From Parasphingopyxis marina (GTDB lineage: Bacteria > Pseudomonadota > Alphaproteobacteria > Sphingomonadales > Sphingomonadaceae), in contig NZ_JACJVJ010000002.1 in the NCBI RefSeq assembly GCF_014237875.1, positions 620,001 to 684,000 of the forward strand: 64,000 nt of DNA, read 5' to 3'. Within the stretch, counting starts at the first letter, position 1. The number at the start of each line of letters is the position of its first letter. The notes under the pieces were generated by a model. The model was given only the letters and a program-made list of their open reading frames with translations, did not search any database and was not told where the DNA came from. Positions 1 to 64,000 of this stretch are shown here, piece by piece. The position numbers and the translations under genes are program-made.

Positions 1-404
1 CCCTTCTTGATGTTCACCGGCTTTCCCGTGCGCGCGACCGCGGCAATGAAATCCGATTGGCGGCAGAGAAAGGCTGGCGTCTGGAGCATATCGACCGCCT
101 CGGCCGCCGGCGCAGCCTGATCCGCATCGTGAACGTCGGTGATGACGGGCACGCCAAGGCTCTCGCGAACTTCCGCGAGGATTTCCAAGCCCTTGTCCAT
201 GCCCACGCCGCGGAAACTGGACGCGGAAGTCCGGTTCGCCTTGTCGAAGGAGGATTTGTAAAGAAGGCCGATGCCGGCATCGGCGAAGATACCGCGCAAT
301 TCTTCGGCCGTTTCAAGGGCGAAAGTACGCGATTCGATCGCGCAAGGACCGGCAATGATGAACATGTCCGTCCCTGCCCAGGACGGCTTTGCGACGTCAG
401 TCAT
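1..404 (-). CDS. kdsA: 3-deoxy-8-phosphooctulonate synthase KdsA, N-terminal part (cut by window edge)
   Basis: KdsA condenses phosphoenolpyruvate with arabinose-5-phosphate to Kdo-8-phosphate in the cytoplasm. The first ~134 codons are present. They carry [11 protein letters not shown] near the N terminus, [19 protein letters not shown] and [12 protein letters not shown], all typical of KdsA rather than DAHP synthase. The gene continues beyond base 1. The ATG at 404 overlaps the end of kdsD by eight bases (kdsD stops at 397), so the two are probably translationally coupled. With kdsD and the kps genes nearby, it likely supplies Kdo for the capsule lipid linker as well as for lipopolysaccharide. 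A second kdsA elsewhere in the genome cannot be excluded. Confidence 0.95.
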
Positions 405-1380
405 GAATCTGGATGACACCGAGAACCTTTTTCGCCGGATCGGCGACCACGAGAGCGGTCACCTTGGATTCGTGCATCTGCACATCGGCGTCGTACAGCG
501 TCGCATCCGGACCGATCGTCAGCGGATCCTTGGTCATGATCGATTCTGCCTGCAGGCTGCCGGGATCATCGGCGCGCTCCAGCCCGCGCCTGAGATCGCC
601 ATCGGTGACGATCCCGTGCAACGTCTGGCCATCCATCACAAGAATAAGGCCGAGCCGCCCTTCCGACATAGTCGGCAGCATCGCCTTAAGCGACGTATCG
701 GGCGCGCATATCGGCAGGTCCGCCCTATGCATCACGTCGCGCACCGGCGTCTTGAGCCGCTTTCCGAGTTTTCCGCCTGGATGATATTCGGCGAAGTCGG
801 ACGCCTGGAAACCGCGCGCCTCGCACAAGGCGATCGCCAATGCATCGCCCAGCGCCATGGCGACGAGCGTCGATGTCGTCGGCGCGAGATTGTGAAGGCA
901 AGCCTCGCGCTCGATCGAACCGTCGAGCGCAACATCGGCCTGCCGAGCCAGCGTGGATCGCATATCGCCGGTCAGGGCGAGAATCGGAATATTGAGGCGG
1001 CGGAGATAGGGAATGAGCCCAAGAACCTCTTCCGTCTCCCCGCTCGCCGAAATCAGGACCGCGGTGTCGCCAATCGCGATCATTCCGAGATCGCCGTGGC
1101 TGGCGTCGGCGCTGTGAACGAAAAGGCTCGGCGTGCCGAGCGAGGCCAAGGTCGCGCTGATCTTGCGCGCGACCAGGCCCGATTTTCCCATTCCCGACAC
1201 CACAACCCGCCCGGGCTGGCCGAGGATCACATCCACCGCTTCGCCGAATTTTCCGTCTATTCTACCGGCAAGCGTTGCGACCGCCGCGGCGTTGATTGCC
1301 AGGGCGTGCGCGGCCGCACGCAATGGGCTGGTTGGCTGGTTTTCGGGATTTGACCGGGTACGGGCAATGGAATCAGTCAT
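397..1380 (-). CDS. kdsD: D-arabinose-5-phosphate isomerase KdsD/KpsF
   Basis: It interconverts ribulose-5-phosphate and arabinose-5-phosphate, the first step towards Kdo. An N-terminal SIS domain shows [12 protein letters not shown] and the SASGETEE sugar-phosphate loop. Two C-terminal CBS domains follow, with DVMHR and [10 protein letters not shown]. This is the normal 320-330 residue layout of the family. I prefer the ATG at 1380 because AAGGGG lies just upstream; a start at 1422 would add 14 residues. The 3' end overlaps kdsA by eight bases. Because it sits in a capsule locus it may be the KpsF paralogue; the sequence alone does not separate KdsD from KpsF. Confidence 0.93.
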
Positions 1381-1531
1381 CTGGGCCCCTTTTTGCGAAC
1401 CGGATTGAAGCATTTTCGCCACAACTCATCGGACTCTTCGCACTTTTAAGTTCTTTTTTCGTTTCTAATGATGACTTTGCTGTAGCGCAACAATAGTACG
1501 TCTTCGGGCGGGCAACAGCGGAGCGAAGTAT

Positions 1532-2851
1532 ATGGACAGCCCCTCGTCACCCGCGCGGCTCGTCAGGGACAATGGCGAAGCCGACCGGCACGAAAAGGCC
1601 CCCCAGCTTCCCGAAATTCCCGCAGATGCGCCCTATTGCTTTCGCGGTCGCAATATCCTGATGCTCCAGGGCCCGGTCGGCCCCTTCTTCGCACGCCTTG
1701 CCCAAGACCTGCGCTGGGTCGGCGCGAATATCCACAAGATAAATTTCAATGGCGGCGACTGGTTTTATTTTCCGCGCGGCGCGAGCAGCTTTACCGACAG
1801 TATCGAGAAATTTCCGCGCTTTCTTGAACGGGTGTGCGAGGAAAAGCGCATCGATACAATCATGCTTTTCGGCGATTGCCGCACGATGCACAGCATCGCC
1901 AGCGAGATCGCCGAGGCACACGGTATCGAAGTTTATGTGTTCGAGGAGGGCTATATCCGGCCCGACTATATCACGATGGAGCGGTTCGGCGTGAACGGCC
2001 GCAGCGCCATGCCGCGCGCCGGCATCTTCTACCTGAACTCGTCAGCACCCGAACCCGCCGAAACGAGCACGGTCGGCCAGTCGATCTGGCACGCCACCGG
2101 ATGGGCCTTCACCTATTATTTCTGGGCCATCATCCTGTGGCCCTTCTTCCCGCGCTACCGCCATCACCGGCCGCTCAGCTGGTTCGAGGGGCTCGCATGG
2201 GTACAGGGCGCGGCCCGAAAATACTGGTACCGGCTCAAGAACCGCCCGGACGTGGCGCGCCTTACCGCCGAGAGCCACCCCCCCTTCTTCCTGGTGCCGC
2301 TACAGGTGCATAACGACGCGCAGATCGGTGTCCATTCCGTGTTCGACACCGTCGAGCAGTTCATCCGGCACACGACGCTTTCCTTCACAGCGCATGCGCC
2401 GAAGGACGCCCTGCTCGTGTTCAAACACCATCCGATGGATCGGCCCTATACGGATTATACGCGCCTGATCCGGAAACTGCGGGCTGAAACCGGGCTGGGC
2501 GACCGGTTGATCTATGTTCACGATCCGCACCTGCCGACGCTGCTCAACCGGGCCACAGGCATCGTGACGATCAACAGCACGACCGGAATGTCGGCGATCC
2601 ATCACGGCAAGCCGACGCTGGCGCTCGGTAACGCGATCTACCGGATCGACGGGCTGACGGCAGCGACGACGCTCGACCAGTTCTGGACCCGGGCCCTGGA
2701 TTTCCCTGTCCATGTCGATCTTTACAAGAGCTTCCGTCACCACCTGATCTACCGCACACAGATCAACGGAAATTTCTACCGGCGGATCAACATCCCCGGC
2801 ACGCTGGCCGGGATCGACTGGTCACGCGGACAAGCCAAACCGGGCAGATAA
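1532..2851 (+). CDS. kpsS: KpsS-like capsule polysaccharide Kdo transferase
   Basis: This 439-residue cytoplasmic protein of the Capsule_synth family is likely to place the first beta-Kdo on phosphatidylglycerol to start the poly-Kdo linker of ABC-exported capsules. Diagnostic stretches are LQGPVGPFFARLAQ near residue 45, FEEGYIRPDYITME around 136-149, FKHHPMD near 297, and NSTTGMSAIHHGKP near 348, the usual nucleotide-sugar binding C-terminal motif. It is divergent from kdsD; the ~150-base AT-rich gap between them should hold both promoters. GGAG precedes the ATG. The partner KpsC is not in the window. It could instead be a lone Kdo transferase with slightly different linkage. Confidence 0.88.
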   Translation: MDSPSSPARLVRDNGEADRHEKAPQLPEIPADAPYCFRGRNILMLQGPVGPFFARLAQDLRWVGANIHKINFNGGDWFYFPRGASSFTDSIEKFPRFLERVCEEKRIDTIMLFGDCRTMHSIASEIAEAHGIEVYVFEEGYIRPDYITMERFGVNGRSAMPRAGIFYLNSSAPEPAETSTVGQSIWHATGWAFTYYFWAIILWPFFPRYRHHRPLSWFEGLAWVQGAARKYWYRLKNRPDVARLTAESHPPFFLVPLQVHNDAQIGVHSVFDTVEQFIRHTTLSFTAHAPKDALLVFKHHPMDRPYTDYTRLIRKLRAETGLGDRLIYVHDPHLPTLLNRATGIVTINSTTGMSAIHHGKPTLALGNAIYRIDGLTAATTLDQFWTRALDFPVHVDLYKSFRHHLIYRTQINGNFYRRINIPGTLAGIDWSRGQAKPGR

Positions 2852-2899
2852 GCCGGCCGGCAAATCAACTGGCGACTACCCCCAGGCCACACCTTGCCA

Positions 2900-4594
2900 T
2901 TAGAAAACCCGCGTGAACGACGCCGCTGCGAGGCCGACCTGGCCGAAGATCGTCGCGATATCGCGGATGAGCTGGAGCACCTGACCCGGCGCCTTGGGCG
3001 GCACGAGAATCCGGTCGCCGGCGCGGACATCGCCACCACGCTGGACGCTGCCGTCGGGATGAATGACGAGCGTATCGGACCGGTTCGCAAGCTGCGTATA
3101 GCCGCCAGACTGCCGCACATAATCGCGCGCGTCGTTGCCCGGCGTCCATAGAAGCGTTTGCGGCAGTTCGACCTCGCCAGCGATGACGACCGTCTGGCTG
3201 ACATAGGGAATGACGATCACATCGTCCGGCTCCAGCAAGACCTGGCTAAGATCGGCATCGTCGGGAAGCGCGACCAGCCCGCGCGGCTGAACCTGACGCG
3301 CCCGGGCGATAAACTGCGCCAACGCCGGCGCCTGCGCGGCCCGTGCCTGCGCGATGGCAGGCGTCGCCGCCGGTTGCGTGTACATGACGCGTTCGAGCCG
3401 GGCGAGATTTTCCTGAAGGAGCACGCGCTGCGTTTCGGCAACGCTCTGGCGCTCGATATGAATCATCTGGATGTCGGCAAGCGGATCGTATGGGATCTGC
3501 GCAAGCAGCGGCCCCAGATAATCGCCGCGATTGACCACATAGGCCGACGGGCCGGTATGCGCGCCTTCGACACGGACGATGAAGGTGTCTGCCGGCGCAT
3601 CGGCTTCGAAGCGCACACGATCGCCGTCCGAAAGCATCAGCGACGCGAACTCCTCGCGCGTCATATAGGCATTGAACGGCACGCCGTCGCGCGTGCCGAG
3701 CACCGACACATGGGTGACTTCCGGACGCGGCCGTGCATAGCGAAGCAGCTCCCCGCCGCTGCCCGCTGCGGTCGCGAATTCGAAGGTGAAAGGCGCGCGC
3801 GCATCGCCGCTGACCGACACGACCGGCCCTTGTTGGCCGACGACGATGACATCGCCGTTGCGCAGCGACACACCGGAGAGGGCCCCATTGAGAAGGAAGT
3901 CGTAGAGATCGATCGAACCGATGGTTTCGCCGTTACGCCGGACCACGATGTGCCGGTAGCTGCCGCGCTGCGGATCGATGCCGCCAGCCATTTGGAGAAA
4001 GCCGATTTCGGACGCCTGACTGGTCCCCTGGTGGCCGCCCGGCCGCAAAACCGGCCCGGTCACGAACACCTGGATACGTCCGGCATTGGATACAGTGGCG
4101 TATACCTGAACCGTCGACTGGTAGACCTGCGAAGCCGCCGCGCTCACGACATCGTTGACGTCCTCGGAGCGCGTACCCGCGATCGGCACCGGCCCGACAT
4201 TGGGAAGCGCGATATTGCCTTCCGAGTCGACGAGAAGCCGCGCCGATTCGTTGACGAGTCCGAAGGTCGTCACGTCGACCTGATCGCCGGGCTGCACGAC
4301 ATAATTGGGATCGTTGGCGCCGATATCTTCCTGCGCATTCCGAGTGAGGAACAGTTCCGAACCGAAGGGCGTCGGCCGCCGTCCGGCCATCTGATCCTGG
4401 CGCAGCGTCGATTCGAGGACGTCGGTCCCGCGCTGGTCGTCTTGCAGAACAGCCGAAGGGGCCGAGCCCGCTCCGACTGCGCTCGCGCCGCTGTCCTGAT
4501 CGATTTGTGCCGCAGCCGGCATAGCCGTTGCAAACAGCAACACCCCCGCAAAGAGGAGGGCAATACCGGACAAGCTACGCAGGAGACTGATCAT
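2900..4594 (-). CDS. kpsD: KpsD-like outer-membrane polysaccharide export protein
   Basis: This is an outer-membrane polysaccharide export (OPX) protein that forms the exit route for capsule with the KpsE-type inner-membrane partner. The chosen ATG at 4594 overlaps the kpsE stop as ATGA and gives a clean signal peptide (MISLLRSLSG, a hydrophobic core, then AAAQ near residue 29). A Poly_export domain follows with YVVQPGDQVDVTTFG, then several SLBB-like repeats (VFVTGPVLRPGG, VVSVSGDARAPF, VVIAGEVELPQ). At ~564 residues it has KpsD rather than the shorter Wza size. It is the last gene of the ugd-kpsMTED operon. Confidence 0.9.
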   Translation of the reverse strand: MISLLRSLSGIALLFAGVLLFATAMPAAAQIDQDSGASAVGAGSAPSAVLQDDQRGTDVLESTLRQDQMAGRRPTPFGSELFLTRNAQEDIGANDPNYVVQPGDQVDVTTFGLVNESARLLVDSEGNIALPNVGPVPIAGTRSEDVNDVVSAAASQVYQSTVQVYATVSNAGRIQVFVTGPVLRPGGHQGTSQASEIGFLQMAGGIDPQRGSYRHIVVRRNGETIGSIDLYDFLLNGALSGVSLRNGDVIVVGQQGPVVSVSGDARAPFTFEFATAAGSGGELLRYARPRPEVTHVSVLGTRDGVPFNAYMTREEFASLMLSDGDRVRFEADAPADTFIVRVEGAHTGPSAYVVNRGDYLGPLLAQIPYDPLADIQMIHIERQSVAETQRVLLQENLARLERVMYTQPAATPAIAQARAAQAPALAQFIARARQVQPRGLVALPDDADLSQVLLEPDDVIVIPYVSQTVVIAGEVELPQTLLWTPGNDARDYVRQSGGYTQLANRSDTLVIHPDGSVQRGGDVRAGDRILVPPKAPGQVLQLIRDIATIFGQVGLAAASFTRVF

Positions 4595-5751
4595 TCCAAA
4601 TGGTCCTTGACGATGGAATAGCCTAGCGACCCGATCGCCATCAAGAAGCCGGCGATAAGGGCCACGGCAAACACATTCCAGAAACGGCTCCAATAGTTGG
4701 AGATCTCGGCAATCCGCGGCGGTACGAAGGCAACGAGGTAGCGGCGCTCGTTGGCCCGGTTGGCAACGGCTCCACGCTGCGCCTCGATAGCCGAATAATA
4801 GGCGGTCTGCGCGAACTGGTAGTCGAGCAGAGCCGTTTGCGCGCCAACGTCGCGCGATGCTTCGGTCATTCCAAAGCCGCCCCGCGCATCGGCAATCGCT
4901 TGGTCGCGCTGCCGAACGAGTGCCGCGATGCGTTCGTCCATGGCCCTGATCTGCGGTGAATCGGGCCGGAACTGCGCGATCGCAGCCGCGCGTTCGACCC
5001 GCGTATTGGCAAGCTGACTCTCGATCTGACCAACTAGGCCAACCTGCTGGGCCGCCTCGCCCTCCAAGGTAGTCGCACGATTGGCCCGCGCGTTGATAAC
5101 GTCGCGACGCGCTTCGTTATAGGCTTCGCGGCGTGCCGCTACCTCCTCGGTCGCGACGCGAACGGCTTCATCCTGGACGCGGCTATTGAGCGAATTCACG
5201 ACCTGCTCGGTTTCGGCCAGAACGCCTTGCGCGATTCTCAGCGAATCTTCGGCCGTAAAGGCCCGTACATTCACGGTTATGATGTTCGAAGTGGCGTCGT
5301 AGGTGGCACTGCTCTGCGACAACCAGAAATCGGCCTTGTCCTCGAGCGGTGCGCTGCGGGAAACCCGGGCAAGAGGATCGAAGCTCCAATTGCCATAGGC
5401 AGCATCGAAACCATAGTCATCGACCAGTTGGCTAACCAGTGCCGCCGATTGGATATATTCGACGACGACCTGACCATCATTGGCGGCACCGGTAACGGCA
5501 GGCAAGCCGATGCCGGCCAGCAGATCGGGCGGCCGCTGCTCGAGCCCCTGGATCGTGAACTTCATTTCCGTGTCGTACTCGGGTCGTGCAAACAGCGCGT
5601 AATATAGGAACGCGATTAACGTCGGAATCGCTATGCCCACGGCGATGTACCGGAATCGCCGGGTACGGCGCGCTCTGCGAGGATCGGCGCCTTCGCTGTC
5701 CGCACTCAACCATGTGCGGGCCTTGCCGACGAGTTCCTGACGGGAGATCAT
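4591..5751 (-). CDS. kpsE: KpsE-like capsule export inner-membrane/periplasmic protein
   Basis: This 386-residue PCP-type adaptor links the KpsMT transporter to the KpsD-like exit protein. It has a basic cytoplasmic N terminus, one membrane helix at about residues 35-53, then a Wzz-like periplasmic region (RPEYDTEMKFTIQG) with long coiled coil between about 180 and 330 that is rich in Ala, Arg and Glu. A second membrane helix lies near 358-378 before a short polar tail. It overlaps kpsT upstream and kpsD downstream by four bases each (ATGA), which shows tight operon coupling. Confidence 0.9.
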   Translation of the reverse strand: MISRQELVGKARTWLSADSEGADPRRARRTRRFRYIAVGIAIPTLIAFLYYALFARPEYDTEMKFTIQGLEQRPPDLLAGIGLPAVTGAANDGQVVVEYIQSAALVSQLVDDYGFDAAYGNWSFDPLARVSRSAPLEDKADFWLSQSSATYDATSNIITVNVRAFTAEDSLRIAQGVLAETEQVVNSLNSRVQDEAVRVATEEVAARREAYNEARRDVINARANRATTLEGEAAQQVGLVGQIESQLANTRVERAAAIAQFRPDSPQIRAMDERIAALVRQRDQAIADARGGFGMTEASRDVGAQTALLDYQFAQTAYYSAIEAQRGAVANRANERRYLVAFVPPRIAEISNYWSRFWNVFAVALIAGFLMAIGSLGYSIVKDHLE

Positions 5752-6407
5752 TGCGTTATCTGCTCATAATAGCTGACGGCCTCTTCGACGTCGTCGAACA
5801 TTTCCAACCGGCCGCCATGGACGACGCCGCCGCGATCGCAATATTGCTTGATCATTGCCGGCATATGGGAAGTTAACAAGATATCCGCCTCTTCCCTACG
5901 CCGCTCGAACTCGGCCTTGCACTTTTCTTGGAAGGTGAAATCGCCGACCGAAATCGACTCATCGATGATATAGACCTGAAACCTGATAGCCATGCTCAGG
6001 CCGAATGCCAATCTGGCCCGCATGCCCGAAGAATAGTTGCGTACCGGTTCGTGAATCGCACCGCCGATCTCGGCGAAATCTTGGACGAATTCGGAAACTT
6101 CCTCGATATCGGCGTCGTAGATACGGCAAACGAACCGCAGATTTTCCATCCCCGTGAGCGAACTGTTGAAGGATGAGGCGAAGCCGAGCCGCCAGCTGAT
6201 CGAAACATCCTTGCGAACCTCGCCGAATGTCGGACGTTCGGCGCCGGATATGATCCGCAAAAGCGTCGATTTTCCGGCACCGTTGATACCCAATATGCCA
6301 TAGCTGTGCCCGCGCTCGAAAACAGCGTTGATGTTGTGGAGCACGGTTTTCTTTCCAGTGCGCCGAGACCGATAGGTTTTCGAAATATTGTGCAGTTCAA
6401 TCGCCAT
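5748..6407 (-). CDS. kpsT: Capsule ABC transporter ATP-binding protein KpsT
   Basis: ATPase of the capsule exporter, acting at the cytoplasmic face with KpsM. Walker A is GINGAGKST at residues 40-48, the signature is SSGMR at about 126-130 and Walker B is VYIIDE at 145-150, followed by SISVGD and a switch His in LLTSHM. At 219 residues it matches the short KpsT/Wzt core and lacks the C-terminal carbohydrate-binding domain of O-antigen Wzt. That fits capsule export rather than LPS O-antigen export. It begins five bases after kpsM ends. Confidence 0.95.
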   Translation of the reverse strand: MAIELHNISKTYRSRRTGKKTVLHNINAVFERGHSYGILGINGAGKSTLLRIISGAERPTFGEVRKDVSISWRLGFASSFNSSLTGMENLRFVCRIYDADIEEVSEFVQDFAEIGGAIHEPVRNYSSGMRARLAFGLSMAIRFQVYIIDESISVGDFTFQEKCKAEFERRREEADILLTSHMPAMIKQYCDRGGVVHGGRLEMFDDVEEAVSYYEQITQ

Positions 6408-6412
6408 CGTGT

Positions 6413-7270
6413 TCAGCTAACTATCTCTTCATCGCCGGTCATCAACAGAATGCGGTCGATTATCAGCCCGATCAGCAAGGCGCCCGTCCCGAAAAGCGCC
6501 GGATACCAAGGGTTATAGGCATGGCTTTCGAACGTCGGTATCATCGCCGACCGCAACCATTCGACAGAATGGGCTACCGGATTATAGGCCATATATTGGC
6601 GGGCGCCGTCCGGTAGCTGTTCCAGTGTGAAGAAAATGCCCGACAGCAGGTAGATCGGGCGGCCCATATAGCCCCAGATATTGCTCCAGACCGGCAGCAC
6701 GCGGCCGAGCCCCGAACTCAGGAACCCGCACCCGATTGTGAAATAAACAAGGCCGGCCGTGGCGAGCACGATCCCGAGCGGATCGCCGAAAAAGAAGGAT
6801 GGCGATACATCCGCGACCAGCGCGAGACCGATGACGATAACGATAAACACAATAATGGTGGTCGCCGACTCAAGCAGAATCCGGGCGATAACGACATCCG
6901 CCGGCATCACCTGCGGATAGGTGAGAAGGCCGAGGCTCGCCTTGATCGCGCTCGCAGACTGGCTGACCACGCCGCGCCAGAAAAACAGCGGGACTATGCC
7001 GGTAAGGAAGAACACGCTGAGCGGCGCCGCGACGGGCGAGGATCGCCCCAGCAGGATGAAGGCCCCGACGAACACCGTCATCTGGATCGCCGGATCGATG
7101 ATCGCCCATGCGTAGCCGATGTTCGAATCGCCGTAGCGGGTCCGGGATTCGCGCAGGATCACCGCGAAGATGACCCGCCCCATGACCGCCAGGGACTGGC
7201 GCAGTTCCGCCATCCATTCGGGGCTGAACGGTCGCCGCGCCGTGTCGCGCTTCTGGATCCCGTTCACCAT
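6413..7270 (-). CDS. kpsM: Capsule ABC transporter permease KpsM
   Basis: This is a 285-residue ABC-2 type permease for capsular polysaccharide. It shows about six membrane helices after a polar N terminus, with the conserved cytoplasmic stretch LRESRTRYGDSNIGYAW near residue 36 and GIVPLFFWRGV and NPVAHSVEWLR further on, all typical of KpsM. The ATG at 7270, four bases after the ugd stop, gives the family length; longer in-frame starts would reach into ugd. KpsT follows immediately and is the cognate ATPase. Confidence 0.93.
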   Translation of the reverse strand: MVNGIQKRDTARRPFSPEWMAELRQSLAVMGRVIFAVILRESRTRYGDSNIGYAWAIIDPAIQMTVFVGAFILLGRSSPVAAPLSVFFLTGIVPLFFWRGVVSQSASAIKASLGLLTYPQVMPADVVIARILLESATTIIVFIVIVIGLALVADVSPSFFFGDPLGIVLATAGLVYFTIGCGFLSSGLGRVLPVWSNIWGYMGRPIYLLSGIFFTLEQLPDGARQYMAYNPVAHSVEWLRSAMIPTFESHAYNPWYPALFGTGALLIGLIIDRILLMTGDEEIVS

Positions 7271-7274
7271 TGCG

Positions 7275-8591
7275 TCAGGCCCCGGCCTGTCCCCGGCCGA
7301 TGCCGACATAGGCAAGGCCGGCGGCACGGGCTTCTTCCACCGAATAGATGTTACGGAGATCGACGAGCAGCGGATCGGCAAGCATCCCCGCCATCCGCTG
7401 GAGATCGAGCGCCCGGAACTCGTCCCATTCGGTTACGATCACCAACGCGTTCGCTCCATCGGCCGCATCATAGGGATCGGGACAGAATTGAACATCCTTT
7501 AACAAGGGGCGCGCCTGATCGACACCTTCCGGATCATAGGCGCGTATGATCGCGCCCTCGTCCTGGAGCGCCTGGATGATCGACAGCGACGGCGCATCGC
7601 GCATGTCGTCGGTATTGGGCTTGAAGGTCAAGCCGAGAACCGCGACCGTCTTGCCCCTGACATCGCCGCCCATCGCCTTGGCGACCTTGCGACCCATCGC
7701 CCGCTTGCGCGCATCGTTGACCTTCACCACGGCCTCGACGACGCGCAATGGCGTCTGCTCGTCCTCCGCGGTCTTGAGCAAGGCCAGCGTATCCTTGGGA
7801 AAACAGGAGCCACCGTAGCCCGGCCCGGCATGCAGGAATTTGGGGCCGATGCGATTATCGAGCCCGATCCCGCGCGACACATCCTGCACATCCGCGCCCA
7901 CCGCTTCGCACAGATCGGCGATCTCGTTGATGAAGGTGATCTTGGTCGCCAGAAAGGCGTTGGCCGCATATTTGATAATCTCGGCCGTACGCCGGCTCGT
8001 GAAAAGGAGCGGTGCCTTGTTGAGGTTGAGGGGCCGGTAAATCGCGCGAAGCACGTCCTTGGCGCGATCGTCCTCGACGCCGGCGATGATCCTGTCGGGA
8101 TGTTTGAAATCGCCGATCGCGGCACCCTCGCGAAGAAATTCAGGGTTGGAGGCGACCGAGACTTCGGCAGTCGGCGCCGCTTCGCGCACGATCCTTTCGA
8201 CCTCGTCGCCCGTTCCCACCGGAACCGTGGATTTTGTGACGATCACGGCCGGCCCGGTCAGCGCACGGGCGATTTCCTCGGCGGCGGCATGGACATAAGA
8301 GAGGTCGGCATGGCCGTCACCGCGGCGGGACGGCGTTCCGACTGCGATGAAGACCGCATCGGCCCCGGCGACACCCGCCGCAAGATCGGTGGTGAAGGAT
8401 AGCCGCCCACCCTTCGCGTTATTTTCGACCAGCGCGTCGAGCCCCGGCTCATAGATCGGCATGATACCGTTCTCGAGCGCCGCAATCTTGTCGGCATCCT
8501 TGTCGACGCAGACGACCTGATGGCCGAAATCGGAAAAGCAGGCGCCGGACACGAGTCCGACATAGCCAGTGCCGATCATGGCAATACGCAT
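7275..8591 (-). CDS. ugd: UDP-glucose 6-dehydrogenase
   Basis: It oxidises UDP-glucose to UDP-glucuronate with two NAD+. The N-terminal Rossmann motif is GTGYVGL at 7-13, the central helix carries NAFLATKITFINE near 211-223, and the catalytic Cys is Cys263 in GYGGSCFPKD. Length (438) is normal. It is the first gene of the kpsM-T-E-D run, so the exported polysaccharide probably contains glucuronic acid or a sugar derived from it. A short 73-base gap separates it from the upstream glycosyltransferase-like gene on the same strand. Confidence 0.95.
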   Translation of the reverse strand: MRIAMIGTGYVGLVSGACFSDFGHQVVCVDKDADKIAALENGIMPIYEPGLDALVENNAKGGRLSFTTDLAAGVAGADAVFIAVGTPSRRGDGHADLSYVHAAAEEIARALTGPAVIVTKSTVPVGTGDEVERIVREAAPTAEVSVASNPEFLREGAAIGDFKHPDRIIAGVEDDRAKDVLRAIYRPLNLNKAPLLFTSRRTAEIIKYAANAFLATKITFINEIADLCEAVGADVQDVSRGIGLDNRIGPKFLHAGPGYGGSCFPKDTLALLKTAEDEQTPLRVVEAVVKVNDARKRAMGRKVAKAMGGDVRGKTVAVLGLTFKPNTDDMRDAPSLSIIQALQDEGAIIRAYDPEGVDQARPLLKDVQFCPDPYDAADGANALVIVTEWDEFRALDLQRMAGMLADPLLVDLRNIYSVEEARAAGLAYVGIGRGQAGA

Positions 8592-8664
8592 AAACCCATC
8601 CCAAAACCGCGTTTGGGCGCTGTTACAATAGCCGTTCGGCGAGCGCCAGCCCGGTATAATATCT

Positions 8665-10347
8665 TTATTTTACAGTAGCCTGCAGAATATTTTGATAGAT
8701 TTCCGCGATTGGGCGGCGATAGGGAGCCTTTTGCGCGGCAGGCCGTTGCCGAGACAGGACCGTCCGAAGCATCGATACCCAACCGCCTTTTTCGCGAAGG
8801 AGCCCGTCAACCTCGTCCGAATCAAGGCCCTGCGACGCCCAGGCTGCACGGGTCGCGAGGACCGGAACGCGGAGCGCGCGCGCACACTCCATCGCCAAAC
8901 CGATCTCGGAGCCGAGCGCGGCGTCACGCGGATCGGCAAAGACCGCGACCTCGCATCCGGCGAGCAAGGCGGGCCAGCGAACCGGCGCAGGCATTCCCGC
9001 AAAGCAGACCGCATCGCCAAGACCCAGCGCCTTGGCATCGCGCCGGATCGCGCCGACCGCCGCGCCCTTCCCCATCAGCAGCAGCTGCCGTGCCTCGCCC
9101 GCCGCAAACAGATCCGCAAAGGCGTGCAAGCAATGGGCCGCTCCCTCCGCAGTATCGAGATCGGCAAGGCAGGCGACGACGGGGAGCTGGGCATCCAGCC
9201 CGAATTCGGCGAAGGCCGCCGCCACTACTTGGGCATCGGGGCGGGCCATCTCGCTATCGGAAGCGCCGAGGAGCTCGGCGTTCGGGCCGAATGTCAAAGG
9301 CGATCGATTGCGCAACAGGACGACTTCGGACGCGGCACCGAGCGCCGTGAGACGGAGCCTGGCCGCCGCATCCGATTCGCTGCCGGGCGTGTCGCGAACG
9401 GCCGGAGGAATGCCATCGAGATCGAGGATGAAGCGCGCGCCGTCGCGGTGCGCCATGCGGAGCGCGGCCTCGGCGGTATCGAGCGCGTCACAGAAAAGAT
9501 GAACGAGCGCAGCTTGCCTACAGTCGGCATCGTCGATCGTGTCGGCGAATTGGGGATCGAAGCCCTGCTCCTCCAGGGCCACCACAGCTTCCGCAACACG
9601 ATGGGTTCGGCGCCAGCGTTGCGGGCAAATGACGACGGCGCGCGCCCTCTCTTCGCCGCCAGGCGCAGGCAGCGCCGGAAAGCCCTGGGCCGTTTCGTCC
9701 AGCAAATGCGCGTCGCGCAGCAGGTTCTCGATCAGCCGGCGCTGCGGTTCGGACAGGGGCTGTTCCCGCCGGATAGCCATCGCGATTGCGGCCGGCGCGT
9801 GAACCATCCCCCGGTCGGCGAGTGCGATCATGACGGCGATCAGCCGCGGATCGTCGGACGCATGCGATGCCGCTTCCTCACCCAGGGCCGCGGCGGAAGA
9901 CAGATCGTCGCGGACGGTCGTCAGGGCGAGTTCGGCAAGCGCCCTCCCCTTGGCCGCCGCATCGCCGGATTGCTGCCTGAGCCATGCGGCCGCGACCGCA
10001 ACCCCGTCCGATGCCGCCTTGTCCAGTACCGGCTCGACGAATTTCAACCGCTCGGCCATGTCCTTGGCGAAGCTGTCGGGGACCCGTTGCTTGCGCTTCG
10101 CCTTCTGCTTCAACCGCAATCGCATGACCTTGGAGGGCAGCGTGAAAAAACCCTTCAAACTCCGCGCCTCAATCATCGCCCGGCCAAGGCCGTAGGCAAG
10201 CGTGCGATTGGCGTTGATGACGCGATATTCGAGCAACCGCTTCTCTGCCTTCAGCGCCGCGATTTCGCGCTCCGCCGCTTCCCGCACCGCGCGCGCCTCA
10301 TCGCCCGGTTCGCGGGAAGAGGTCTTGGAAGGAGGATCGCTTTGCAT
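8665..10347 (-). CDS. Glycosyltransferase-like protein with helical N-terminal half
   Basis: This 560-residue protein of the polysaccharide locus has no clear family assignment. Residues ~10-60 form a charged coiled coil (EAAEREIAALKAEKRLLEYR), followed by an alpha-helical TPR-like stretch to ~240. The C-terminal part looks like a degenerate GT-B fold, with LLLMGKGAAVGAI, VCFAGMPA and SEIGLAMECARALRVPVLAT, the last resembling the GT4 donor-binding helix without the full EX7E motif. It may be a weak or inactive glycosyltransferase or an assembly factor. The ATG at 10347 is 11 bases after the stop of the upstream GT2 gene. Confidence 0.6.
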   Translation of the reverse strand: MQSDPPSKTSSREPGDEARAVREAAEREIAALKAEKRLLEYRVINANRTLAYGLGRAMIEARSLKGFFTLPSKVMRLRLKQKAKRKQRVPDSFAKDMAERLKFVEPVLDKAASDGVAVAAAWLRQQSGDAAAKGRALAELALTTVRDDLSSAAALGEEAASHASDDPRLIAVMIALADRGMVHAPAAIAMAIRREQPLSEPQRRLIENLLRDAHLLDETAQGFPALPAPGGEERARAVVICPQRWRRTHRVAEAVVALEEQGFDPQFADTIDDADCRQAALVHLFCDALDTAEAALRMAHRDGARFILDLDGIPPAVRDTPGSESDAAARLRLTALGAASEVVLLRNRSPLTFGPNAELLGASDSEMARPDAQVVAAAFAEFGLDAQLPVVACLADLDTAEGAAHCLHAFADLFAAGEARQLLLMGKGAAVGAIRRDAKALGLGDAVCFAGMPAPVRWPALLAGCEVAVFADPRDAALGSEIGLAMECARALRVPVLATRAAWASQGLDSDEVDGLLREKGGWVSMLRTVLSRQRPAAQKAPYRRPIAEIYQNILQATVK

Positions 10348-10358
10348 CGCCGCCGTGT

Positions 10359-11666
10359 CTATGCATTGCCCGGCGCGACTGGCAAGCGCGGCGGCGCAAG
10401 TCCGGCATGCCGGAACATCCAGTCGGCCCGATAGGCGTAGCGCTCGGTGCCGAGCATCCCGCCTTCGCTCGCATCGCTCAGCGAGCCCGAACGCCAACGC
10501 GCCACAAGCAAGATCGCCGCATCGCGCGCCACCGAACGCTTGCCGTGCAGCATCTCCAGGCGTGCGAACATTTCGGAATCGGCACCGGTTTTGGTTTGTT
10601 CGAACGGGCCCGCCTCGACCAGGGTAGCGCGGCGCAGCAACATCGTGATCGGCACGGGCCGGACCAGCGGATAGACCCGCGGCGCCACCGGGCAGCCCGC
10701 CTCATCCATCCGGATATGGTTGGCGATGGCAAGCGCGTGCCCGCCCAGCGCGTGTACCTGACGCGCGATCCTCTCGGCAGGCGACCAATCGTCCGCATCG
10801 AGGAAGGTCACGAACTCGCCGGTCGCCGCATCGATCGCGGTATTCCGCGCGCCATAAACGCCGGAGTTCTGCCGATTTTCGAGGGTAACGACCCGACCGT
10901 CTTTCGCGGCGAGCGCGGCGGCTATGGCCGGGCTTTCGTCCGTGGACCGATCGTCGACGAGCAGGATTTCGAGATTCCGCCAGCTTTGGGCGAGCAGGGA
11001 TTCGACGGCAGCGGGGAGCGTGTCGGCGGCATCGTGATAGGGCACGACAACCGACACTTGGGGCCCATCGAGCGGCTCGGGCGTTGGGCTTTGCAGCGCG
11101 TCTATCCCGAATGCGCCGTCCCCGTCGCCCAGCGGCGGGCCCAGCCCGTCATTGACGAACATCGCGTTCAGCAAGCGGCGGGCACCGCCCGGATCGCCGG
11201 CGGCAACGGCGATATGCGCGCGCATCGCCAACGCCTCGCGCGAGTCCAGCTCGCTGACGAGCGCGGCTGCGGCGACGGCATCGCCCATCGCGATGAGACA
11301 GGCTGCGCCGGCCTCTATCGCATCACCGGGAAGCAGCGCCAACGCCGCCCTGGGGTTGGCGGGCGCAATGGCGCGCGCGGCAACCTGTTTCAGTGTCGCA
11401 GGAACCGGGGCATTCGGGCCGCCCTCGCCCATCGCCGCCGCGGCAATGGTCTGCGCGACCTCGCCCTTGCGATCACCGGCAGGCTTTGCCAGCGCATAAG
11501 GATAGAGGCCGAGGCGCATTAGCACATAGGGGTCGTCCGCGCCGCCCTTCAATGCGGCCCAGTGAAGCGCACGATCCGCCGCCTTGCGCGCCGCCCAGCG
11601 CCGCAGCCCGGAATGGCGGCTTGCTGCCAGCTTTTCGAGCAGGGTATCGCCCGGAAACCGCGCCAA
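10359..11666 (-). CDS. Family 2 glycosyltransferase with N-terminal helical extension
   Basis: A GT-A domain starts near residue 204 (VSVVVPYHDAADT), with LVDDRSTDES at 236-245, NSGVYGARNTAID near 267 and the metal-binding DAD in FLDADDW (290-292). The first ~200 residues are Ala-rich helices like TPR or solenoid repeats and do not belong to the catalytic fold. It probably transfers a sugar during capsule repeat synthesis in the cytoplasm; donor and acceptor are unknown. It is divergent from the GT4 gene at 11719, leaving a 52-base shared promoter gap. Confidence 0.82.
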   Translation of the reverse strand: MARFPGDTLLEKLAASRHSGLRRWAARKAADRALHWAALKGGADDPYVLMRLGLYPYALAKPAGDRKGEVAQTIAAAAMGEGGPNAPVPATLKQVAARAIAPANPRAALALLPGDAIEAGAACLIAMGDAVAAAALVSELDSREALAMRAHIAVAAGDPGGARRLLNAMFVNDGLGPPLGDGDGAFGIDALQSPTPEPLDGPQVSVVVPYHDAADTLPAAVESLLAQSWRNLEILLVDDRSTDESPAIAAALAAKDGRVVTLENRQNSGVYGARNTAIDAATGEFVTFLDADDWSPAERIARQVHALGGHALAIANHIRMDEAGCPVAPRVYPLVRPVPITMLLRRATLVEAGPFEQTKTGADSEMFARLEMLHGKRSVARDAAILLVARWRSGSLSDASEGGMLGTERYAYRADWMFRHAGLAPPRLPVAPGNA

Positions 11667-11718
11667 CCTCGTCCCCTCTTCCCTTCGCGTTGCGGCTCGC
11701 GCCGCCCCATTCTATGCG

Positions 11719-13731
11719 ATGACTGTGACTGGCAGCTTCACCGCCCGGGCGCAACGCCCCGACCCGGCCTCCGACCGGCTGAGCCTCGCGCTCGACGCAC
11801 CGCTTGTCGATCCGGTCGCCTGTGCCATGACATTGGACGACGCTCTGGCGGAAGCCGCGGCACTGCTCGACGAAGCCGACCGGGGGGAATTCACGCCATG
11901 GCTGCTGTCCCGCGCCATCGATCTCGCGGCCCAGTTCCCGGTCGAGGAACGGCTGCAATGGCATGTCGGAAAGCTCATCGCCATTGCCGGCGACCGGCAG
12001 GAGAGCCTCGCCTGCTGGCGTTGCATGGCGCAGCGATTCCCTTCTTCTTTCATAATCTTGCCGGAATATATGAAGGCTGCATCGGAAGCGCTCGATGTCG
12101 AAACGGCCGGCGCAATGCTTGCCGGCTATCTGCCCGTGCCTGAAGCTCCCGCCAACGATGCCGACGCCTTGCTGGCGGCGCGCTGTTTCCTCGCCCTCGG
12201 GCGGAAAGCCGAGGCGCGAACCATTCTCGACGGGCGGGACGGCGGCAGCGTTCTGGCGGCGGAGTTCGCGACGGAGCGGGCCCGGCTTCTGAAGGAGGAA
12301 GGTCGATATGAGGATGCCGCCCGGACGCTGACGCAGGCGGGTAATGGGGCGGATCGCGAGATCGCGACGGCCGTTCGCCTGTTCGGCAGCGCCAGCCATG
12401 ATGGCCCGCCGAGCGTCACCGCGCTGCAGGCGATCCTCGACGACACGCTGGCCGCGCGCCGGGAGCGTCCGCCGCGCCGGGCGGGACGCGCGATCGGCGG
12501 TATCGTGCTGATAGGGGGAACGCTGGGCGGCGGCGGCGCGGAACGGCAACTCGTCAACACCGCGATGGGCCTGCAGGGGGAAACCGCACGGCGCGACGGG
12601 CGTATCGGCGGTCCCGTCAGCATATTCTGCCGCAAGCTCGATACGCGGCGCGCCAATGATTTCTACCTGCCCCGGCTCGAACAGGCGGGCATTCGCGTGG
12701 GCGATTACCTCGCCGCGCCGCCCTGGGGCGGATTGACGAATTCGCCGGATCGCAAGCAGCTCCGCGCGCTGGTCGCTCTTCTCCCACCCCGGATGCGCGA
12801 AGGGATCATCCATCTCACCGAAACGCTGCGTTACGAAGCGCCCGATATCGCGCAGATCTGGCAGGATGGCATGATCTTCGCGGCCGGGCTGGCCGCTTTG
12901 CTCGCCGGCGTGCCGCGCATCATCCTCAACGTCCGCACGATGCCGCCCAGCGCCCGGCGGGACCGGCAAAAGCCCGAGCAGCATGTGCTGTACCGGGGCC
13001 TGTTATCGGCGGCGGGCGTCACGCTGTCCGCCAATTCGGCGATGGTGGCGCGCGCCTATGAAGAATGGCTGGAACTGGCGCCGGGAAGCGTCGCCGTAAT
13101 TGCCAATGGCGTCGCGCGGCTACCGGCGGAGAGTTCGGACGAGGAACAGGCACGCTGGCAGGCTTTCGACCGGCGGACGGGCGGCGGCTTTACGCTCGGC
13201 GGCGTCATGCGCCTCGACGAAAACAAGCGACCGCTGTTCTGGCTCGAAATCTGCGCGGCGCTGGCGAAAAGCGTTCCCGAGGCGCGTTTTGTGTTGGCCG
13301 GAAATGGCCCGCTTCGGGAGGCCGCGCGCGCCTATGCGCAGGACAAGGGGATGGGAGAGCGGACGCTATTCGTCGGCCGCAGCGCCCATATCGGATTTTG
13401 GCTGGAAAGGATGGATGCCCTTGCGCTGACATCGCGGCACGAAGGGATGCCCAATGCGTTGATCGAAGCGCAGCTGGCCGGGTTGCCGGTCGTGTCGACG
13501 CCCGCCGGCGGCGCCGCGGAAGCGGTTGCCCCGATGGCCGCGAACCATTTGCTGGCGGACGCCGATCATCCCGATGCGGTCGAAGCAGCGGCCCATCTTG
13601 CGAGGCTGGCGCAGCGCGGCGAACCCGATCGCGAAGCGGATCGCATCGCCTTGAAGCATTGGGCCGAACGGCATTTCGCGATGGACCGGATGATCGATCG
13701 AACGATCGAGCTATTCGCGGAGCAAGAATAG
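11719..13731 (+). CDS. Family 4-type glycosyltransferase with N-terminal helical extension
   Basis: This 670-residue protein has a helical, TPR-like part (1 to ~255) followed by a GT-B enzyme (~259-670). Signatures are GGTLGGGGAERQL at 266-278, FTLGGVMRLDENKRP, FVLAGNGPLREAA, and the donor-binding SRHEGMPNALIEAQ near 574 with its two glutamates. The start at 11719 is chosen because the longer frame would run antisense through the start of the divergent GT2 gene. The same helical-plus-GT design in the neighbouring genes suggests a related set assembling one polysaccharide. Sugar specificity cannot be read. Confidence 0.82.
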   Translation: MTVTGSFTARAQRPDPASDRLSLALDAPLVDPVACAMTLDDALAEAAALLDEADRGEFTPWLLSRAIDLAAQFPVEERLQWHVGKLIAIAGDRQESLACWRCMAQRFPSSFIILPEYMKAASEALDVETAGAMLAGYLPVPEAPANDADALLAARCFLALGRKAEARTILDGRDGGSVLAAEFATERARLLKEEGRYEDAARTLTQAGNGADREIATAVRLFGSASHDGPPSVTALQAILDDTLAARRERPPRRAGRAIGGIVLIGGTLGGGGAERQLVNTAMGLQGETARRDGRIGGPVSIFCRKLDTRRANDFYLPRLEQAGIRVGDYLAAPPWGGLTNSPDRKQLRALVALLPPRMREGIIHLTETLRYEAPDIAQIWQDGMIFAAGLAALLAGVPRIILNVRTMPPSARRDRQKPEQHVLYRGLLSAAGVTLSANSAMVARAYEEWLELAPGSVAVIANGVARLPAESSDEEQARWQAFDRRTGGGFTLGGVMRLDENKRPLFWLEICAALAKSVPEARFVLAGNGPLREAARAYAQDKGMGERTLFVGRSAHIGFWLERMDALALTSRHEGMPNALIEAQLAGLPVVSTPAGGAAEAVAPMAANHLLADADHPDAVEAAAHLARLAQRGEPDREADRIALKHWAERHFAMDRMIDRTIELFAEQE

Positions 13732-13862
13732 AGGATCCGCATTCCGGCCCCAACAGGAGCCCAGTTTCAGAATAAAGCCCCGGATCACTCGCTTCTTCTC
13801 TTTCCCTTCGTCATCTTTCCATGCGCGTATTGATCGCATGTCACGCCGAGGAGGCACAAAAA

Positions 13863-13896
13863 AAGGGCCGATCCGAAGACCGGCCCTTCTTTTTTT
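13863..13896 (-). terminator. Rho-independent terminator, probably bidirectional, after ompA
   Basis: The arms AAGGGCCG (13863-13870) and CGGCCCTT (13881-13888) form an 8-bp stem. There are runs of A before it and T after it, so it can work on both strands. On the minus strand it ends the ompA transcript 19 bases past its stop. Confidence 0.85.
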
Positions 13897-13914
13897 GAGG
13901 CGTAATGCCGTCGA

Positions 13915-15102
13915 TTACATACCAGGTCCGTAGGTAATCTCGACACGACGGTTCTGCTGTTCGCGGACACCATCGGCAGTGTCGACCAGAGGCCGGCTCT
14001 CACCGAAGGCTTCGCTGGACATCGCAGCATCCGGAACACCGCGCGAAGCGAGGTATGCACGGACCGACGCGTTACGACGCTCGGAAAGGCCCACATTGTA
14101 GGTCGCCGAACCGGAACGGTCAGCGTGACCAGCAAGCATCACCGAAGTCGGGCAACGGCCGGACTGGTACTGCGCCGAAACCGCATCAAGCACCGAAGCC
14201 GCGTCCGGACGGATGTCCGACTGATCCCAGTCAAAGAAGACGAGGAACGGGCCAGGCTCGCACGCCGGAGGCGGCGGCGGAGGCGGCGGAGGCGGAGGAG
14301 GCGGCGGCGGAGGCGGAGGAGGCGGCGGGGGCGGCGGCGGTGACCCGAAGTTATAGGTCAGAGTCGCGAGCAAGCTGTGCGTACGCACATCCGTCGTCTC
14401 GTCCTGGCTGTAGAAGCTCCGCATATCGACTTCGTCTTGGTTGAAGAAGCGATACTTCACACCGACGTCCCAGTTGTTGGACAGCGGATAGCGGACGCCG
14501 GCAACAAGCTGCCAGGCGAAGCCCGAATCCGAATCGTCGAGCTGGATCGGCGCAGCGTCCGTCACGCGGATGCTGTCGAAGCTGGTGCGCGCAAGGCCGA
14601 CACCACCACCGATATAGCCCTGGAAGCCGTCGTCATCGCCAAAGTCGAGAAGACCGTTGGCCATGAAGGCGAGAACCCGGATGCTGCCCATGGCGCCGTT
14701 CCACTGGAACGGGTTGCCCGGAGCGTTACCGTTGGGGCCGCCCGGATTGTAGTTCACACCGCCGTCAGCGCGGGGCGTACCGTCAATCGGGAGGATCGAA
14801 CCGAGGTTCTGCTCGATCGTGGTCACTTCGGCACGACGGTAGGAAACATCAGCTTCCAGACGGAACCAGCCGAAATCGTATCCGAGAACACCGCCAACGT
14901 CGAAGCCAGGCTCCGTATTCACGCTATAGGCGTTGTTCAGAAACACACCGGCAGAATTCGTGGAATCAATATCGGTGTTACCGATGATCGTTCCACCAGC
15001 CTCAGCACCGATATACCACGTATCGTCACGAGCCAGCGCCGGCGTCATCGCAACGGTGAGCGCGGATGTAGCTAGCGCCGCTTTGATGGCGAACTTGCGC
15101 AT
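13915..15102 (-). CDS. OmpA-family outer-membrane protein with 25-proline linker
   Basis: It has a signal peptide (MRKFAIKAALATSALTVAMT to ALA), then an eight-stranded OmpA/porin-like beta barrel (YIGAEAGGTIIG, GYDFGWFRLEADVSY, GGGVGLARTSF), then 25 uninterrupted prolines at about residues 255-279. The C-terminal OmpA peptidoglycan-binding domain carries FDWDQSDIRPDA, GHADRSGSATYN and LSERRNASVRAYL. It anchors the outer membrane to the cell wall. The second Met (15102) is preferred over the first (15108), because AAAGGGG lies too close to the first ATG. The gene is monocistronic with its own terminator. Confidence 0.93.
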   Translation of the reverse strand: MRKFAIKAALATSALTVAMTPALARDDTWYIGAEAGGTIIGNTDIDSTNSAGVFLNNAYSVNTEPGFDVGGVLGYDFGWFRLEADVSYRRAEVTTIEQNLGSILPIDGTPRADGGVNYNPGGPNGNAPGNPFQWNGAMGSIRVLAFMANGLLDFGDDDGFQGYIGGGVGLARTSFDSIRVTDAAPIQLDDSDSGFAWQLVAGVRYPLSNNWDVGVKYRFFNQDEVDMRSFYSQDETTDVRTHSLLATLTYNFGSPPPPPPPPPPPPPPPPPPPPPPPPPACEPGPFLVFFDWDQSDIRPDAASVLDAVSAQYQSGRCPTSVMLAGHADRSGSATYNVGLSERRNASVRAYLASRGVPDAAMSSEAFGESRPLVDTADGVREQQNRRVEITYGPGM

Positions 15103-15123
15103 AAACATTCCCCTTTCTTACAA

Positions 15124-15140
15124 ATTCCTAGCCTAGGAAT
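15124..15140. promoter_or_regulatory. Perfect 17-base palindrome in the ompA leader
   Basis: ATTCCTAG-C-CTAGGAAT lies 16 to 32 bases upstream of the first ompA ATG, in the 5' untranslated region. It could fold as an mRNA-stabilising hairpin next to the ribosome binding site or bind a dimeric regulator. Nothing else is recognisable in the 15109-15328 gap. Confidence 0.5.
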
Positions 15141-15328
15141 GGCAAAATCCATATCGAAACCAACACGTCCACGCAAGCGGACAATTGGCGTTTCTGTTGC
15201 CAAAATGCCTCATCGGACAAACCAAATGACCGCATCAAAACCCGGCAACAGAACAACAACGCGTCTATGCCGATATGGTTGCATAGTGGCAAGTAAAGGT
15301 GGTTATTTAATTGTCACCGCGCGAAACA

Positions 15329-15829
15329 TCATGTCGCGATAAGCCCGTGATCCCGCAGCGCAGCAAGGATAGCGGCGATTGCCGCCCGCGCCTCGGCATC
15401 GACCGTTACGCCGCCGAAAACATTTTCAATCGCTTCCTTGCGGGCTCCGACGACCTGCTCCCCGCCCAATTTGAGTGATTCGCCAATAACTTCGCCCGGA
15501 ATCCATGCCGCGCCATCCCAGCGTGCAAAAAACTGGTCCGCGCGTATCCAGACCGACATTCCTTCCACCGGATCGAGGATTCGCCAGCCGGATTCGGTCC
15601 ATGTTGCAAGCGCGTCGGCCTGCCCACTCCATTCCCCGGTCGGCGCGGATCCGACGATCCAGGACTGCCCCGGATCGGGGCTCGGCGGCGGCACAACCTC
15701 GCCCGATGTTTCGGCGACCGGATGAAGCCCGCTGTCGAGCAACGCCAGCGCCTCGTTGTGATAGAGTTCCTTCTGCGCCTGTCCGGGCTGGAGCAGAGGC
15801 AGCGCGAAGCGGGCGGTGGTGTCGGTCAT
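15329..15829 (-). CDS. DUF2793 GTA-associated tail fibre-like protein
   Basis: This 166-residue protein is the last gene of the gene transfer agent run. The N-terminal LPLLQPGQAQKELYHNEAL, the WIVG...GEWSGQADALATW stretch and WRILDPVEGMSVWIRAD are typical of DUF2793, which occurs as head-to-tail repeats or single units at the end of alphaproteobacterial GTA and phage tail clusters. A role in the tail fibre or receptor binding is inferred from position only. It begins 15 bases after the tail tip gene ends. Confidence 0.8.
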   Translation of the reverse strand: MTDTTARFALPLLQPGQAQKELYHNEALALLDSGLHPVAETSGEVVPPPSPDPGQSWIVGSAPTGEWSGQADALATWTESGWRILDPVEGMSVWIRADQFFARWDGAAWIPGEVIGESLKLGGEQVVGARKEAIENVFGGVTVDAEARAAIAAILAALRDHGLIAT

Positions 15830-15844
15830 TCGGGGTCCTTCCGG

Positions 15845-18040
15845 CTACAGGGTGAAACTGCGCTGCGCCGGCAGCGAGGCGGCCAGCGATCCAAGTTGCG
15901 CGACGGTGAGCGTGAAGTTGGTTGCGCTCCCGGCGCCGTCGATGGCCTGTTCGGCGCTCGAATAAGCGAAGGATGCGACGTCAGTCTCGAGCACGCGCGG
16001 CGCGCCGATATCGGGCGTCACCGTGACCAGCCAGCGCTCGCCCTCTTCGCCGAGCGGGATGTCGCCATTGTCGGTCCAGGCCCAGCCGAGCCGGCTGCGC
16101 CGCACCCACCGGAACAAGATATCGCCGCCTGCCGCTCGCCGCGCGGCGAGATGCACCGGCGCCGGCGGACGGATCGAATGGCCCGCGACCTCGCCGCTCA
16201 CACTCGTGGGCGCGCTGCCATCGCCAAGGCCCGTGGCGAGCAGCTCGAACGGCGCACCGAGAGCCGCGACCGGTAGATCGAAGGCGCGCAGCGTCGCCTC
16301 GTCTACCGCCACCAACCGCTCGCCGACCATATGCCCGCCCATCGCCCATTCGGTGCCGCGCCGGCCGCGCAACAGGCGGGACAGGCGAAAGCGGTTCGCG
16401 CCCAGCGGTTGGACCGTTCCGAATTGGAGGAGTTCGTCTCCGATCAGGATCAGGTTCGTACCGGCGACAAGCGCATCGTCGCTCGCGCCTGCCAGCCACA
16501 TCTGGTCGTGGAGCAGTTCGACCTCGACCGCGGCGCGGCTGTCGATCAGCGCAGCCTGGCCGTCCGGCAGTGCGGTCACCGTCTCGCCGAGAATGGCGGG
16601 CGGCGCGGTCTGGCCGAGGCTGACAAGACTGGCGCTGCCATCGAGGCTATATTCGAGCGCCGCCGCCCGCCAGCCCGGAGACGGCCCGGCGGCTGCCGCG
16701 AAAAGGCGCGGCGCTGCGTGCAACATGTCATCGAGCGCGGGCAGATCGAGCAGCGCCAAAACCGTCGGCCCATGTTCGAGATCGGGATCGACGACGGCGC
16801 GGCCCGAAGCGGCGGCATCGGCCACCAGCGGTCCGCCCCCGGCAACGCGGACGAGGTCGAGGCCGACCGCCATCTTCTCCAGCGAAAATTCGGCGATACG
16901 CCACAGACCGGGTTGTTGCGGGATGGTAACGACCATTCCCGGCCGCAACGCCATGGTCCGCCACGGCAGGTACAGGGCGGCGGTGGCCCGCCCCGCCCAG
17001 ACGGCGTCGAGACGGCGTTCGGCGATCGCCTTGGCGCGGCCGGCGGCCAGTGTCGCCGGAAAGTCGATCCGTTCCGCGCGAAACCCCGGCCCCTCGATCC
17101 GCGCACGCTGGAGCCCCACCTGATAATCGCGCGCCGGCTCATAATAGCGCAGCGCGATCTCGTCGGGCACGGCATCGGCGGCCGCTCGTTCGAGCTGGAT
17201 CGCCGGCCGCCCCTGTTCGCCCGGGCTGGCCCCGAGCAGCAGTTCGTCAAGCGGCACCGGTTCGCCATCATCCTCTCTGAGGCGCAGACCGACGCCGTCA
17301 TCGGTCAGGCTGTGCGGCAATGCCTCGGTCAGCGTCTCGATCGCGCCGCGCACGCTGTCGCCATGGGCGGCATAGCCGGTGAGCGTCGCGCTCGTTTCGG
17401 CGCTCGCCTCGCCGGCGCTCAGTTCGCCGACGATCGTCGCCAGCGATACCGCGCCGGGCTCCGCCTCCGCCTCGAAGGTGAGCGAAGGGATGCGATTGCC
17501 GAAATCGGCCAGCTGCATATTTTCGAATACCGCCAGCGCGAGTCCGCGATAGGCCGGCGTACCGTTCATCCCTTCGGCGGACGCGATCAGCGGATCGACA
17601 TCCTGGCCCTCGTCGCCCGGATAGAAGCGGAAATCGGCTTCGGTCTTGAGGTCCCCCGCCGCCCCGCGCAGCAATTTGCCATCGGCCCAGATGCGATGGA
17701 CCGCGCTCACCGGCCGCGCCGACAACGCCACCGCGAAGGAAGCGCTGTAACTATAGGTCGTCGTGGAGGGGCGCCCCTTGCCGCCGCCTTCCTTGTTCCG
17801 ATCCTCCTGCAGGTCCGTCGCCCAGACGACGGTGCCGGCAACCCGCATCGTCCCGAAGATCTTCGGGAGCGGCGTGCCATAGGAGGATGTCTGCAGGCGC
17901 AGGTCGTTGAGGCGCGGGCCCTGCCGCCCCTTCGGCTTGAAGATTTCGGCATCGATCGTCTGGCCGATGATCGCGCCGATGGCGCCGCCGATCGGGCCGA
18001 ACAGCTTGGTGCCGACGACGTTGAGGACGAGAGTGGCCAT
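15845..18040 (-). CDS. GTA tail tip/host specificity protein (gp15-like, without TIM barrel)
   Basis: It is homologous to the RcGTA g15 megatron that forms the tail tip and channel. The N terminus (LFGPIGGAIGAIIGQTIDAE, then SSYGTPLPKIFGTMRVAGT) and the phage-tail-3 region (IWADGKLLR, GTPAYRGLALAVFENMQLADFG near residues 155-180) are clear. The C-terminal domain of the family follows (GDELLQFGTVQPL, RLLRGRRGTEWA). At 731 residues it is much shorter than the ~1300-residue Rhodobacter protein. The glycoside-hydrolase-like TIM barrel expected in g15 is not visible here. A related-looking domain is fused to the Dit protein encoded at 19303-21624. Confidence 0.88.
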   Translation of the reverse strand: MATLVLNVVGTKLFGPIGGAIGAIIGQTIDAEIFKPKGRQGPRLNDLRLQTSSYGTPLPKIFGTMRVAGTVVWATDLQEDRNKEGGGKGRPSTTTYSYSASFAVALSARPVSAVHRIWADGKLLRGAAGDLKTEADFRFYPGDEGQDVDPLIASAEGMNGTPAYRGLALAVFENMQLADFGNRIPSLTFEAEAEPGAVSLATIVGELSAGEASAETSATLTGYAAHGDSVRGAIETLTEALPHSLTDDGVGLRLREDDGEPVPLDELLLGASPGEQGRPAIQLERAAADAVPDEIALRYYEPARDYQVGLQRARIEGPGFRAERIDFPATLAAGRAKAIAERRLDAVWAGRATAALYLPWRTMALRPGMVVTIPQQPGLWRIAEFSLEKMAVGLDLVRVAGGGPLVADAAASGRAVVDPDLEHGPTVLALLDLPALDDMLHAAPRLFAAAAGPSPGWRAAALEYSLDGSASLVSLGQTAPPAILGETVTALPDGQAALIDSRAAVEVELLHDQMWLAGASDDALVAGTNLILIGDELLQFGTVQPLGANRFRLSRLLRGRRGTEWAMGGHMVGERLVAVDEATLRAFDLPVAALGAPFELLATGLGDGSAPTSVSGEVAGHSIRPPAPVHLAARRAAGGDILFRWVRRSRLGWAWTDNGDIPLGEEGERWLVTVTPDIGAPRVLETDVASFAYSSAEQAIDGAGSATNFTLTVAQLGSLAASLPAQRSFTL

Positions 18041-18042
18041 GG

Positions 18043-18444
18043 TCAGTCGCTCCAGCGCCAGGCAGCGAGAACCGGCCAGCGCGGTGCGCCCGGCGTTTCG
18101 ACCGTGCGGCGCAGGCCAAGATCGGCATGGATGAAACCCGCGCCGCTATGGATGGCGAGGTGGAGCTGGCGCGCGCCGGGATCGAGCAAGAGCAGGCCCC
18201 CTGCCCCCACGGACGGCGCATCGATACGGCGCAGCCCGCTCGCTTCGATCCAGGTCGAAACATCGGGAAGCCGCTGGCCGCGCAGCGCATAGCCTTGCGG
18301 CAGGACCGGCGACGCCCCGGCGGCGCGATAGGCATGAGCAGCGAGCCCGACGCAATCGAGCCCCGTGGCGGGATCGCGCCCCTGGAAGCGAAACGGCGCG
18401 CCGATACAGCCCCGCGCCGCGCCGACAATGATGTCGCTGTCCAT
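18043..18444 (-). CDS. NlpC/P60-family GTA peptidase (gp14-like)
   Basis: This 133-residue cell-wall hydrolase is carried in the tail tip and is likely to open recipient or donor peptidoglycan. The catalytic Cys31 sits in TGLDCVGL; His95 (LHLAIHS) and His106 (FIHADLG) fit the rest of the triad. The ATG at 18444 shares one base with the stop of the hub gene (TGATG), which supports this start over a TTG one codon upstream. It ends three bases before the gp15 gene begins. Confidence 0.9.
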   Translation of the reverse strand: MDSDIIVGAARGCIGAPFRFQGRDPATGLDCVGLAAHAYRAAGASPVLPQGYALRGQRLPDVSTWIEASGLRRIDAPSVGAGGLLLLDPGARQLHLAIHSGAGFIHADLGLRRTVETPGAPRWPVLAAWRWSD

Positions 18445-19265
18445 CAACTCGCCCCCGGATAACGCGTGAGAAGGTCGTTGCCCGGCAGATGCGGCTCGCC
18501 CCGGAAATTCGCGCTATTGGCGAAGCGGCCCGCGCAAGTCGCGAATAGCTTGTCGCAGCCCTCGACGATCTCGACGAGCGTTCCGGTTTCCACCGGGAAG
18601 GCCACGGGATCGCGCAAGGTCAAACGGTTGCCCGCCGAGCGCAGGATGGCCGCGCCGAGCCCGCTATTCTCGCTGGTGAGCCAGCGCAGCCGGCCATAGC
18701 CATAGGCGTTGGTTTCGACGCTGGCGCTGGCGACATCGAAACTCGTTTCGTCGATGACGGCGGTTACGGTAGTGATCCGCGTGCGCGGCGCGAGATCGAC
18801 GCGGCAACGCCTATCGCCCAGCCGCGCCCGGCATTCGGGCGAGGTCAGCTCCACGACCGGCCGGTCGAGCTGGGCGACAGGGCCGCGCAATTCGGCGGTG
18901 AAAGCCCCGCCTTCCTGCGACACCGCGCCAAGCACGCCGCGGGCCAGCAGCAGTTGCTCTTCCTCGGGATCGTCCCAATCGACTGCGAACAGCCGGACCG
19001 ATGCGCCGTCCCATCGCCCGGAGGCGAGATCGGCCGCAGCGATGGCGTCGCTTGTCAAAGCGCCGACGACATCCATCGAACCGGCGTCGAAGCCATCGTT
19101 CAAGGTTATCGCCGACGGCAGCATCCCCGGCGCCGCGCGATAGACGATGCCGCCGATTTCCAGTGTGCGGTCATGCGTCGTGAAACCGATCGCGACGCCA
19201 TCGCGGCGCTGCAAGCGCCAGCAAAAGGCGACCGTGGTGACGGGCGCGTCGAGAAAAGCCGTCAT
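18444..19265 (-). CDS. GTA hub protein (gp13-like, DUF2163/phage BR0599 family)
   Basis: This baseplate hub component is related to RcGTA g13 and to the lambda gpL-type tail tip. LITHDRTLEIGG-like and MDVVGAL motifs mark the family (here TTHDRTLEIGGIVY near residue 29 and DAGSMDVVGAL near 60). Cys145 and Cys154 (PECRARLGDRRC) and Cys237 and Cys244 (GCDKLFATC) form two pairs positioned to bind an iron-sulfur cluster, as known for this family. Length is normal (273). It lies between the Dit-type fusion and the NlpC peptidase as in other GTAs. Confidence 0.9.
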   Translation of the reverse strand: MTAFLDAPVTTVAFCWRLQRRDGVAIGFTTHDRTLEIGGIVYRAAPGMLPSAITLNDGFDAGSMDVVGALTSDAIAAADLASGRWDGASVRLFAVDWDDPEEEQLLLARGVLGAVSQEGGAFTAELRGPVAQLDRPVVELTSPECRARLGDRRCRVDLAPRTRITTVTAVIDETSFDVASASVETNAYGYGRLRWLTSENSGLGAAILRSAGNRLTLRDPVAFPVETGTLVEIVEGCDKLFATCAGRFANSANFRGEPHLPGNDLLTRYPGAS

Positions 19266-19302
19266 GGGAATCTCCTCCTTCTCCCGCGAGCGGGAGAAGG
19301 AA

Positions 19303-21624
19303 TCATTGCCGCACCTCGATCAGCGGCACACGCGGGGCGTCCCCGGCCTGGAAGGTGGCGCGGCTGATCTCCAGCCGGTCTTCGGCAAAGCGGACCGGGA
19401 CGTCGAACAGATAGCCGGCGCGTATCTCCACCGTGTCGGCGGGCGCGGCATCGAAGACGATATCGCCGGCATCGAAAGTCCAGCCGTCCGGCTGTTCGAT
19501 ATCGTCGAGCGCGACGCGGACGCTGCCGGATATGGGCCGGGTGATCGGTCGCAGCTGCTGGTCGGCGACTTCCCCATAGCGCTTCACAAGCGGAAAACGG
19601 GTTGAAACGCCGTCGCCGATACCGAGAAACTGGTCGCCGGGATGCGGCGTCCCGGTCATGCCGTTCGAACTGTGATCGAAGGGATCGCGAAAACGGAAAG
19701 CGCGGGCCGCCCCCCGGCGGGCCCGGAAGAAGGCGATCAGCACGCCGACATCCTCTTCGGAGCGGACGCCCGGCCCCGCGTCGTAGCGCATCCGCGCGTC
19801 GGACCAGTCCGCATTGCGATGCTCGGCGCCCGATGCGGTCGTCACGATCGCGGTCGAGAAACCCGGCTCCGCCATCGCCTCGCGGCCCAGCGCCAGTGGA
19901 AAAACTTCGTCGTCGAAAGCCTGCACGGCATCCTCCTCGGGGGAATCGAAATGGGTGAATCCGTCGCGCGCGGCCTGGGGCAGCGCCCAGAAGAAGGTTT
20001 CGGCGGCACCGCGCGCCCTGCCAGCCTCGGCGGCGGCATCGATGGCGCGCCACTGCGCGTCCTCCTCGGCGGTGAGCACGAACCCCGCGAAATAATGCTG
20101 GCGGCTCTGCGGATAACCGAGCCGCGCCGTCATCGCAGCAATACCGCGCGCCGTCGCGCCGCTATTGCCGCTCGTCACCCAGTCATAATCCTCGAGCTGC
20201 AGGACATCGAACGCCGGATCGGCCCAGCCCGGCGGCACATTGGCGCGCTTCGCCTCGGGCGCGGCCTCGTCGAGCACGGTCGGCAGATAGACGAGCAGGT
20301 GCATCTCCGCCGCCGGGTAATCGTCCTTCACCTCCGCCGCAATCGCCGCCGTCGAGGCGGCCAGGATGGTGCCCGCCTGGTCCAGCATCGAAACCTGTTC
20401 CGGCGTCATCGCGCCCTTGACCGTCGGGATCGAGACGAGATTCTCGCCGAACGCCGACTGCGCATCGGCATCGTAGAGGCAGATGCGATCCGTGCCGTCG
20501 AGCATGATCCACCACCAGGGCTCGCCGATCTGGATCTTCACCGGCTGCCCGGCCGCGGCAAGGATGTCCGCGAATTCGCGCGCGGCCCGGGCGATATAGG
20601 TGACGACGGCAGGGCGCGCGGGCGTCAGCAGGGTCGAGGGCGGATCCCACAAGGTCAGCGCCGGATCGCCATTTTCCGCGCGCTGCTTCCAGCTGTCATA
20701 AACGACGCTGTCGAGCGCCTCGTAGGAGATGGAGAAGATCAGCGCATAGCCGAGCGCCTTGGCCCGCACGGCAAAATCTTCGTGCCACGCGATGCAGGCG
20801 GCGTTGAGCTTCTCGTCCGAAAGCTGAAGCCGCACGTTGCTGCCGACCCAGCGAAGCCGGTAGTAATGGCTCATCCCGACATAATGGTTGATGAGGTCGC
20901 GATAGCCGAGATGGAGCGCGCTCCGCAGCAGCCGCGCCGGCGTCTGGTTATAGGCGTCGTCATAGCCGGTCGCGATGCGCAGGCCATGTTCGGGCAGCAT
21001 CGTATCGCCGATCTTCAGGGTCGATGCCGGGCCGGTAGAGGCGATATCCTCGATCTCGACCCAGCCGGTGGCTTCCGAGGCGAATTGCGTGTCGGCGCCG
21101 GTATAGCCAGGCGGGATCAGCGAGATGAACAGCCGGTCGACATCCCCGGCCCAGACCGGATCGGCCTCGCCCGGCAGCAGGAAGCCGCCGTCGAGATCGT
21201 CGAAATCGAGCGTGATATCCGCGTCTTGGGTTGTGCCGCTCGCATAGTTCCAGAGCCGCACATACCAGGTGCGCGGGCTGCCACCCTCGTCGCGGCCTTC
21301 GATGGTCAAGGTCGGTCCGTCGACCGCGTCGAGCGGCATCACGCCGCCGGAGCGCCAATGGAAGGAGAGTCTGCAGCCGCGATAATCGCGCGCCGTTTCG
21401 TAGGCGAGCAGCGGATGATCCCATGCGTCGGCGCTGTCCCAGATCAGCCCGGCGAGATCGTCCGCCTTGTACCAGACCGCCTCGGCGCGCAGCGATTGCG
21501 GTCCGATAGTGACGACCGAGGCCATCATCGGCTGGGCGAAATTGACGGTCCAGAAGCGCGGATCGAACCGCTTGATATGGGCGAACTGCATCGCGTCGCC
21601 GGGCTGGGCGAGCCAATAGGGCAT
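19303..21624 (-). CDS. GTA distal tail protein (gp12/DUF2460) fused to a large TIM-barrel-like domain
   Basis: The C-terminal ~200 residues (from AEPGFSTAIV near 568, through FFRARRGAARAFRFRDPFDH, to PLIEVRQ) are the complete DUF2460/TIGR02217 distal tail protein. The preceding ~565 residues include a beta-rich N-terminal part (FWTVNFAQPMMASVV, GCRLSFHWRSGG). A glycosidase-like alpha/beta region follows with HYVGMSHYYRLRW, IQIGEPWWW, LEDYDWVTSG and HYFAGFVLT. RcGTA g12 is only the Dit part. Similar long proteins are, from memory, sometimes named non-contractile tail sheath proteins. The start MPYWLAQPG lies 14 bases after the tape-measure gene. Confidence 0.8.
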   Translation of the reverse strand: MPYWLAQPGDAMQFAHIKRFDPRFWTVNFAQPMMASVVTIGPQSLRAEAVWYKADDLAGLIWDSADAWDHPLLAYETARDYRGCRLSFHWRSGGVMPLDAVDGPTLTIEGRDEGGSPRTWYVRLWNYASGTTQDADITLDFDDLDGGFLLPGEADPVWAGDVDRLFISLIPPGYTGADTQFASEATGWVEIEDIASTGPASTLKIGDTMLPEHGLRIATGYDDAYNQTPARLLRSALHLGYRDLINHYVGMSHYYRLRWVGSNVRLQLSDEKLNAACIAWHEDFAVRAKALGYALIFSISYEALDSVVYDSWKQRAENGDPALTLWDPPSTLLTPARPAVVTYIARAAREFADILAAAGQPVKIQIGEPWWWIMLDGTDRICLYDADAQSAFGENLVSIPTVKGAMTPEQVSMLDQAGTILAASTAAIAAEVKDDYPAAEMHLLVYLPTVLDEAAPEAKRANVPPGWADPAFDVLQLEDYDWVTSGNSGATARGIAAMTARLGYPQSRQHYFAGFVLTAEEDAQWRAIDAAAEAGRARGAAETFFWALPQAARDGFTHFDSPEEDAVQAFDDEVFPLALGREAMAEPGFSTAIVTTASGAEHRNADWSDARMRYDAGPGVRSEEDVGVLIAFFRARRGAARAFRFRDPFDHSSNGMTGTPHPGDQFLGIGDGVSTRFPLVKRYGEVADQQLRPITRPISGSVRVALDDIEQPDGWTFDAGDIVFDAAPADTVEIRAGYLFDVPVRFAEDRLEISRATFQAGDAPRVPLIEVRQ

Positions 21625-21638
21625 GGCCTTCGCTTTCC

Positions 21639-22217
21639 TTAGAAACTGCGTTCGAGCGCCCGGCGGACATCGCGGGCGATCTGACGGCCCGAACGGGCGA
21701 GCGCCTCGGGCTCCCGGCCTTCGGGCGCGTTGAGGGTGATCGAGACGCGGACGTCGCGGCCCGGCGCCGCGGACGGCGTTTCGATGCGTCCGCTCGCCGT
21801 CGGCACGAACAGTTCGGGCCCGCGCTCACCGACCCGGTAGGCGCGTCCGGGCGAAACCGGTCCGCCAGCCGCCCGTCCCGGCACGCCGAGAAAGGCCGAG
21901 GCGAGCTGTGTGCCTATCGCGAGCAACCCGCCCTGCAATCCGCCGCCGCCCTTGCCTCCGAAAGCGCTGTCGAGCCCGGTACGGATCGAGGCCCCGGCGA
22001 TTTCGCTCAGGATCGCGAGCGCGGTGCGTTTCAGATCCTCGAAACCGAACTTGCCGGTGCGGACGGCACGCAGCAATGCGCTCTCGATCCTGCGCCCGGC
22101 AATATCGGCCGCGCCGCCGAGACCGTCGGTGAGCGTGCGCCGCATCTCCTCGACATCGCGGCGAAAGGCCCGGCTATCGGCGCGCACGGTTGCGAGCGGG
22201 ATTTCGAAATCATCCAT
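21639..22217 (-). CDS. GTA tail tape-measure protein (gp11-like)
   Basis: This short 192-residue tape-measure protein sets the tail length and is close in size to RcGTA g11. The N-terminal helix has RADSRAFRRDVEEMRRTL, the middle has GFEDLKRTALAILSEIAG, and the conserved GGPVSPGRAYRVGERGPELF loop lies near residue 118, a hallmark of tape-measure C termini. The small size implies a very short tail. It overlaps the gp10.1 gene by eight bases. Confidence 0.88.
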   Translation of the reverse strand: MDDFEIPLATVRADSRAFRRDVEEMRRTLTDGLGGAADIAGRRIESALLRAVRTGKFGFEDLKRTALAILSEIAGASIRTGLDSAFGGKGGGGLQGGLLAIGTQLASAFLGVPGRAAGGPVSPGRAYRVGERGPELFVPTASGRIETPSAAPGRDVRVSITLNAPEGREPEALARSGRQIARDVRRALERSF

Positions 22218-22413
22218 CGGGATATTGCTCCATCAGCCGGGCGAAATCGCCGGGCGCCAGCGGATCGCCTTCAGGCTCTTCCCCGCGCATTGCGGCAAAG
22301 ATCGCCGCCAGTTCGGCCGGCGTCGCCGCCCAGAAATCGGCCGGTCGCCAGCAGAAAAGCATGGCGGACAGGCCGGCGAGCCGCCGCGCCGCGACCGCAA
22401 ATGTATCGCTCAC
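22210..22413 (-). CDS. GTA tail assembly chaperone (gp10.1-like)
   Basis: This 67-residue protein of the TIGR02216/phage TAC family holds the typical pattern of a short helix, then FCWRPADFWAATPAEL (residues ~20-35), then a second helix. Such proteins pair with gp10 to load the tape measure during tail assembly. It overlaps gp10 upstream by four bases (ATGA) and gp11 downstream by eight. Confidence 0.87.
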   Translation of the reverse strand: MSDTFAVAARRLAGLSAMLFCWRPADFWAATPAELAAIFAAMRGEEPEGDPLAPGDFARLMEQYPDG

Positions 22414-22730
22414 CGCCCTTGCAGGATCTGCGCGAGCAAGGTCTTCAGCGCGGGCATAGCCGCCGCGAACCCCTGCCCCGCCACCGCCTCGCCGAACCGT
22501 TCGCGGGTCAATGCCTCGGGCCGGTCGGCCAGGCAGTGCCAGAACAGCGTGACGATCTCGGCGAGCCTCAGCTGCCCCTCCGCCGCCCTTTCGACGAGCG
22601 CGAACAGCGGGCCGAGCTCCTCCTCGGCCGCGACCAGCGCGGCGAAACTCGGCCGCAGCAGGAGCGTTTCTCCAGCGGCGACAATCGCCGCCTCGCCGCG
22701 AACCGGATTGGCCGATGCACCGTCATTCAT
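22410..22730 (-). CDS. GTA gp10 family tail assembly protein
   Basis: This 106-residue member of the GTA_gp10/DUF3356 family has the pattern NPVRGEAAIVAAGE, LLLRPSFAALVAAEEELG and LTRERFGEAV. It is thought to act as a tail chaperone with gp10.1. The ATG at 22730 (MNDGASANPVRGE) is chosen over an earlier start because it matches the family start; the longer frame would reach into the divergent plus-strand gene at 22792. It is separated from gp9 by that inserted gene. Confidence 0.85.
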   Translation of the reverse strand: MNDGASANPVRGEAAIVAAGETLLLRPSFAALVAAEEELGPLFALVERAAEGQLRLAEIVTLFWHCLADRPEALTRERFGEAVAGQGFAAAMPALKTLLAQILQGR

Positions 22731-22791
22731 CGCATGCTTCCTTGTTTCTGTATTCCGCCGGGCATATCGCTCAGGCACCGAGGAGATCCCG

Positions 22792-23391
22792 ATGACCAGT
22801 TCGCTTTCCCGCCGCACCCTGTTGTCCGCCCTGCCGATCGCCGGGATCGCCGGCGTCCATGCGCGCCTCGCCGCCCAGGCGGTGGACGCAGCGCCCGCCG
22901 CCGCGCCGGCCCGCGGCGCGGTCTATCGCGTCAACGACGAGACGGTGATCATCTCGGCCGCCCGTTCGATCGTCGACGAGGACACGGTCGGCGCGCTGAT
23001 CACCGTCGACGAAGCCGGCCATCCGCGCAGCCGTTCGGTCGGCGTGTCCGCGCCCGATTATGACATGGCGATGTGGATCGCGACCCATCCCGATACCCGA
23101 AAAGTCGCCCAGCTCCGCGCCAATCAGCGCGCGACCCTCTATTTCAGCGACGATGCGCAATATTATTATGCAAGCTTCATGGGCCGCGCCACCGTCCATA
23201 CCGACGAGGAAACGCTGCGCGCGAACATCTTCTACGAAGGTGCCGATCTCGACGAATTCTGGCCGGACTTCCCCGCCAACACGGCGATGATCCGCTTCGT
23301 GCCCGACTGGCTCGAAGTCGCGGGCCACGGGATCCCGGTGAGCCCCGACAATTGGCAACCCCAGGGCGTGGTGCTGAACGGCGAAGGCTAG
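22792..23391 (+). CDS. Tat-exported pyridoxamine 5'-phosphate oxidase-like flavin protein inserted in the GTA cluster
   Basis: A 199-residue protein with a twin-arginine signal (SRRTLLSALPIAG, Arg7-Arg8) and a cut near AAQA. The mature part is a split-barrel flavin-binding domain of the general stress/PNPOx type, with GALITVDEAGHPRSRSV, MWIATHPDTRKVAQLRAN and RATLYFSD. It probably binds FMN or a related cofactor in the periplasm. It is on the opposite strand between gp10 and gp9 and is not a phage family, so it looks like an insertion of a host gene. GGAGATCCCG supplies the ribosome binding site. Confidence 0.83.
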   Translation: MTSSLSRRTLLSALPIAGIAGVHARLAAQAVDAAPAAAPARGAVYRVNDETVIISAARSIVDEDTVGALITVDEAGHPRSRSVGVSAPDYDMAMWIATHPDTRKVAQLRANQRATLYFSDDAQYYYASFMGRATVHTDEETLRANIFYEGADLDEFWPDFPANTAMIRFVPDWLEVAGHGIPVSPDNWQPQGVVLNGEG

Positions 23392-23406
23392 AGGCCCGCC
23401 AGCGCC

Positions 23407-23814
23407 TTAGAGGCTCGCGACGGGGCCCGAGCTTTCCAGCGCCAGCGTGTAGTTGCGCTCGCCATTATAGTCGCCGGCATAGTCGAGCCGGGCGATCAGG
23501 AAGCTGCCCTGCATCCGCTCCCCGCTTTCGAAGCTGAGCTCGTAATCGTCGAGCGCGCCGGCCAGCGCATTGTTCTTGAGCCGCGTCTCGGCGGCGGACC
23601 CGGTAAAGATGCCCGCCCCGGTCACCGAGACCGAGCGCACGCCCGCGCCCGAAAGCAATTCGCGCCAGCCCCCGCTATCCTTGTTGGTGACGACCACCGG
23701 CTCGCCGTTGATCGAGAGCTGCGTCGTGCGCATCCCCGCGACCGTGCTGTATGTGGGCGGTCCACCGCCATCGCCGACCTTGAGCAAGAAGGCCGAACCT
23801 TTTTCCGCTGCCAT
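23407..23814 (-). CDS. GTA major tail tube protein (gp9-like)
   Basis: This 135-residue tail tube subunit (TIGR02126 type) shows AAEKGSAFLLKVGDG, TTQLSINGEPVVVTNKDS, GWRELLSGAGVRSVSVTGAG and FESGERMQGSFLIARLDYAG in family order. The ATG at 23814 gives the normal start; longer frames run through gp8. It lies 19 bases after gp8. The convergent plus-strand insert ends 15 bases past its stop. Confidence 0.92.
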   Translation of the reverse strand: MAAEKGSAFLLKVGDGGGPPTYSTVAGMRTTQLSINGEPVVVTNKDSGGWRELLSGAGVRSVSVTGAGIFTGSAAETRLKNNALAGALDDYELSFESGERMQGSFLIARLDYAGDYNGERNYTLALESSGPVASL

Positions 23815-23833
23815 GATGTTTCTCCTTGAAAAG

Positions 23834-24226
23834 TCACGCGGCGAGCATCCGCGCCCGCCATTCGATCGAGGCCGTCCACGGCCCCTCGGTCCTGAGGATA
23901 CGGCTGCGTTGGAGCGCGAGGCTGACGATGCGCCAGCCCTCGATATCGCGGGGCATCGCGGCGACCGCCGCCTCGGCCTCTTCGGCGAGGCTTCCCAGCC
24001 GCTCGGCCCGCTCCGCCTCCTCGCGCACCAGCACGGCGAAGCGGATCTCGCGGCCCGCCTCGGTCTTGGTGCTCCAGTCGATCGAGGCGATCTCGCCGAG
24101 CAGCACAAAGGGCGGCGTCGCCCGGCCCGGCGGCGTCAGGTAGATACCGTTCACCTGGCCCCGCAGCGGCGCATGATCCTGCAGCGCGACGAGCACCGCT
24201 GCGGCGAGCGCGATCCCGGCGCTCAT
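23834..24226 (-). CDS. GTA tail terminator protein (gp8-like, DUF3168)
   Basis: This 130-residue DUF3168 protein acts at the head-proximal end of the tail. Typical features are the N-terminal helix MSAGIALAAAVLVALQ, then YLTPPGRATPPFVLLGE and WSTKTEAGREIRFAV, and a C-terminal helix followed by GPWTASIEWRARM. The ATG at 24226 overlaps the adaptor gene stop by four bases (ATGA). Confidence 0.9.
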   Translation of the reverse strand: MSAGIALAAAVLVALQDHAPLRGQVNGIYLTPPGRATPPFVLLGEIASIDWSTKTEAGREIRFAVLVREEAERAERLGSLAEEAEAAVAAMPRDIEGWRIVSLALQRSRILRTEGPWTASIEWRARMLAA

Positions 24227-24765
24227 CGCAACACCATCCGGCGCCACGGCCGCCACAAGGCCGCGATGGCGGCGGGCGGGCCCTGCTCGCCCGGATCGTC
24301 GCGATGGGCGAAGAGATGCGCGACGAGGCGGATGATGCCCTGGCGCAAAGGCTCGGGCACCGCGTTCCAGTCCGGCCCCATGCCGGCGCTGTAGGTCACG
24401 GTCACGCGCCGCGCGGTGCCCGGCGATGTCACCCGCACCCAGCCATCGCCATTGCCGTCGATATCGATGGCATAGGCTTCGACCGGCAGCGCGAAGGACG
24501 CGCCCTCCTCGGAAACGCCGGACGCCGCCGTGATCGCCGAGACCGGCGTCAGACTCAGCCGCCGCCATTCGCTCGACACGGGGATCGTCTCCTCCGCCTC
24601 GCGCGTCAGCAGCGCCTGGCCGACGAACCGTTCGCAGACCTGCGTCGCCGAGCGGATCAGCCCGGCGAGCAGCGCGTCGTCCTCGTCCTGCGCGATCCGC
24701 AGATAGGCCTTGGTTTCGTCCAACGCGACCGGGGCGAGCGCGGGGATCGCTTCCACCGCGCGCAT
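24223..24765 (-). CDS. GTA head-tail connector/adaptor (gp6-like)
   Basis: This 180-residue protein of the phage gp6/phi-E125 gp8 family forms the adaptor ring under the portal. The N-terminal LDETKAYLRIAQDEDDALL, the ATQVCERFVGQALL helix and the C-terminal YSAGMGPDWNAVPEPLRQGI are characteristic. The ATG at 24765 shares a base with the upstream stop. The small gp7 stopper that follows g6 in Rhodobacter is not seen between this gene and gp8. Confidence 0.9.
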   Translation of the reverse strand: MRAVEAIPALAPVALDETKAYLRIAQDEDDALLAGLIRSATQVCERFVGQALLTREAEETIPVSSEWRRLSLTPVSAITAASGVSEEGASFALPVEAYAIDIDGNGDGWVRVTSPGTARRVTVTYSAGMGPDWNAVPEPLRQGIIRLVAHLFAHRDDPGEQGPPAAIAALWRPWRRMVLR

Positions 24766-25046
24766 CACCTCTCCTCCACGCGGATCACGACCGAGCCATC
24801 GTCGCTGCGGCCATCCGAAAGGGCGATCTGGCACCGCGCGCGATAAACCTGTCCGGGCACGCCGCCGGAAAATTGCGCGCCGGTTTCGCCGCCATCGATG
24901 AAAGGCGCGGCGGCGGCGATGCCGCCCGGCTCGTCGGGTTCGACGGTCCAGTCGGCGGACGCGATCGCCGCGCCGTCGAGCACCGTCACCGGCCAGGCGA
25001 TGGTGTAGCTGAGGACCGCGTCGGGGTCCTTGAATATGGGGGTCAT
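24765..25046 (-). CDS. Phage fibre-tail adaptor-like small protein
   Basis: This 93-residue beta-rich protein starts with MTPIFKDPDAVLSYTIAWPV and ends in GVPGQVYRARCQIALSDGRS and VVIRVEER. The pattern KDP..VL.Y.IdW and GG..G..Y.....i.t..GR resembles small phage proteins annotated as fibre-tail adaptors. In this cluster it precedes the gp6 adaptor. Its role is inferred from family resemblance and place only; it might replace the missing gp7 stopper. Confidence 0.65.
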   Translation of the reverse strand: MTPIFKDPDAVLSYTIAWPVTVLDGAAIASADWTVEPDEPGGIAAAAPFIDGGETGAQFSGGVPGQVYRARCQIALSDGRSDDGSVVIRVEER

Positions 25047-25150
25047 GATGGGCTCCCGCGAAGGGATGAAAAGGAAAGCGCCGCGCCCCGAGGAAGGGGG
25101 ACAACGGGGCGCGGCGCGGGCGGGAAAGCCAAGGCTCTCCCGCCGTCCCC

Positions 25151-25244
25151 GTCATCCTGACGAAGGTCAGGATCCATTGGCGCAGCCCATGCGATCGGAT
25201 CGCCACGGATCGGCCAATGGATGCTGAATCAAGTTCAGCATGAC
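25151..25244. repeat. REP-like double-hairpin element between capsid and adaptor genes
   Basis: Left arm 25151-25180 begins GTCATCCTGAC and ends CCATTGG. Right arm 25214-25244 begins CCAATGGAT and ends CAGCATGAC. The arms are imperfect inverted copies of each other, and each one alone folds into a small hairpin (TCCTGAC-gaa-GGTCAGGA and GCTGAAT-caa-GTTCAGC). The layout is that of a REP doublet (REPIN-like) scattered intergenically. It lies just after the capsid gene and could stabilise or separate transcripts. Confidence 0.7.
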
Positions 25245-25259
25245 GGAAGTCGGGAAGGA

Positions 25260-26444
25260 TCAGCTCGCCCCGAATTTCAGCAGCTTGATCGCTTCGGAGT
25301 TCGACACCTGCCCGCCGACGCGTTTCGTCGCGTAGAAATGGACGAACGGCTTGTTCGAAAACGGATCGCGCAGGATCGCCGTTTCGGCCCGCTCGGCGAT
25401 CAGATAGCCGGCGCGGAAATTGCCGAAGGCGATGGCGTACTCGTCCGAAGCGATGTCCGGCATGTCGTCGGCCTCGACGATCGGATAGCCGAGCAGCGTA
25501 TCGGGCTGGCCCGCAACCAGCCCCGGCTGCCAGAGAAACGCGCCGTCGCTCGTCTTGAACTTGCGGATCGCCGAGAGGGTCGCCGAGTTCATCACGAAAT
25601 GCGCGCCCTGCCGATAGGGCGAACGCAGCGCCTGGACGAGATCGATCAGCGCGTTTTCCGGCTCCGAACCGGCAAAGGCGCCGTCGGCCCCGGTCGCGAT
25701 ATATTGCAGCGACCCGAAGGCGCGGACATCGTCGGCCTCGTCCGTGATCGTTCCGCTAAGCAAACCCTCGGGCCGGTTGGTGCCGTTGCCGGACACGAAG
25801 GCCGCGCCTTCCGCCCGGGCGAATTCGGTCGCGATCTCGCCGGCGAGCCAGGCTTCGACGTCGAACGCCGCATCGTCGAGCATCGCCTGGCTGGCCGCCG
25901 GATTGGCATAGAGATCGCCCATCGGCGGCGCGATCTCGGCGAAATCGGGTGTATCGGTTTCGGGCCGCGCGGCATCCTCGGCGACCCAGCCCGAGGGCGT
26001 GCCGCCGGTCGTCACCAGCTTGCGATAGCCGGCGCTGCCGACCTTCACGACATTGGCGATCGCGCGGATCGGCGAGATCGACACAAGCGTCTTGTCGATC
26101 ACCGCGTCGATTTCCTGCGGCACCGCATAACCCCCCGCCGGGCCGGACGTGCCTTCGAAGGCCTTGCGCTCCAGCCCCGTTTCGAGGCCGCGGCGCAGAT
26201 AGCGGCGCGCGAAATCGCCCTCGCCCTGCGGCATGGATTTCGTGCCTTCCAGCGCGGGACGCGCGGCGGCCACCGTATGCGCATCCATCCAGCGCTTCAT
26301 CGCGGCCATATGTTCGGCCAGCGCCTCGGCGGCGGTCGGCTCGGCTTCGTCCTCGGCGACCTCCTCGTGCGGCGCTTCCTCCATCGCCGCGAAGCTCGCC
26401 GCGAGCGGATCCATCTTGGTTTCGATATCCATCAGTTTCTCCAT
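25260..26444 (-). CDS. GTA major capsid protein (gp5-like, HK97 fold)
   Basis: A helical delta domain with charged coiled coil occupies about residues 1-95. The HK97 core follows (GGYAVPQEIDAVIDKTL, VKVGSAGYRKLVTTGG, FVSGNGTNRPEGLL, FVMNSATLSAIRKFKTSDG, YAIAFGNFRAGYLIAER). The delta domain is presumably removed by the prohead protease. The ATG at 26444 is preferred over an in-frame codon 13 residues upstream because translation there would start within a C-run. It is separated from the protease gene by four non-phage genes, which is unusual. Confidence 0.95.
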   Translation of the reverse strand: MEKLMDIETKMDPLAASFAAMEEAPHEEVAEDEAEPTAAEALAEHMAAMKRWMDAHTVAAARPALEGTKSMPQGEGDFARRYLRRGLETGLERKAFEGTSGPAGGYAVPQEIDAVIDKTLVSISPIRAIANVVKVGSAGYRKLVTTGGTPSGWVAEDAARPETDTPDFAEIAPPMGDLYANPAASQAMLDDAAFDVEAWLAGEIATEFARAEGAAFVSGNGTNRPEGLLSGTITDEADDVRAFGSLQYIATGADGAFAGSEPENALIDLVQALRSPYRQGAHFVMNSATLSAIRKFKTSDGAFLWQPGLVAGQPDTLLGYPIVEADDMPDIASDEYAIAFGNFRAGYLIAERAETAILRDPFSNKPFVHFYATKRVGGQVSNSEAIKLLKFGAS

Positions 26445-26586
26445 CGGTTGGGGGCACAAAAAAACCCCCGGGCCGGACGGCACGGAGGCGAAGGACCGGC
26501 GGGGATGCCGGTGTTGACGCGAAAGCCAGGCCTACCTAGCGAGGGTCACGCATCGCATTGAAAACAATCAGAGGATCAGTCTGCCC

Positions 26587-27090
26587 ATGCTGCCTATCAT
26601 TACTCGTTCTGGTACTCTCGCTGCGCTTTCCGTCACCCTCTTCGCCTGTTCGGGCGAAACCGATGCCGCCAGCGCGGACGGCGACAATGTCGAGGCCGTC
26701 GCCGTGTCGGACGATGCGCCCGACAGCGCCACCGAACCGCAGGCCGCCGACTGGACCGGCATCGAGGATCCCGGAACCCACGCCGCCATCGACGCGCGGC
26801 TCGCTGACTTCGCCAACGAATATGGCCCGTTCGGTCTAGTCGTGGTCGAGGCCCTCGAAGGCGACGACCACTGGACGGCTGCCGGCAAAGCGTCGTTCGA
26901 TCTCGGCATGCCGGCGATCGTCGTTTCCACCAGCCAGCATGAAATCCATTTCGCCGGCGACGAGGGCCTCGCCTATTTCGAGGACTTCCGCGCCGAGCTC
27001 GCCGAGGAAACCGCCGCCTATTTCGATCGCGGCGAATTCGTCGAAGGCGTCGACCACGCGCTGGGCCGGATCGCCAACTTCGAAGGCTAG
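26587..27090 (+). CDS. Lipoprotein with degenerate TPM-like domain
   Basis: This 167-residue lipoprotein has a signal and lipobox LFAC at about residues 19-22, then an acidic Ala-rich linker to ~55. The remaining ~100 residues fold plausibly as a TPM domain: DARLADFANEYGPFGLVVVE, FDLGMPAIVVSTSQHEIHF and YFDRGEFVEGVDHALGRI, the last matching the TPM C-terminal helix pattern. Function is unknown. It is the first of four non-GTA genes between the capsid and protease genes and runs against the GTA operon. Confidence 0.65.
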   Translation: MLPIITRSGTLAALSVTLFACSGETDAASADGDNVEAVAVSDDAPDSATEPQAADWTGIEDPGTHAAIDARLADFANEYGPFGLVVVEALEGDDHWTAAGKASFDLGMPAIVVSTSQHEIHFAGDEGLAYFEDFRAELAEETAAYFDRGEFVEGVDHALGRIANFEG

Positions 27091-27147
27091 CGCCGGGCAC
27101 GCCGGAAGCGCTTTCCTTGGCCGTCAAATGGCCCTAAACGCACCGCC

Positions 27148-27420
27148 ATGACCGAACCTACCGAACAGAAAGCGGCTGACACTCCGCCGGACCGCCTCTC
27201 CAACAATCCGACGAGCGACTTTTACGAGCCCGCGGTGCTGGAGCGCGGCATAGGCATCCGTTTCAAGGGCCGCGAGCGCCGCGACGTCGAGGAATATTGC
27301 CTCTCAGAAGGCTGGATCCGCGTCCAGGCCGGCAAGACCCGAGACCGCCACGGCAACCCGCTGACGATCAAGCTCTCGGGCGAAGTCGAGGCGTGGTATG
27401 AGGATGCGGGCGAGGGCTAA
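27148..27420 (+). CDS. DUF3297 family protein
   Basis: This 90-residue cytoplasmic protein is nearly all one DUF3297 domain: DRLSNNPTSDFYEP, LERGIGIRFKGRERRDVEEY, CLSEGWIRV, GNPLTIKLSGEVEAW. The family is widespread in Proteobacteria and its function is unknown; to my recollection some members are called glutathione peroxidase-associated without strong evidence. Its stop overlaps that of the convergent membrane gene by three bases. Confidence 0.9.
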   Translation: MTEPTEQKAADTPPDRLSNNPTSDFYEPAVLERGIGIRFKGRERRDVEEYCLSEGWIRVQAGKTRDRHGNPLTIKLSGEVEAWYEDAGEG

Positions 27421-27821
27421 GCCGCGTTATCGGACGAGCTAGAAACGGCCCGCCAGCGAAAGCCGTGCATGACGAGATAAAAAGTAATCGCGGCCAGAAA
27501 CCCGCCACCAAGAAAGAGGCTGTGAATTTCGGTATCGAATTCGAAGATTCGGCTCGGTCCGCCCAGTATCAACATCGATAACTTGCCTCCTAGAAGGCCG
27601 GCCAGCGCGGCACTCACGGCGCTAACTCCGATTGTCGCGCGTGCTAAAACGTACAGCGGCAGCCCGATAATGAGAATAAATACGAAGGCAAACACAAATC
27701 CCAGAAGAAAGATAAGCGGAGCGGGCTGATTTCCGGTGTAAATGACGCCAACGACAGCGGCCGCAGCAGCGGTGGCGGCGAGAAGCCGCGTTCCAGAAAG
27801 TGCCTCTTGCGATTGGCTCAT
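27417..27821 (-). CDS. Small hypothetical membrane protein
   Basis: This 134-residue protein has about four hydrophobic helices (near residues 12-28, 35-58, 66-85 and 100-117), short loops and a serine-rich tail. No family is recognised. Base composition is somewhat more AT-rich than its neighbours. It lies on the GTA strand but is not a phage type; its stop overlaps the DUF3297 stop convergently. The 27822-27962 gap upstream is AT-rich and may hold promoters for this gene and the DUF2165 gene. Confidence 0.55.
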   Translation of the reverse strand: MSQSQEALSGTRLLAATAAAAAVVGVIYTGNQPAPLIFLLGFVFAFVFILIIGLPLYVLARATIGVSAVSAALAGLLGGKLSMLILGGPSRIFEFDTEIHSLFLGGGFLAAITFYLVMHGFRWRAVSSSSDNAA

Positions 27822-27962
27822 ATTATATATTAGTCGCCGTTGGGGTCAGTTCTCAATCCATCACCTCAAAGTTCATAGTGAGCGATTGCAACTCGACGGC
27901 AACTTTACATTCTACATGTCTCGTCCCACCCTCCCCTTCATTTTTGCAGGAGGGGGCGAAAA

Positions 27963-28451
27963 ATGATCCGGATACTGAAATCCTTGCTGATAATGTTCGT
28001 CGGCCTGCAGGCCCTGTTCTACGGGCTCCAGAATATCGCCAATCTCGAAATCGCCCAGGCCTTTGTCGGCGGCACGCTCAGCCTTACCGGGCATGAATCC
28101 TATCCCGAAACCATGTTCTTCGCGATCACGAGCCCGGCGCTCCACGCGGTCATCCTGTGGTTCATCATCGCCTGCGAACTCGCCATCGGCCTGCTCGGCA
28201 TCAAGGGCGGCTGGGACCTGTTCGCCGCGCGCAACGCGAACCCTGCGGCATTCCAGGCCGCCAAGCGCTACGGTATTGCGAGCGCGGGCCTGGCCCTGTT
28301 CCTCTGGTTCGGCCTGTTCATGGGCGTCGGCGGCGCCTTCTTCCAGATGTGGCAGACCCCCGCCGGGATCGCCGCCCTCCAAGGCGCGTTCATGTACGCC
28401 ATGTCGTCGGCCATCGTCCTCCTGTTCGTCTGCCATACGCCGGACGATTGA
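27963..28451 (+). CDS. DUF2165 small integral membrane protein
   Basis: This 162-residue protein has four membrane helices. Family stretches are GLQALFYGLQNIANLEIA, VGGTLSLTGHESYPETM, ITSPALHAVILWFIIACELAIG and LALFLWFGLFMGVGGAFFQMW. The role is unknown. AGGAGGGGGCG is a strong ribosome binding site seven bases before the ATG. The stop at 28449-28451 directly abuts the convergent stop of the prohead protease at 28452-28454. Confidence 0.9.
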   Translation: MIRILKSLLIMFVGLQALFYGLQNIANLEIAQAFVGGTLSLTGHESYPETMFFAITSPALHAVILWFIIACELAIGLLGIKGGWDLFAARNANPAAFQAAKRYGIASAGLALFLWFGLFMGVGGAFFQMWQTPAGIAALQGAFMYAMSSAIVLLFVCHTPDD

Positions 28452-28838
28452 TCAGACGACCGCATGCACCCGCGCCAGCGGCTGCATCGGGACGGCGACG
28501 AGGCTGACTTCGACGAGATCGAGGTCGATAAGCTCGCGCAGTTCGCCCTGCCGGCCCTCACGCACGCGATAGCCGAAGGAGAGCCCGCCGAGCGCGCCCT
28601 GCCCCAGCCTCTCCGCCAGCACCGGATCGCCGATCTCGGCGACGACCCGCAGGCCGCGGCTGTCTTCCTCAAGGCTTTCGATCCGGCCGATCACATGGCC
28701 GCGCTCATGCTGCCAGAGCAGCGGCACATCCGCCCCCTGCCCCAGCGCGCGGCGGAAAGCGCCCTTGCGGATCACATCGCCGCCGCGATCGGGGCGATCG
28801 AAGATGGCGGCATAGCCCGCAAAGCGCACCCCGCTCAT
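28452..28838 (-). CDS. GTA prohead protease (gp4-like, HK97 family)
   Basis: This 128-residue serine protease matures the capsid. His44 in LLWQHERG, Ser87 in LGGLSFGYRV and Glu110 in LDLVEVSLV are the family catalytic and conserved residues, and GYAAIFDRPDRGGDVIRKGAF is the usual N terminus. It overlaps the DUF6127 stop by four bases (ATGA). The capsid substrate gene lies 2 kb away instead of being next in line. Confidence 0.93.
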   Translation of the reverse strand: MSGVRFAGYAAIFDRPDRGGDVIRKGAFRRALGQGADVPLLWQHERGHVIGRIESLEEDSRGLRVVAEIGDPVLAERLGQGALGGLSFGYRVREGRQGELRELIDLDLVEVSLVAVPMQPLARVHAVV

Positions 28839-29149
28839 CGCCCGACGCCGTCCATAAGGCCGAAGCGTATGGCGAAGCCGAACAGCATCAGCGCGATCAC
28901 CGCTTTTGCGAGCCAGCCAAGCGCGGACCGGATCGCCCCGCGCCGCGCGATCCGCCAGGCGGAGAGCAGTTCGCGCAGCTCGCCGATATCCTTGGCGGCG
29001 CGCGGATCGGACAGGCCGAGCTTGTGCATCGCCCGCGCCGCGCCGATCTCGCTCGCCTCCTCGATAACCGCGCGGATCGTCACGAGATCGCCGCCGCGAT
29101 CGGCAAGCTGGGCGACGAGGCGCGTGAGCATTTCGGTATCGTCGGTCAT
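28835..29149 (-). CDS. DUF6127 family GTA-associated protein
   Basis: This 104-residue protein has an N-terminal helical part (TEMLTRLVAQLADRGGDLVT, EEASEIGAARAMHKLGLSDP) and one C-terminal membrane helix near residues 78-98. It occupies the place of RcGTA g3.5 between portal and protease, where DUF6127 proteins recur in sphingomonads. Function is unknown. The start at 29149 overlaps the portal stop by four bases. Confidence 0.8.
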   Translation of the reverse strand: MTDDTEMLTRLVAQLADRGGDLVTIRAVIEEASEIGAARAMHKLGLSDPRAAKDIGELRELLSAWRIARRGAIRSALGWLAKAVIALMLFGFAIRFGLMDGVGR

Positions 29150-30258
29150 GGCGCGATTCCCAGCATTTGCCGCTTCTCCTCGGGGCTGAGGAAATCCGCC
29201 GCGCTGACCTGTTTCCAGAGCCGCTCGCGATCCTCGGACAGCGCGGGCACCCGGTCGAGATCGACCGCCAGCCGCGCCTCGGGCCACCAGGCGGAGAGCC
29301 CCTGCGCGATGCCCGAGAGGATCTTCGTCATCAACGGCAGCACGCCGAGCCGCCACAGCGCGCGGTTGGCCTCGCGATAATTGGCGTAGGTGTTGTCGCC
29401 GGGCAGGCCGAGCAGCATCGGCGGCGCGCCGAAGGCGAGCGCGATCTCGCGCGCCGCCGCAGCCTTCAGCCCGACGAAATCCATGTCGGCGGGCGACAGG
29501 CTCATCGCCTGCCATTTGAGCCCGCCCTCCAGCAGCATCGGGCGGCCGGCATTGGCGGCGCCCTGGAAGCCCGCCTCCATCTCCTCCTTCAGCCGCGCGA
29601 ATTGTTCGGGCGAGAGCGCAGCGCCCGGATCGCCGGGATCGTAGACCAGCGCGCCGCTGGGCCTTGCGGCATTGTCGAGCAGCGCCTTGTTCCAGCGGGT
29701 CGCGGCGTTGTGGATCGCCACCGCGCCCGCCGCCGCGCCCAAGGCACCGAGCCCGTAATGGTCGTCGAGCGGGTGCATGGCGCGGATATGCACGAGCCCC
29801 GGGCGCCCCAGCCCGTCCTTCGCCGCGAGCCGCTCCACGCTCTCACCGACGCGGTAGAGAAAGGCGGCAGGCCAGCCCTGCGCGTCGGGCTCCACCGTCA
29901 CCCGTTCGGGGCGCAGCGCGTAGAGCTCGGCGGGCTCCCCGTCCGCATCGCAGAGCAGGCGCAGGAACGCATTGCCGTGAAGCAGCAGATGGATCGCCGC
30001 GGTCTCGACCAGCGATTGCCCGGCGGAAGTGGCGGAGGCCAGGGCGACCTCCCGCGCGCCGCCGTCCAGCGGCGCGCCGCCGGCGCTTTCGCCGACCAGC
30101 CGCACCGCGCGCTGGGCCACCGCATTCTCGCAATAGGCCGCGCGCACCTGCGCCTCGTAACCGCGCGGCCAATCGCCCAAGGTCAACGCACCCCAGGGCG
30201 CGCGCAACAACGCCGGACGCGCCGAAGCGCCCCCGGACTTGCGTCCGAAGAGTTTCAT
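29146..30258 (-). CDS. GTA portal protein (gp3-like, HK97 family)
   Basis: This 370-residue portal forms the dodecameric DNA gate of the head. Recognised stretches are ENAVAQRAVRLVGESAGGAP, LLLHGNAFLRLLCDADG, LVHIRAMHPLDDHYGLGALG and GAPPMLLGLPGDNTYANYRE, in normal family order. It starts 48 bases before the divergent secreted-protein gene at 30308, which separates it from terL. Confidence 0.94.
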   Translation of the reverse strand: MKLFGRKSGGASARPALLRAPWGALTLGDWPRGYEAQVRAAYCENAVAQRAVRLVGESAGGAPLDGGAREVALASATSAGQSLVETAAIHLLLHGNAFLRLLCDADGEPAELYALRPERVTVEPDAQGWPAAFLYRVGESVERLAAKDGLGRPGLVHIRAMHPLDDHYGLGALGAAAGAVAIHNAATRWNKALLDNAARPSGALVYDPGDPGAALSPEQFARLKEEMEAGFQGAANAGRPMLLEGGLKWQAMSLSPADMDFVGLKAAAAREIALAFGAPPMLLGLPGDNTYANYREANRALWRLGVLPLMTKILSGIAQGLSAWWPEARLAVDLDRVPALSEDRERLWKQVSAADFLSPEEKRQMLGIAP

Positions 30259-30307
30259 ATTATGGGCTTTCCTTGTTGTTGCGTTTCACGATCCGGGGCG
30301 ACCGTTC

Positions 30308-30868
30308 ATGTTCAAATCCGTTGCCGCCTTGGCGGCCTGCACACTCTCCGTGGCCGCCTTGGCCCAAGAGGAGCAACCGCTCGTTCCATTCGACAATGGC
30401 TGGGTCTTCGGCGAAGCCGGCAACAATTGCATCGCACGCTATCAGCGCGACGACGGCAGCTATGCGATGATGGCCCTCACCAAATGGGACGACCTTTCCG
30501 ACAGCCTGCTCTATTGGCGACCCGGCCTCCAACCGATCGCCGACCCCGAACCGGGCGAGGAGGCCGGCGCCGACGCGATCGACGCCTGGGAAGAACAGGC
30601 ATCAAGCGGCTGGGGCGTGGGGCTGGAAATCGATCTTGTTCCCTACCACATCGGCACCTTGATTTCCGATAGCCGGGATCCGGCCGAACCCGATCGGCCG
30701 ATCTGGCGCATCGGCTTGCTCCAGCAGGAATTTCTCGACGCCCTCGAAACCGGAACGACGCTGACTGTCGCGCGCAATGGGGAAGTGGTCGACGCATTTC
30801 CGGTAGCGGGCAGCGCGGACCTTGCCGCCATGCTCCGCCAGTGCGTGGCGATGGATCCCTCCTTCTAA
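30308..30868 (+). CDS. Hypothetical secreted protein inserted between GTA terL and portal
   Basis: This 186-residue protein has a signal peptide (MFKSVAALAACTLSVAALAQ). The mature part contains NNCIARYQRDDGSYAM, a central acidic segment and a C-terminal FPVAGSADLAAMLRQC. The last pattern (small-barrel strand, then an A.L..C ending) resembles invasion-associated IalB-like periplasmic proteins, but the match is weak. The two mature cysteines may pair. It is opposite to the GTA genes and ends five bases before the convergent terL stop. Confidence 0.6.
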   Translation: MFKSVAALAACTLSVAALAQEEQPLVPFDNGWVFGEAGNNCIARYQRDDGSYAMMALTKWDDLSDSLLYWRPGLQPIADPEPGEEAGADAIDAWEEQASSGWGVGLEIDLVPYHIGTLISDSRDPAEPDRPIWRIGLLQQEFLDALETGTTLTVARNGEVVDAFPVAGSADLAAMLRQCVAMDPSF

Positions 30869-30872
30869 CCGG

Positions 30873-32201
30873 TTAAATCCCCCGCACCCGCGGCCTGCCC
30901 TCGGCGCCCAGCATGAGTTCCGTCAACGCCCAGACCAGCGCGTCGGCGCGGTCGGGGCTTCTCCCCGGCCCTTCATAGCCGCCCGCGATCGTCATTCCCG
31001 CCATCTCGTCTTCCAGCGCCGGGAAGGCCCCGGCATGGCTCACCGCGCCCGTCTCGTAGAGCGCGGCGACCGGCTCGGCGCGCGCGCTCTTGCCGCGCGT
31101 CGCATGGACGAGCCGCAGCGGCAGCCGCTTCTTCACCGCGCGCAGCACGCTTTCGACCATCGCCCCGCCCTGGTTCGCCTCGGCGATCACCCGGTCGGCC
31201 TGCCAGCGTTCCGCCGCCCGCGCCGCCGCCATCGCCCAGCCTTCGGGGCGCAGGCCCTCCACACTCGCATCGGCCAGCACATAGCCGCGCTCGTCCGCGC
31301 CCAGCCCGGCAACCACGATCCCGCACGCGTCCGAGCGTCTCGATCCTTGTTCGGCGCCCGCCCCGGCCGGCGGATCGATGCCGATCACGACGCGCTTCAT
31401 CTCGGGCGCCTCCCCCGCGCGGCACGCCTCGATCAGCGTGCGCGGCCACAGGCTGCCCTCGACATCCTCGATCAGTTCGCCGTCCAGCTCCTGCCGGCCC
31501 AGCCTCGTGCCGCCATAGGCGCGCGTCATCGCGGCGACGAAGCCGTCGCCAAGATGGCCGCGATTATCCGCGGTCCGCCCCCTCGTCACCGCCACCTGGC
31601 GATCGGCGAGCAGCCGCCGCACCAGCGGCACCGGCCTCGGCGTCGTCGTCGCCATCACCCGCGGATAATCGCCCAGCCGCATGCCCAGCATCAGATTGTC
31701 CCAGGCCGCCACGCCCTCTTTCCATTTGGCGATCTCGTCGGCCCAGGCGAGATGGTGGGCGGCGCCGCGCAGGCTTTCCGGCTCGGCCGCCGAATAGAGC
31801 ATGGCGATCGTGCCGTTGGTCCATTTGAGCCGCGCGAGCGAAGGTTCGAACTTCGGCCGTTCCTGCCCGTCGCTGACGGCAAGAAGCCCGCTTTCGCCCT
31901 CCACCATGATCGCGCGCGCGTCCTGCATCGTCGCGCCGACAAGCGCGATGCGGCAGGCGCCATGCCGGCTTGCGAAGCCGCGCACCCATTCGGCCCCGGC
32001 CCGCGTCTTGCCATAGCCGCGCCCGGCCAGCAGCAGCCACACCCGCCAGGCGCCAGGGGGAACGCGCTGGTTGCCGCGCGACCACATATCCCAATAGCGC
32101 AGGAATTGGGCGCGCTGCAGTGGATCGAGATCCGAGAGGAGCTCCATGCGATGCGGGAGATCCAGCCGGGCCAGCTGTTCCGCGATGGACGGGTCATCCA
32201 T
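30873..32201 (-). CDS. GTA terminase large subunit (gp2-like)
   Basis: This is the DNA packaging motor and nuclease. Walker A is AGRGYGKTRAGA at residues 59-70, with a Walker-B-like acidic site in HLAWADEIAKW, and C-terminal nuclease-domain stretches VVIGIDPPAGAG, GYVLADASVEG and DRADALVWALTEL. At 442 residues it is the usual size. It overlaps the terminase small subunit gene by eight bases. In GTAs this enzyme packages random host DNA headful by headful. Confidence 0.95.
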   Translation of the reverse strand: MDDPSIAEQLARLDLPHRMELLSDLDPLQRAQFLRYWDMWSRGNQRVPPGAWRVWLLLAGRGYGKTRAGAEWVRGFASRHGACRIALVGATMQDARAIMVEGESGLLAVSDGQERPKFEPSLARLKWTNGTIAMLYSAAEPESLRGAAHHLAWADEIAKWKEGVAAWDNLMLGMRLGDYPRVMATTTPRPVPLVRRLLADRQVAVTRGRTADNRGHLGDGFVAAMTRAYGGTRLGRQELDGELIEDVEGSLWPRTLIEACRAGEAPEMKRVVIGIDPPAGAGAEQGSRRSDACGIVVAGLGADERGYVLADASVEGLRPEGWAMAAARAAERWQADRVIAEANQGGAMVESVLRAVKKRLPLRLVHATRGKSARAEPVAALYETGAVSHAGAFPALEDEMAGMTIAGGYEGPGRSPDRADALVWALTELMLGAEGRPRVRGI

Positions 32202-32724
32202 CGCTCGCGCCGCTTTCCTCCTCCCTCTTCAGCCGCCGATGCATTTCGTCGAGGCGGCGCTTCAACTCCTCAAAGGCTTCTTCCGGGTCGCAGGCCCGCC
32301 CGTCCCCGTCGCGGTGGCGCAACGCCGTTTCTCGATGCGCCTGCAGCAGTCGCAGGCCGGCAGCGTCGCTATAATGGGTCATCGTCGCGACTTCCTTGTC
32401 GCCGCGCACGATCGGCTTTTGCGTACCGTTGATCGCCCGGTCGAGCATCACGAGTTCGAGCCGTTCATAGGCGATCGCGATCGCCTCGTCCCATGCCTGG
32501 CGGAACGCCGGGTCGCGCTTGCGAAGATCGCGCGCCGTTTTCGCGGTCTTGCCCGCTTCGGCCGCCGCCGCCGTGATGTTGCAGGTCGCCGCCAGCGTTT
32601 CGAGGAATATCTCCCGGCGCTTTTCGGTCCAGCCGTCGTGCCGCACCGCGCGAAGCTGCGCCCGGCCCGGCGCGTCGCCCGTATGGTTGCGCGCCAGCCG
32701 TGTTGCCGCCTGTGTTCTGGCCAT
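32194..32724 (-). CDS. GTA terminase small subunit-like protein (gp1-like)
   Basis: This 176-residue protein has a helix-turn-helix-like part (RREIFLETLAATCNITAAAA, then EAGKTAKTARDLRKRDPAFR) and a charged C-terminal coiled coil (EEAFEELKRRLDEMHRRL). RcGTA g1 was shown to be an unusual small terminase without specific cos recognition. The ATG at 32724 begins MARTQAATRLARN. It is the first gene after the promoter at 32816-32844. Confidence 0.83.
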   Translation of the reverse strand: MARTQAATRLARNHTGDAPGRAQLRAVRHDGWTEKRREIFLETLAATCNITAAAAEAGKTAKTARDLRKRDPAFRQAWDEAIAIAYERLELVMLDRAINGTQKPIVRGDKEVATMTHYSDAAGLRLLQAHRETALRHRDGDGRACDPEEAFEELKRRLDEMHRRLKREEESGASDG

Positions 32725-32758
32725 ATACTCTCGCCCGAAAACCTCTGTGCAAAGCAAA

Positions 32759-32789
32759 GGGCCGGAAGCGCCTTTCCAGCGCCCGGCCC
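32759..32789 (-). promoter_or_regulatory. GC-rich hairpin in the GTA mRNA leader
   Basis: GGGCCGG-aa-GCGC, a seven-base loop, then GCGC-CCGGCCC form an 11-bp stem with one bulge in the ~85-base untranslated leader of the GTA operon. There is no U-run, so it is not a plain terminator. It may protect the mRNA 5' end or act in post-transcriptional control. Confidence 0.5.
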
Positions 32790-32815
32790 CGACTCACATT
32801 TCTCGATGTTCGCTT

Positions 32816-32844
32816 TTTGTACCCAAACAGCGTGACGCTGTCAA
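32816..32844 (-). promoter_or_regulatory. Sigma-70 promoter of the GTA operon with overlapping palindrome
   Basis: Read on the minus strand, the consensus TTGACA (32839-32844), a 17-base spacer and TACAAA (32816-32821) form a near-ideal housekeeping promoter ~90 bases ahead of terS. The palindrome ACAGCG-tga-CGCTGT (32827-32841) overlaps the -35 box and the spacer, the position expected for a repressor or activator site controlling GTA production. The actual regulator is not in the window. Confidence 0.7.
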
Positions 32845-32868
32845 GATATTTTTACCGATTTGGTTATA

Positions 32869-34098
32869 TTATCCGGCTCGAGCGAGCCCATGGGCGGCGA
32901 TCCGCGCGGATTTTGTCGGCGATTTCCTGCCCTCCGGGGCGCCCTGGCCCGTGATCGGCAGCGCGACCGTCCGGTCCCGCCCGCCCTGCTTCGCCAGGTA
33001 CAATGCCTCGTCCGCCCTGCGCATCGCATCCTCGAGGCCCCGCCGATCCCCGACCGGGCATACGCCGATGCTCGCCGAAACCGGCCAGCCTATCTCGGCG
33101 ATCCGTACCTTCGCGGCCTCGGCGATCCGCGCGCGCACCGCATCGGCATCGGCCACCGGGTCCGCGCCGTAGAGCAGCAGCGCAAATTCCTCGCCGCCCA
33201 CGCGCGCGGCGAACATATCGTCATGAAGAAGCGCGGACGCCGCGGCTTTCAGCACGCGATCGCCGATCGCATGGCCATGGCTGTCGTTGATGCGCTTGAA
33301 ATGATCGAGATCGACAACCGCCACGGCGGCCGGGAGCGGCGCTTCGGCGTCGCGCAGCCGCGCATGGAGCCCGCGGCGATTGGGCAGGCCGGTCAGCGAA
33401 TCCGTCGCCGCGATCTGGGCGAACAGGGCTTCGCGGGCGATCGCCTCGTCGCGTTCGCCCCGCAGCCCCATGAACCGGTCGGCGACGCCGATCGCGCTCA
33501 CCACCACCTCGATGGCGAGCCCGACCAGGATCGCATAATGCCAGAGCGGCCATTCGGCGTTGAAGGCGAGTTCATGGCCGACCGCGACAAGGCTGACGAC
33601 AATGATCACCGACCAGGCCGCCGATTGGAACCGCGCCGCGCGGCTGCCCCGCCGCAGCGCCTGGACGCTGCCGGCGATGAACAGCGCGATCAGCCCCAGG
33701 AAGACCAAATGGCGGATCGCGTTGGGCACCGCCTGGTCGGGCGCGAGAACGGGGATGAAGGTGACCGCGAGGATGAGCGCGGGCGACCAGAGCAGCGCCC
33801 GCCTGAGCCGCGGCCCCAGCTTCCCTTCCTCGACATAGGCGACAAGGAACGGGCCGGTCATCGCGATACCGATATCGAGCGCGAACAGCTTGATCTGGTT
33901 GCGCAGCGCGGGATCGGCGAGCCAGGCCCCGAGAAAGATCTCGGTGCCGACCAGCGCCATCACCGCCATCGCGATCAGCCGGGCGCTGTGCCAGACGAGG
34001 AACCGCTCGCGCATCGCCGCATACAGCCCGGCATTGTAAATGACGGGCAGCAGCACGAAGCCGAGGAACATCCCCAAAAATACCGTCGACCAGTCCAC
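32869..34098 (-). CDS. Membrane-anchored diguanylate cyclase
   Basis: This 409-residue protein has about seven membrane helices in residues 1-205 (a 7TM sensor-like module) and a GGDEF domain at ~230-380. The active site is GGEEF at 301-305 with DLD at 263-265, so synthesis of cyclic di-GMP is likely. The inhibitory RxxD site expected about five residues before GGEEF is absent (HDDM there). The ligand is unknown. No partner gene lies next to it. The gene ends 25 bases before the GTA promoter. Confidence 0.88.
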   Translation of the reverse strand: MDWSTVFLGMFLGFVLLPVIYNAGLYAAMRERFLVWHSARLIAMAVMALVGTEIFLGAWLADPALRNQIKLFALDIGIAMTGPFLVAYVEEGKLGPRLRRALLWSPALILAVTFIPVLAPDQAVPNAIRHLVFLGLIALFIAGSVQALRRGSRAARFQSAAWSVIIVVSLVAVGHELAFNAEWPLWHYAILVGLAIEVVVSAIGVADRFMGLRGERDEAIAREALFAQIAATDSLTGLPNRRGLHARLRDAEAPLPAAVAVVDLDHFKRINDSHGHAIGDRVLKAAASALLHDDMFAARVGGEEFALLLYGADPVADADAVRARIAEAAKVRIAEIGWPVSASIGVCPVGDRRGLEDAMRRADEALYLAKQGGRDRTVALPITGQGAPEGRKSPTKSARIAAHGLARAG

Positions 34099-34231
34099 GC
34101 GACCCCATCCCGAAAAGCTGATTCAGATAGCCGAAACTCAAACCCCGCCGGATGAATAGGGCAAAAAGCCTTCAAAAAGGTTGTGGGGCATAACAAGGGG
34201 GGGCCTCAGCAGCGGTAACGCCGCTGCAAGT

Positions 34232-34816
34232 CTAGGGAACAATAGACATCAGCTGTGATGGAAATGGTTCCTGAAACGCTTCGGCCGCGTCCCCTTCCAG
34301 CCATCGGTCGTAATCCTCGGGTTGGAGGATCACCGGCATCGCTTTGGGATGAATCGGCTTGACCAGCGGATTCGGATCGCAAGTCAGAAAGGCATAGGCC
34401 GGGCCTTCTTCGGTTTCCCGCCAGATCCCGGCAAAGGCGGACACGTCCGCGTCCGAGATGGTGAACCAGACTTCTTCCCGGCCAGCATTGGGTTTCGGTT
34501 CAGCAAATTGCGTGAACGGCACAAGGCACCGGTTTTCGGGTCGTTCCAACATCGAGCGCCAGAAATTGCTCTTCAGGTTGCGGACGTTCGTTATGCGTTT
34601 CGTCACGGTCGTTCCGGGCCGCTTGCCCTTCATCGTGAGCGGCACGCCCCATTGGAGCGCCTCAAGCCGCCTCTCTCCGTCTGTTATCCGGGCGATAACG
34701 CCCTTGCGCTTTGGCCAGACATCGGTGGGCGGCGCTTCATCGAAATGGCTGACATATTCTTTCCACGCTTCGATCGTCGCCAGCGCTTCGGGTAAATTGT
34801 GATAGTGGTTGCACAT
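34232..34816 (-). CDS. SOS response-associated (SRAP/YedK/HMCES) abasic-site shield protein
   Basis: This 194-residue protein crosslinks to abasic sites in single-stranded DNA through the N-terminal cysteine exposed after Met removal. Cys2 (MCNHYH), Asn77 (NVRN), Glu106 (FAEPKP) and His156 (HPKAMPVIL) match the four catalytic positions of YedK. It is slightly shorter than the ~220-residue Escherichia coli protein. Its neighbour at 34961 is divergent and compositionally different. A hairpin-forming repeat (GCAGCG...CGCTGC) lies near 34209-34229 after the stop. Confidence 0.93.
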   Translation of the reverse strand: MCNHYHNLPEALATIEAWKEYVSHFDEAPPTDVWPKRKGVIARITDGERRLEALQWGVPLTMKGKRPGTTVTKRITNVRNLKSNFWRSMLERPENRCLVPFTQFAEPKPNAGREEVWFTISDADVSAFAGIWRETEEGPAYAFLTCDPNPLVKPIHPKAMPVILQPEDYDRWLEGDAAEAFQEPFPSQLMSIVP

Positions 34817-34960
34817 TAGGTTCTCGAAAATTGAAGCGGGACGCAGAACCCGCGATTAAACGGGGCGCACCTCTTATTGTTAATGGGCGAATGCGGCATC
34901 AAAAGCGTATTTGGCACACGCTTCAGAACCGCGTCTTCTTTCTTTTGGTTAGGATCAGTC

Positions 34961-35593
34961 ATGGCTAAGAACTCCGGCGCCACTGCAAGTGAACCTTGTT
35001 GGTATCCCAACCGAACAAGAGAAGGCGAAGGCAACAAAGCGCATAGGGATCTGGCATGGATGGTCGGGGAAATCGTTCTTGCATGGAACGCAGCACACAC
35101 CACGCTCTATTTGATTTTTTCCGATCTGTTCACAAATCAAGAGGAAGACAAGGCTCGCGCAATCTGGTCCCTGCTTTACAGCGATAGAGCTCAACGCGAA
35201 TTGCTTGAAGTCACGGCGACCGCAAAGCTCAGGGACAAAAAGCAGCTTCTGAAGGCCGTTCTCTGGTGCACCCAAGCACTGCAAAAATTGTCCAGTTACC
35301 GGAACGATGCGGCCCATGTCGGAATGCACGCTGACCCGAAGTTTGGGGTCCAACACAGGCAATTTGGAGCGAGACTCCCAGCGATAGAGCGTCTGGAAAA
35401 TAATCCCGTCCCAAAATACTGGAAGTCGCTACGCGGCGATCTCCACGCCATAGAAAGCTATGCGATCAGCATAGACACGGCACTCTTACTTGATCGGCCA
35501 CACCCATTCTGCCGAAAACCTCGCTTACAACTTCTCCCACCGCAGAAACGGCGTACCCGCCGAAAAGCTCATCCTCAAAAAAAAGGCAAGTAG
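34961..35593 (+). CDS. Putative HEPN-like helical protein, lower-GC gene
   Basis: This 210-residue all-helical protein of unknown function has helices at ~30-58 (LAWMVGEIVLAWNAAHTTLY), 62-90 (AIWSLLYSDRAQRELL) and 92-112. Arg114-Asn115 to His119 (YRNDAAHVGM) fits the R-x4-6-H ribonuclease motif of HEPN domains, with the usual polar residue after Arg. The tail is strongly basic. It is visibly more AT-rich than its neighbours, suggesting recent transfer. The start MAKNSG is assumed; an in-frame start at 34877 would add 28 residues. It lies between SRAP and CPBP genes. HEPN assignment is my inference. Confidence 0.55.
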   Translation: MAKNSGATASEPCWYPNRTREGEGNKAHRDLAWMVGEIVLAWNAAHTTLYLIFSDLFTNQEEDKARAIWSLLYSDRAQRELLEVTATAKLRDKKQLLKAVLWCTQALQKLSSYRNDAAHVGMHADPKFGVQHRQFGARLPAIERLENNPVPKYWKSLRGDLHAIESYAISIDTALLLDRPHPFCRKPRLQLLPPQKRRTRRKAHPQKKGK

Positions 35594-35657
35594 CCTCCGC
35601 CTCGATCATCTCAGACGTTACCTCAGTCTCTGCTTTTTAAATGCGCGGCTGCCCCCC

Positions 35658-36389
35658 TCACTCCCACTCCCCATAGAGCGCCGTGAAATTGAGCGTGTCG
35701 ACGACGCCGTGGAGCAGGATCATCGGCCATAAATTGCCGCGATAGAGCAGGAACATGCTGCCGAACGCGACGCCGATCGCGCCGGTCACGATCAGCCCGC
35801 GCCAGCCCTGATAGTAGAAATGGCCATAGCCGAAGACGAGCGCCGCGAGGATCACCGCGAGCAGCGCCCCCCAGGGGATGCCGGCGAACGCCGCGCGCAG
35901 CCGGGTGATCATATAGCCGCGGAAGAACATTTCCTCGAAGAAACCGGCGGAAATCCAGGCGATGGCGACCCAGAGCAAGTACAGCGGCAGGTTGCCGCGT
36001 ATGTCTCCCCAGCGATCCTCCACGCCCTGCGGCAGCTCGGTCATGAAATCGAGGCCCAGCGCCGGCAGGCCGAACGCCGTCGCTCCCACCGCGATAGCGA
36101 AGGCGACGAACGCGAGCAGCGCCATGGGCACCACCATCAGCTTGGCCCGGATGCCGGGCAGCGGCACGAGCCCCATGTCGCGCCAGCCGATCCCCTGCCG
36201 CCGCATATACAAGGTCACGAGCAGGATCATCACGCCGAGCGACACCGGCCCGGCATAGCGCCAGAAGAAGAAGGTCATCGCGTAGCGCAGCAACAGCGCG
36301 ACCGCGACGAAGCCGGCGACCTCGGCGAGGATAGCGAGCCGGTTCGGCGGCGAAGGCGGAGCGGCGGGCGGGGTTTCGGTCAAAACCAC
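35658..36389 (-). CDS. CPBP family intramembrane glutamic protease (Abi/CAAX)
   Basis: This 243-residue membrane protein has about seven helices. Motif 1 is EEMFFR at 152-157, motif 2 is FGYGH with His190, and motif 3 is LLHGVVD with His227, so the catalytic set of Rce1-like proteases is complete. Substrates are unknown; relatives process prenylated or bacteriocin peptides or take part in abortive infection. A 20-base palindrome lies four bases before the ATG. The C-terminal end faces the convergent HEPN-like gene. Confidence 0.9.
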   Translation of the reverse strand: MVLTETPPAAPPSPPNRLAILAEVAGFVAVALLLRYAMTFFFWRYAGPVSLGVMILLVTLYMRRQGIGWRDMGLVPLPGIRAKLMVVPMALLAFVAFAIAVGATAFGLPALGLDFMTELPQGVEDRWGDIRGNLPLYLLWVAIAWISAGFFEEMFFRGYMITRLRAAFAGIPWGALLAVILAALVFGYGHFYYQGWRGLIVTGAIGVAFGSMFLLYRGNLWPMILLHGVVDTLNFTALYGEWE

Positions 36390-36393
36390 TTCG

Positions 36394-36413
36394 TGTATTA
36401 TTATTCTAATACA
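36394..36413. promoter_or_regulatory. Operator-like palindrome before the CPBP gene
   Basis: TGTATTA-N6-TAATACA is a perfect 7-6-7 inverted repeat lying four bases before the CPBP start and 12 bases after the patatin gene stop, in an AT-rich patch. It has the same 7-6-7 geometry as the site at the arsR-like gene but a different sequence. Confidence 0.45.
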
Positions 36414-36425
36414 GTCGAGAGCCGG

Positions 36426-38204
36426 TCAGACCGCCTTCATATCGGCGAGCTTCAAATTCTCGATGATCCGCTGGGTGGTGAAGACGCGCGCGGCCTCGCT
36501 CAGATCCTTGCCGAGATGCCAGTCGAGGATCTTCATCGTTTCGGGGACCGGCGGGACGAGCAGCACATCGGCCTGGGACAGGCTTTCGCGCACCGCGCTG
36601 GCGCTCGAAACCACCATCGATCGCGACATGATCTCCACGATGCTCGGAAATTCCTGCTTCGCCTTGCGCCGGAACAGCACGTCGCGCAGCAGCTGCCCGC
36701 GCGTGCGCAGATGGTGATATTTGGTTTCCAGCCGCCAGTCCTCGCCCGCGTCGCTGCGCAGCGAGACGACGACGTTGGGCCCGGCCTTGGCCTCCCGCAT
36801 GATCGTCACCGGGATATTGTCCAGCACCCCGCCATCGACCAGGATATCGCCTTCCTCGGTGATGAAGGGCGGCAGGATCGTCGGCAGCGAGCCCGAAGCG
36901 CGCACCGCGTGCCAGAGCGGCCCGCGGCGATGCACGTAAACGCTGTTGGTCGAAAGATTCGTCGAGACGCCGAAGAAATTATACGGCAGGTCCGCGATAT
37001 CCTTCTCGGTATAGCGCTCCTTCAGCTCCTCGTCGAACACCCGGGGATCGAGGATCGAATGGACGGGGATCGTCATCCGCCGCATCGCCTTTTTGCGGAT
37101 GAACATCTCCTCCATCTGCAGGATCGTCTGTTCGGGCGTCAGCCCCTGGGCGAGCGCCCCGCCCATCGCCGCGCCGGCGCTGGTGCCGCCGTAGAAATCG
37201 ATCGGGATGCCGTTTTCGACCAGCGCCTGCATCACGCCGATATGCGCGCAGCCCAGCGCCCCGCCGCCCGCCAGCACGACGCCGTTGGCCTTGCCGCTGA
37301 GGAACCGCCCGACCCGCGCGAAGGACGCGTCGCAATCGAGCGGTACATGATGATGGGTCTTCACATTGCGGCTATCGAGCCAGCGGCCCGACCCGGTGAT
37401 TTCCTGCGCTTCGCGCTCGCGCCACAGGATCAGCGTGCGATTGGCGCGCAGGAACAGGGGTATGGCGTAATCTTCGAGCTCGGACCGCGCGCATTCCTCC
37501 TCGAACAGAGGCGCGACAAGCAGCAAATCGTCGGAATTCCGGGCGATGGCGCGATCCCATTCGGGATCGCCGGCGGCGACCAGAATAATGCGTTTCGCAC
37601 TACGCTCGAGCTCGCCCAGCCAGCGCCCGAAACCCTCGCTGTCCGGCACGATTCCGGCGGGTTTGTCGGCGATCGTCACCATGCGCGGTTCGCCATGATG
37701 CTGCAGCGCCACGCAGATCCGCTCGGCAAAGCCTTCGGGCAGGCCGGTATTGGCCGATGTGATGAGCGCGAGAACCTTGCCGGGCTTCGCTTCCATCGCC
37801 TGGGCGGAGCGGGTCGCGATGGCGAGGCGCTCGGAAACCGCGGCGAGGATACCATCGGCGATTTTCGGGTGCTCGGCGACGACGCCGTCATAGGCATCGC
37901 GGGACAGTTCGTAGACCGTGCTGTCGCGGCTGGCGCGGACATCGGCCGTGCGGGTGCCGCCGGAGAAGAAGGCAAGCTCGCCGACCGGCTCCCCGGCCCC
38001 GATTTCCGCGACCACGCGGCCATTGGGCAGCTGCACGTAAAAGCGGCCCGTCAGCACGAGGAACAGCGCATCGGCTTCCTCGCCGTAGCGTACCAGATAA
38101 TCGCCGCCCTTTATGGGGACGGCCTTCGCGGCATTCTGCAAGGCCTGCAGCGCGGCTTCGTCAAGCCCTGCAAAAGCCTCGACCTGTGAAAAGTCGTTCG
38201 CCAT
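36426..38204 (-). CDS. Patatin-like phospholipase with N-terminal cyclic nucleotide-binding domain
   Basis: This 592-residue protein is related to neuropathy target esterase/RssA-type enzymes. A cNMP-binding fold covers residues ~5-125 (GAGEPVGELAFFSGGTRTADV near 69-89 replaces the classical phosphate-binding cassette). An alpha/beta linker region follows to ~300, then the patatin domain: oxyanion loop GGGALGCAHIG at 313-323, nucleophile Ser342 in GTSAG, and Asp457 in DGG. It likely hydrolyses phospholipids or lysophospholipids at the membrane. It is a probable single-gene unit. Confidence 0.92.
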   Translation of the reverse strand: MANDFSQVEAFAGLDEAALQALQNAAKAVPIKGGDYLVRYGEEADALFLVLTGRFYVQLPNGRVVAEIGAGEPVGELAFFSGGTRTADVRASRDSTVYELSRDAYDGVVAEHPKIADGILAAVSERLAIATRSAQAMEAKPGKVLALITSANTGLPEGFAERICVALQHHGEPRMVTIADKPAGIVPDSEGFGRWLGELERSAKRIILVAAGDPEWDRAIARNSDDLLLVAPLFEEECARSELEDYAIPLFLRANRTLILWREREAQEITGSGRWLDSRNVKTHHHVPLDCDASFARVGRFLSGKANGVVLAGGGALGCAHIGVMQALVENGIPIDFYGGTSAGAAMGGALAQGLTPEQTILQMEEMFIRKKAMRRMTIPVHSILDPRVFDEELKERYTEKDIADLPYNFFGVSTNLSTNSVYVHRRGPLWHAVRASGSLPTILPPFITEEGDILVDGGVLDNIPVTIMREAKAGPNVVVSLRSDAGEDWRLETKYHHLRTRGQLLRDVLFRRKAKQEFPSIVEIMSRSMVVSSASAVRESLSQADVLLVPPVPETMKILDWHLGKDLSEAARVFTTQRIIENLKLADMKAV

Positions 38205-38296
38205 CCTCGCGCCCCTCTCAAGTCCCCCGGGTGCGACCCTCTGGTGGGTAATGCCTTCGTTCTAGCGGACTTTGTGCGCGATTGGGAAGAGAGCAG

Positions 38297-39589
38297 CTAA
38301 CGCATCAGTGCGATCAGCCCGGGAAGTTGCAATCCGGCGGCGATCAGCAACATCGCCAGCATGAACAGGCTCAGCCCGATGCCCTTGCGCAGCGACAGCC
38401 AGCCCCAGCGGCCGCGCGGGGCGTCGGCGGACGCCGCCCTGCCCCCCGCGGCAGCGCGTTTGGCGTAGATTACCGCGCCCGACATCGCGACCAGGGTCAG
38501 CAGCGCGCCGGCCAGGAACCAGAGCGTCTTCGACCAGTAACCGGCGAAATTCCCCATATGGACGGGGTCGGCGGCCTCGGAAATCCGCTGGTGAGCGCTC
38601 GCATCGCTCCCCGAATGCCGCCCCGCCACCTTGTTGCCGAAAATATCGACGAAGATCGCATTGGCGCGCGGGCGGACGAGCAGCGTGCCGTCCTGCCCGT
38701 AAAAGCCGAGTGCGGAGCCTGCAGGGCCCGGCCAGCCGATCTGCCGGACCGAAAGCTCGGGATAGTCGCGCCGGGCGAGCGCCAGAGCTTCCGGCAACGC
38801 GCGGGCGACCTCCCGGTTGGTCAGCTTTACATCGTCGACGAACGGGGTTTCGAAGGCCGGCGCGGGCGCCGCGAGCTGCTCCACCAGGTACCAGGCGCCG
38901 GTCAGCGCGAAGACGAAACCGAAGGCCAGGCTCCAGGCGCCGACGAACCGGTGGAGATCGCCCCAAAAGGCCCGGCTGCCGCGTCCGCGCCGCGGCCAGG
39001 CGAGAAAGCCCCGCCACCAGCGCTTGTAGACGATCATGGCACTGATCAGGCTCCCCAGCAGGAACAGGCTGGTCAGGGTCACCAGCGGGATGCCGATACG
39101 ATCGGGCAGCAGCCAGTTGCGATGGGCCTGGCGCAGCAGTGCCTTGGCGCTGAGCATCGCGCCCTCGCCCTGCACCGCGCCGGTCTCCGGATGGACGTAC
39201 AGCACGCGCAGCCCGCCATCGGGCCGGGTCATATAGACTTCGGCGGCGAAGATCGGCGAAACCGGCGCCTCGATCAGGTCGAAGGCGAGATCCGGCTCGT
39301 AATCGGCGGCGGACCGCGCCACGGCGGCCCAGTTCGTTTCCCCGCTTACGCTCGATGGCGCGACGCGCGATTCCGGCGTCAGCAGCCAGTCGATCTCGCT
39401 CGAAAAAACGGCGAGCGTGCCGGTAAGGAAGACGAAGGCGAAGACCAGCGACAGGCCGAGCCCGATAAAACTGTGTATTCGGAACCACATGCGGGCCCGG
39501 CTCCTCTTTATGCGGAGGGGCTTTTCGTCCAGATTCGCCGATCGTGCAACTGTCGCCATGGCCGCCGCCATAGCGTTCTGCTTTTGCAA
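38297..39589 (-). CDS. PepSY-associated membrane protein
   Basis: This 430-residue protein of the PepSY_TM family has four main membrane helices (near residues 38-60, 166-188, 212-233 and 364-386), with an extra C-terminal one. FRIHSFIGLGLSLVFAFVFLTG and DLHRFVGAWSLAFGFVFAL carry the conserved helix histidines that probably bind haem, and PepSY-like periplasmic parts contain YMTRPDGGLRVLYVHPETG. Such proteins often serve iron-siderophore reduction or uptake next to TonB receptors, but no receptor is adjacent here. The exact function is open. Confidence 0.85.
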   Translation of the reverse strand: MQKQNAMAAAMATVARSANLDEKPLRIKRSRARMWFRIHSFIGLGLSLVFAFVFLTGTLAVFSSEIDWLLTPESRVAPSSVSGETNWAAVARSAADYEPDLAFDLIEAPVSPIFAAEVYMTRPDGGLRVLYVHPETGAVQGEGAMLSAKALLRQAHRNWLLPDRIGIPLVTLTSLFLLGSLISAMIVYKRWWRGFLAWPRRGRGSRAFWGDLHRFVGAWSLAFGFVFALTGAWYLVEQLAAPAPAFETPFVDDVKLTNREVARALPEALALARRDYPELSVRQIGWPGPAGSALGFYGQDGTLLVRPRANAIFVDIFGNKVAGRHSGSDASAHQRISEAADPVHMGNFAGYWSKTLWFLAGALLTLVAMSGAVIYAKRAAAGGRAASADAPRGRWGWLSLRKGIGLSLFMLAMLLIAAGLQLPGLIALMR

Positions 39590-39619
39590 GTCAATCTCAA
39601 TAGCAACAATACGGCGCCG

Positions 39620-40096
39620 CTATTCCTTTTTCGGCAGGCGATTCTCGAACAGCCGCACGATCACGAAGATCACCAGCGCCAGCACGGTGGCGACGGAAGC
39701 GACCGCATAATAGCCGGCACCGCAGGCGACGCCGATGGCGCCCGACATCCACATGCCCGCGCCGGTTGTCAGCCCGGAAACATCGCCGCGGCGAATGATG
39801 ATCGTGCCGGCGGCCAGAAAGGCGACCCCGGCCGTCACGGCTTCGATGATGCGGATGGGGTCGGATCGGATACCGGATTGTTCGTCGGAAAGGCCGAGGC
39901 TCATCTCGACCGTGATCACGGTGAAGAGCGCGGCGGCGAGGCCGACCATCATATAGGTGCGTAGCCCCGCAGGGCGCTCCTTGCGCTCTCGCTCCAGGCC
40001 CAGAATGCCGCACAAAAGCACGGCGATGCCGAGCCGCATGGATATTTCCAACAGGGTTTCCGCCGTTTCGGCGTTGCCGGGCAACCAGTCCATCAC
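39620..40096 (-). CDS. MgtC/SapB family membrane protein
   Basis: This 158-residue protein has four to five helices. RLGIAVLLCGILGLERERKERPAGLRTYMM (split here as LGIAVLLCGILGLERE and RPAGLRTYMMVG), DPIRIIEAVTAGVAFLAAG and GLTTGAGMWMSGAIGVACG are the family hallmarks. MgtC modulates F-type ATP synthase or low-magnesium survival in pathogens; this short version lacks the C-terminal ACT-like domain, so its role is uncertain. It lies 30 bases before the PepSY gene on the same strand and is possibly co-transcribed. Confidence 0.9.
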   Translation of the reverse strand: MMDWLPGNAETAETLLEISMRLGIAVLLCGILGLERERKERPAGLRTYMMVGLAAALFTVITVEMSLGLSDEQSGIRSDPIRIIEAVTAGVAFLAAGTIIIRRGDVSGLTTGAGMWMSGAIGVACGAGYYAVASVATVLALVIFVIVRLFENRLPKKE

Positions 40097-40141
40097 CGAG
40101 AAACGGCCGTGCGGGAAAATGGTTGCGCCGGGCCTGCGCGA

Positions 40142-40699
40142 TCAGGCCCGGCCATAGGCGTCTTTCAGCCATCCCTTCACCTCGCCATCGACGTCGCCGG
40201 GCCGTTCCAGCCGCACGCGGTGCGAAACCATGGCGTTGAAACTGCCCGACGCTTCCAGCCGCCCGGATGGCTCGACGCCCTTCAGGTTCAGCCCGAGATC
40301 GACCCGCGTCTTCGTACTGGGCTGGACAAGCCCGAACTGCTTGGAACGGCGCAGGCTGACATAGGTTTTTTTCGGCGCCAGTTCCGCATCCGCGCCGAAA
40401 CTCTGCACCGCCTTCACGATGGCATCGTAAATCGGCCTGAGCGCCGCCTTGTCGCCCGCATATTGCGCGGCCACCAGATCGCCGGCCTGGGTCGCCCCGC
40501 CCGCTTCGAGCGCCTTGTGCGCGACGAGATTGGCGAAACCATGGCTCATGCCGTGCTCGGTCTTCAGCATCTTGACGATCGCGCCATGTTTTTCGACGCC
40601 GGCCTTCGCGACGATGCCGAGCCACGCGTCCAGCGGCTTTCCGGTCTTTTCCGGCATGTTCGCGATCATCGAAGCGGCCATTTCCTCGGGTGTCGCCAT
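40142..40699 (-). CDS. DUF4287/DUF5655 domain protein
   Basis: This 185-residue cytoplasmic protein has two domains. DUF4287 comes first (ATPEEMAASMIANMPEKTGK, LDAWLGIVAKAG, EHGMSHGFANLVAHKAL), then DUF5655 (AKKTYVSLRR-like: ELAPKKTYVSLRRSKQFGLV, and SHRVRLERPGDVDGEVKGWL). The second resembles transport-associated or sugar-binding-free domains of unknown function. The ATG at 40699 follows a good AGGGAGGC site. It sits after the SRPBCC/ArsR pair and may belong to the same transcription unit. Confidence 0.85.
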   Translation of the reverse strand: MATPEEMAASMIANMPEKTGKPLDAWLGIVAKAGVEKHGAIVKMLKTEHGMSHGFANLVAHKALEAGGATQAGDLVAAQYAGDKAALRPIYDAIVKAVQSFGADAELAPKKTYVSLRRSKQFGLVQPSTKTRVDLGLNLKGVEPSGRLEASGSFNAMVSHRVRLERPGDVDGEVKGWLKDAYGRA

Positions 40700-40749
40700 C
40701 TTTGCCTCCCTTTCTCGATTTCTTCTCCCCTCCACGGGGCGGGCCTATG

Positions 40750-41325
40750 TCACTTTTCCAGCTTCCGAATTCTATCGAACGACCAGTTTTCGCTGCGACA
40801 GACCCGGGGCGTGAACCAGCCCATGACGGGGCCGAGCATCATCACCATCTTGCCGCTCATCAGCGGCTTGCCCGTTTCGACCAACGATTTGAGATTTTCG
40901 GTGATGAACGGCCCGCCCTGCGCCATCGACTTTTCGGTCTTGGTGCCGACCGGCACATTCTCGGTGATCAGGGTGAATTCGGTACCGCCGGCGATTGCCT
41001 TCAGCTCGTAGATCACCGTGCAGGGCGCATCCTCCATATTGGTGAATTTGAACGTATGGGCGTAGCGATGGGGCGGGCTGAATTCGAGAACCTCGCCGAC
41101 CACGCTCCGGAACTTGCCGTCTTTCGTTTCCATCGCGATCGGCGCGCCGGGCTCCAGCGACCCCGGCGTGCGGCAGATCGCCCCGAAGAAGAAGGGTAGC
41201 GCGTCGTCGGTCTTCACCAGCGTGTTCCACACCGTTTCGATCGGTGCCTCGATCGTCACCTTGTAATAGGCGCGTTCGGCCGTTCCGGCCTGCGCCAAGG
41301 GCGTGTCCCCGGTCGCACTGTTCAT
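40750..41325 (-). CDS. SRPBCC (AHSA1-like) domain protein
   Basis: This 191-residue START/Bet v 1-type hydrophobic-ligand fold protein has YYKVTIEAPIETVWNTLVKT, an inner strand region (GEVLEFSPPHRYAHTFKF) and GGTEFTLITENV, which are typical of AHSA1-related proteins coupled to ArsR regulators. The ATG at 41325 overlaps the regulator gene by four bases (ATGA). Its ligand or target is unknown. The last ~45 residues (GKMVMMLGPVMGWFTPRVC) extend beyond the usual fold. Confidence 0.87.
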   Translation of the reverse strand: MNSATGDTPLAQAGTAERAYYKVTIEAPIETVWNTLVKTDDALPFFFGAICRTPGSLEPGAPIAMETKDGKFRSVVGEVLEFSPPHRYAHTFKFTNMEDAPCTVIYELKAIAGGTEFTLITENVPVGTKTEKSMAQGGPFITENLKSLVETGKPLMSGKMVMMLGPVMGWFTPRVCRSENWSFDRIRKLEK

Positions 41326-41678
41326 GGCTTTTCTCCCTGCTCTGCCTTGCGCGCCGCGGCTTCGGCGGCGAATTTGATGCCGGTCACCCGGCCTGCCCAA
41401 TGGGCGCTATAATCATCGGTCCAGCGATCGTGGATGAGCTGGATCGGCGCGGCGTTCAGATAGAGCCGCCGCGTCCGCCCCTCCTTCTCGCTGACCACCA
41501 GGCCCGCTTTTTCCAGCACCGCCAGATGGTTCATGATCGCGATCCGGCTGACATCGAAGGACCGGGCGAGCGCCCCCACTCCCTGCCCCGGCTTTTCGCG
41601 CAGCAGGTCCAGTATCTTGCGCCGCGCTTCATGGGCGAGTGCGTGGAAGAGTTGGTCCATATCCGATTCGGTAATCAT
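41322..41678 (-). CDS. ArsR-type winged-helix transcriptional regulator
   Basis: This 118-residue regulator has MDQLFHALAHEARRKILDLL, LARSFDVSRIAIMNHLAVLE as recognition helix region, and a wing with SEKEGRTRRLYLNA. No metal-binding ELCVCDL motif is present, so it is of the non-metal kind that pairs with SRPBCC proteins. It probably represses itself and the SRPBCC gene through the palindrome at its start codon. Confidence 0.92.
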   Translation of the reverse strand: MITESDMDQLFHALAHEARRKILDLLREKPGQGVGALARSFDVSRIAIMNHLAVLEKAGLVVSEKEGRTRRLYLNAAPIQLIHDRWTDDYSAHWAGRVTGIKFAAEAAARKAEQGEKP

Positions 41679-41696
41679 GTAATTACATTATTACAT
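41677..41696. promoter_or_regulatory. ArsR-type operator overlapping the regulator start codon
   Basis: ATGTAAT-N6-ATTACAT is a perfect 7-6-7 inverted repeat beginning at the regulator ATG (41676-41678), with an AT-rich centre. The position suggests autorepression. Confidence 0.7.
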
Positions 41697-41798
41697 ATTG
41701 GAGCCGAGTCAAGCGCCCCTGTGCGCACCGCGCGTTTACATCGTCCCGCGTTGCGTTAAACCTTGCCGCCAACAGACGGTTTTACGGGGAGCCTGCAG

Positions 41799-43382
41799 AT
41801 GACGACCGACGCGCCCGCATCGGGCATGGAAGCGGTGATCGACCGAGTCACGAATGTCAGCGATTTCATCTGGGGCGGCACCTGGAATGGCGATCCGGTG
41901 ATCAGCCTGATGGGCCAGGCCATCCCGCCGATGGTGATCATCCTGCTGGGCGCCGGCCTCTATTTCATGATCGGCCTGCGCTTCTATCCCTTGCGCAAGC
42001 TGTTCAGTTCGCTCGCCGGCATCTTCAAGAAATCGGACAAGGAAGGCGAAGGCGAGATTTCGCCCTTCGCCGCGCTCTCGACCGCGCTATCGGGCCAGGT
42101 CGGCACCGGCAACCTGGCCGGCGTCGCGACCGCCATCACCCTGGGCGGGCCCGGCGCGATTTTCTGGATGTGGGTGACGGCCCTGTTCGGGATGGCGCTC
42201 GCCTTCGCCGAAGGCTCGCTCGCCGTTCGCTATCGCGAACGCACGGCCGAGGGCGTCTATCGCGGCGGCCCCATGTCCTACATCGCCTACGGCCTTGGGC
42301 CCAAATGGAAATGGCTGGCGATCCTCTTCTGTATCGGCACCCTGTTCTCGGCGCTCGTCACCGGCAACGGCATCCAGGCCAACAGCTTCGGCGATTCCGT
42401 CCATGAACTTACCGGCCTGCAGGAACGGATAGGCGGCGCAATCGCCGCGGTCGCGGTGTTCGTGGTCATCATCGGGGGCATCAAGTCCATCGGCCGCGTC
42501 GCCGAAACCATCGTCCCGTGGATGGCCGGCGCCTATATCCTGATGGCGATCATCGCGCTGATCATCAACTTCCCCTATCTGCCCGAAACCTTCGGCCGGA
42601 TTTTCTCCGGCGCCTTCGGCTACGACGCCGCGGCCGGCGGGTTCCTCGGCGCGATGATCATGATCGCGATCCGCGCCGGCGTCGCCCGCGGCCTCTTCTC
42701 GAACGAGGCGGGGCAAGGCTCGACCCCGATCGCCCACGCCGTCGCGCAAACCAACGACCCGGCAGCCCAGGGCCGGTTCGCGATGATGGGGACATTTATC
42801 GACACCATCGTCATCTGCACGATGACGGCGCTCGTCATGCTGACGGTCAGCGGCGAATTCACATCGACCGACGCCGTCACCGGCGCGGTGACGACGGTGG
42901 AGCATGCCTGGCAATCGGACCTTAACGGCTTCGCGATGACCTCGGGCGCGTTCGCGGCGGCCTTCCCCTTCGAAATCGCCTCGATACCGATCGGCACATT
43001 GATCGCCTCGGTCGCGCTGCTGCTGTTCGTCTTCACGACGCTGCTGACCTGGAGCTATTATGGCGAGCGCGCGATCACCTATCTCTACGACATGGTTCCC
43101 GGCGCCAGCCTGAAAGGCGAAAAGCGGCTGCACTTCCTGTGGAAGCTGCTCTGGTGTCTCGTGATCTATATCGGCTCCTATCAGAATCTGGAGCTGGTAT
43201 GGCGGCTCGGCGATATCTCGAACGCCGCGATGGCGTTGCCCAACATCGTTGCGCTGATGGCGCTCTCGGGCGTCGTGTTCGCGCTGGCCAGGGGGGTCCG
43301 CGATGCCGGCCCCGATTATGGCCGCGACACACCGGGCGAATTCGTCAAGGAAGCGACGATCGCGCCGGGGGACAACGCCTAG
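41799..43382 (+). CDS. Alanine/sodium symporter family (AGCS) amino acid transporter
   Basis: This 527-residue inner-membrane protein has about ten to eleven helices. The family signatures FAALSTALSGQVGTGNLAGV, GPGAIFWMWVTALFGMA, YRGGPMSYI and GLFSNEAGQGSTPIAHA are all present. It likely imports alanine or glycine with Na+ (or H+). GGGGAG precedes the ATG at 41799. The N terminus has about 45 residues before the first helix. No riboswitch-like structure is seen in the 41697-41798 leader. Confidence 0.93.
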   Translation: MTTDAPASGMEAVIDRVTNVSDFIWGGTWNGDPVISLMGQAIPPMVIILLGAGLYFMIGLRFYPLRKLFSSLAGIFKKSDKEGEGEISPFAALSTALSGQVGTGNLAGVATAITLGGPGAIFWMWVTALFGMALAFAEGSLAVRYRERTAEGVYRGGPMSYIAYGLGPKWKWLAILFCIGTLFSALVTGNGIQANSFGDSVHELTGLQERIGGAIAAVAVFVVIIGGIKSIGRVAETIVPWMAGAYILMAIIALIINFPYLPETFGRIFSGAFGYDAAAGGFLGAMIMIAIRAGVARGLFSNEAGQGSTPIAHAVAQTNDPAAQGRFAMMGTFIDTIVICTMTALVMLTVSGEFTSTDAVTGAVTTVEHAWQSDLNGFAMTSGAFAAAFPFEIASIPIGTLIASVALLLFVFTTLLTWSYYGERAITYLYDMVPGASLKGEKRLHFLWKLLWCLVIYIGSYQNLELVWRLGDISNAAMALPNIVALMALSGVVFALARGVRDAGPDYGRDTPGEFVKEATIAPGDNA

Positions 43383-43412
43383 CGCGATCGCCCCGCGCGA
43401 ACAGAGAACCGC

Positions 43413-44447
43413 CTAGTCGAGGCCGAGTGCCGCGCGGATCGCGCGCCAGTCGATCAGCTTGAAATTCTGCGTCCCCGCCGGCGTCATGCCGTCCTGCACG
43501 ACCATCAGGCCACCGGGAAATTGCGGACCGAGATTGGCGGTGCTGATCGCAATGCCGTCGGTTTCGGTCGTGCCGTCGATGCCGTTGCCATCGGCGACGT
43601 AGAAGCGGCCGACATAGCGATAATCGGGCAGCGCATAGACGGCATAGGCGCTGTCGCCCTGGCTCGACGCGACGAGATAACCGCCATCCGCCCCTTGCGG
43701 CGCCAGCGCCAGTCCCTCGACATCGGGCACCAGCCGGGCGCCATCGGCTTGGACGACCAGCGTCCCGCGCCCCGTCGCAAGATCGAAACGCCAGATGCCC
43801 GCCGCTTCCTCGCCGACATAAAGGCTGTTGGTACGCGGATCGACGACGCAGCCCTCGGGTTGGCTCGGCACGGTCATGGTCCGCACCGTCCCGGAAACGG
43901 CCGTACCCTCGAGCGCGATCGACATCTGGTAGATCGAGCCCTGGGTCGTGTTCACAAAGGCGAAAAGCTCGCCTTCGGGCATCAACGCCATGCAGAAACC
44001 ATAGCCTTCGCCCGGCCCCGCCGGAACGCGGAGGATCGGTTCGAGCGCGACCGGATCGGTATTGAGCCGATAGAGCGCGACATGGGCATTGGCGATGTCG
44101 TTGCGGTCGCTCGCGGCAACGATGACGGCTTCCTCGCCGCCGAACGACACGCCATCGACAAGATCGACATTGTTGACGCGCCCCGCTTCGGCAAAGGCCC
44201 GAACCGTCCCGTCGAGGCCGTAGACATAGAGGCCGGCCTGCTTGTCGGTACCCACGATCAGGCTTTCCGCCGGGTTGGCGCTGTTCACCCAGATCGCAGG
44301 ATCGTCGGCGGCATCGTCACGACTGGCGACGGGCTGGGTCTGGCCGCTGGCGGTCACCGGGATGCCGCGCGCCGGATCGGGCGGCGGCATGGTAGCGCAG
44401 CCGGCTAGGGTGGCGGCAAGCGCCGCGAGCGATACGCAAATCCTCAT
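43413..44447 (-). CDS. Beta-propeller phytase (3-phytase), lipoprotein
   Basis: This 344-residue protein has a lipobox LAGC at residues 14-17 and a six-bladed propeller. Phytase signatures are DDAADDPAIWVNSANP, GTDKQAGLYVYGLDG, VDLVDGVSF, GYGFCMAL, PEGCVVDPRTNSLYVGEE and VEGLAL. It releases phosphate from phytate with Ca2+ at or outside the outer membrane. The upstream TonB-dependent receptor, 13 bases away on the same strand, is probably its uptake partner, and the Pho-box-like site ahead of that gene suggests phosphate control of both. Confidence 0.93.
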   Translation of the reverse strand: MRICVSLAALAATLAGCATMPPPDPARGIPVTASGQTQPVASRDDAADDPAIWVNSANPAESLIVGTDKQAGLYVYGLDGTVRAFAEAGRVNNVDLVDGVSFGGEEAVIVAASDRNDIANAHVALYRLNTDPVALEPILRVPAGPGEGYGFCMALMPEGELFAFVNTTQGSIYQMSIALEGTAVSGTVRTMTVPSQPEGCVVDPRTNSLYVGEEAAGIWRFDLATGRGTLVVQADGARLVPDVEGLALAPQGADGGYLVASSQGDSAYAVYALPDYRYVGRFYVADGNGIDGTTETDGIAISTANLGPQFPGGLMVVQDGMTPAGTQNFKLIDWRAIRAALGLD

Positions 44448-44460
44448 TCTACTTCCCCCG

Positions 44461-47301
44461 TCAGAACCGCATCCGGGCGCCGAACTTCATCGTCCAGCTA
44501 TATTCCTCATACTGAAGAATCCGCCGCTGGCCGTTATAATTCTGATAGGCGAAATAGGGTTCGTCGGTGATGTTGATCCACTCCCAGAAGAACTGGAGGC
44601 GTTCGGTCGCGTTGAACCGCGCGCTGGCATCGAGCTGGAAGTGATCCTGAACATAGCGATCCTCTTCCGGCGCGCCGCCCAGCTCGTCGAGATAGCCGTC
44701 GCGATAGGTGCCCGCGAGGCGAACCGAGAACGGCCCCTTTTCATAGCCGAGCACGATGTTGAACGTGTTCTCCGACGATGAGGGCAGCGGAATGCTGCGC
44801 GGCACATTGTCCTCGTCGAGCACCGTCCCCTCGGCATCGGTATATGTATAGTTGAAGTTGAACAGCAGCCCGTCGAACGGATCCGGCAGGAAGGTGAAAG
44901 CCTGGGCGAAGCTGAACTCGATCCCGAAAATATCGGCGCCCTCGCCGTTGATCGGGATCACCGCTTCGTCATAGGCGATGCCGTTATAGATGCCGCCGTC
45001 GCCATCGTTGAAATCGACGATGAAGTTGTTGATATCCTTGTAGAACAGGTTCGCAGAGATCGCGCCGTTGGAGCTGAAATAATATTCGACCGAGGCGTCG
45101 AAATTCCAGGCTTCATAGGGCAACAGATCGGGATTGCCGAACTCGCCTTCGCGCTCGTCATCGTCATTCTGCTCGACCGCGAAGATCGGCGCGAGATCGC
45201 CGAGATTCGGGCGCACGAGGCTGCGATAGCCGGCCGCGCGGACGACCAGATTGTCGATCGGTTCCCAGCGGACGTTGAGGCTCGGTAGCCAGTCGGTATA
45301 GCTGCGCGTGAAATTGTTGGGCGTGACCACGACGATATCGTCGTCGAGCACCACGCCGCCAAAGGTCGCGCCCTCCTCGATCAGCTCGGTCGTGCTCGCG
45401 CTGATGTCGTTCTCGGTATGCTCGACCCGGACGCCGCCGATCACCCGCAGGGTGTCGCTGTCCCACCGGCCCAGCAGATAGCCGGCATAGATATCTTCCT
45501 GGTTCACATAGTCGGACACCGACGAATCGAACTGGGTGTCGATATCCTGCAGTTCGAAATCGCCGAAATTGGCGTCGAAATAACGGCGCGGACCGCTGAA
45601 GCTCGCCACGGGCCCGATATCGGCGATCCGATAGGTGGGGAAGCCCGCGGCATCGGCTAGGGTGAAAGTCCCGGTATCGTCTTCGTAGAATTCGACATTG
45701 GCATCGTAGCTCTTCTCGCGCCAGCGGGCCTGGGCGCCGGCCTGGACGGTGAAATCGCCGCTCGATGTCGGGAAGACATGGGCGACATTGAGCCGCGCCA
45801 TCCATTCCTCGTCCACCGAGTCCGACAGCGCCGTATATTCGATGTCGTCGAGCGCATATTCGGTCGGATCGAAGAACAGGTTGCCGCCGCTCATTACCGA
45901 ATAACCGGGGATCATCGGGTTGCTGTAATCGATGCCGACGGCGAAGCCCTCATCGTCGAAATCGCGCTCGAAGGTCGCCGGGTCGATCGAACCGTTTTCG
46001 CGCTCGGAAGACCGCGACCAGCTACCCGCATAGTCGATCGTCCATGGGCCGGTTTCGGTTTCGCCGCCAAGGCTGATCGAAGCGATCCGCTGGCGCTCGA
46101 ACCGGTCCTTCAGATCGCGCTCGGTACCGATCTCTTCGTCGGCATCGGAAAACAGGACGTTGTTGCCCGCCCCGCCCGACACCTGGTCGAAATCGCCGAA
46201 GTCGAAGCTCAGGCGGCGGCGATATTCCTGGTCGTCGAACTGGCTGAAGATGCCGCGCGCATACAGCGTCGTCGTGTCGCTCGGCCGGAAATCGAAGGAC
46301 AGCGAAGCGCTGATCCGCTCGCGTTCGACGTCATAGTCGCGATATTCGATTTCCTCGACGAAATCGGTGCCGTCGTCGCCCGTCGTCCAGCCATCGGCCT
46401 CGACATTGTCGGTCTCGAAGCGGCGCAGATAATAGGAAAGCCCGCCTGAAATGCCGAAATTGTCGGACAGTGCGGTCGAGAAGTCGATGCTTGCCTTGGG
46501 CGTGATATCGTCGCGCAGTTCATTGTAGCTGCCTTCGACGCGCGCGGTGACGAAATTGCTGCGGCTGTCGAACGAACTGACCGTGTTGATCTCGATCGAG
46601 GCGCCGATCGTGTCGCCGTCCATGTCGGGCGTCAGCGATTTGCGGACTTCGATCGACTCGATCAGGTCCGAAGAGATCACGTCGAGCGCAACCGCACGGA
46701 CATCGCTCTCGGGAGACGGGATCCGGGTGCCGTTGATCGAGGAGGAGTTGAGGTTCGGATCGAGGCCGCGAACCGAAACGAAGCGGCCCTCGCCCTGATC
46801 GTTGAGGATATTGATGCCCGGCAGGCGGCGCAGCGATTCGGCCACATTCTGATCGGGGAACTGGCCGATCGCGTCGCGGGTCAGCACCGAAGAAACGCCG
46901 TCCGCCTCTCGCTGGCGGGAAAGCGCGCTCGCCTGGTTGGCGCGCTGGCCGATGACGAGGATGCCGTAGTCGCTGGTGCCGAGCACGATGTCGGCATTCG
47001 CGGCTCCGGTATCGGGAACGCTGATCGTCGTCGTGACGCTATCGGCGCCGACATAGCGGGTTTCGAGCGTATAGTCGCCAGCCGGCACATCGGCGAAGCG
47101 GAAGCTGCCGTCGCGGCCGGCTTCGGTGACGCGGTCCAGTTCGACGATGCGAACCTGCGCGGACTGCAGCGCGCGGGTGTCGGTCGCGTCCCGCACCGTG
47201 CCGACAATGGTGCCGGCGAGCGCGGGACCGGCGAGCGCGGTAGAAAGGAGAAGAGCGGTGGCGAAACGGGCGCCGGAACGCGCGGCGAAATTCTTGGTCA
47301 C
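44461..47301 (-). CDS. TonB-dependent receptor, probably for phytate or inositol phosphates
   Basis: This 946-residue outer-membrane protein has a signal peptide to ~29, then a carboxypeptidase-regulatory-like domain (TIVGTVRDATDTRALQSAQV), plug (RQREADGVSSVLTRDAIGQF, NVAESLRRLPGINI, VSVRGLDPNLNSSSINGTRI) and a large 22-strand barrel ending in WTMKFGARMRF with the terminal aromatic. Substrate is inferred from the adjoining phytase gene: such receptor/phytase pairs recur in alphaproteobacteria. The TonB box is not certain. Confidence 0.88.
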   Translation of the reverse strand: MTKNFAARSGARFATALLLSTALAGPALAGTIVGTVRDATDTRALQSAQVRIVELDRVTEAGRDGSFRFADVPAGDYTLETRYVGADSVTTTISVPDTGAANADIVLGTSDYGILVIGQRANQASALSRQREADGVSSVLTRDAIGQFPDQNVAESLRRLPGINILNDQGEGRFVSVRGLDPNLNSSSINGTRIPSPESDVRAVALDVISSDLIESIEVRKSLTPDMDGDTIGASIEINTVSSFDSRSNFVTARVEGSYNELRDDITPKASIDFSTALSDNFGISGGLSYYLRRFETDNVEADGWTTGDDGTDFVEEIEYRDYDVERERISASLSFDFRPSDTTTLYARGIFSQFDDQEYRRRLSFDFGDFDQVSGGAGNNVLFSDADEEIGTERDLKDRFERQRIASISLGGETETGPWTIDYAGSWSRSSERENGSIDPATFERDFDDEGFAVGIDYSNPMIPGYSVMSGGNLFFDPTEYALDDIEYTALSDSVDEEWMARLNVAHVFPTSSGDFTVQAGAQARWREKSYDANVEFYEDDTGTFTLADAAGFPTYRIADIGPVASFSGPRRYFDANFGDFELQDIDTQFDSSVSDYVNQEDIYAGYLLGRWDSDTLRVIGGVRVEHTENDISASTTELIEEGATFGGVVLDDDIVVVTPNNFTRSYTDWLPSLNVRWEPIDNLVVRAAGYRSLVRPNLGDLAPIFAVEQNDDDEREGEFGNPDLLPYEAWNFDASVEYYFSSNGAISANLFYKDINNFIVDFNDGDGGIYNGIAYDEAVIPINGEGADIFGIEFSFAQAFTFLPDPFDGLLFNFNYTYTDAEGTVLDEDNVPRSIPLPSSSENTFNIVLGYEKGPFSVRLAGTYRDGYLDELGGAPEEDRYVQDHFQLDASARFNATERLQFFWEWINITDEPYFAYQNYNGQRRILQYEEYSWTMKFGARMRF

Positions 47302-47367
47302 GAGATGGATCCCCCTGTTGAGTTGGCCGCGCGATAGGAGGCCTGCGTTGCGGGGAGATGATGGTTC

Positions 47368-47386
47368 GGTGACTCGTATGTGACAC
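47368..47386 (-). promoter_or_regulatory. Pho-box-like site upstream of the TonB receptor/phytase pair
   Basis: Read on the minus strand, GTGTCACATAC and GAGTCACCGA form two TGTCA-like half sites 11 bases apart, the spacing of PhoB boxes. Each half matches the consensus CTGTCAT at four or five of seven bases. It lies about 67 bases before the receptor start. Confidence 0.4.
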
Positions 47387-47460
47387 GAACGATATTTCTG
47401 CTGCGTTGCACAAAAACAATCGAGTGACGGCCCGATCTATCCGCGATAAAGCCCGCCGCC

Positions 47461-48042
47461 ATGCTGAAACGGCTTTACGAATGGACGCTCGACAAGGCCG
47501 GACACCGCCATGCCGAGCGTTGGCTCGCGGGGCTGTCTTTCGCCGAATCGAGCTTCTTCCCGATTCCGCCCGATGCGATGCTGCTGCCGATGTGCCTGGC
47601 GCAGCCGGCCCGCGCCTTTCGCTATGCCGCGATCTGCACGATCGCCTCGATCCTCGGCGCGATGCTCGGCTATGCCATCGGCTATTTCCTTTTCGAAACG
47701 GTCGGCGAGCCGATCCTGCGCTTCTACGGCCTTTCCGCCGAGTTCAGTTCCTTCGCCGAGCGGTTCAACGAGCAGGGCTGGATCATCGTGCTGATCGCCG
47801 GCTTCACACCGCTGCCCTACAAGGTCATCACGATCGCCGCGGGCGCAACCGCGATGCCGCTCCATATCCTGATCTTCGCCTCGGTGATCGCGCGGTCGGC
47901 GCGCTTCTTCCTTGTCGCCGCGCTGCTCTGGAAATTCGGCGAACCCATGAAGCGGATCATCGACCGGCATTTCGGGCTGATCACGACCGCGGTGGCCATT
48001 GCCGGCATCGGCGGCTTCGTTGCCGTCCGCTACCTCTTCTAG
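47461..48042 (+). CDS. YqaA family (DedA/SNARE-associated) membrane protein
   Basis: This 193-residue protein belongs to the YqaA branch of the DedA superfamily: SFAESSFFPIPPDAMLLPM, ASILGAMLGYAIGYFLFE, GFTPLPYKVITIAAGA and ARSARFFLVAALLW. About five helices or re-entrant loops are seen. DedA relatives act as lipid-carrier or phospholipid flippases; the YqaA role is unproven. It is divergent from the TonB receptor gene. Confidence 0.9.
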   Translation: MLKRLYEWTLDKAGHRHAERWLAGLSFAESSFFPIPPDAMLLPMCLAQPARAFRYAAICTIASILGAMLGYAIGYFLFETVGEPILRFYGLSAEFSSFAERFNEQGWIIVLIAGFTPLPYKVITIAAGATAMPLHILIFASVIARSARFFLVAALLWKFGEPMKRIIDRHFGLITTAVAIAGIGGFVAVRYLF

Positions 48043-48063
48043 CCGCTCAGGCCCAGCCGGCCG

Positions 48064-48810
48064 TCATCGCGCTATAACCAGGCGGTAGCCGAGATCGCAT
48101 TCTTCGAGATCGCGCAGATGGGAATAGCGCCGCGCCCATGCGCCGGTTTCCAGATCGTCCGCGAGCCTTTCCAGCCCTTCGTCGACGGTGTCGATCGCCC
48201 AGAAGGACGACATGCCCGTCCGGATTCGGGGATCGAGATAGGCCTCGGGCCGCCGCCAAAAGGCGTAGAGAAAACCGTCCGAACAATCGTGCGGAATGGG
48301 CACGGCCGAAATCTCCACTGGCCCCAGCCAGTTTCCATAGTCGTCCATGCCGGGCATTTGCGCCTCGTCCAATGCCACGAGCTCCGGAATATAATCCGTC
48401 AGCCACGCGCCCCGAAACGAAGGATCGAATGTCAGCAGGACGACCGGACCGCGCGTCACGCGGCGCATTTCCTGAAGGCCCTTCGCCTTGTCGGCCCAGT
48501 GATGGACGGTGAGGACCGCCATCGAGGCATCGAAGCTGTCGTCGCCGAACGGCAGGTCTTCGGCACGGCCCCGAATGGCGGGCGCCGCCGAGGGATCCCG
48601 GTGCCGGATCATTTCCGCCGACGGTTCGACAGCCGTGACGGCCCGGCCGGCGGGTTCATAGGATCCCGTCCCCGCGCCGACATTCAGGACGGTAGATGCC
48701 GATCCGAGCGCCCGTTCGATCGCGGCCGCAATGCGCGGGTCCGGTTTCCGCAGATCGGCATAGTTGATCCCGATCCTGTCGTACGAGCTGGCCATGGCTT
48801 CGCGTATCAT
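48064..48810 (-). CDS. Class I SAM-dependent methyltransferase
   Basis: This 248-residue protein has the SAM-binding motif VLNVGAGTGSYE (residues ~41-52), AVEPSAEMI, AEDLPFGDDSFDASMAVLTV and HHWADKAKGLQEMRRV, all as in the UbiE/YcgJ-like group of small-molecule methyltransferases. The substrate is unknown. An in-frame Met five residues later (MASSYDRIGINY) may be the true start. It converges on the YqaA gene. Confidence 0.87.
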   Translation of the reverse strand: MIREAMASSYDRIGINYADLRKPDPRIAAAIERALGSASTVLNVGAGTGSYEPAGRAVTAVEPSAEMIRHRDPSAAPAIRGRAEDLPFGDDSFDASMAVLTVHHWADKAKGLQEMRRVTRGPVVLLTFDPSFRGAWLTDYIPELVALDEAQMPGMDDYGNWLGPVEISAVPIPHDCSDGFLYAFWRRPEAYLDPRIRTGMSSFWAIDTVDEGLERLADDLETGAWARRYSHLRDLEECDLGYRLVIAR

Positions 48811-48959
48811 ATCGCGGCGGCGCCTTCATCCATGTCCGGTGCCGGATCCGCGATCCCCGATTTTGCGGTCGATGTCGCACCTGTAATAGACAGGAGCGCG
48901 GACCGGGGATACTCTCCGCCTCGTTCGCGCCGGTCGGCGTCTATCCTAAGGGGGAAAAT

Positions 48960-49349
48960 ATGAAGTTCGTGTTCAAGCTGCTTGCGCCACTGCTCTTTGC
49001 CTTTGCCGCCGCCTGTTCGGGTGGTGGATCCGGCCCCGGCAGCGTCGTACAGGAATTCACCACCGCGATCTCCGAAGGCGATAGCGACGCGATGATCGAG
49101 CATATCGCGCCCTCCGATCGCGAAACGCTGCGCCCGAAGCTCGGCCTGATCGCTTCGCTCGCCGCCCAGCAGACCGAACAGCGCGGCGGCCTCGACAGCG
49201 TCGAGATCCTTTCCGAGGAAGTCGATGGGGATACCGCCACGGTAACCTACAAGACCCATTATGGCGACGGCACCGAGGAAGAGGATAGCGCAACGCTGAC
49301 CCAGGTCGACGGCGTCTGGTATATGGCCATCCAGGCCGACGGCAGCTGA
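48960..49349 (+). CDS. DUF4878-like lipoprotein
   Basis: This 129-residue protein has a lipoprotein signal ending AAAC (Cys19), a GGGSGPGS linker and one small cystatin-like domain: VVQEFTTAISEGDSDAMIEHI, EILSEEVDGDTATVTYKT and TLTQVDGVWYMA. This is the SnoaL/NTF2-like pattern of DUF4878. It is probably periplasmic and its function is unknown. AAGGGGGAAAAT gives the ribosome binding site. The following gene starts nine bases later on the same strand. Confidence 0.8.
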   Translation: MKFVFKLLAPLLFAFAAACSGGGSGPGSVVQEFTTAISEGDSDAMIEHIAPSDRETLRPKLGLIASLAAQQTEQRGGLDSVEILSEEVDGDTATVTYKTHYGDGTEEEDSATLTQVDGVWYMAIQADGS

Positions 49350-49357
49350 TAGCAGCC

Positions 49358-49996
49358 ATGTGGCCTAAACGGGCCGGGCTCCTCGCGCCGACCGCCGCCG
49401 CGCTTGTCGCGCTGGTATCGGTGCCCGGAAGCTCGGCCCTTTCCGGTTCGCGGATCGAAACCCGGCAGGTCGATACCGCCCTGCTCCGGTCCGGCGATCT
49501 CGTTTTCCGCGCCGGACGCGGCTGGGAAGCCGATGCCGTGCGCGTGATGTCGCAAACCGTCTTTTCCCATGTGGGGATTGTCGAGCGGGACGAGCGCGGC
49601 CGGATCTTCGTCATCCATGCCGCGCCGCCCGAAAATGGCGGACGGGGCCATGTCGAGCGCGTCTCGCTCGCCGCGTTCAACGCGCCGCATTATGCCAGCG
49701 ACATCGTTTTCTATCGGCACGCGGGGATGACGCCCGAAGCCGGAGCGAGCGCCGTGGGCCATGCTCGCAGGCTCGCCGAACGCCGCATTCCCTTCGACGA
49801 GGATTTCGACCTGGCGGACGATGGCGCGATCTACTGCACCGAGCTGGTGCTGATCGCCTATGAAGAAAGCGGCTCCGCGCTCAGCCCCGAAAGGCTGGCG
49901 CGAAACCGCTTTTCCATCGTCGATAATGTCGTGTTTCCGGCCGATCTGCTGCGCTCCGGCAGCTTTACCGAAATCGACGCAGTCGACCGTTCCTGA
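49358..49996 (+). CDS. YiiX/YebB-like NlpC/P60-superfamily cysteine hydrolase
   Basis: This 212-residue exported protein has an N-terminal signal-like helix (residues 5-25). The permuted papain-like fold is marked by RSGDLVFRAGRGWE, TVFSHVGIVERD (catalytic His) and DDGAIYCTELVLIAY (catalytic Cys). Relatives cleave amide or thioester bonds in cell-envelope molecules. It is probably co-transcribed with the lipoprotein gene upstream. Confidence 0.88.
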   Translation: MWPKRAGLLAPTAAALVALVSVPGSSALSGSRIETRQVDTALLRSGDLVFRAGRGWEADAVRVMSQTVFSHVGIVERDERGRIFVIHAAPPENGGRGHVERVSLAAFNAPHYASDIVFYRHAGMTPEAGASAVGHARRLAERRIPFDEDFDLADDGAIYCTELVLIAYEESGSALSPERLARNRFSIVDNVVFPADLLRSGSFTEIDAVDRS

Positions 49997-50024
49997 ACGC
50001 TTGGCCTTTTCCCGATGAAGACGC

Positions 50025-50669
50025 CTAGGCGACCGCGCCGATCATCGCCATGTCCGCTTCCAGCATCCGCGCGAAACTGTCGCGCGCGAGGATGCGATCG
50101 ACGAACGCCCTGAGCTTCGGATAGGCGCCCCAATCGATATTGGCCCGCCCATATTCGAGATTCTTGAACGGCGAGGCGACCGCGATATCGGCCAGGGTCA
50201 GGCTATCGCCGACCAGATAGTCGCGGCCGTCGGCCAGCTGGCTTTCGAGATAGGCGAGCACCGGCGGCAGCGTGTTTTCTTCCGCGTTGACGGCGGCGGC
50301 CTCGTCGGGCTCCGTGCCCATCAGCCTGGCGACGACGCGGTTCCAGAAGATCGCGCCCATCGGCGGCACGAGCACGGTATCGGCCACCTCTTCGAACCAG
50401 AGCACCTTGCCGCGGGCCTCGGCATCTGCGGGTATCATCGCCGTGCCCGGATGCTTGGCCTCCAGATAATGGGTGATCGCGCTCGAATCGGCGAGGCAAT
50501 AATCGCCGTCGCGGAAACCCGGAATCTTGCCGAAGGGCGAACATTGCTTGAACTCGGGATCGTCGGCGCCCGGGGCGACGGGCTTATGCTCGAAATCGAG
50601 TCCCTTCTCGCCCAGTATCGCACCGACCTTGCGGACGAACGGGGACAGGGATGCACCGTAAAGGATCAT
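50025..50669 (-). CDS. Glutathione S-transferase family protein
   Basis: This 214-residue cytosolic enzyme has a thioredoxin-like N-terminal domain (MILYGASLSPFVRKVGAIL, FKQCSPFGKIPGFRDGD, LADSSAITHYLEAKHP) and an all-helical C-terminal domain (DYLVGDSLTLADIAVASPF). Ser9 lies at the usual catalytic Ser/Cys position. The substrate is unknown. The PF of SPFGKIP contains the conserved cis-proline (KIPG). Confidence 0.93.
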   Translation of the reverse strand: MILYGASLSPFVRKVGAILGEKGLDFEHKPVAPGADDPEFKQCSPFGKIPGFRDGDYCLADSSAITHYLEAKHPGTAMIPADAEARGKVLWFEEVADTVLVPPMGAIFWNRVVARLMGTEPDEAAAVNAEENTLPPVLAYLESQLADGRDYLVGDSLTLADIAVASPFKNLEYGRANIDWGAYPKLRAFVDRILARDSFARMLEADMAMIGAVA

Positions 50670-50684
50670 GGAATCTTCTCCTGA

Positions 50685-51039
50685 CTAAGGGGATGGCCAC
50701 GGCGGCGCTCCGATCTTATTCAGGATAGTTGCGTTTCGCAACTGAAATAGCCCGCGGCTTGGCGATGCCTCCGCCCGGTTGCGCTCCGTCGCATCCCGCC
50801 CCGCCTGTTCGGCGCGGATCTGCCCGCCATATTCGCGGCCGATCTCCTCGCCGAGATCGATCGCCCCCGTTGATGATCCCGGCGATGCCGAAACCTTTGC
50901 GGGTCTCCTTGCCCAGGCCGACGATGCCGAAGATGATCGCCAGCAGCTCGGCCGATCCCGGGTGCGGCGGCAGATCGCCAAAGCGGCACGGCACGGCGCA
51001 GATCTGGAAAAATATGCAACCAATCAAAGGCTTGTCCAT
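50685..51039 (-). pseudogene. Possible frameshifted remnant of a small membrane protein
   Basis: One reading frame encodes SAELLAIIFGIVGLGKETRK and GFGIAGIINGG, which resembles the repeat-like LGIIGL..GKG.AIAG core of DUF4190-type small membrane proteins. A shifted frame continues with DLGEEIGREYGGQIRAEQAG and FQLRNATILNKI, a protein-like polar tail. The join would need a single-base frame change near 50870. No frame gives a credible full gene, so either a decayed gene or non-coding sequence is possible. Confidence 0.25.
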
Positions 51040-51128
51040 TGGTTAGGTAAGGCCGGACACGCCTCAACCCTTGCGAAATTCGCCTTTCCGGCCACGCGGG
51101 TTTCGTCAGAAGAGACGGGAGAACCCCT

Positions 51129-51491
51129 ATGATGCTCAAGGAAAAAACGCATGCGCTGATCTCCAGCAACCGCGTCGAAGGTACCGCCGTGTACGGACGC
51201 GAAGACAATCATATCGGCTCGGTCAAGGAATTGCTGATCGAGAAACGCGGCGGCCAGGTCCAGGACGTGATCGTTTCCGTCGGCGGCTTTCTCGGCCTCG
51301 GCAGCGACCTGCACAGCCTGCCCTGGAGCAAGCTCGATTACGATGTGGACCTCGGCGGTTACAAGCTCGACGTGACCGAGGAAGAGCTGAAAAACGCCCC
51401 GCGCTTCGCAGAGAATGACGCGGAGCGGCCCTATGACCGCGATTACCAGACCTCGGTCTACGAATATTGGACGGTCACCCCCTACTGGTAG
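51129..51491 (+). CDS. PRC-barrel domain protein
   Basis: This 120-residue protein is essentially one PRC barrel: SSNRVEGTAVYGREDNHIGS, VQDVIVSVGGFLGLG, LHSLPWSKLDYDVDLGGY. The C-terminal half is acidic with aromatic residues (DRDYQTSVYEYWTVTPYW). Such small proteins are common in alphaproteobacteria, often induced by stress, with no defined molecular role. GGGAGAAC precedes the ATG and a strong terminator follows. Confidence 0.9.
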   Translation: MMLKEKTHALISSNRVEGTAVYGREDNHIGSVKELLIEKRGGQVQDVIVSVGGFLGLGSDLHSLPWSKLDYDVDLGGYKLDVTEEELKNAPRFAENDAERPYDRDYQTSVYEYWTVTPYW

Positions 51492-51538
51492 AAGGGCGCG
51501 GGCTCCGCGTCGCGGACGCCGCAACCTTTCTCTACGGG

Positions 51539-51574
51539 AATCCCCGCTGCCCCCGCAGCGGGGATTTTCCTTTT
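51539..51574 (+). terminator. Strong rho-independent terminator after the PRC-barrel gene
   Basis: A perfect 12-bp stem AATCCCCGCTGC / GCAGCGGGGATT with a CCCC loop is followed by TTTTCCTTTT. Confidence 0.93.
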
Positions 51575-51612
51575 GCGCTCCCGCAAGACCGATTTGCAGC
51601 CGGGCCGAAACC

Positions 51613-52320
51613 TCAGCTGGCGTCGTGGAAGATGATGCCGAGCGTGTGCCGCTCGCCCGAACGGACGCGCGAGACGCCGTGGCGCATCGCCATCTTCACC
51701 GGGCCGCGCGCCCCCTGCCCCGGCCGATCGCGCACCGCGATGACCGCGGCATCGCCCTGGCGCAGCGGCACGACCTCGGCGCGGCTCTGCATCCGCACGC
51801 GCTGTTCGGTGACGATCAACTCGCCGCCCTCGAAATCGCGGTCGGGATCGGAAAGCAGCACGATCACCTGCAAGGGAAACAGCAGCGCGCCGTAAACATC
51901 CTGGTGCAGCCGGTTATAATCGCCCTCGCGATAGCGCAGCAGCAGTGGGGTCGGGCGCACCTGCCCGGCCGCATGGCAGCGCTCAAGATAGGCGTCATGG
52001 CTATCGGGAAAGCGCGTCTCCCGATCCAGCGCCGCCTGCCAGCGATTGGCGATTGCGGCGAGCGGCGGATAGAGACCGGCGCGCAACGCCGCGACCTCGC
52101 CCGGCAGCGGATAGGCGAAATACTGATATTCGCCGCTGCCATAGCCGTGGCGGCCCATGACGATCCTTTTGCGAAACCGCGCTTCCTCGCCATAGAGCGC
52201 CGCCACCGCCGCGCAGCGTTCCCGCGAAAGCAGCCCCGGGATCACCGCATGGCCACCGCTGTCCAGTTGCCCGGCAATGGCGTTCCAGTCGATGGCGGCG
52301 AGTGCGGGCGTGTCGGTCAT
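51613..52320 (-). CDS. 2-oxoglutarate/Fe(II)-dependent dioxygenase
   Basis: This 235-residue oxygenase has the iron ligands in NRLHQDVYG (HxD) and in MAMRHGVSRV (distal His), and the 2-oxoglutarate-binding Arg in RHTLGIIFHD. FPLQVIVLLSDPDRDFEGGE is typical of the prolyl-4-hydroxylase-like group. The substrate is unknown (protein, lipid or small molecule). The ATG at 52320 gives MTDTPALAAIDW; the longer frame upstream is unlikely because it is Ala/Arg-rich shadow sequence. Confidence 0.88.
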   Translation of the reverse strand: MTDTPALAAIDWNAIAGQLDSGGHAVIPGLLSRERCAAVAALYGEEARFRKRIVMGRHGYGSGEYQYFAYPLPGEVAALRAGLYPPLAAIANRWQAALDRETRFPDSHDAYLERCHAAGQVRPTPLLLRYREGDYNRLHQDVYGALLFPLQVIVLLSDPDRDFEGGELIVTEQRVRMQSRAEVVPLRQGDAAVIAVRDRPGQGARGPVKMAMRHGVSRVRSGERHTLGIIFHDAS

Positions 52321-52376
52321 GGGCGCATGATAGCCGCGCCGCCGCCCCACTTCATTCCGTTTCTTGCGGCCAAAGC

Positions 52377-52925
52377 CTAACCCGGCAGCCGATAATGATC
52401 GGCGAGCCGGTCGAGCGCGATGACGAGCACGAGCTTGCCCGCCCGCGCCGGCCAGCCCAGCGCGCCCTCCGCCACCCGCAGCCCTTCGCCCGCGCACAGC
52501 ACGCGCCAGGCGATATCCTCCAGCCCCGGGCCGAGCGCCGCCATCGCCGCCTCGAACCGGCGCTGCGCCATGAGCTGCGCCTCCCCGGGATCGAGCCCGC
52601 GCGGCGCGCGCCCCCCGCTCTTGCGTGCGGACTTGCCCTGCGGCGGCGCATCCCATTGCATCGTCACCCGCGGCGGCAGCTGCGCGAGCTCATAATCGCG
52701 GCGCAGCGCCTCCCCCGCATCATAATGCCGCGCCGTGACATGGCCCCGCGCGCGCAACCAGGAGAGCGGCGATTCGGCAAGGTTCACCGTCACCGATCGC
52801 GCCATCCGCCCGCGCTTGCCCGGCGCCGCGCCGTCCTGCGGCAAGGGCCGTTCGACCAGCAGCCGGGGCCCCTCGTCTCTGTGCTTGGCTGGAGACGCCG
52901 AGCGGGCGCGACGGGATTTCGACAT
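52377..52925 (-). CDS. DUF6456 domain protein
   Basis: This 182-residue protein has the DUF6456 pattern: VTVNLAESPLSWLRARG, HYDAGEALRRDYELAQLPPR, VTMQWDAPPQGK, LDPGEAQLMAQRRFEAAMAA and GWPARAGKLVLVIALDRLA. Alphaproteobacterial relatives may be DNA-associated regulators, but this is not proven here. The start at 52925 (MSKSRRARSAS) follows GAAAGGG; a longer frame from 53003 begins with a hydrophobic stretch. It faces the XRE regulator gene across a long inverted repeat. Confidence 0.82.
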   Translation of the reverse strand: MSKSRRARSASPAKHRDEGPRLLVERPLPQDGAAPGKRGRMARSVTVNLAESPLSWLRARGHVTARHYDAGEALRRDYELAQLPPRVTMQWDAPPQGKSARKSGGRAPRGLDPGEAQLMAQRRFEAAMAALGPGLEDIAWRVLCAGEGLRVAEGALGWPARAGKLVLVIALDRLADHYRLPG

Positions 52926-53055
52926 GGAGGAGCCCTTTCGGCGAAGAATCGAGGAAAGCGACTCTTGCCACTTCGGCAATAATGTAGGAAAGAGAAAAAC
53001 CATATTGGTTCGTTTAGAGGATGAGACGTGTCAGAATCTTGCCGCAGCAAGATCG

Positions 53056-53135
53056 CCGCACCGGCCCGCACCCCACCCGGCCTCCCATTCAGGGTACACT
53101 CGTGGGAGGCCGGGTGGGGGTGCGGGCCGGTGCGG
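53056..53135. repeat. Near-perfect 32/33-base inverted repeat
   Basis: The left arm (53056-53087, starting CCGCACCGGCCC) and the right arm (53103-53135, ending GGGCCGGTGCGG) pair fully except for one extra G on the right, around a 15-base loop. It lies between the DUF6456 and XRE genes, has no U-run, and would form an extremely stable hairpin or cruciform. Confidence 0.92.
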
Positions 53136-53181
53136 AGCCTGAGGCAAAGCCGAAGGTCTGACGAAAAACAGGGAGTAGGTC

Positions 53182-53745
53182 ATGATCACCGCGATCCGTG
53201 AGATCCGCAAGGCGAAAAAGCTGACATTGCAGGAGGTTGCCGAACGCTGCGCGCCGCCGACCACGGCCCAGACGATCGGCCGGCTCGAAACCGGCATGCG
53301 CACCGTCTCGGTCGCCTGGCTCAACCGGATCGCCGATGCGCTGGGCGTCGAGGCAAGCGATCTCGTGCGCCTGCCCGAACAGGGGGACCTGCCCGTCGCC
53401 GCGATCCTGTCTGCCGAAGGCGCGCAGGCGCCGCGCCACGAAACCCGCCTCGCCCCGCCGCGCCCGACCCCGGGCATGGTCGCCGTCCAGGCCGCGACCG
53501 GCATCGGCGACTATCGCCCCGGCGACGAAATCTGGTGCGAACGGCTGGAGCCGGACGCCTATGCCAGCGCCCTCAACCGCGACGTCCTCCTCCCCCGCCC
53601 CGCCGGCCGCTATCTGTTCGGGCGGCTGATCGGGCGCGAGGGAGACCGGCTGCAGGTGCTGCCGCTGGAAGCCGGCGGCAAGCAGCAGGTGGTCAGCGAC
53701 CCGCCCTGGATCGGGATGGCGGTGAAGGTGGTGCGGGGATTGTGA
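53182..53745 (+). CDS. XRE-family transcriptional regulator with LexA/S24-like C-terminal part
   Basis: This 187-residue protein has an N-terminal helix-turn-helix (AIREIRKAKKLTLQEVAERC, IGRLETGMRTVSVAWLNRIA, EASDLVRL) covering about residues 4-65. A C-terminal beta-rich part (GIGDYRPGDEIWCERLEP, RLIGREGDRLQVLPLEA) resembles the S24 fold, but no catalytic Ser/Lys pair is visible, so it probably is not autocleaved. It lies 44 bases ahead of the restriction-modification gene on the same strand and might act as its controller, although similar genes also occur alone in sphingomonads. Confidence 0.88.
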   Translation: MITAIREIRKAKKLTLQEVAERCAPPTTAQTIGRLETGMRTVSVAWLNRIADALGVEASDLVRLPEQGDLPVAAILSAEGAQAPRHETRLAPPRPTPGMVAVQAATGIGDYRPGDEIWCERLEPDAYASALNRDVLLPRPAGRYLFGRLIGREGDRLQVLPLEAGGKQQVVSDPPWIGMAVKVVRGL

Positions 53746-53789
53746 GGGGCTTTCTTGCTAGACTAGGGTTTTTCTTACATGCGTGATCG

Positions 53790-56700
53790 ATGACAATTGC
53801 CTTGCTCAAGAATTATGCGTTGCGCTGCCGCAACCAGCTTCGTGCAGGCGCCACCAATGTCGAGCAGGCACTGGCGCCCGAGTTCAAGCTGTTGCTCGAA
53901 GAACTCATCCCAACGCTCGTAACCGGAGCTGAAATTCAGGCCATTGCCGAATATGCAAAACCTGGCATCGGTCGACCCGATATAGCGCTTAAAAAAACCG
54001 GCCAACCCGCCCGCGCCTTCGTGGAGCTCAAGAGCCCCGAAAAGCCAGCCGATCCCGATCGCTGGAAGCTCAAGCACGACAAACGCCAATATGCGAACTT
54101 CCAGTCGCTACACCTTTGGGCTGCCTGCAATTTCTCCGAGATCCGACTTTTCCAGCTCGAAGACCCGTTGCTTTCGCCTGCCACCGTCGTTCCCGCCAAG
54201 GCGCTCGATCCCGACACACCCGACAAAAAAGCGGATGCACTGATCGATGAGATCGATCCGCAGCCTTTCGAACAAATTGTTACGCGACTCGCCACGGCTG
54301 AGCCGCCAAGCGCCGCCAATGCCGAGGAAATGGCGGCCAATCTCGCCCATGCCTCGCGCATCGTGCGTGGCATCATCGCCGACAGGCTTGAGGAACTGGC
54401 CGACGAGAAGTCCAAGGGAGCCCCTCTCCAGATCGTGCGCGAGGATTTTCGCAACATCCTCTTCGCTCATCCCGAAGCGGCCGGCTATCGCGGCTCAAGC
54501 TTCGACGAGATGTTCTCTTCGGCCTTCGCCCAGACGCTCGCCTTCGGCTTGCTCCTCGTGCGCGAAGCAATAGATGAAAAGGTCGACGAACACGCCTGGG
54601 AGCATATGCCCGATATCCACCCGCTGATGCGCTCGACGCTCCGGGTATTGAGCCAGCCGGAAATACAGGAGGAGATGGGCAGCGGGCTCGACGTGATGAT
54701 CGACACGGTCAACAGCTTCGACCCCGAATTGCTGAAGCCGAAACCGGGCAAGCGCGATCCGATCCTTTATTTCTACGAGGACTTTCTCGAAACCTTCGAT
54801 CCCGAGGCGCGCGACCGCTACGGCGTCTATTATACGCCGGTCGAGGTGGTGAAATATATGGTCGGCGCGCTGGATAGGGCGCTGCGCGAGAATCTTGATA
54901 CCAAGGGACTAAGCGACGACCAGGTCACGATCCTCGATCCGGCGACCGGCACCGGCACCTTCCTCCTCGGTATAGCCGAGCGCGTCTTCGCCGATGTCGA
55001 GAAGGCCGACGGCAAGGGCGCGGCCGCGCTGGCGCTGAAGGATCTCGCCACGCGCATGTTTGGCTTCGAGCTGCTCGTCGGCCCCTATGCCGTCGCGCAT
55101 TACCGCCTGCATCACAAGCTGACCCGTCCCGAAGGCGAGAAGGATCCGATGGTCAGGGCGCTCGACCGGCTCGGCGTCTATCTCGCCGACACGTTGGCCG
55201 AGCCCGGCACGACCGCACCCGATAGCGCGCTCGGCAAGATGCTCGGCGATCAGATCAGCGAGGAGCGCCGCGAGGCGGACCGGATCAAGACCGAACAGCC
55301 GATCCTCGCGATCATCGGTAACCCGCCCTATCGGCGGCTGGAAGCGGGCGAAAACGAGACGCTGATCGGCCGATGGATGGACGAGTTGTGGGATGATTTG
55401 AAGGAACCGGTACGGGCAGAGGGTTGGGGCAACCAACTAAACACCTTCCCTGAACTTTCGGTCGCTTTTTGGCGCTGGGCAATTTGGAAACTGTTCGAGG
55501 CGGACAACGCACCTGAAAAGGGGATTGTCGCCTTCATCACCAACCGAACCTTTCTCAAAGGCAAGCCCTATGCCGGCTTACGCAAGATGATGCGTGAACG
55601 CTTTGACCGAATTGAAGTCATCGACTTGCGCGGCGATGTTCGCCTAGGCGAACGTGCCGGCATCACCGGAGATCAGGGTGTGTTTAACATTCAAGTGGGC
55701 ACCGCGATTGCGGTTGCAATTTCCACGGGTGAAAAAGCTGCCGACGTCTTGGCGGATGTGCTTTACGTCGACAGCTGGAGTCAGGGACAGTTCACACAAA
55801 AGTCAAAGCTTTCATGGCTTTACGAGACATCAGATGTAGGAGAAATGCCGGATATGCTTGTTGTCGAGAGAGGCATGCTCGACGACATGCGGCCTATCCC
55901 ATTCCAAAATGGAGAATGGATCAGCCTAGGAAAAGCTTTTGATTTCAGATCGTCTGGTATTCAAACAAAACGAGATAGCTTCGCCTATGCTTGCTCCGAA
56001 GACGTGCTTTTAGCTCGACTGAATAAATTCAAATCTTTTTCGCAGGAAGCCGCACGCCAACAATTTCATGTAACGGCTGCTCGTTCTGCTTCTGCAGCAC
56101 AGGCGGAGGAGATCGAGGAAAACTTGATAATGCCCGCTGCCTATCGTCCTCTGGATGTTCGATTTCTCTACAACAAACGCGCGTTTATCGATCGGCCACG
56201 GCCAGACCTTCAGGCTGCATGGGGGACTGGCAATCTATGCATGTACACACTGGCAGCGGGCGTTGGACAGGGTGCAAGTGTCTGGTGTCATTCCGTTCTA
56301 CCAGACAATCATGCCTTCCGCGGTAGCTACGGCGGATATGCCTTCCCGCTTTATGATCGCCGACCCGGCCACGACTCCATAAACCTCTCGTCCGAACTTT
56401 TAGACGGCCTCGGCGAAGCCTATGGCGCGCCGGTCGAACCCGAGGCCGTGTTCGACGCGATCCTCGCGCTGCTCTCGGCGACCTCCTACACGACCCGCTT
56501 CGCCGAGGATCTCGAAGACGTCTTTCCCCATATCCCCTTCCCCGCCGACCGTGCCGTTTTCGACAACGCGGCCTCAATTGGCGCCGAAATCCGCGCAGTC
56601 GAGACTTTCGCGCGCGATCCCGATCCGAAATTTCGGACCGCCAAGCTCGAAGACGAGCCCGAAGGAACGCTCGACGCCTCGGACTGGGGCGAAGGCGCGA

Positions 56701-56969
56701 TGACGCTCTGCGCCGATGGCAGCGGGCGATTGAGCGGCATTCCGGCCGACGTCTGGAAGTTCGAGGTCAGCGGCTATCGCGTGTTGAAGCGCTGGCTCGA
56801 TGCCCGCGAAGGGCTCGAAGTCGACAAGGCACTCGTCGACCAGATCACAGATATCACCAGCCGGATCGCCGAGCTGATTGATCTCTTCGCGCAGGCGGAT
56901 ACGGTGCTCGAAGCGGCGCTCGCCTCGACCCTGTCGCGCGATAAGCTGTTCGACGACGAAACCGAATAA
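53790..56969 (+). CDS. Single-chain type ISP/IIG-like restriction-modification enzyme
   Basis: This 1059-residue fusion has an N-terminal PD-(D/E)xK nuclease with Asp64 (GRPDIAL) and Glu79-x-Lys81 (FVELKSP). A helical connector is followed by a gamma-type N6-adenine methyltransferase: motif I DPATGTGTF near 382-390 and catalytic NPPY at 511-514. The C-terminal type-ISP target-recognition region shows LMPAAYRPLD-like stretches (here NLIMPAAYRPLDVRFLYNKR and FPLYDRR). No helicase motor is seen, unlike the ~1600-residue LlaGI class. The stretch coding for about residues 540-870 is more AT-rich than the rest. Confidence 0.87.
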   Translation: MTIALLKNYALRCRNQLRAGATNVEQALAPEFKLLLEELIPTLVTGAEIQAIAEYAKPGIGRPDIALKKTGQPARAFVELKSPEKPADPDRWKLKHDKRQYANFQSLHLWAACNFSEIRLFQLEDPLLSPATVVPAKALDPDTPDKKADALIDEIDPQPFEQIVTRLATAEPPSAANAEEMAANLAHASRIVRGIIADRLEELADEKSKGAPLQIVREDFRNILFAHPEAAGYRGSSFDEMFSSAFAQTLAFGLLLVREAIDEKVDEHAWEHMPDIHPLMRSTLRVLSQPEIQEEMGSGLDVMIDTVNSFDPELLKPKPGKRDPILYFYEDFLETFDPEARDRYGVYYTPVEVVKYMVGALDRALRENLDTKGLSDDQVTILDPATGTGTFLLGIAERVFADVEKADGKGAAALALKDLATRMFGFELLVGPYAVAHYRLHHKLTRPEGEKDPMVRALDRLGVYLADTLAEPGTTAPDSALGKMLGDQISEERREADRIKTEQPILAIIGNPPYRRLEAGENETLIGRWMDELWDDLKEPVRAEGWGNQLNTFPELSVAFWRWAIWKLFEADNAPEKGIVAFITNRTFLKGKPYAGLRKMMRERFDRIEVIDLRGDVRLGERAGITGDQGVFNIQVGTAIAVAISTGEKAADVLADVLYVDSWSQGQFTQKSKLSWLYETSDVGEMPDMLVVERGMLDDMRPIPFQNGEWISLGKAFDFRSSGIQTKRDSFAYACSEDVLLARLNKFKSFSQEAARQQFHVTAARSASAAQAEEIEENLIMPAAYRPLDVRFLYNKRAFIDRPRPDLQAAWGTGNLCMYTLAAGVGQGASVWCHSVLPDNHAFRGSYGGYAFPLYDRRPGHDSINLSSELLDGLGEAYGAPVEPEAVFDAILALLSATSYTTRFAEDLEDVFPHIPFPADRAVFDNAASIGAEIRAVETFARDPDPKFRTAKLEDEPEGTLDASDWGEGAMTLCADGSGRLSGIPADVWKFEVSGYRVLKRWLDAREGLEVDKALVDQITDITSRIAELIDLFAQADTVLEAALASTLSRDKLFDDETE

Positions 56970-56981
56970 CCGGACCGAGAC

Positions 56982-57275
56982 ATGGACGGAAACGATACGG
57001 ACCTTTTCGGCAACGCCCCGCCCCAGGCCGATCTCTTCGCAAGCGAGGAGCGGCCCGGCTATGAATTTCGTGCCAATCCGGACAGGGTAAGACGTCGGCT
57101 CAATCGCTTTCTGGCGGAGGCCCGCGCGGCACGGGCAATGCCTTGGCCCGAACGCGAGGCGCGCACCATCGAAACCATCTTCCCGCAAATGGCAAACTGG
57201 CTGCCGGATGACGAAGCCGATCAACTCCGCTTCGAGTTCGCGCAGGAAATCGAGCGCCTGAAAAAGGCGGCATAA
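56982..57275 (+). CDS. Small conserved acidic protein downstream of the restriction gene
   Basis: This 97-residue protein starts with DLFGNAPPQADLFASEERPG, followed by helices (RVRRRLNRFLAEARAARAMP, WPEREARTIETIFPQMANWL, EADQLRFEFAQEIERLKKAA). Similar small proteins occur in sphingomonads at various sites; I know no function. It begins 12 bases after the restriction-modification gene and is probably co-transcribed. Confidence 0.75.
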   Translation: MDGNDTDLFGNAPPQADLFASEERPGYEFRANPDRVRRRLNRFLAEARAARAMPWPEREARTIETIFPQMANWLPDDEADQLRFEFAQEIERLKKAA

Positions 57276-57491
57276 CCCCTCCCGCATTCGCGGTCCTATT
57301 CGCCCCTGTCCTATTTGGAAAATCCGTGAAACACAGGAACGATGCGTTGCGGACGTGCGATTCCTGGGCAGGGAGAGGCGGATAACGGGATAGGAGAGCG
57401 GCGGGGGACAGCAGAGGGGGGATTACCCCCGACCTGTGTCAACCAGTGTCAACCGGGGCTTGGCGGGAAGGTGGGTGATTTCGAGGCCGCC

Positions 57492-57622
57492 CTTCGCTAT
57501 CGCTCGGGAGTTTTTCGGGAGATTTTGCGCCCTGCCCCTCGCTGTCGCTCGGGAGATTTCGGGGAAAATGCGCCCAGCGCATTTTCTGTTTCGCGCGGCT
57601 CCCCTCCGCTTCGCTTCGGGAG
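57492..57622. repeat. Three diverged 19-base repeats and a perfect hairpin in a gene-free stretch
   Basis: Copies CTTCGCTATCGCTCGGGAG (57492), CCTCGCTGTCGCTCGGGAG (57537) and CTCCGCTTCGCTTCGGGAG (57604) recur in one orientation. Between the last two lies GAAAATGCGC-cca-GCGCATTTTC (57564-57586), a perfect 10-bp hairpin. The 57276-57662 stretch otherwise has no gene I can support; 57437-57461 also repeats GTGTCAACC. Confidence 0.6.
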
Positions 57623-57662
57623 CATCACAAAAAGGCGTTCCCCGAACGTCTTTTTATGATGC
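57621..57662 (-). terminator. Long hairpin terminator directly after tRNA-Val
   Basis: Arms AGCATCA-c-AAAAAGGCGTTC and GAACGTCTTTTT-a-TGATGCT pair over about 19 bp with one mismatch and one G-T pair around a CCC loop. On the minus strand it follows the tRNA 3' end at once and carries a U-run inside the stem. Confidence 0.75.
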
Positions 57663-57738
57663 TGGTGGGCGCTGACAGGCTCGAACTGCCGACCCTCTCG
57701 GTGTAAACGAGATGCTCTACCAACTGAGCTAAGCGCCC
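57663..57738 (-). tRNA. tRNA-Val (anticodon UAC)
   Basis: A complete 76-base cloverleaf with encoded CCA. The acceptor arm pairs GGGCGCT with AGCGCCC; the D arm has AGCTCAGTTGGTAGAGC; the anticodon stem TCTCG/CGAGA encloses TTTACAC; the T arm has GTTCGAGCC. It is read on the minus strand. Confidence 0.97.
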
Positions 57739-57843
57739 GCACGGTTTCCGCTTTCGAAAACTGCGCTCCGCCCCTGCCAAAAGCGGCGGCCCAAAGCAAG
57801 ATGTGGTTGCAGGCCGGGATGAAGGGGGAGGCCCGGGGCGGGA

Positions 57844-58773
57844 TCAGCCCTCGCCATTTTCGCCGAGCGCGGCGAACCAGCGTTCCATCGCCTGGGTCGC
57901 CTCGTCGGACAGGTCGATGAAGACGCGGCGGCCGTCGCGCGGATCGGAATGGCGGACGAACAGGCCGCGTTCCGTCATCGTGCGGATCCAGCGCAGCGCG
58001 GTGGTCGGCGGCACGGCGGCGGCGATGCAGAGGCTGGAGACGGCGACCTGCCGCCCTTCCAGCCGCGCGGCCATCAGGTCGAGCAGCATGTCCCAGGCGG
58101 GATCGGCGAACAGGTCCTCGTCGAAAAAGCGGGCGCGCAGGCGGCGCATGCGGATCTTGGCGCGGATATGATCGGCGCCCAATGTGCGCGGGGCCGTGCG
58201 GAAGGCCGGGCGTGCCTCGGAGAGATGGCGGTCGCCGCGCGGGCCGTCGTCATGGGTCAGCTCTTCCAGCGCGCGGGCGATCCGGCCGACTTCCTCGCTC
58301 AGGCGCTGCAACCGGGTTTCGCCATGCTCGCTGCCGATATCGTGAAGCGCGAGCGACCGGCGGGACAGGGCTTCGCCAAGCGCGAGCGCGCAGTCCATCT
58401 CGTTGGGCGGGCAAAGGAGCGTCACATCGCCATGGCCGATCGCAGCGTCGACGATGTCGACAAGATCCATCGGAACCGAAACGACGCTGCGATACCGCCC
58501 GGCTTTCGCGCTTCGCGAAAGTTCGGCGACAAGCGCATCGAGGGCGGCACCGTGATCCTGGCCGATCTCGACCATGACGACGTCCAGCCCGATGGGACCG
58601 GAGAGCCGGTCCAGCGCCTCGCCGGGCGCCGTCGAGGTAACCACGCGCACCCGGGCAGCTTCGGCAACCAGCCGGCACCGGTTCTCGGCGGCGGCGCTGT
58701 CGCAGACGATCGCGACCGCGGACGCCGACGAGGCCTGGCCGATATCGGGTTCCCCATTCTCGTTATCGACCAT
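57844..58773 (-). CDS. MarR-type winged-helix regulator with N-terminal receiver-like domain
   Basis: This 309-residue protein has a C-terminal winged helix (residues ~200-300: DPAWDMLLDLMAARLEGRQV, SLCIAAAVPPTTALRWIRTM, SDPRDGRRVFIDLSDEA) typical of MarR/SARP-linked sphingomonad regulators. The first ~130 residues look like a degenerate receiver or Rossmann fold (VAIVCDSAAAENRCRLV, LDVVMVEIGQDHG) followed by a coiled coil. Target genes are unknown. No palindrome stands out in the AT-rich 58774-58976 gap. Confidence 0.82.
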   Translation of the reverse strand: MVDNENGEPDIGQASSASAVAIVCDSAAAENRCRLVAEAARVRVVTSTAPGEALDRLSGPIGLDVVMVEIGQDHGAALDALVAELSRSAKAGRYRSVVSVPMDLVDIVDAAIGHGDVTLLCPPNEMDCALALGEALSRRSLALHDIGSEHGETRLQRLSEEVGRIARALEELTHDDGPRGDRHLSEARPAFRTAPRTLGADHIRAKIRMRRLRARFFDEDLFADPAWDMLLDLMAARLEGRQVAVSSLCIAAAVPPTTALRWIRTMTERGLFVRHSDPRDGRRVFIDLSDEATQAMERWFAALGENGEG

Positions 58774-58976
58774 GATGCCCGCCCCCCGTTCGATCTATGT
58801 TCACCTTATTCGCGCCGAAGCGGACCGAGAAGTGCGGACTTGATCCGATTTGGGCCAAACGAGGAAAGGACGAAACATTCGCCGGTTAGGGCAAATCGTT
58901 CCGTCTCCCTATCGGCGGCGATAATATTATGGGCCTTAGAGGGCGCCGATTATATCCGTTTCGGAGTCAAATCGGT

Positions 58977-59702
58977 TCAGTTGGCCGCGGCCATTGCCTG
59001 GGCAGGCATGCGCTCGTCGAGCACCCATTCGAGCGCGGCCCCGGCATGAAGACTGGTCGTGTCGTATATCGGCAGTACATTGCTGGTCGGATTGACGATC
59101 AAGGCCAGTTCCGCACAGCCCAGCACGACCGCTTCGTCGCCGGCTTTTTGCAGTTCGGCGATCACGGTCCGCATGGTCCGCTTGGATTCCACGCGCGCGT
59201 CGCCCTGGACCAGCTCGTCGAAAATGATGCGATCGATCTCGGCCATCCGCTCGGGGGCCGGCATGGAAAGCGTGACGCCCTGGCCCTGCAGCCGTTCGCG
59301 AAGAAAACCCTCGCGCATCGTGAAGCGCGTACCCAGCAACGCCGCGCGGCTTACACCGTCTGCCCTGATCGCCGCCACGGTCGCGTCAGCGACGTGGAGA
59401 ACCGGCACAGACACCGCGCTGGCCACGTGATCGTACAATTTATGCATGGTGTTGGAGCACAGCATGATGCCTTCGGCTCCCGATCGTTCGAGCCGTTTCG
59501 CGGCATCGGCGAGATGGTCTCCCAGCCAGTCCCATTCACCCGCGACCAGCGCCTTTGCGATCGGATCGAAGTCCAGGCTCTCAAGAATAAGCGGTGCGTT
59601 GCTATGCCCTCCCAGCCGCCAGCGAACACCCCGGTTTATCTTCTCATAATAGATGGCGGTGGAGGCCCAACTCATGCCCCCGATCAGTCCCAGTTTTCTC
59701 AT
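58977..59702 (-). CDS. Aspartate/glutamate racemase family protein
   Basis: This 241-residue cofactor-independent racemase-type enzyme has Cys82 in IMLCSNTMHKLY and Cys196 in VVLGCAELAL as the two-base catalytic pair. The N-terminal KLGLIGGMSWASTAIYYEKI is characteristic of the YgeA/RacD group. It probably racemises an amino acid such as aspartate or homoserine; the substrate cannot be read from the sequence. Confidence 0.92.
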   Translation of the reverse strand: MRKLGLIGGMSWASTAIYYEKINRGVRWRLGGHSNAPLILESLDFDPIAKALVAGEWDWLGDHLADAAKRLERSGAEGIMLCSNTMHKLYDHVASAVSVPVLHVADATVAAIRADGVSRAALLGTRFTMREGFLRERLQGQGVTLSMPAPERMAEIDRIIFDELVQGDARVESKRTMRTVIAELQKAGDEAVVLGCAELALIVNPTSNVLPIYDTTSLHAGAALEWVLDERMPAQAMAAAN

Positions 59703-59834
59703 TGCGGCCCCTAAGTTTCAATTCGGCGTGAATGAGAACGATGCAAAAGGGTTCCGGTTTCGCCCTTCGGGACGAGTCGGTCTATTTGTCCGATAAGGGA
59801 CGGAAAACGGCGCCGAACCGCCCCGGCGCAAATC

Positions 59835-61262
59835 CTAGTCGAGCGACTTCACGATATCCTCGCACATTTTTTTGGCGTCCGAGAGAAGCATCATCGTGTT
59901 GTCCATGTAGAAAACGTCGTTGTCGACGCCGGCATAGCCGACACCGCCCATCGAGCGCTTCACGAACAACACTGTCTTCGCGTTGGCAACGTCGAGGATC
60001 GGCATGCCGTAGATCGGGGAGGACTTGTCGGTCTTGGCCGCAGGGTTTGTCACGTCATTGGCGCCGATGACGAACGCGATGTCGGCCTGGCCGAATTCCG
60101 AGTTGATGTCCTCCAGCTCGAACACTTCGTCATAGGGCACGTTCGCTTCGGCCAGCAGGACGTTCATATGGCCGGGCATGCGGCCGGCGACCGGATGGAT
60201 GGCGAACTTCACCTGGACGCCTTCTTCCTTCAGCATGTCGGCCATCTCGCGCAGCACATGCTGGGCTTGCGCGACGGCCATGCCGTAACCCGGCACGATG
60301 ATGACCTTTTCGGCCTGTTTCATCAGGAAGGCCGCGTCTTCGGCGCTGCCGCGCTTCCAGGGCCGGTCGGTGGCCGCCGCCGCGGCATCGCCGCCGCTCG
60401 CGGCACCGAAGCCGCCAGCAATGACGCTGATGAAGCTGCGGTTCATCGCCCGGCACATGATGTAGCTGAGGATTGCGCCAGACGACCCGACCAACGCGCC
60501 AGTTATGATCATCGCGGTATTGCCAAGCGTGAAGCCCATCGCCGCCGCCGCCCATCCCGAATAGCTGTTGAGCATGGAGACGACGACCGGCATGTCCGCG
60601 CCGCCAATCGGAATAATCAGCAAAAAGCCGATCAGGAAGGCGAGACCGGTGACCGTCCAGAACAGCCAGGGCGTATCGACGCGCGGAGCGGGCACGAAAT
60701 AGAAATAGGCGACAAGACCGACGATCGCGGCCAGCGTTCCCAGATTGATGACATGACGAGCCGGCAGCATGATCGGCGCGCCGGACATGTTGCCGTTCAA
60801 TTTTAGGAAGGCGATGACCGAGCCGGAAAAGGTGATCGCGCCGATCGCCACGCCAAGGCCCATTTCGACCCGGCTGACCGGCAGAAGAATGCCCGCCGCA
60901 TCGGTGATACCGAAGGCGCCCGGATTGAGATAGGCAGCCGCCGCGACCAGCACCGCCGCGAGACCGACAAGGCTGTGAAAGGCCGCAACGAGCTGTGGCA
61001 TCGCGGTCATCGCGATGCGCCGGGCAGTGATGAAGCCGATGCCGCCGCCGATCGCGATCGCAGCCAATATCTCGACAAGGCTCGCGACCTCATGCGTGAC
61101 CAACGTGGTGACGACGGCGATGAGCATACCGAGCATGCCGAAACGGTTGCCCGCCCTGCTCGATTCGGGACTCGAAAGCCCGCGCAGCGCGAGGATGAAG
61201 AGAACGCCCGAAGCGAGATATGCAAGCGCTACCCAGGCCGGGATAGGAGCGGCTTCATGCAC
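59835..61262 (-). CDS. pntB: NAD(P) transhydrogenase subunit beta PntB
   Basis: This 475-residue membrane subunit couples proton flow to hydride transfer from NADH to NADP+. It has about nine helices, then the soluble NADP(H)-binding domain (IIVPGYGMAVAQAQH, HPVAGRMPGHMNVLLAEANVPY, VIGANDVTNPAAKTD, VGYAGVDNDVFY). The GTG at 61262 shares one base with the pntAB stop (TAGTG) and gives the family start VHEAAPIPAW. It ends the pntAA-pntAB-pntB operon. Confidence 0.96.
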   Translation of the reverse strand: MHEAAPIPAWVALAYLASGVLFILALRGLSSPESSRAGNRFGMLGMLIAVVTTLVTHEVASLVEILAAIAIGGGIGFITARRIAMTAMPQLVAAFHSLVGLAAVLVAAAAYLNPGAFGITDAAGILLPVSRVEMGLGVAIGAITFSGSVIAFLKLNGNMSGAPIMLPARHVINLGTLAAIVGLVAYFYFVPAPRVDTPWLFWTVTGLAFLIGFLLIIPIGGADMPVVVSMLNSYSGWAAAAMGFTLGNTAMIITGALVGSSGAILSYIMCRAMNRSFISVIAGGFGAASGGDAAAAATDRPWKRGSAEDAAFLMKQAEKVIIVPGYGMAVAQAQHVLREMADMLKEEGVQVKFAIHPVAGRMPGHMNVLLAEANVPYDEVFELEDINSEFGQADIAFVIGANDVTNPAAKTDKSSPIYGMPILDVANAKTVLFVKRSMGGVGYAGVDNDVFYMDNTMMLLSDAKKMCEDIVKSLD

Positions 61263-61555
61263 TATTTGCGCTCCTTCTTCTTGTACATGGCGAGCATGCG
61301 TTCGGTGACCGCGAAGCCACCGAAGATATTCACCGAAGCCAGCGCGATGCCGACAAGGCCGAGCCATTTCGCCGCCTCGCCGCCCGCGGTGCTACCAGCG
61401 GCGGCCGCGATCAACGCGCCGACGATAATGACGGAGGAGATCGCGTTGGTGACGCTCATCAGCGGCGTGTGCAGCGCCGGCGTCACCGACCAGACGACAT
61501 AATAGCCCACAAAGCAGGCCATCACGAAGATCGAGAGGATCGAGATGAAGTCCAT
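61262..61555 (-). CDS. pntAB: NAD(P) transhydrogenase subunit alpha part 2 (PntAB)
   Basis: This 97-residue membrane part of the split alpha subunit has three helices. GYYVVWSVTPALHTPLMSVT, NAISSVIIVGALIAAA and ASVNIFGGFAVTERMLAMYK are fully conserved family stretches. The split of alpha into two polypeptides is usual in alphaproteobacteria. Confidence 0.96.
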   Translation of the reverse strand: MDFISILSIFVMACFVGYYVVWSVTPALHTPLMSVTNAISSVIIVGALIAAAAGSTAGGEAAKWLGLVGIALASVNIFGGFAVTERMLAMYKKKERK

Positions 61556-61565
61556 GGCCTGCCCC

Positions 61566-62696
61566 CTAGCTCCCCTTGAGCCGCTCGTTGATGACCGCGC
61601 CGCCGCGGGTGAGCGTTACCCCTTGAACGATTTCGTCGTCTTCGGGCAGCACCGGCTTTTTTGTTTCCTCGTCCCAGAAGGCCGAGAGAAAGTTGTAGAG
61701 GTTGCGCGCATAGAGCGATGACGTATCGGCGGCGAGGCGGCCGGGGACGTTGCGATGGCCGACGATCTTGACGCCATGCTTGACGACGACTTCGCCCGGA
61801 GACGCGCCCTCGACATTGCCGCCCTGTTCGACGGCGAGGTCGACGATTACACTGCCGGGCTTCATCGTCGCGATCTGTGCGTCCGATATCAGCCGCGGCG
61901 CCGGCCGGCCGGGGATCAGCGCGGTGGTGATCACGATGTCCTGCTTGGCGATGTGCGCGGATACCAGCTCGGCCTGGGCCTTCTGATATTCTTCTGACAT
62001 TTCCGTGGCGTAACCACCTGTGCCTTCGCCTTCGATACCCGCCACCTCTTCGACGAAGATCGGCTTCGCGCCGAGCGAGAGGATCTGTTCCTTGGTGGCA
62101 GCGCGGACATCGGTCGCCGAGACCTGGCCACCGAGCCGCCGCGCCGTCGCGATCGCCTGCAGGCCCGCAACGCCGACGCCCATCACGAACACCTTGGCCG
62201 CCGAAACAGTGCCGGCGGCGGTCATCATCATCGGGAAGGCGCGGCCATATTCCGATGCCGCATCGAGCACCGCCTTGTAGCCGGAAAGGTTCGATTGCGA
62301 GGAGAGGACGTCCATCGATTGCGCGCGGGTGATCCGCGGCATGAATTCCATCGCCAGCGCCTCGACCCCGGCCTTCGCGTAGGAATCAACGCGTTCGCGT
62401 TGCCCGAAGGGATCGAGCGTGCCGACCAGCCAGGCGCCCGCTTTCGCCCCGCCGAGCGAATCGGGGTCGGGCCCGCGCACGCAGAACACCGCATCGGCAT
62501 CCGCGAGGACCTGTCCCCTTTCGCCAACTTTCGCGCCCGCTTCGGCAAATTCCGCGTCGGAAATGCCCGCCTGGGCCCCTGCCCCTGCCTCGACCGCCAT
62601 GTCGGCGCCCAGGGCGATGAATTTCTTCGCCGTTTCCGGCGTTGCGGAGACCCGCGTTTCCTGCGGGTCGGTTTCCTTGAGGACCGCTATCTTCAA
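61566..62696 (-). CDS. pntAA: NAD(P) transhydrogenase subunit alpha part 1 (PntAA)
   Basis: This ~376-residue soluble NAD(H)-binding subunit has IAVLKETDPQETRVSATPET at the start, the RQD-loop region PRITRAQSMDVLSSQSNLSG, and the Rossmann motif VFVMGVGVAGLQAIATARRL. A TTG at 62696 is the likely start because it aligns with the family (LKIAVLKET). No ATG fits; a farther upstream TTG would overlap the oxidase subunit gene. Confidence 0.95.
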   Translation of the reverse strand: MKIAVLKETDPQETRVSATPETAKKFIALGADMAVEAGAGAQAGISDAEFAEAGAKVGERGQVLADADAVFCVRGPDPDSLGGAKAGAWLVGTLDPFGQRERVDSYAKAGVEALAMEFMPRITRAQSMDVLSSQSNLSGYKAVLDAASEYGRAFPMMMTAAGTVSAAKVFVMGVGVAGLQAIATARRLGGQVSATDVRAATKEQILSLGAKPIFVEEVAGIEGEGTGGYATEMSEEYQKAQAELVSAHIAKQDIVITTALIPGRPAPRLISDAQIATMKPGSVIVDLAVEQGGNVEGASPGEVVVKHGVKIVGHRNVPGRLAADTSSLYARNLYNFLSAFWDEETKKPVLPEDDEIVQGVTLTRGGAVINERLKGS

Positions 62697-62712
62697 AGGA
62701 GGAGCGCCCGGC

Positions 62713-62856
62713 TCAAGTAATTGCCACGATCGCGATGATCGCAAGGATGATGGAGCCGGCGGTTCCCCATTTCAGCATGGTTAGAAAGCCGGAATAGGTA
62801 TTCGTGTGCGCGGGATAATCCATGTCAGGATGCCGCTCGCCATTGGTTTCGACCAT
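62713..62856 (-). CDS. aa3-type cytochrome c oxidase subunit IV (small gene)
   Basis: A 47-residue protein. A polar N terminus (MVETNGERHPDMDYPAHTNT, then YSGFLTMLKWGT) leads into one membrane helix, SIILAIIAIVAIT. This is the bacterial aa3 oxidase subunit IV pattern (COX4_pro_2). It precedes pntAA by 16 bases on the same strand, an arrangement common in sphingomonads. It supports oxidase assembly or stability at the inner membrane. Confidence 0.88.
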   Translation of the reverse strand: MVETNGERHPDMDYPAHTNTYSGFLTMLKWGTAGSIILAIIAIVAIT

Positions 62857-63026
62857 TATAAATCCCTGTCCCCGAAACTGGTTCGACACCGTGTCTAACC
62901 GTCGCTCCGCCCCTCCTCAAGCGGATTCGCGCGGAAAAACGGCGATCATGGTGATCGACCAGCTTTAAGGCCGCTTTTACTCCGCCGCGTCTATGGCACG
63001 AGGTTCAATCGAGGACGGGGAATTCG

Positions 63027-64000
63027 ATGCCTGAAGAGCGGGCGCGCGCATTACTGCTGATCGACGACGAACCGGCCCAGGGAAGGCTGATCGCCGCCAT
63101 CGCCGCGCGTGCGGGCTGGCGCAGCCTGCGCGCCGAAAGCGGCAGCGATGCGATGCTACTGCTCGGTTCGGAAGAAACCGATACCATCGATGCCGTCTTG
63201 CTCGATCTCTGGTCGCCGCGTTCGGATGGCGTCGAACTGATCGGCCTGCTCTCCGCCCAATATCCGACGCTCCCGATCCTCGTCATCACCGCGCAATCCA
63301 AGGTATCGATCGCGGTCGACGCAATGCGCGCGGGCGCCACCGATTTTCTCGCCAAGCCGATCGCGCCCGACCGGCTGATCCGGGCGCTCAACGCCGCCAC
63401 CCATGCGCAGCAGCATCGCGGCGAGTTGCGCCCGCTCACCGAAAAGGTCGCCCAGACGCTGCCCTTCGACGAGATCGTCGGCTCCTCGCCCGAATTCCGC
63501 GCCGCGCTTGCGATCGCCGCCAAGGCCGCCCGCTCGCGCGTGCCCGTTTTGCTCGAAGGCGAACCCGGCGTCGGCAAGGAAGTGTTCGCCCGCGCCGTCC
63601 ATGCGGCAAGCCCGCGCTCCAAACGGCCGCTCTTTTCCCTGCATTGCGGCGCGACCCCGCCGAACCTGATCGAATCGGAACTGTTCGGCCATGAGAAAGG
63701 CGCGTTCACCGGGGCCTTCGAACGGCATGTCGGCAAACTGGCCGAGGCCGAAGGCGCGACCCTGTTCATCGACGAGATCACGGCGATCCCGTTCGACGTG
63801 CAGGCAAAGCTCGCAAAAGCCCTGGAGACCGGCACGATCCGCGCGATCGGTGCCCGGCGGACGATCGATTTCGACGTCCGCCTGATCGCCGGCGCCAACA
63901 GCGACCTCCTCGAACAGGTGACCGCCGGAAATTTTCGTGAAGACCTCTACTATCGGCTCAATATCGTCGGCCTCACAATCCCGCCGCTGCGCAAGCGCGC
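63027..64000 (+). CDS. NtrC-family sigma-54 response regulator (cut by window edge)
   Basis: The first 324 codons are present; the gene runs off the right edge. A receiver domain carries Asp13-Asp14 (LLIDDEP), phosphoacceptor Asp60 (LLDLW) and Lys110 (LAKPI). The AAA+ domain has Walker A GEPGVGKE at 178-185 (family usual is GESGTGKE), the sigma-54 contact loop GAFTGA at 225-230 and Walker B LFIDEI. A C-terminal Fis-type HTH should follow outside the window. No kinase gene is visible here. The gene is divergent from the oxidase subunit gene, with a 170-base gap. Confidence 0.93.
   Translation, partial: MPEERARALLLIDDEPAQGRLIAAIAARAGWRSLRAESGSDAMLLLGSEETDTIDAVLLDLWSPRSDGVELIGLLSAQYPTLPILVITAQSKVSIAVDAMRAGATDFLAKPIAPDRLIRALNAATHAQQHRGELRPLTEKVAQTLPFDEIVGSSPEFRAALAIAAKAARSRVPVLLEGEPGVGKEVFARAVHAASPRSKRPLFSLHCGATPPNLIESELFGHEKGAFTGAFERHVGKLAEAEGATLFIDEITAIPFDVQAKLAKALETGTIRAIGARRTIDFDVRLIAGANSDLLEQVTAGNFREDLYYRLNIVGLTIPPLRKR

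Follow-up and report, generated by a model that had tools for sequence, protein, structure and literature searches.

An interrupted RcGTA-type cluster in Parasphingopyxis marina with six host-type inserts and one promoter motif

Introduction

How can a GTA cluster accommodate host-type genes, most of them antisense, at the junctions between its own genes? The question is raised by a 64,000-nucleotide stretch of the Parasphingopyxis marina genome (contig NZ_JACJVJ010000002.1, positions 620,001 to 684,000; hereafter the window, from whose first letter all coordinates are counted). The answer that we favor, to which we give somewhat better than even odds (about 0.56), is that this is a maintained RcGTA-type GTA and that its inserts are passengers, tolerated through one promoter under GafZ-type anti-termination.

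Results and discussion

Layout of the cluster and its inserts

Matches to Pfam, NCBIfam, and PHROGs delineate an intact minus-strand RcGTA-type head-tail cluster at 15329-32724, in which every GTA ORF is open. The gene order is canonical (terS, TerL, portal, DUF6127, protease, capsid, connector genes, tail tube, TAC proteins, short tape measure, gp12, hub, NlpC/P60, Rcc01698-like, DUF2793), as an earlier sequence-only reading of this DNA had stated. The gp numbers used here are the RcGTA names. TerL matches PF03237 and PF17289 instead of PF03354, a terminase profile without a match in the genome. For PNPOx, the secreted gene, capsid, and gp10, some of the search queries were in frame but began 2-10 codons away from the start codon.

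32194..32724, minus strand: terS (small terminase); PHROG 4044, E 1.4e-18; possible TTG start at 32757
30873..32201, minus strand: terL (large terminase); PF03237 and PF17289
29146..30258, minus strand: portal (gp3); PF04860, E 6.8e-67
28835..29149, minus strand: small GTA gene DUF6127; PF19622
28452..28838, minus strand: prohead protease (gp4); PF04586
25260..26432 (alternative start 26444), minus strand: major capsid (gp5); PF05065, E 6e-87
23407..25046, minus strand: gp5.1, gp6 connector, gp8 tail completion, gp9 tail tube; PF05135, PF11367, PF06199
21639..22730, minus strand: gp10, TAC-6 (gp10.1), short tape measure (gp11); PF11836, PF09550, NF058675 below its cut-off, PHROG tape-measure families
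19303..21624, minus strand: gp12 with N-terminal non-contractile-sheath and TIM-barrel domains and DUF2460; PF23844, PF23845, PF09343
15329..19265, minus strand: gp13 hub, gp14 NlpC/P60, gp15 Rcc01698-like, DUF2793; profile matches

Six non-phage ORFs sit at three junctions of this cluster, and five of the six are antisense to the GTA genes; junctions and strand count agree with the first reading.

30308-30868 (frame open from a TTG at 30239), plus strand: secreted protein with a signal-peptide-like start, TerL/portal junction
27963-28451, plus strand: DUF2165 membrane protein, protease/capsid junction; PF09933
27417-27821, minus strand: small membrane protein, the sole sense insert, protease/capsid junction
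27148-27420, plus strand: DUF3297, protease/capsid junction; PF11730
26587-27090, plus strand: lipoprotein, protease/capsid junction
22792-23391, plus strand: Tat-signal PNPOx-like protein, gp10/gp9 junction; PF01243, E 1.3e-12

None of the four inserts tested against PHROGs (of the six) gave a match, compared with 6/6 GTA genes tested, and the secreted insert matched no Pfam family at the cut-off (query 30278-30868, same frame). The GC content of the inserts (0.56-0.67, versus 0.67-0.72 in seven GTA genes) fits host genes and proves little.

With RcGTA (Rhodobacter capsulatus and alphaproteobacterial relatives) the window cluster shares the same genes in the same order between terS and gp15, a DUF6456 activator homologue, and constraint on the structural genes. 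It differs from RcGTA in its interruption by six host-type genes, five of them antisense, and in a gp12 that bears large N-terminal sheath and TIM-barrel domains, which the gp12 of RcGTA is not known to carry.

Interruption across the family

Related loci were taken as the best 80 of at least 536 confirmed matches (L011-L090), with gap lengths measured from local alignments and gap genes called by a simple codon-score caller. In the comparison set built on these best 80 of at least 536, at least one antisense gene lies inside the cluster in 31 of the 58 core-complete relatives, mostly genes other than the inserts described here, and gaps of at least 300 bp occur at the terL>gp3 junction in 29/65 loci, at the gp4>gp5 junction in 29/82, and at the gp10/gp9 (PNPOx) junction in 0/69 other loci. 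Cluster interruption is a family habit, with the same junctions taken by different genes. The inserts picked out in the first reading are real, but interruption as such is common in the family. We dropped a family-wide antisense bias of inserts: counting genes that score above 20, with the capsid>gp5.1/gp6 and gp6>gp8 junctions left out, antisense genes number 55 and sense genes 51, and a single gp8>gp9 family supplies 19 of the 55.

A core gene and patchy companions

DUF3297 is a core gene of the family, present in 237/248 family genomes (10/10 in the genus), with copies that lie mostly away from any tested GTA. Within the genus it stands antisense between protease and capsid in 8/8 other GTA loci; because its place and orientation are constant in this way, the insertion pattern is not due to chance. 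DUF3297 also outlasts the GTA in two genus genomes, G003 and G004, and in the latter it persists together with the membrane gene, bracketed by scraps of the GTA (gp4, DUF2793).

The other inserts are patchy in distribution; three of them have matches in only 2-4 of the 89 family genomes sampled. The secreted gene is matched in 2/89, its own genome included, and has homologues at the equivalent position in loci L014 (78%) and L025 (34%). The lipoprotein gene is likewise matched in 2/89 with its own genome included, the other match being weak, and has no homologue in the other GTA loci compared. Matches to the DUF2165 gene occur in three other genus genomes, all away from the GTA. A homologue of the membrane gene is the one that adjoins DUF3297 in G004 (35-37% identity, E 1.9e-19), and a weak match stands at the equivalent position in L012 (27%, E 3e-5); support in a patatin tree is too low to tell gain from loss of this gene. 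Among the five inserts besides DUF3297, only the secreted gene and, weakly, the membrane gene recur in another GTA locus. That the inserts are ordinary members of related clusters, which would have counted against the first reading, is true of DUF3297, within the genus, but not of the other five.

These distributions bear on what the inserts are for. The sequence-only reading had offered passengers, promoter donors, or new GTA-linked functions, and we favor passengers, given what remains in G004 and the few matches that three inserts have in the 89 genomes. Fitness genes have reportedly been suggested in the conserved 'ancient prophage' of Sphingomonadales (Viswanathan et al., 2017), and the constant place of DUF3297 across the genus would suit functions newly co-opted into the GTA system. 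Against co-option, DUF3297 is nearly universal in the family, mostly away from the GTA loci tested, and survives in genomes without a GTA, and three other inserts have few matches; we regard co-option as very improbable. The ancient prophage is also said to have an OmpA neighbor and a spermidine-synthase-like insert, as in the window cluster; its description is not known to include an antisense core gene, a promoter, or an insert that outlives it. The two are the same kind of element, and the ancient prophage is predicted to be RcGTA-like (PMC6821227).

Constraint on the GTA genes

Pairwise omega values of the GTA genes against the genus genome G001 range from 0.10 to 0.51. Persisting purifying selection on the structural genes is visible in these comparisons, with mild relaxation possible in the window lineage, and the earlier suggestion that the GTA is still under selection is supported by the open ORFs and by these values.

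It could instead be that the GTA of this lineage is dying, its operon broken by the interruptions and its genes yet to decay. Decay is common in the genus (scraps in G004, a remnant in G003, and loss of gp5.1-gp14 in G009, a MAG), and a lineage test on codon singletons, which set GTA genes against four host genes including the DUF6456 gene, gave the window lineage the highest N/S in the GTA (140/207 = 0.68). With the DUF6456 gene taken out of the host set, the GTA-to-host ratio is 2.6 in the window lineage versus 1.9, 2.2, and 1.2 in G001, G002, and G007; with all four host genes, a small sample, it is 2.0 versus 1.9, 1.7, and 1.2. The rise from 2.0 to 2.6 makes decay slightly more probable, and the favored reading slightly less so. 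The open frames, the omega values, and an intact promoter and DUF6456 gene speak against a dying GTA, which we judge improbable. Counts of unique amino-acid substitutions (312 in the window, 116-160 in the others) were rejected as a test of decay because the window lineage is the longest branch.

One promoter motif upstream of terS

32759..32844, minus strand: GTA promoter and leader

The motif comprises a -35 element TTGACA (32844-32839) and a -10-like TACAAA (32821-32816) separated by a 17-nt spacer. A palindrome, ACAGCGT-C-ACGCTGT (32841-32827), has its first three bases inside the -35 hexamer and the rest in the first part of the spacer. Among the best 80 of at least 536 matches, the motif lies upstream of terS in 57/60 loci that have terS, and 16 of these 57 did not belong to the 41 training loci; within the training set the conservation of TTGAC and of the C[GA]TNACG core is circular, since both were preset by regular expression. 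No sequence among the 87 scanned holds more than one site above 8 bits. Genome-wide, the promoter pattern has one match in each of 8/10 genus genomes and none in G004, and the reversed-pattern control has none in 10. GTA packaging or head genes lie within 1.5 kb of the pattern in 28 of 38 retrieved loci (8/8 in the genus and 20/30 elsewhere, the latter being those retrieved out of 128 genomes with pattern matches); the other 10/30 non-genus loci have no GTA gene nearby.

The rest of the cluster holds no further copy of the motif, and the idea that inserts act as promoter donors splitting GTA expression is left unsupported, though ordinary promoters may exist in or near the inserts. A wider form of that idea holds that the inserts split the operon and that each downstream GTA block has its own promoter, from or beside the inserts. 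The 142-154 bp of non-coding DNA between the capsid and lipoprotein genes would offer room, and three sigma-70-like matches exist (chance alone would give 2.1), a pair of which, at 27822-27856, precedes the membrane gene. Elsewhere promoter room is scant (49 bp from portal to secreted gene, 61 bp from gp10 to PNPOx gene), and together with the absence of the GTA motif from the cluster except upstream of terS this makes separate promoters unlikely.

Terminator-like elements

A general terminator scan gave no excess (13 found, 13.3 expected), and position-specific tests were therefore used.

26456..26505, minus strand: terminator-like element upstream of capsid

A hairpin in the leader (32789-32759) is followed by a T-rich stretch. 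Leader hairpins of at least 15 kcal/mol with a T-rich tail occur in 43/58 relatives, among the best 80 of at least 536 matches, against 10.5 expected from shuffles; in the window itself the fold stands out only a little (z -1.8), with a weak T-run. Elements similar to the one before the capsid gene occur in relatives with and without inserts, including 20/37 insert-free gaps versus 1.9 expected, after gaps shorter than 40 bp (16 at the capsid, 9 at the portal) had been set aside; the T-run of the window copy can itself pair (z -1.3). The regions upstream of gp3, gp6, gp8, and gp13 are also somewhat enriched, which makes shuffled sequence an imperfect null.

Proposed GafZ-type control

52377..52925, minus strand: GafZ/GafA C-terminal homologue (DUF6456), 182 aa; PF20057, E 2.7e-41

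The DUF6456 gene is present in 10/10 genus genomes, G004 among them; since G004 no longer has a GTA, the link between gene and GTA is not a strict one. A gafY gene or N-terminal GafY half was not found. In Caulobacter the GafZ palindrome lies between the -10 and -35 elements, and GafZ lets transcription partly through terminators, E. coli rrnB T1 among them, with the terminator still cutting expression about 8-fold when GafZ is present (PMC11150451). The GafYZ-controlled CcGTA of Caulobacter crescentus shares with the window cluster an upstream promoter whose palindrome lies between the -35 and -10 elements, and a GafZ homologue; the terminator early in its unit has a possible counterpart in the terminator-like leader hairpin, which is weak in the window. 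It differs in the palindrome sequence, in having its first terminator after the first gene rather than in a leader before terS, and in GafY, which was not identified here.

We propose that host genes have settled as passengers at a few intergenic junctions of the cluster and that antisense inserts are tolerated because a single anti-terminated promoter, upstream of terS and dedicated to the cluster, reads the whole of it. Polymerase would be modified there by a GafZ-type anti-terminator, the palindrome holding the position of the Caulobacter GafZ element. Ordinary polymerase would stop early at the terminator-like hairpins, which would keep the GTA silent, and GafZ-loaded polymerase would pass them and run antisense through the inserts. 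Because producer cells die on release, silencing the inserts there would cost little; in non-producer cells the inserts would be expressed normally.

A more general version, which we put forward as a long shot, pictures the GTA of Sphingomonadaceae as a Q-like, anti-terminated unit indifferent to its contents, with read-through in Parasphingopyxis running antisense over the core gene DUF3297. In that case, switching on the GTA would shut DUF3297 down in the producer and couple particle production to a committed host change. For the favored reading, a single anti-terminated transcript that reads through would account for how the inserts are tolerated and would add a second order to that of Caulobacter as users of GafZ-type control. 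GTA control regions could then be recognized by a short DNA signature, TTGACNNCGTNACGCT, mostly accompanied by the leader hairpin.

The GTA cluster and its inserts

The window, from a genome of 3.3 Mb, carries on its minus strand a complete RcGTA-type head-tail cluster, which we judge to be a maintained GTA bearing passengers. A sequence-only reading had reported six inserted non-phage genes at three junctions, five on the opposite strand: a secreted protein (terL/portal), a lipoprotein, DUF3297, a membrane protein and DUF2165 (protease/capsid), and a PNPOx-like protein (gp10/gp9). All six are real and positioned as described, and five are antisense to the GTA genes. PHROGs yielded no match for the four inserts tested and a match for all six GTA genes tested.

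13915-15108, gene of an OmpA-like protein containing a long proline run, immediately downstream of the GTA
19303-21624, minus strand, gp12, N-terminal non-contractile-sheath and TIM-barrel domains fused to a DUF2460 distal tail domain
30873-32201, minus strand, TerL
32827-32841, palindrome upstream of terS
52377-52925, DUF6456 gene
53056-53135, nearly continuous inverted repeat with perfect arms of 19 and 17 bp, between the DUF6456 and HTH genes
53182-53745, Cro/C1-type HTH gene, divergent from the DUF6456 gene

The claim that the structural genes remain under selection holds in that their frames are open and pairwise omega against the relative G001 runs from 0.10 (gp9) to 0.51 (gp8), but it leaves room for mild relaxation in the window lineage. 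Codon singletons show this lineage to be fast-evolving in the GTA and host sets alike, with a GTA-to-host ratio (2.0) similar to those of G001 (1.9) and G002 (1.7). The host set of four includes the DUF6456 gene, and it is the ratio of 2.6 obtained without it that makes mild relaxation conceivable.

Codon singletons (N/S) in four genus genomes: GTA, 4001 codons; four host genes, 1085 codons
Lineage; GTA; host; GTA-to-host ratio without the DUF6456 gene
Window; 140/207; 23/69; 2.6
G001; 50/181; 7/47; 1.9
G002; 66/296; 14/106; 2.2
G007; 69/188; 25/79; 1.2

TerL of the window is 74-77% identical to that of G002 and G009 and 64-68% to that of G001 and G007 (loci L102, L013, L011 and L121 compared), whereas portal and capsid are similarly close to all four. 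This unevenness suggests a possible exchange of terminase genes between members of the genus. The OmpA-like gene lies beside the GTA in many relatives.

Interruptions in related clusters

Interruption is common among relatives. We compared 82 loci: the best 80 of 536 confirmed capsid relatives (L011-L090), plus L102 and L103.

Gaps of at least 300 bp between neighboring GTA genes (82-locus set, best 80 of 536 relatives)
terS>terL 5/60; terL>gp3 29/65; gp3>DUF6127 14/73
gp4>gp5 29/82; gp5>gp5.1 22/34; gp5>gp6 8/43
gp6>gp8 25/70; gp8>gp9 22/70; gp9>gp10 0/69
gp10>gp10.1 1/69; gp11>gp12 3/66; gp12>gp13 4/64

Because no gp9>gp10 gap of this size occurs, the PNPOx site is peculiar to the window genome within this sample. 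At least one antisense gene lies inside the cluster in 31 of 58 core-complete loci (from the best 80 of 536 relatives). Additional ORFs in such clusters are already noted in excerpts of PMC9765227; in the part of the literature that our search covered, we found no report of a GTA containing core genes in antisense orientation. Sense families that recur at gp5>gp5.1 (19 loci) and at gp6>gp8 resemble genuine GTA genes, one gp5>gp5.1 member having endosialidase-chaperone and tail-spike domains. The remaining gap genes are varied and include a LuxR-type regulator, a spermidine-synthase-like protein, TANGO2, a glyoxalase and a methyltransferase.

The gp8/gp9 gap holds a family of ~110 aa that is antisense in 19/19 loci (for example, L078 14014-14349), with no Pfam match for the one member tested; it is more plausible than the window's inserts as a GTA-linked antisense gene. 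Four loci (L063, L072, L076 and L082) share one sense family of five ORFs in the terL/portal gap. Autoinducer-binding (LuxR-type) and GerE domains are present in the L082 member, and the family could possibly bring quorum control inside the cluster. At 12996-15791 of L121, from the metagenome-assembled G009, the capsid frame extends into a 654-aa ORF and gp5.1-gp14 are absent before a gp15 fragment, which may be an assembly error.

Origin of the inserts

Apart from those to DUF3297, matches to the window's inserts are scattered. Among 89 sampled family genomes, own included and with only one other genus member, the PNPOx gene matches in four, and the lipoprotein and secreted-protein genes in two each. 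The PNPOx and lipoprotein genes are without a match in any other GTA locus fetched; the secreted-protein gene has two (L014 and L025). DUF2165 matches in three more genomes of the genus, at sites away from the GTA.

DUF3297 is present, nearly always singly, in 237/248 family genomes and in 10/10 of the genus, and lies antisense between protease and capsid in all eight other loci of the genus that hold a GTA or its remnant (L011-L016, L102 and L103). Among fetched GTA loci outside the genus it occurs only in those of two Sphingomonas species (L065 ~2972-3217 and L087 ~2941-3171), outside the cluster and ~3 kb upstream of terS, a possible link to its entry into the Parasphingopyxis cluster.

The single-contig genome G004 has no capsid or portal match. 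There, DUF3297 and a relative of the window's membrane-protein insert lie between OmpA, likewise retained, and an AraC-type gene that shares 75-77% identity with the one preceding the GTA in two relatives. A 15-residue gp4 scrap on one side of the pair and a 49-residue DUF2793 scrap on the other indicate that it once lay inside a GTA that was deleted on both sides. In G003, DUF3297 is surrounded by fragments of terS, gp4, gp5, gp15 and DUF2793, and the remnant still has the promoter motif. Based on this patchy occurrence and the persistence of DUF3297 in G004, we read the inserts as host passengers of differing ages, one of the options that the sequence-only reading had offered.

Promoter and proposed anti-termination

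The chief interest of the window cluster is its control region, and that region's testability. Upstream of terS lie TTGACA, the palindrome ACAGCGT-C-ACGCTGT and, after a 17-nt spacer, TACAAA, together with a hairpin with a T-rich tail. A matrix built from 42 sites (41 loci and the window) was run against the 60 loci with terS. It places a site no more than 750 bp upstream in 57, and 16 of these 57 were not used for training. The three misses are L066 and L071, with sites 3.4-3.6 kb upstream, and L079, at a contig edge; no second site above 8 bits occurs in the 87 sequences scanned. TTGAC and C[GA]TNACG were preset by regular expression, so their conservation in the training loci is not independent; no such constraint applied to the other consensus positions, to the 16 loci outside training or to the neighbors of whole-genome matches.

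The motif's 16-base pattern occurs once per genome in eight of ten genus genomes, in each case next to GTA genes or to a GTA remnant, and is absent from G004 and G006 (the latter 66% complete); its reversed control occurs in none of the ten. Across the family it is found in 128/248 genomes versus 28 for the control, and GTA packaging or head genes lie within 1.5 kb of 28/38 retrieved pattern loci (genus 8/8, others 20/30). We found no report of this GTA promoter from Sphingomonadales in the portion of the literature searched. In L161 (from G005), L028 and L029, 100-620 bp separate the motif from the portal gene downstream, and this interval contains no match to terS or terL; their terminase genes may have been lost or moved.

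Terminator-like leaders (at least 15 kcal/mol, at least four T in the next eight bases) occur in 43/58 loci versus 10.5 expected from dinucleotide shuffles. Pre-capsid elements (at least 12 kcal/mol, at least five T) occur in 20/37 insert-free gaps versus 1.9 expected and 16/28 insert-bearing gaps versus 2.7 expected from base-composition shuffles, a count that omits 16 gaps shorter than 40 bp; with dinucleotide shuffles the figure is 39/81 versus 15.5 expected. Pre-portal elements number 6/27 versus 1.8 (insert-free) and 9/29 versus 3.7 (insert-bearing) with base-composition shuffles. In the window itself the leader scores z -1.8 and the pre-capsid element z -1.3, both being weaker.

According to excerpts of PMC11150451, Caulobacter GafZ binds via a palindrome between -10 and -35 and moves with RNA polymerase, part of which then passes terminators, including E. 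coli rrnB T1. Judged from its sequence, the window's GTA promoter likewise has its palindrome between these elements, the first three bases falling within the -35 hexamer. GafZ-type anti-termination would let antisense passengers sit in the operon without killing it, and given the close Caulobacter parallel we take it as the likeliest reason that the operon survives them.

The GafZ homologue family is annotated as DUF6456 (excerpts of PMC9638019 and PMC9765227), with one match in each of the ten genus genomes. G004 keeps its copy without a GTA; the gene may have another role, or GTA loss may be recent. G001, G002, G004 and G008 retain the DUF6456 gene paired with the divergent HTH gene, whose product could be a repressor of the DUF6456 gene.
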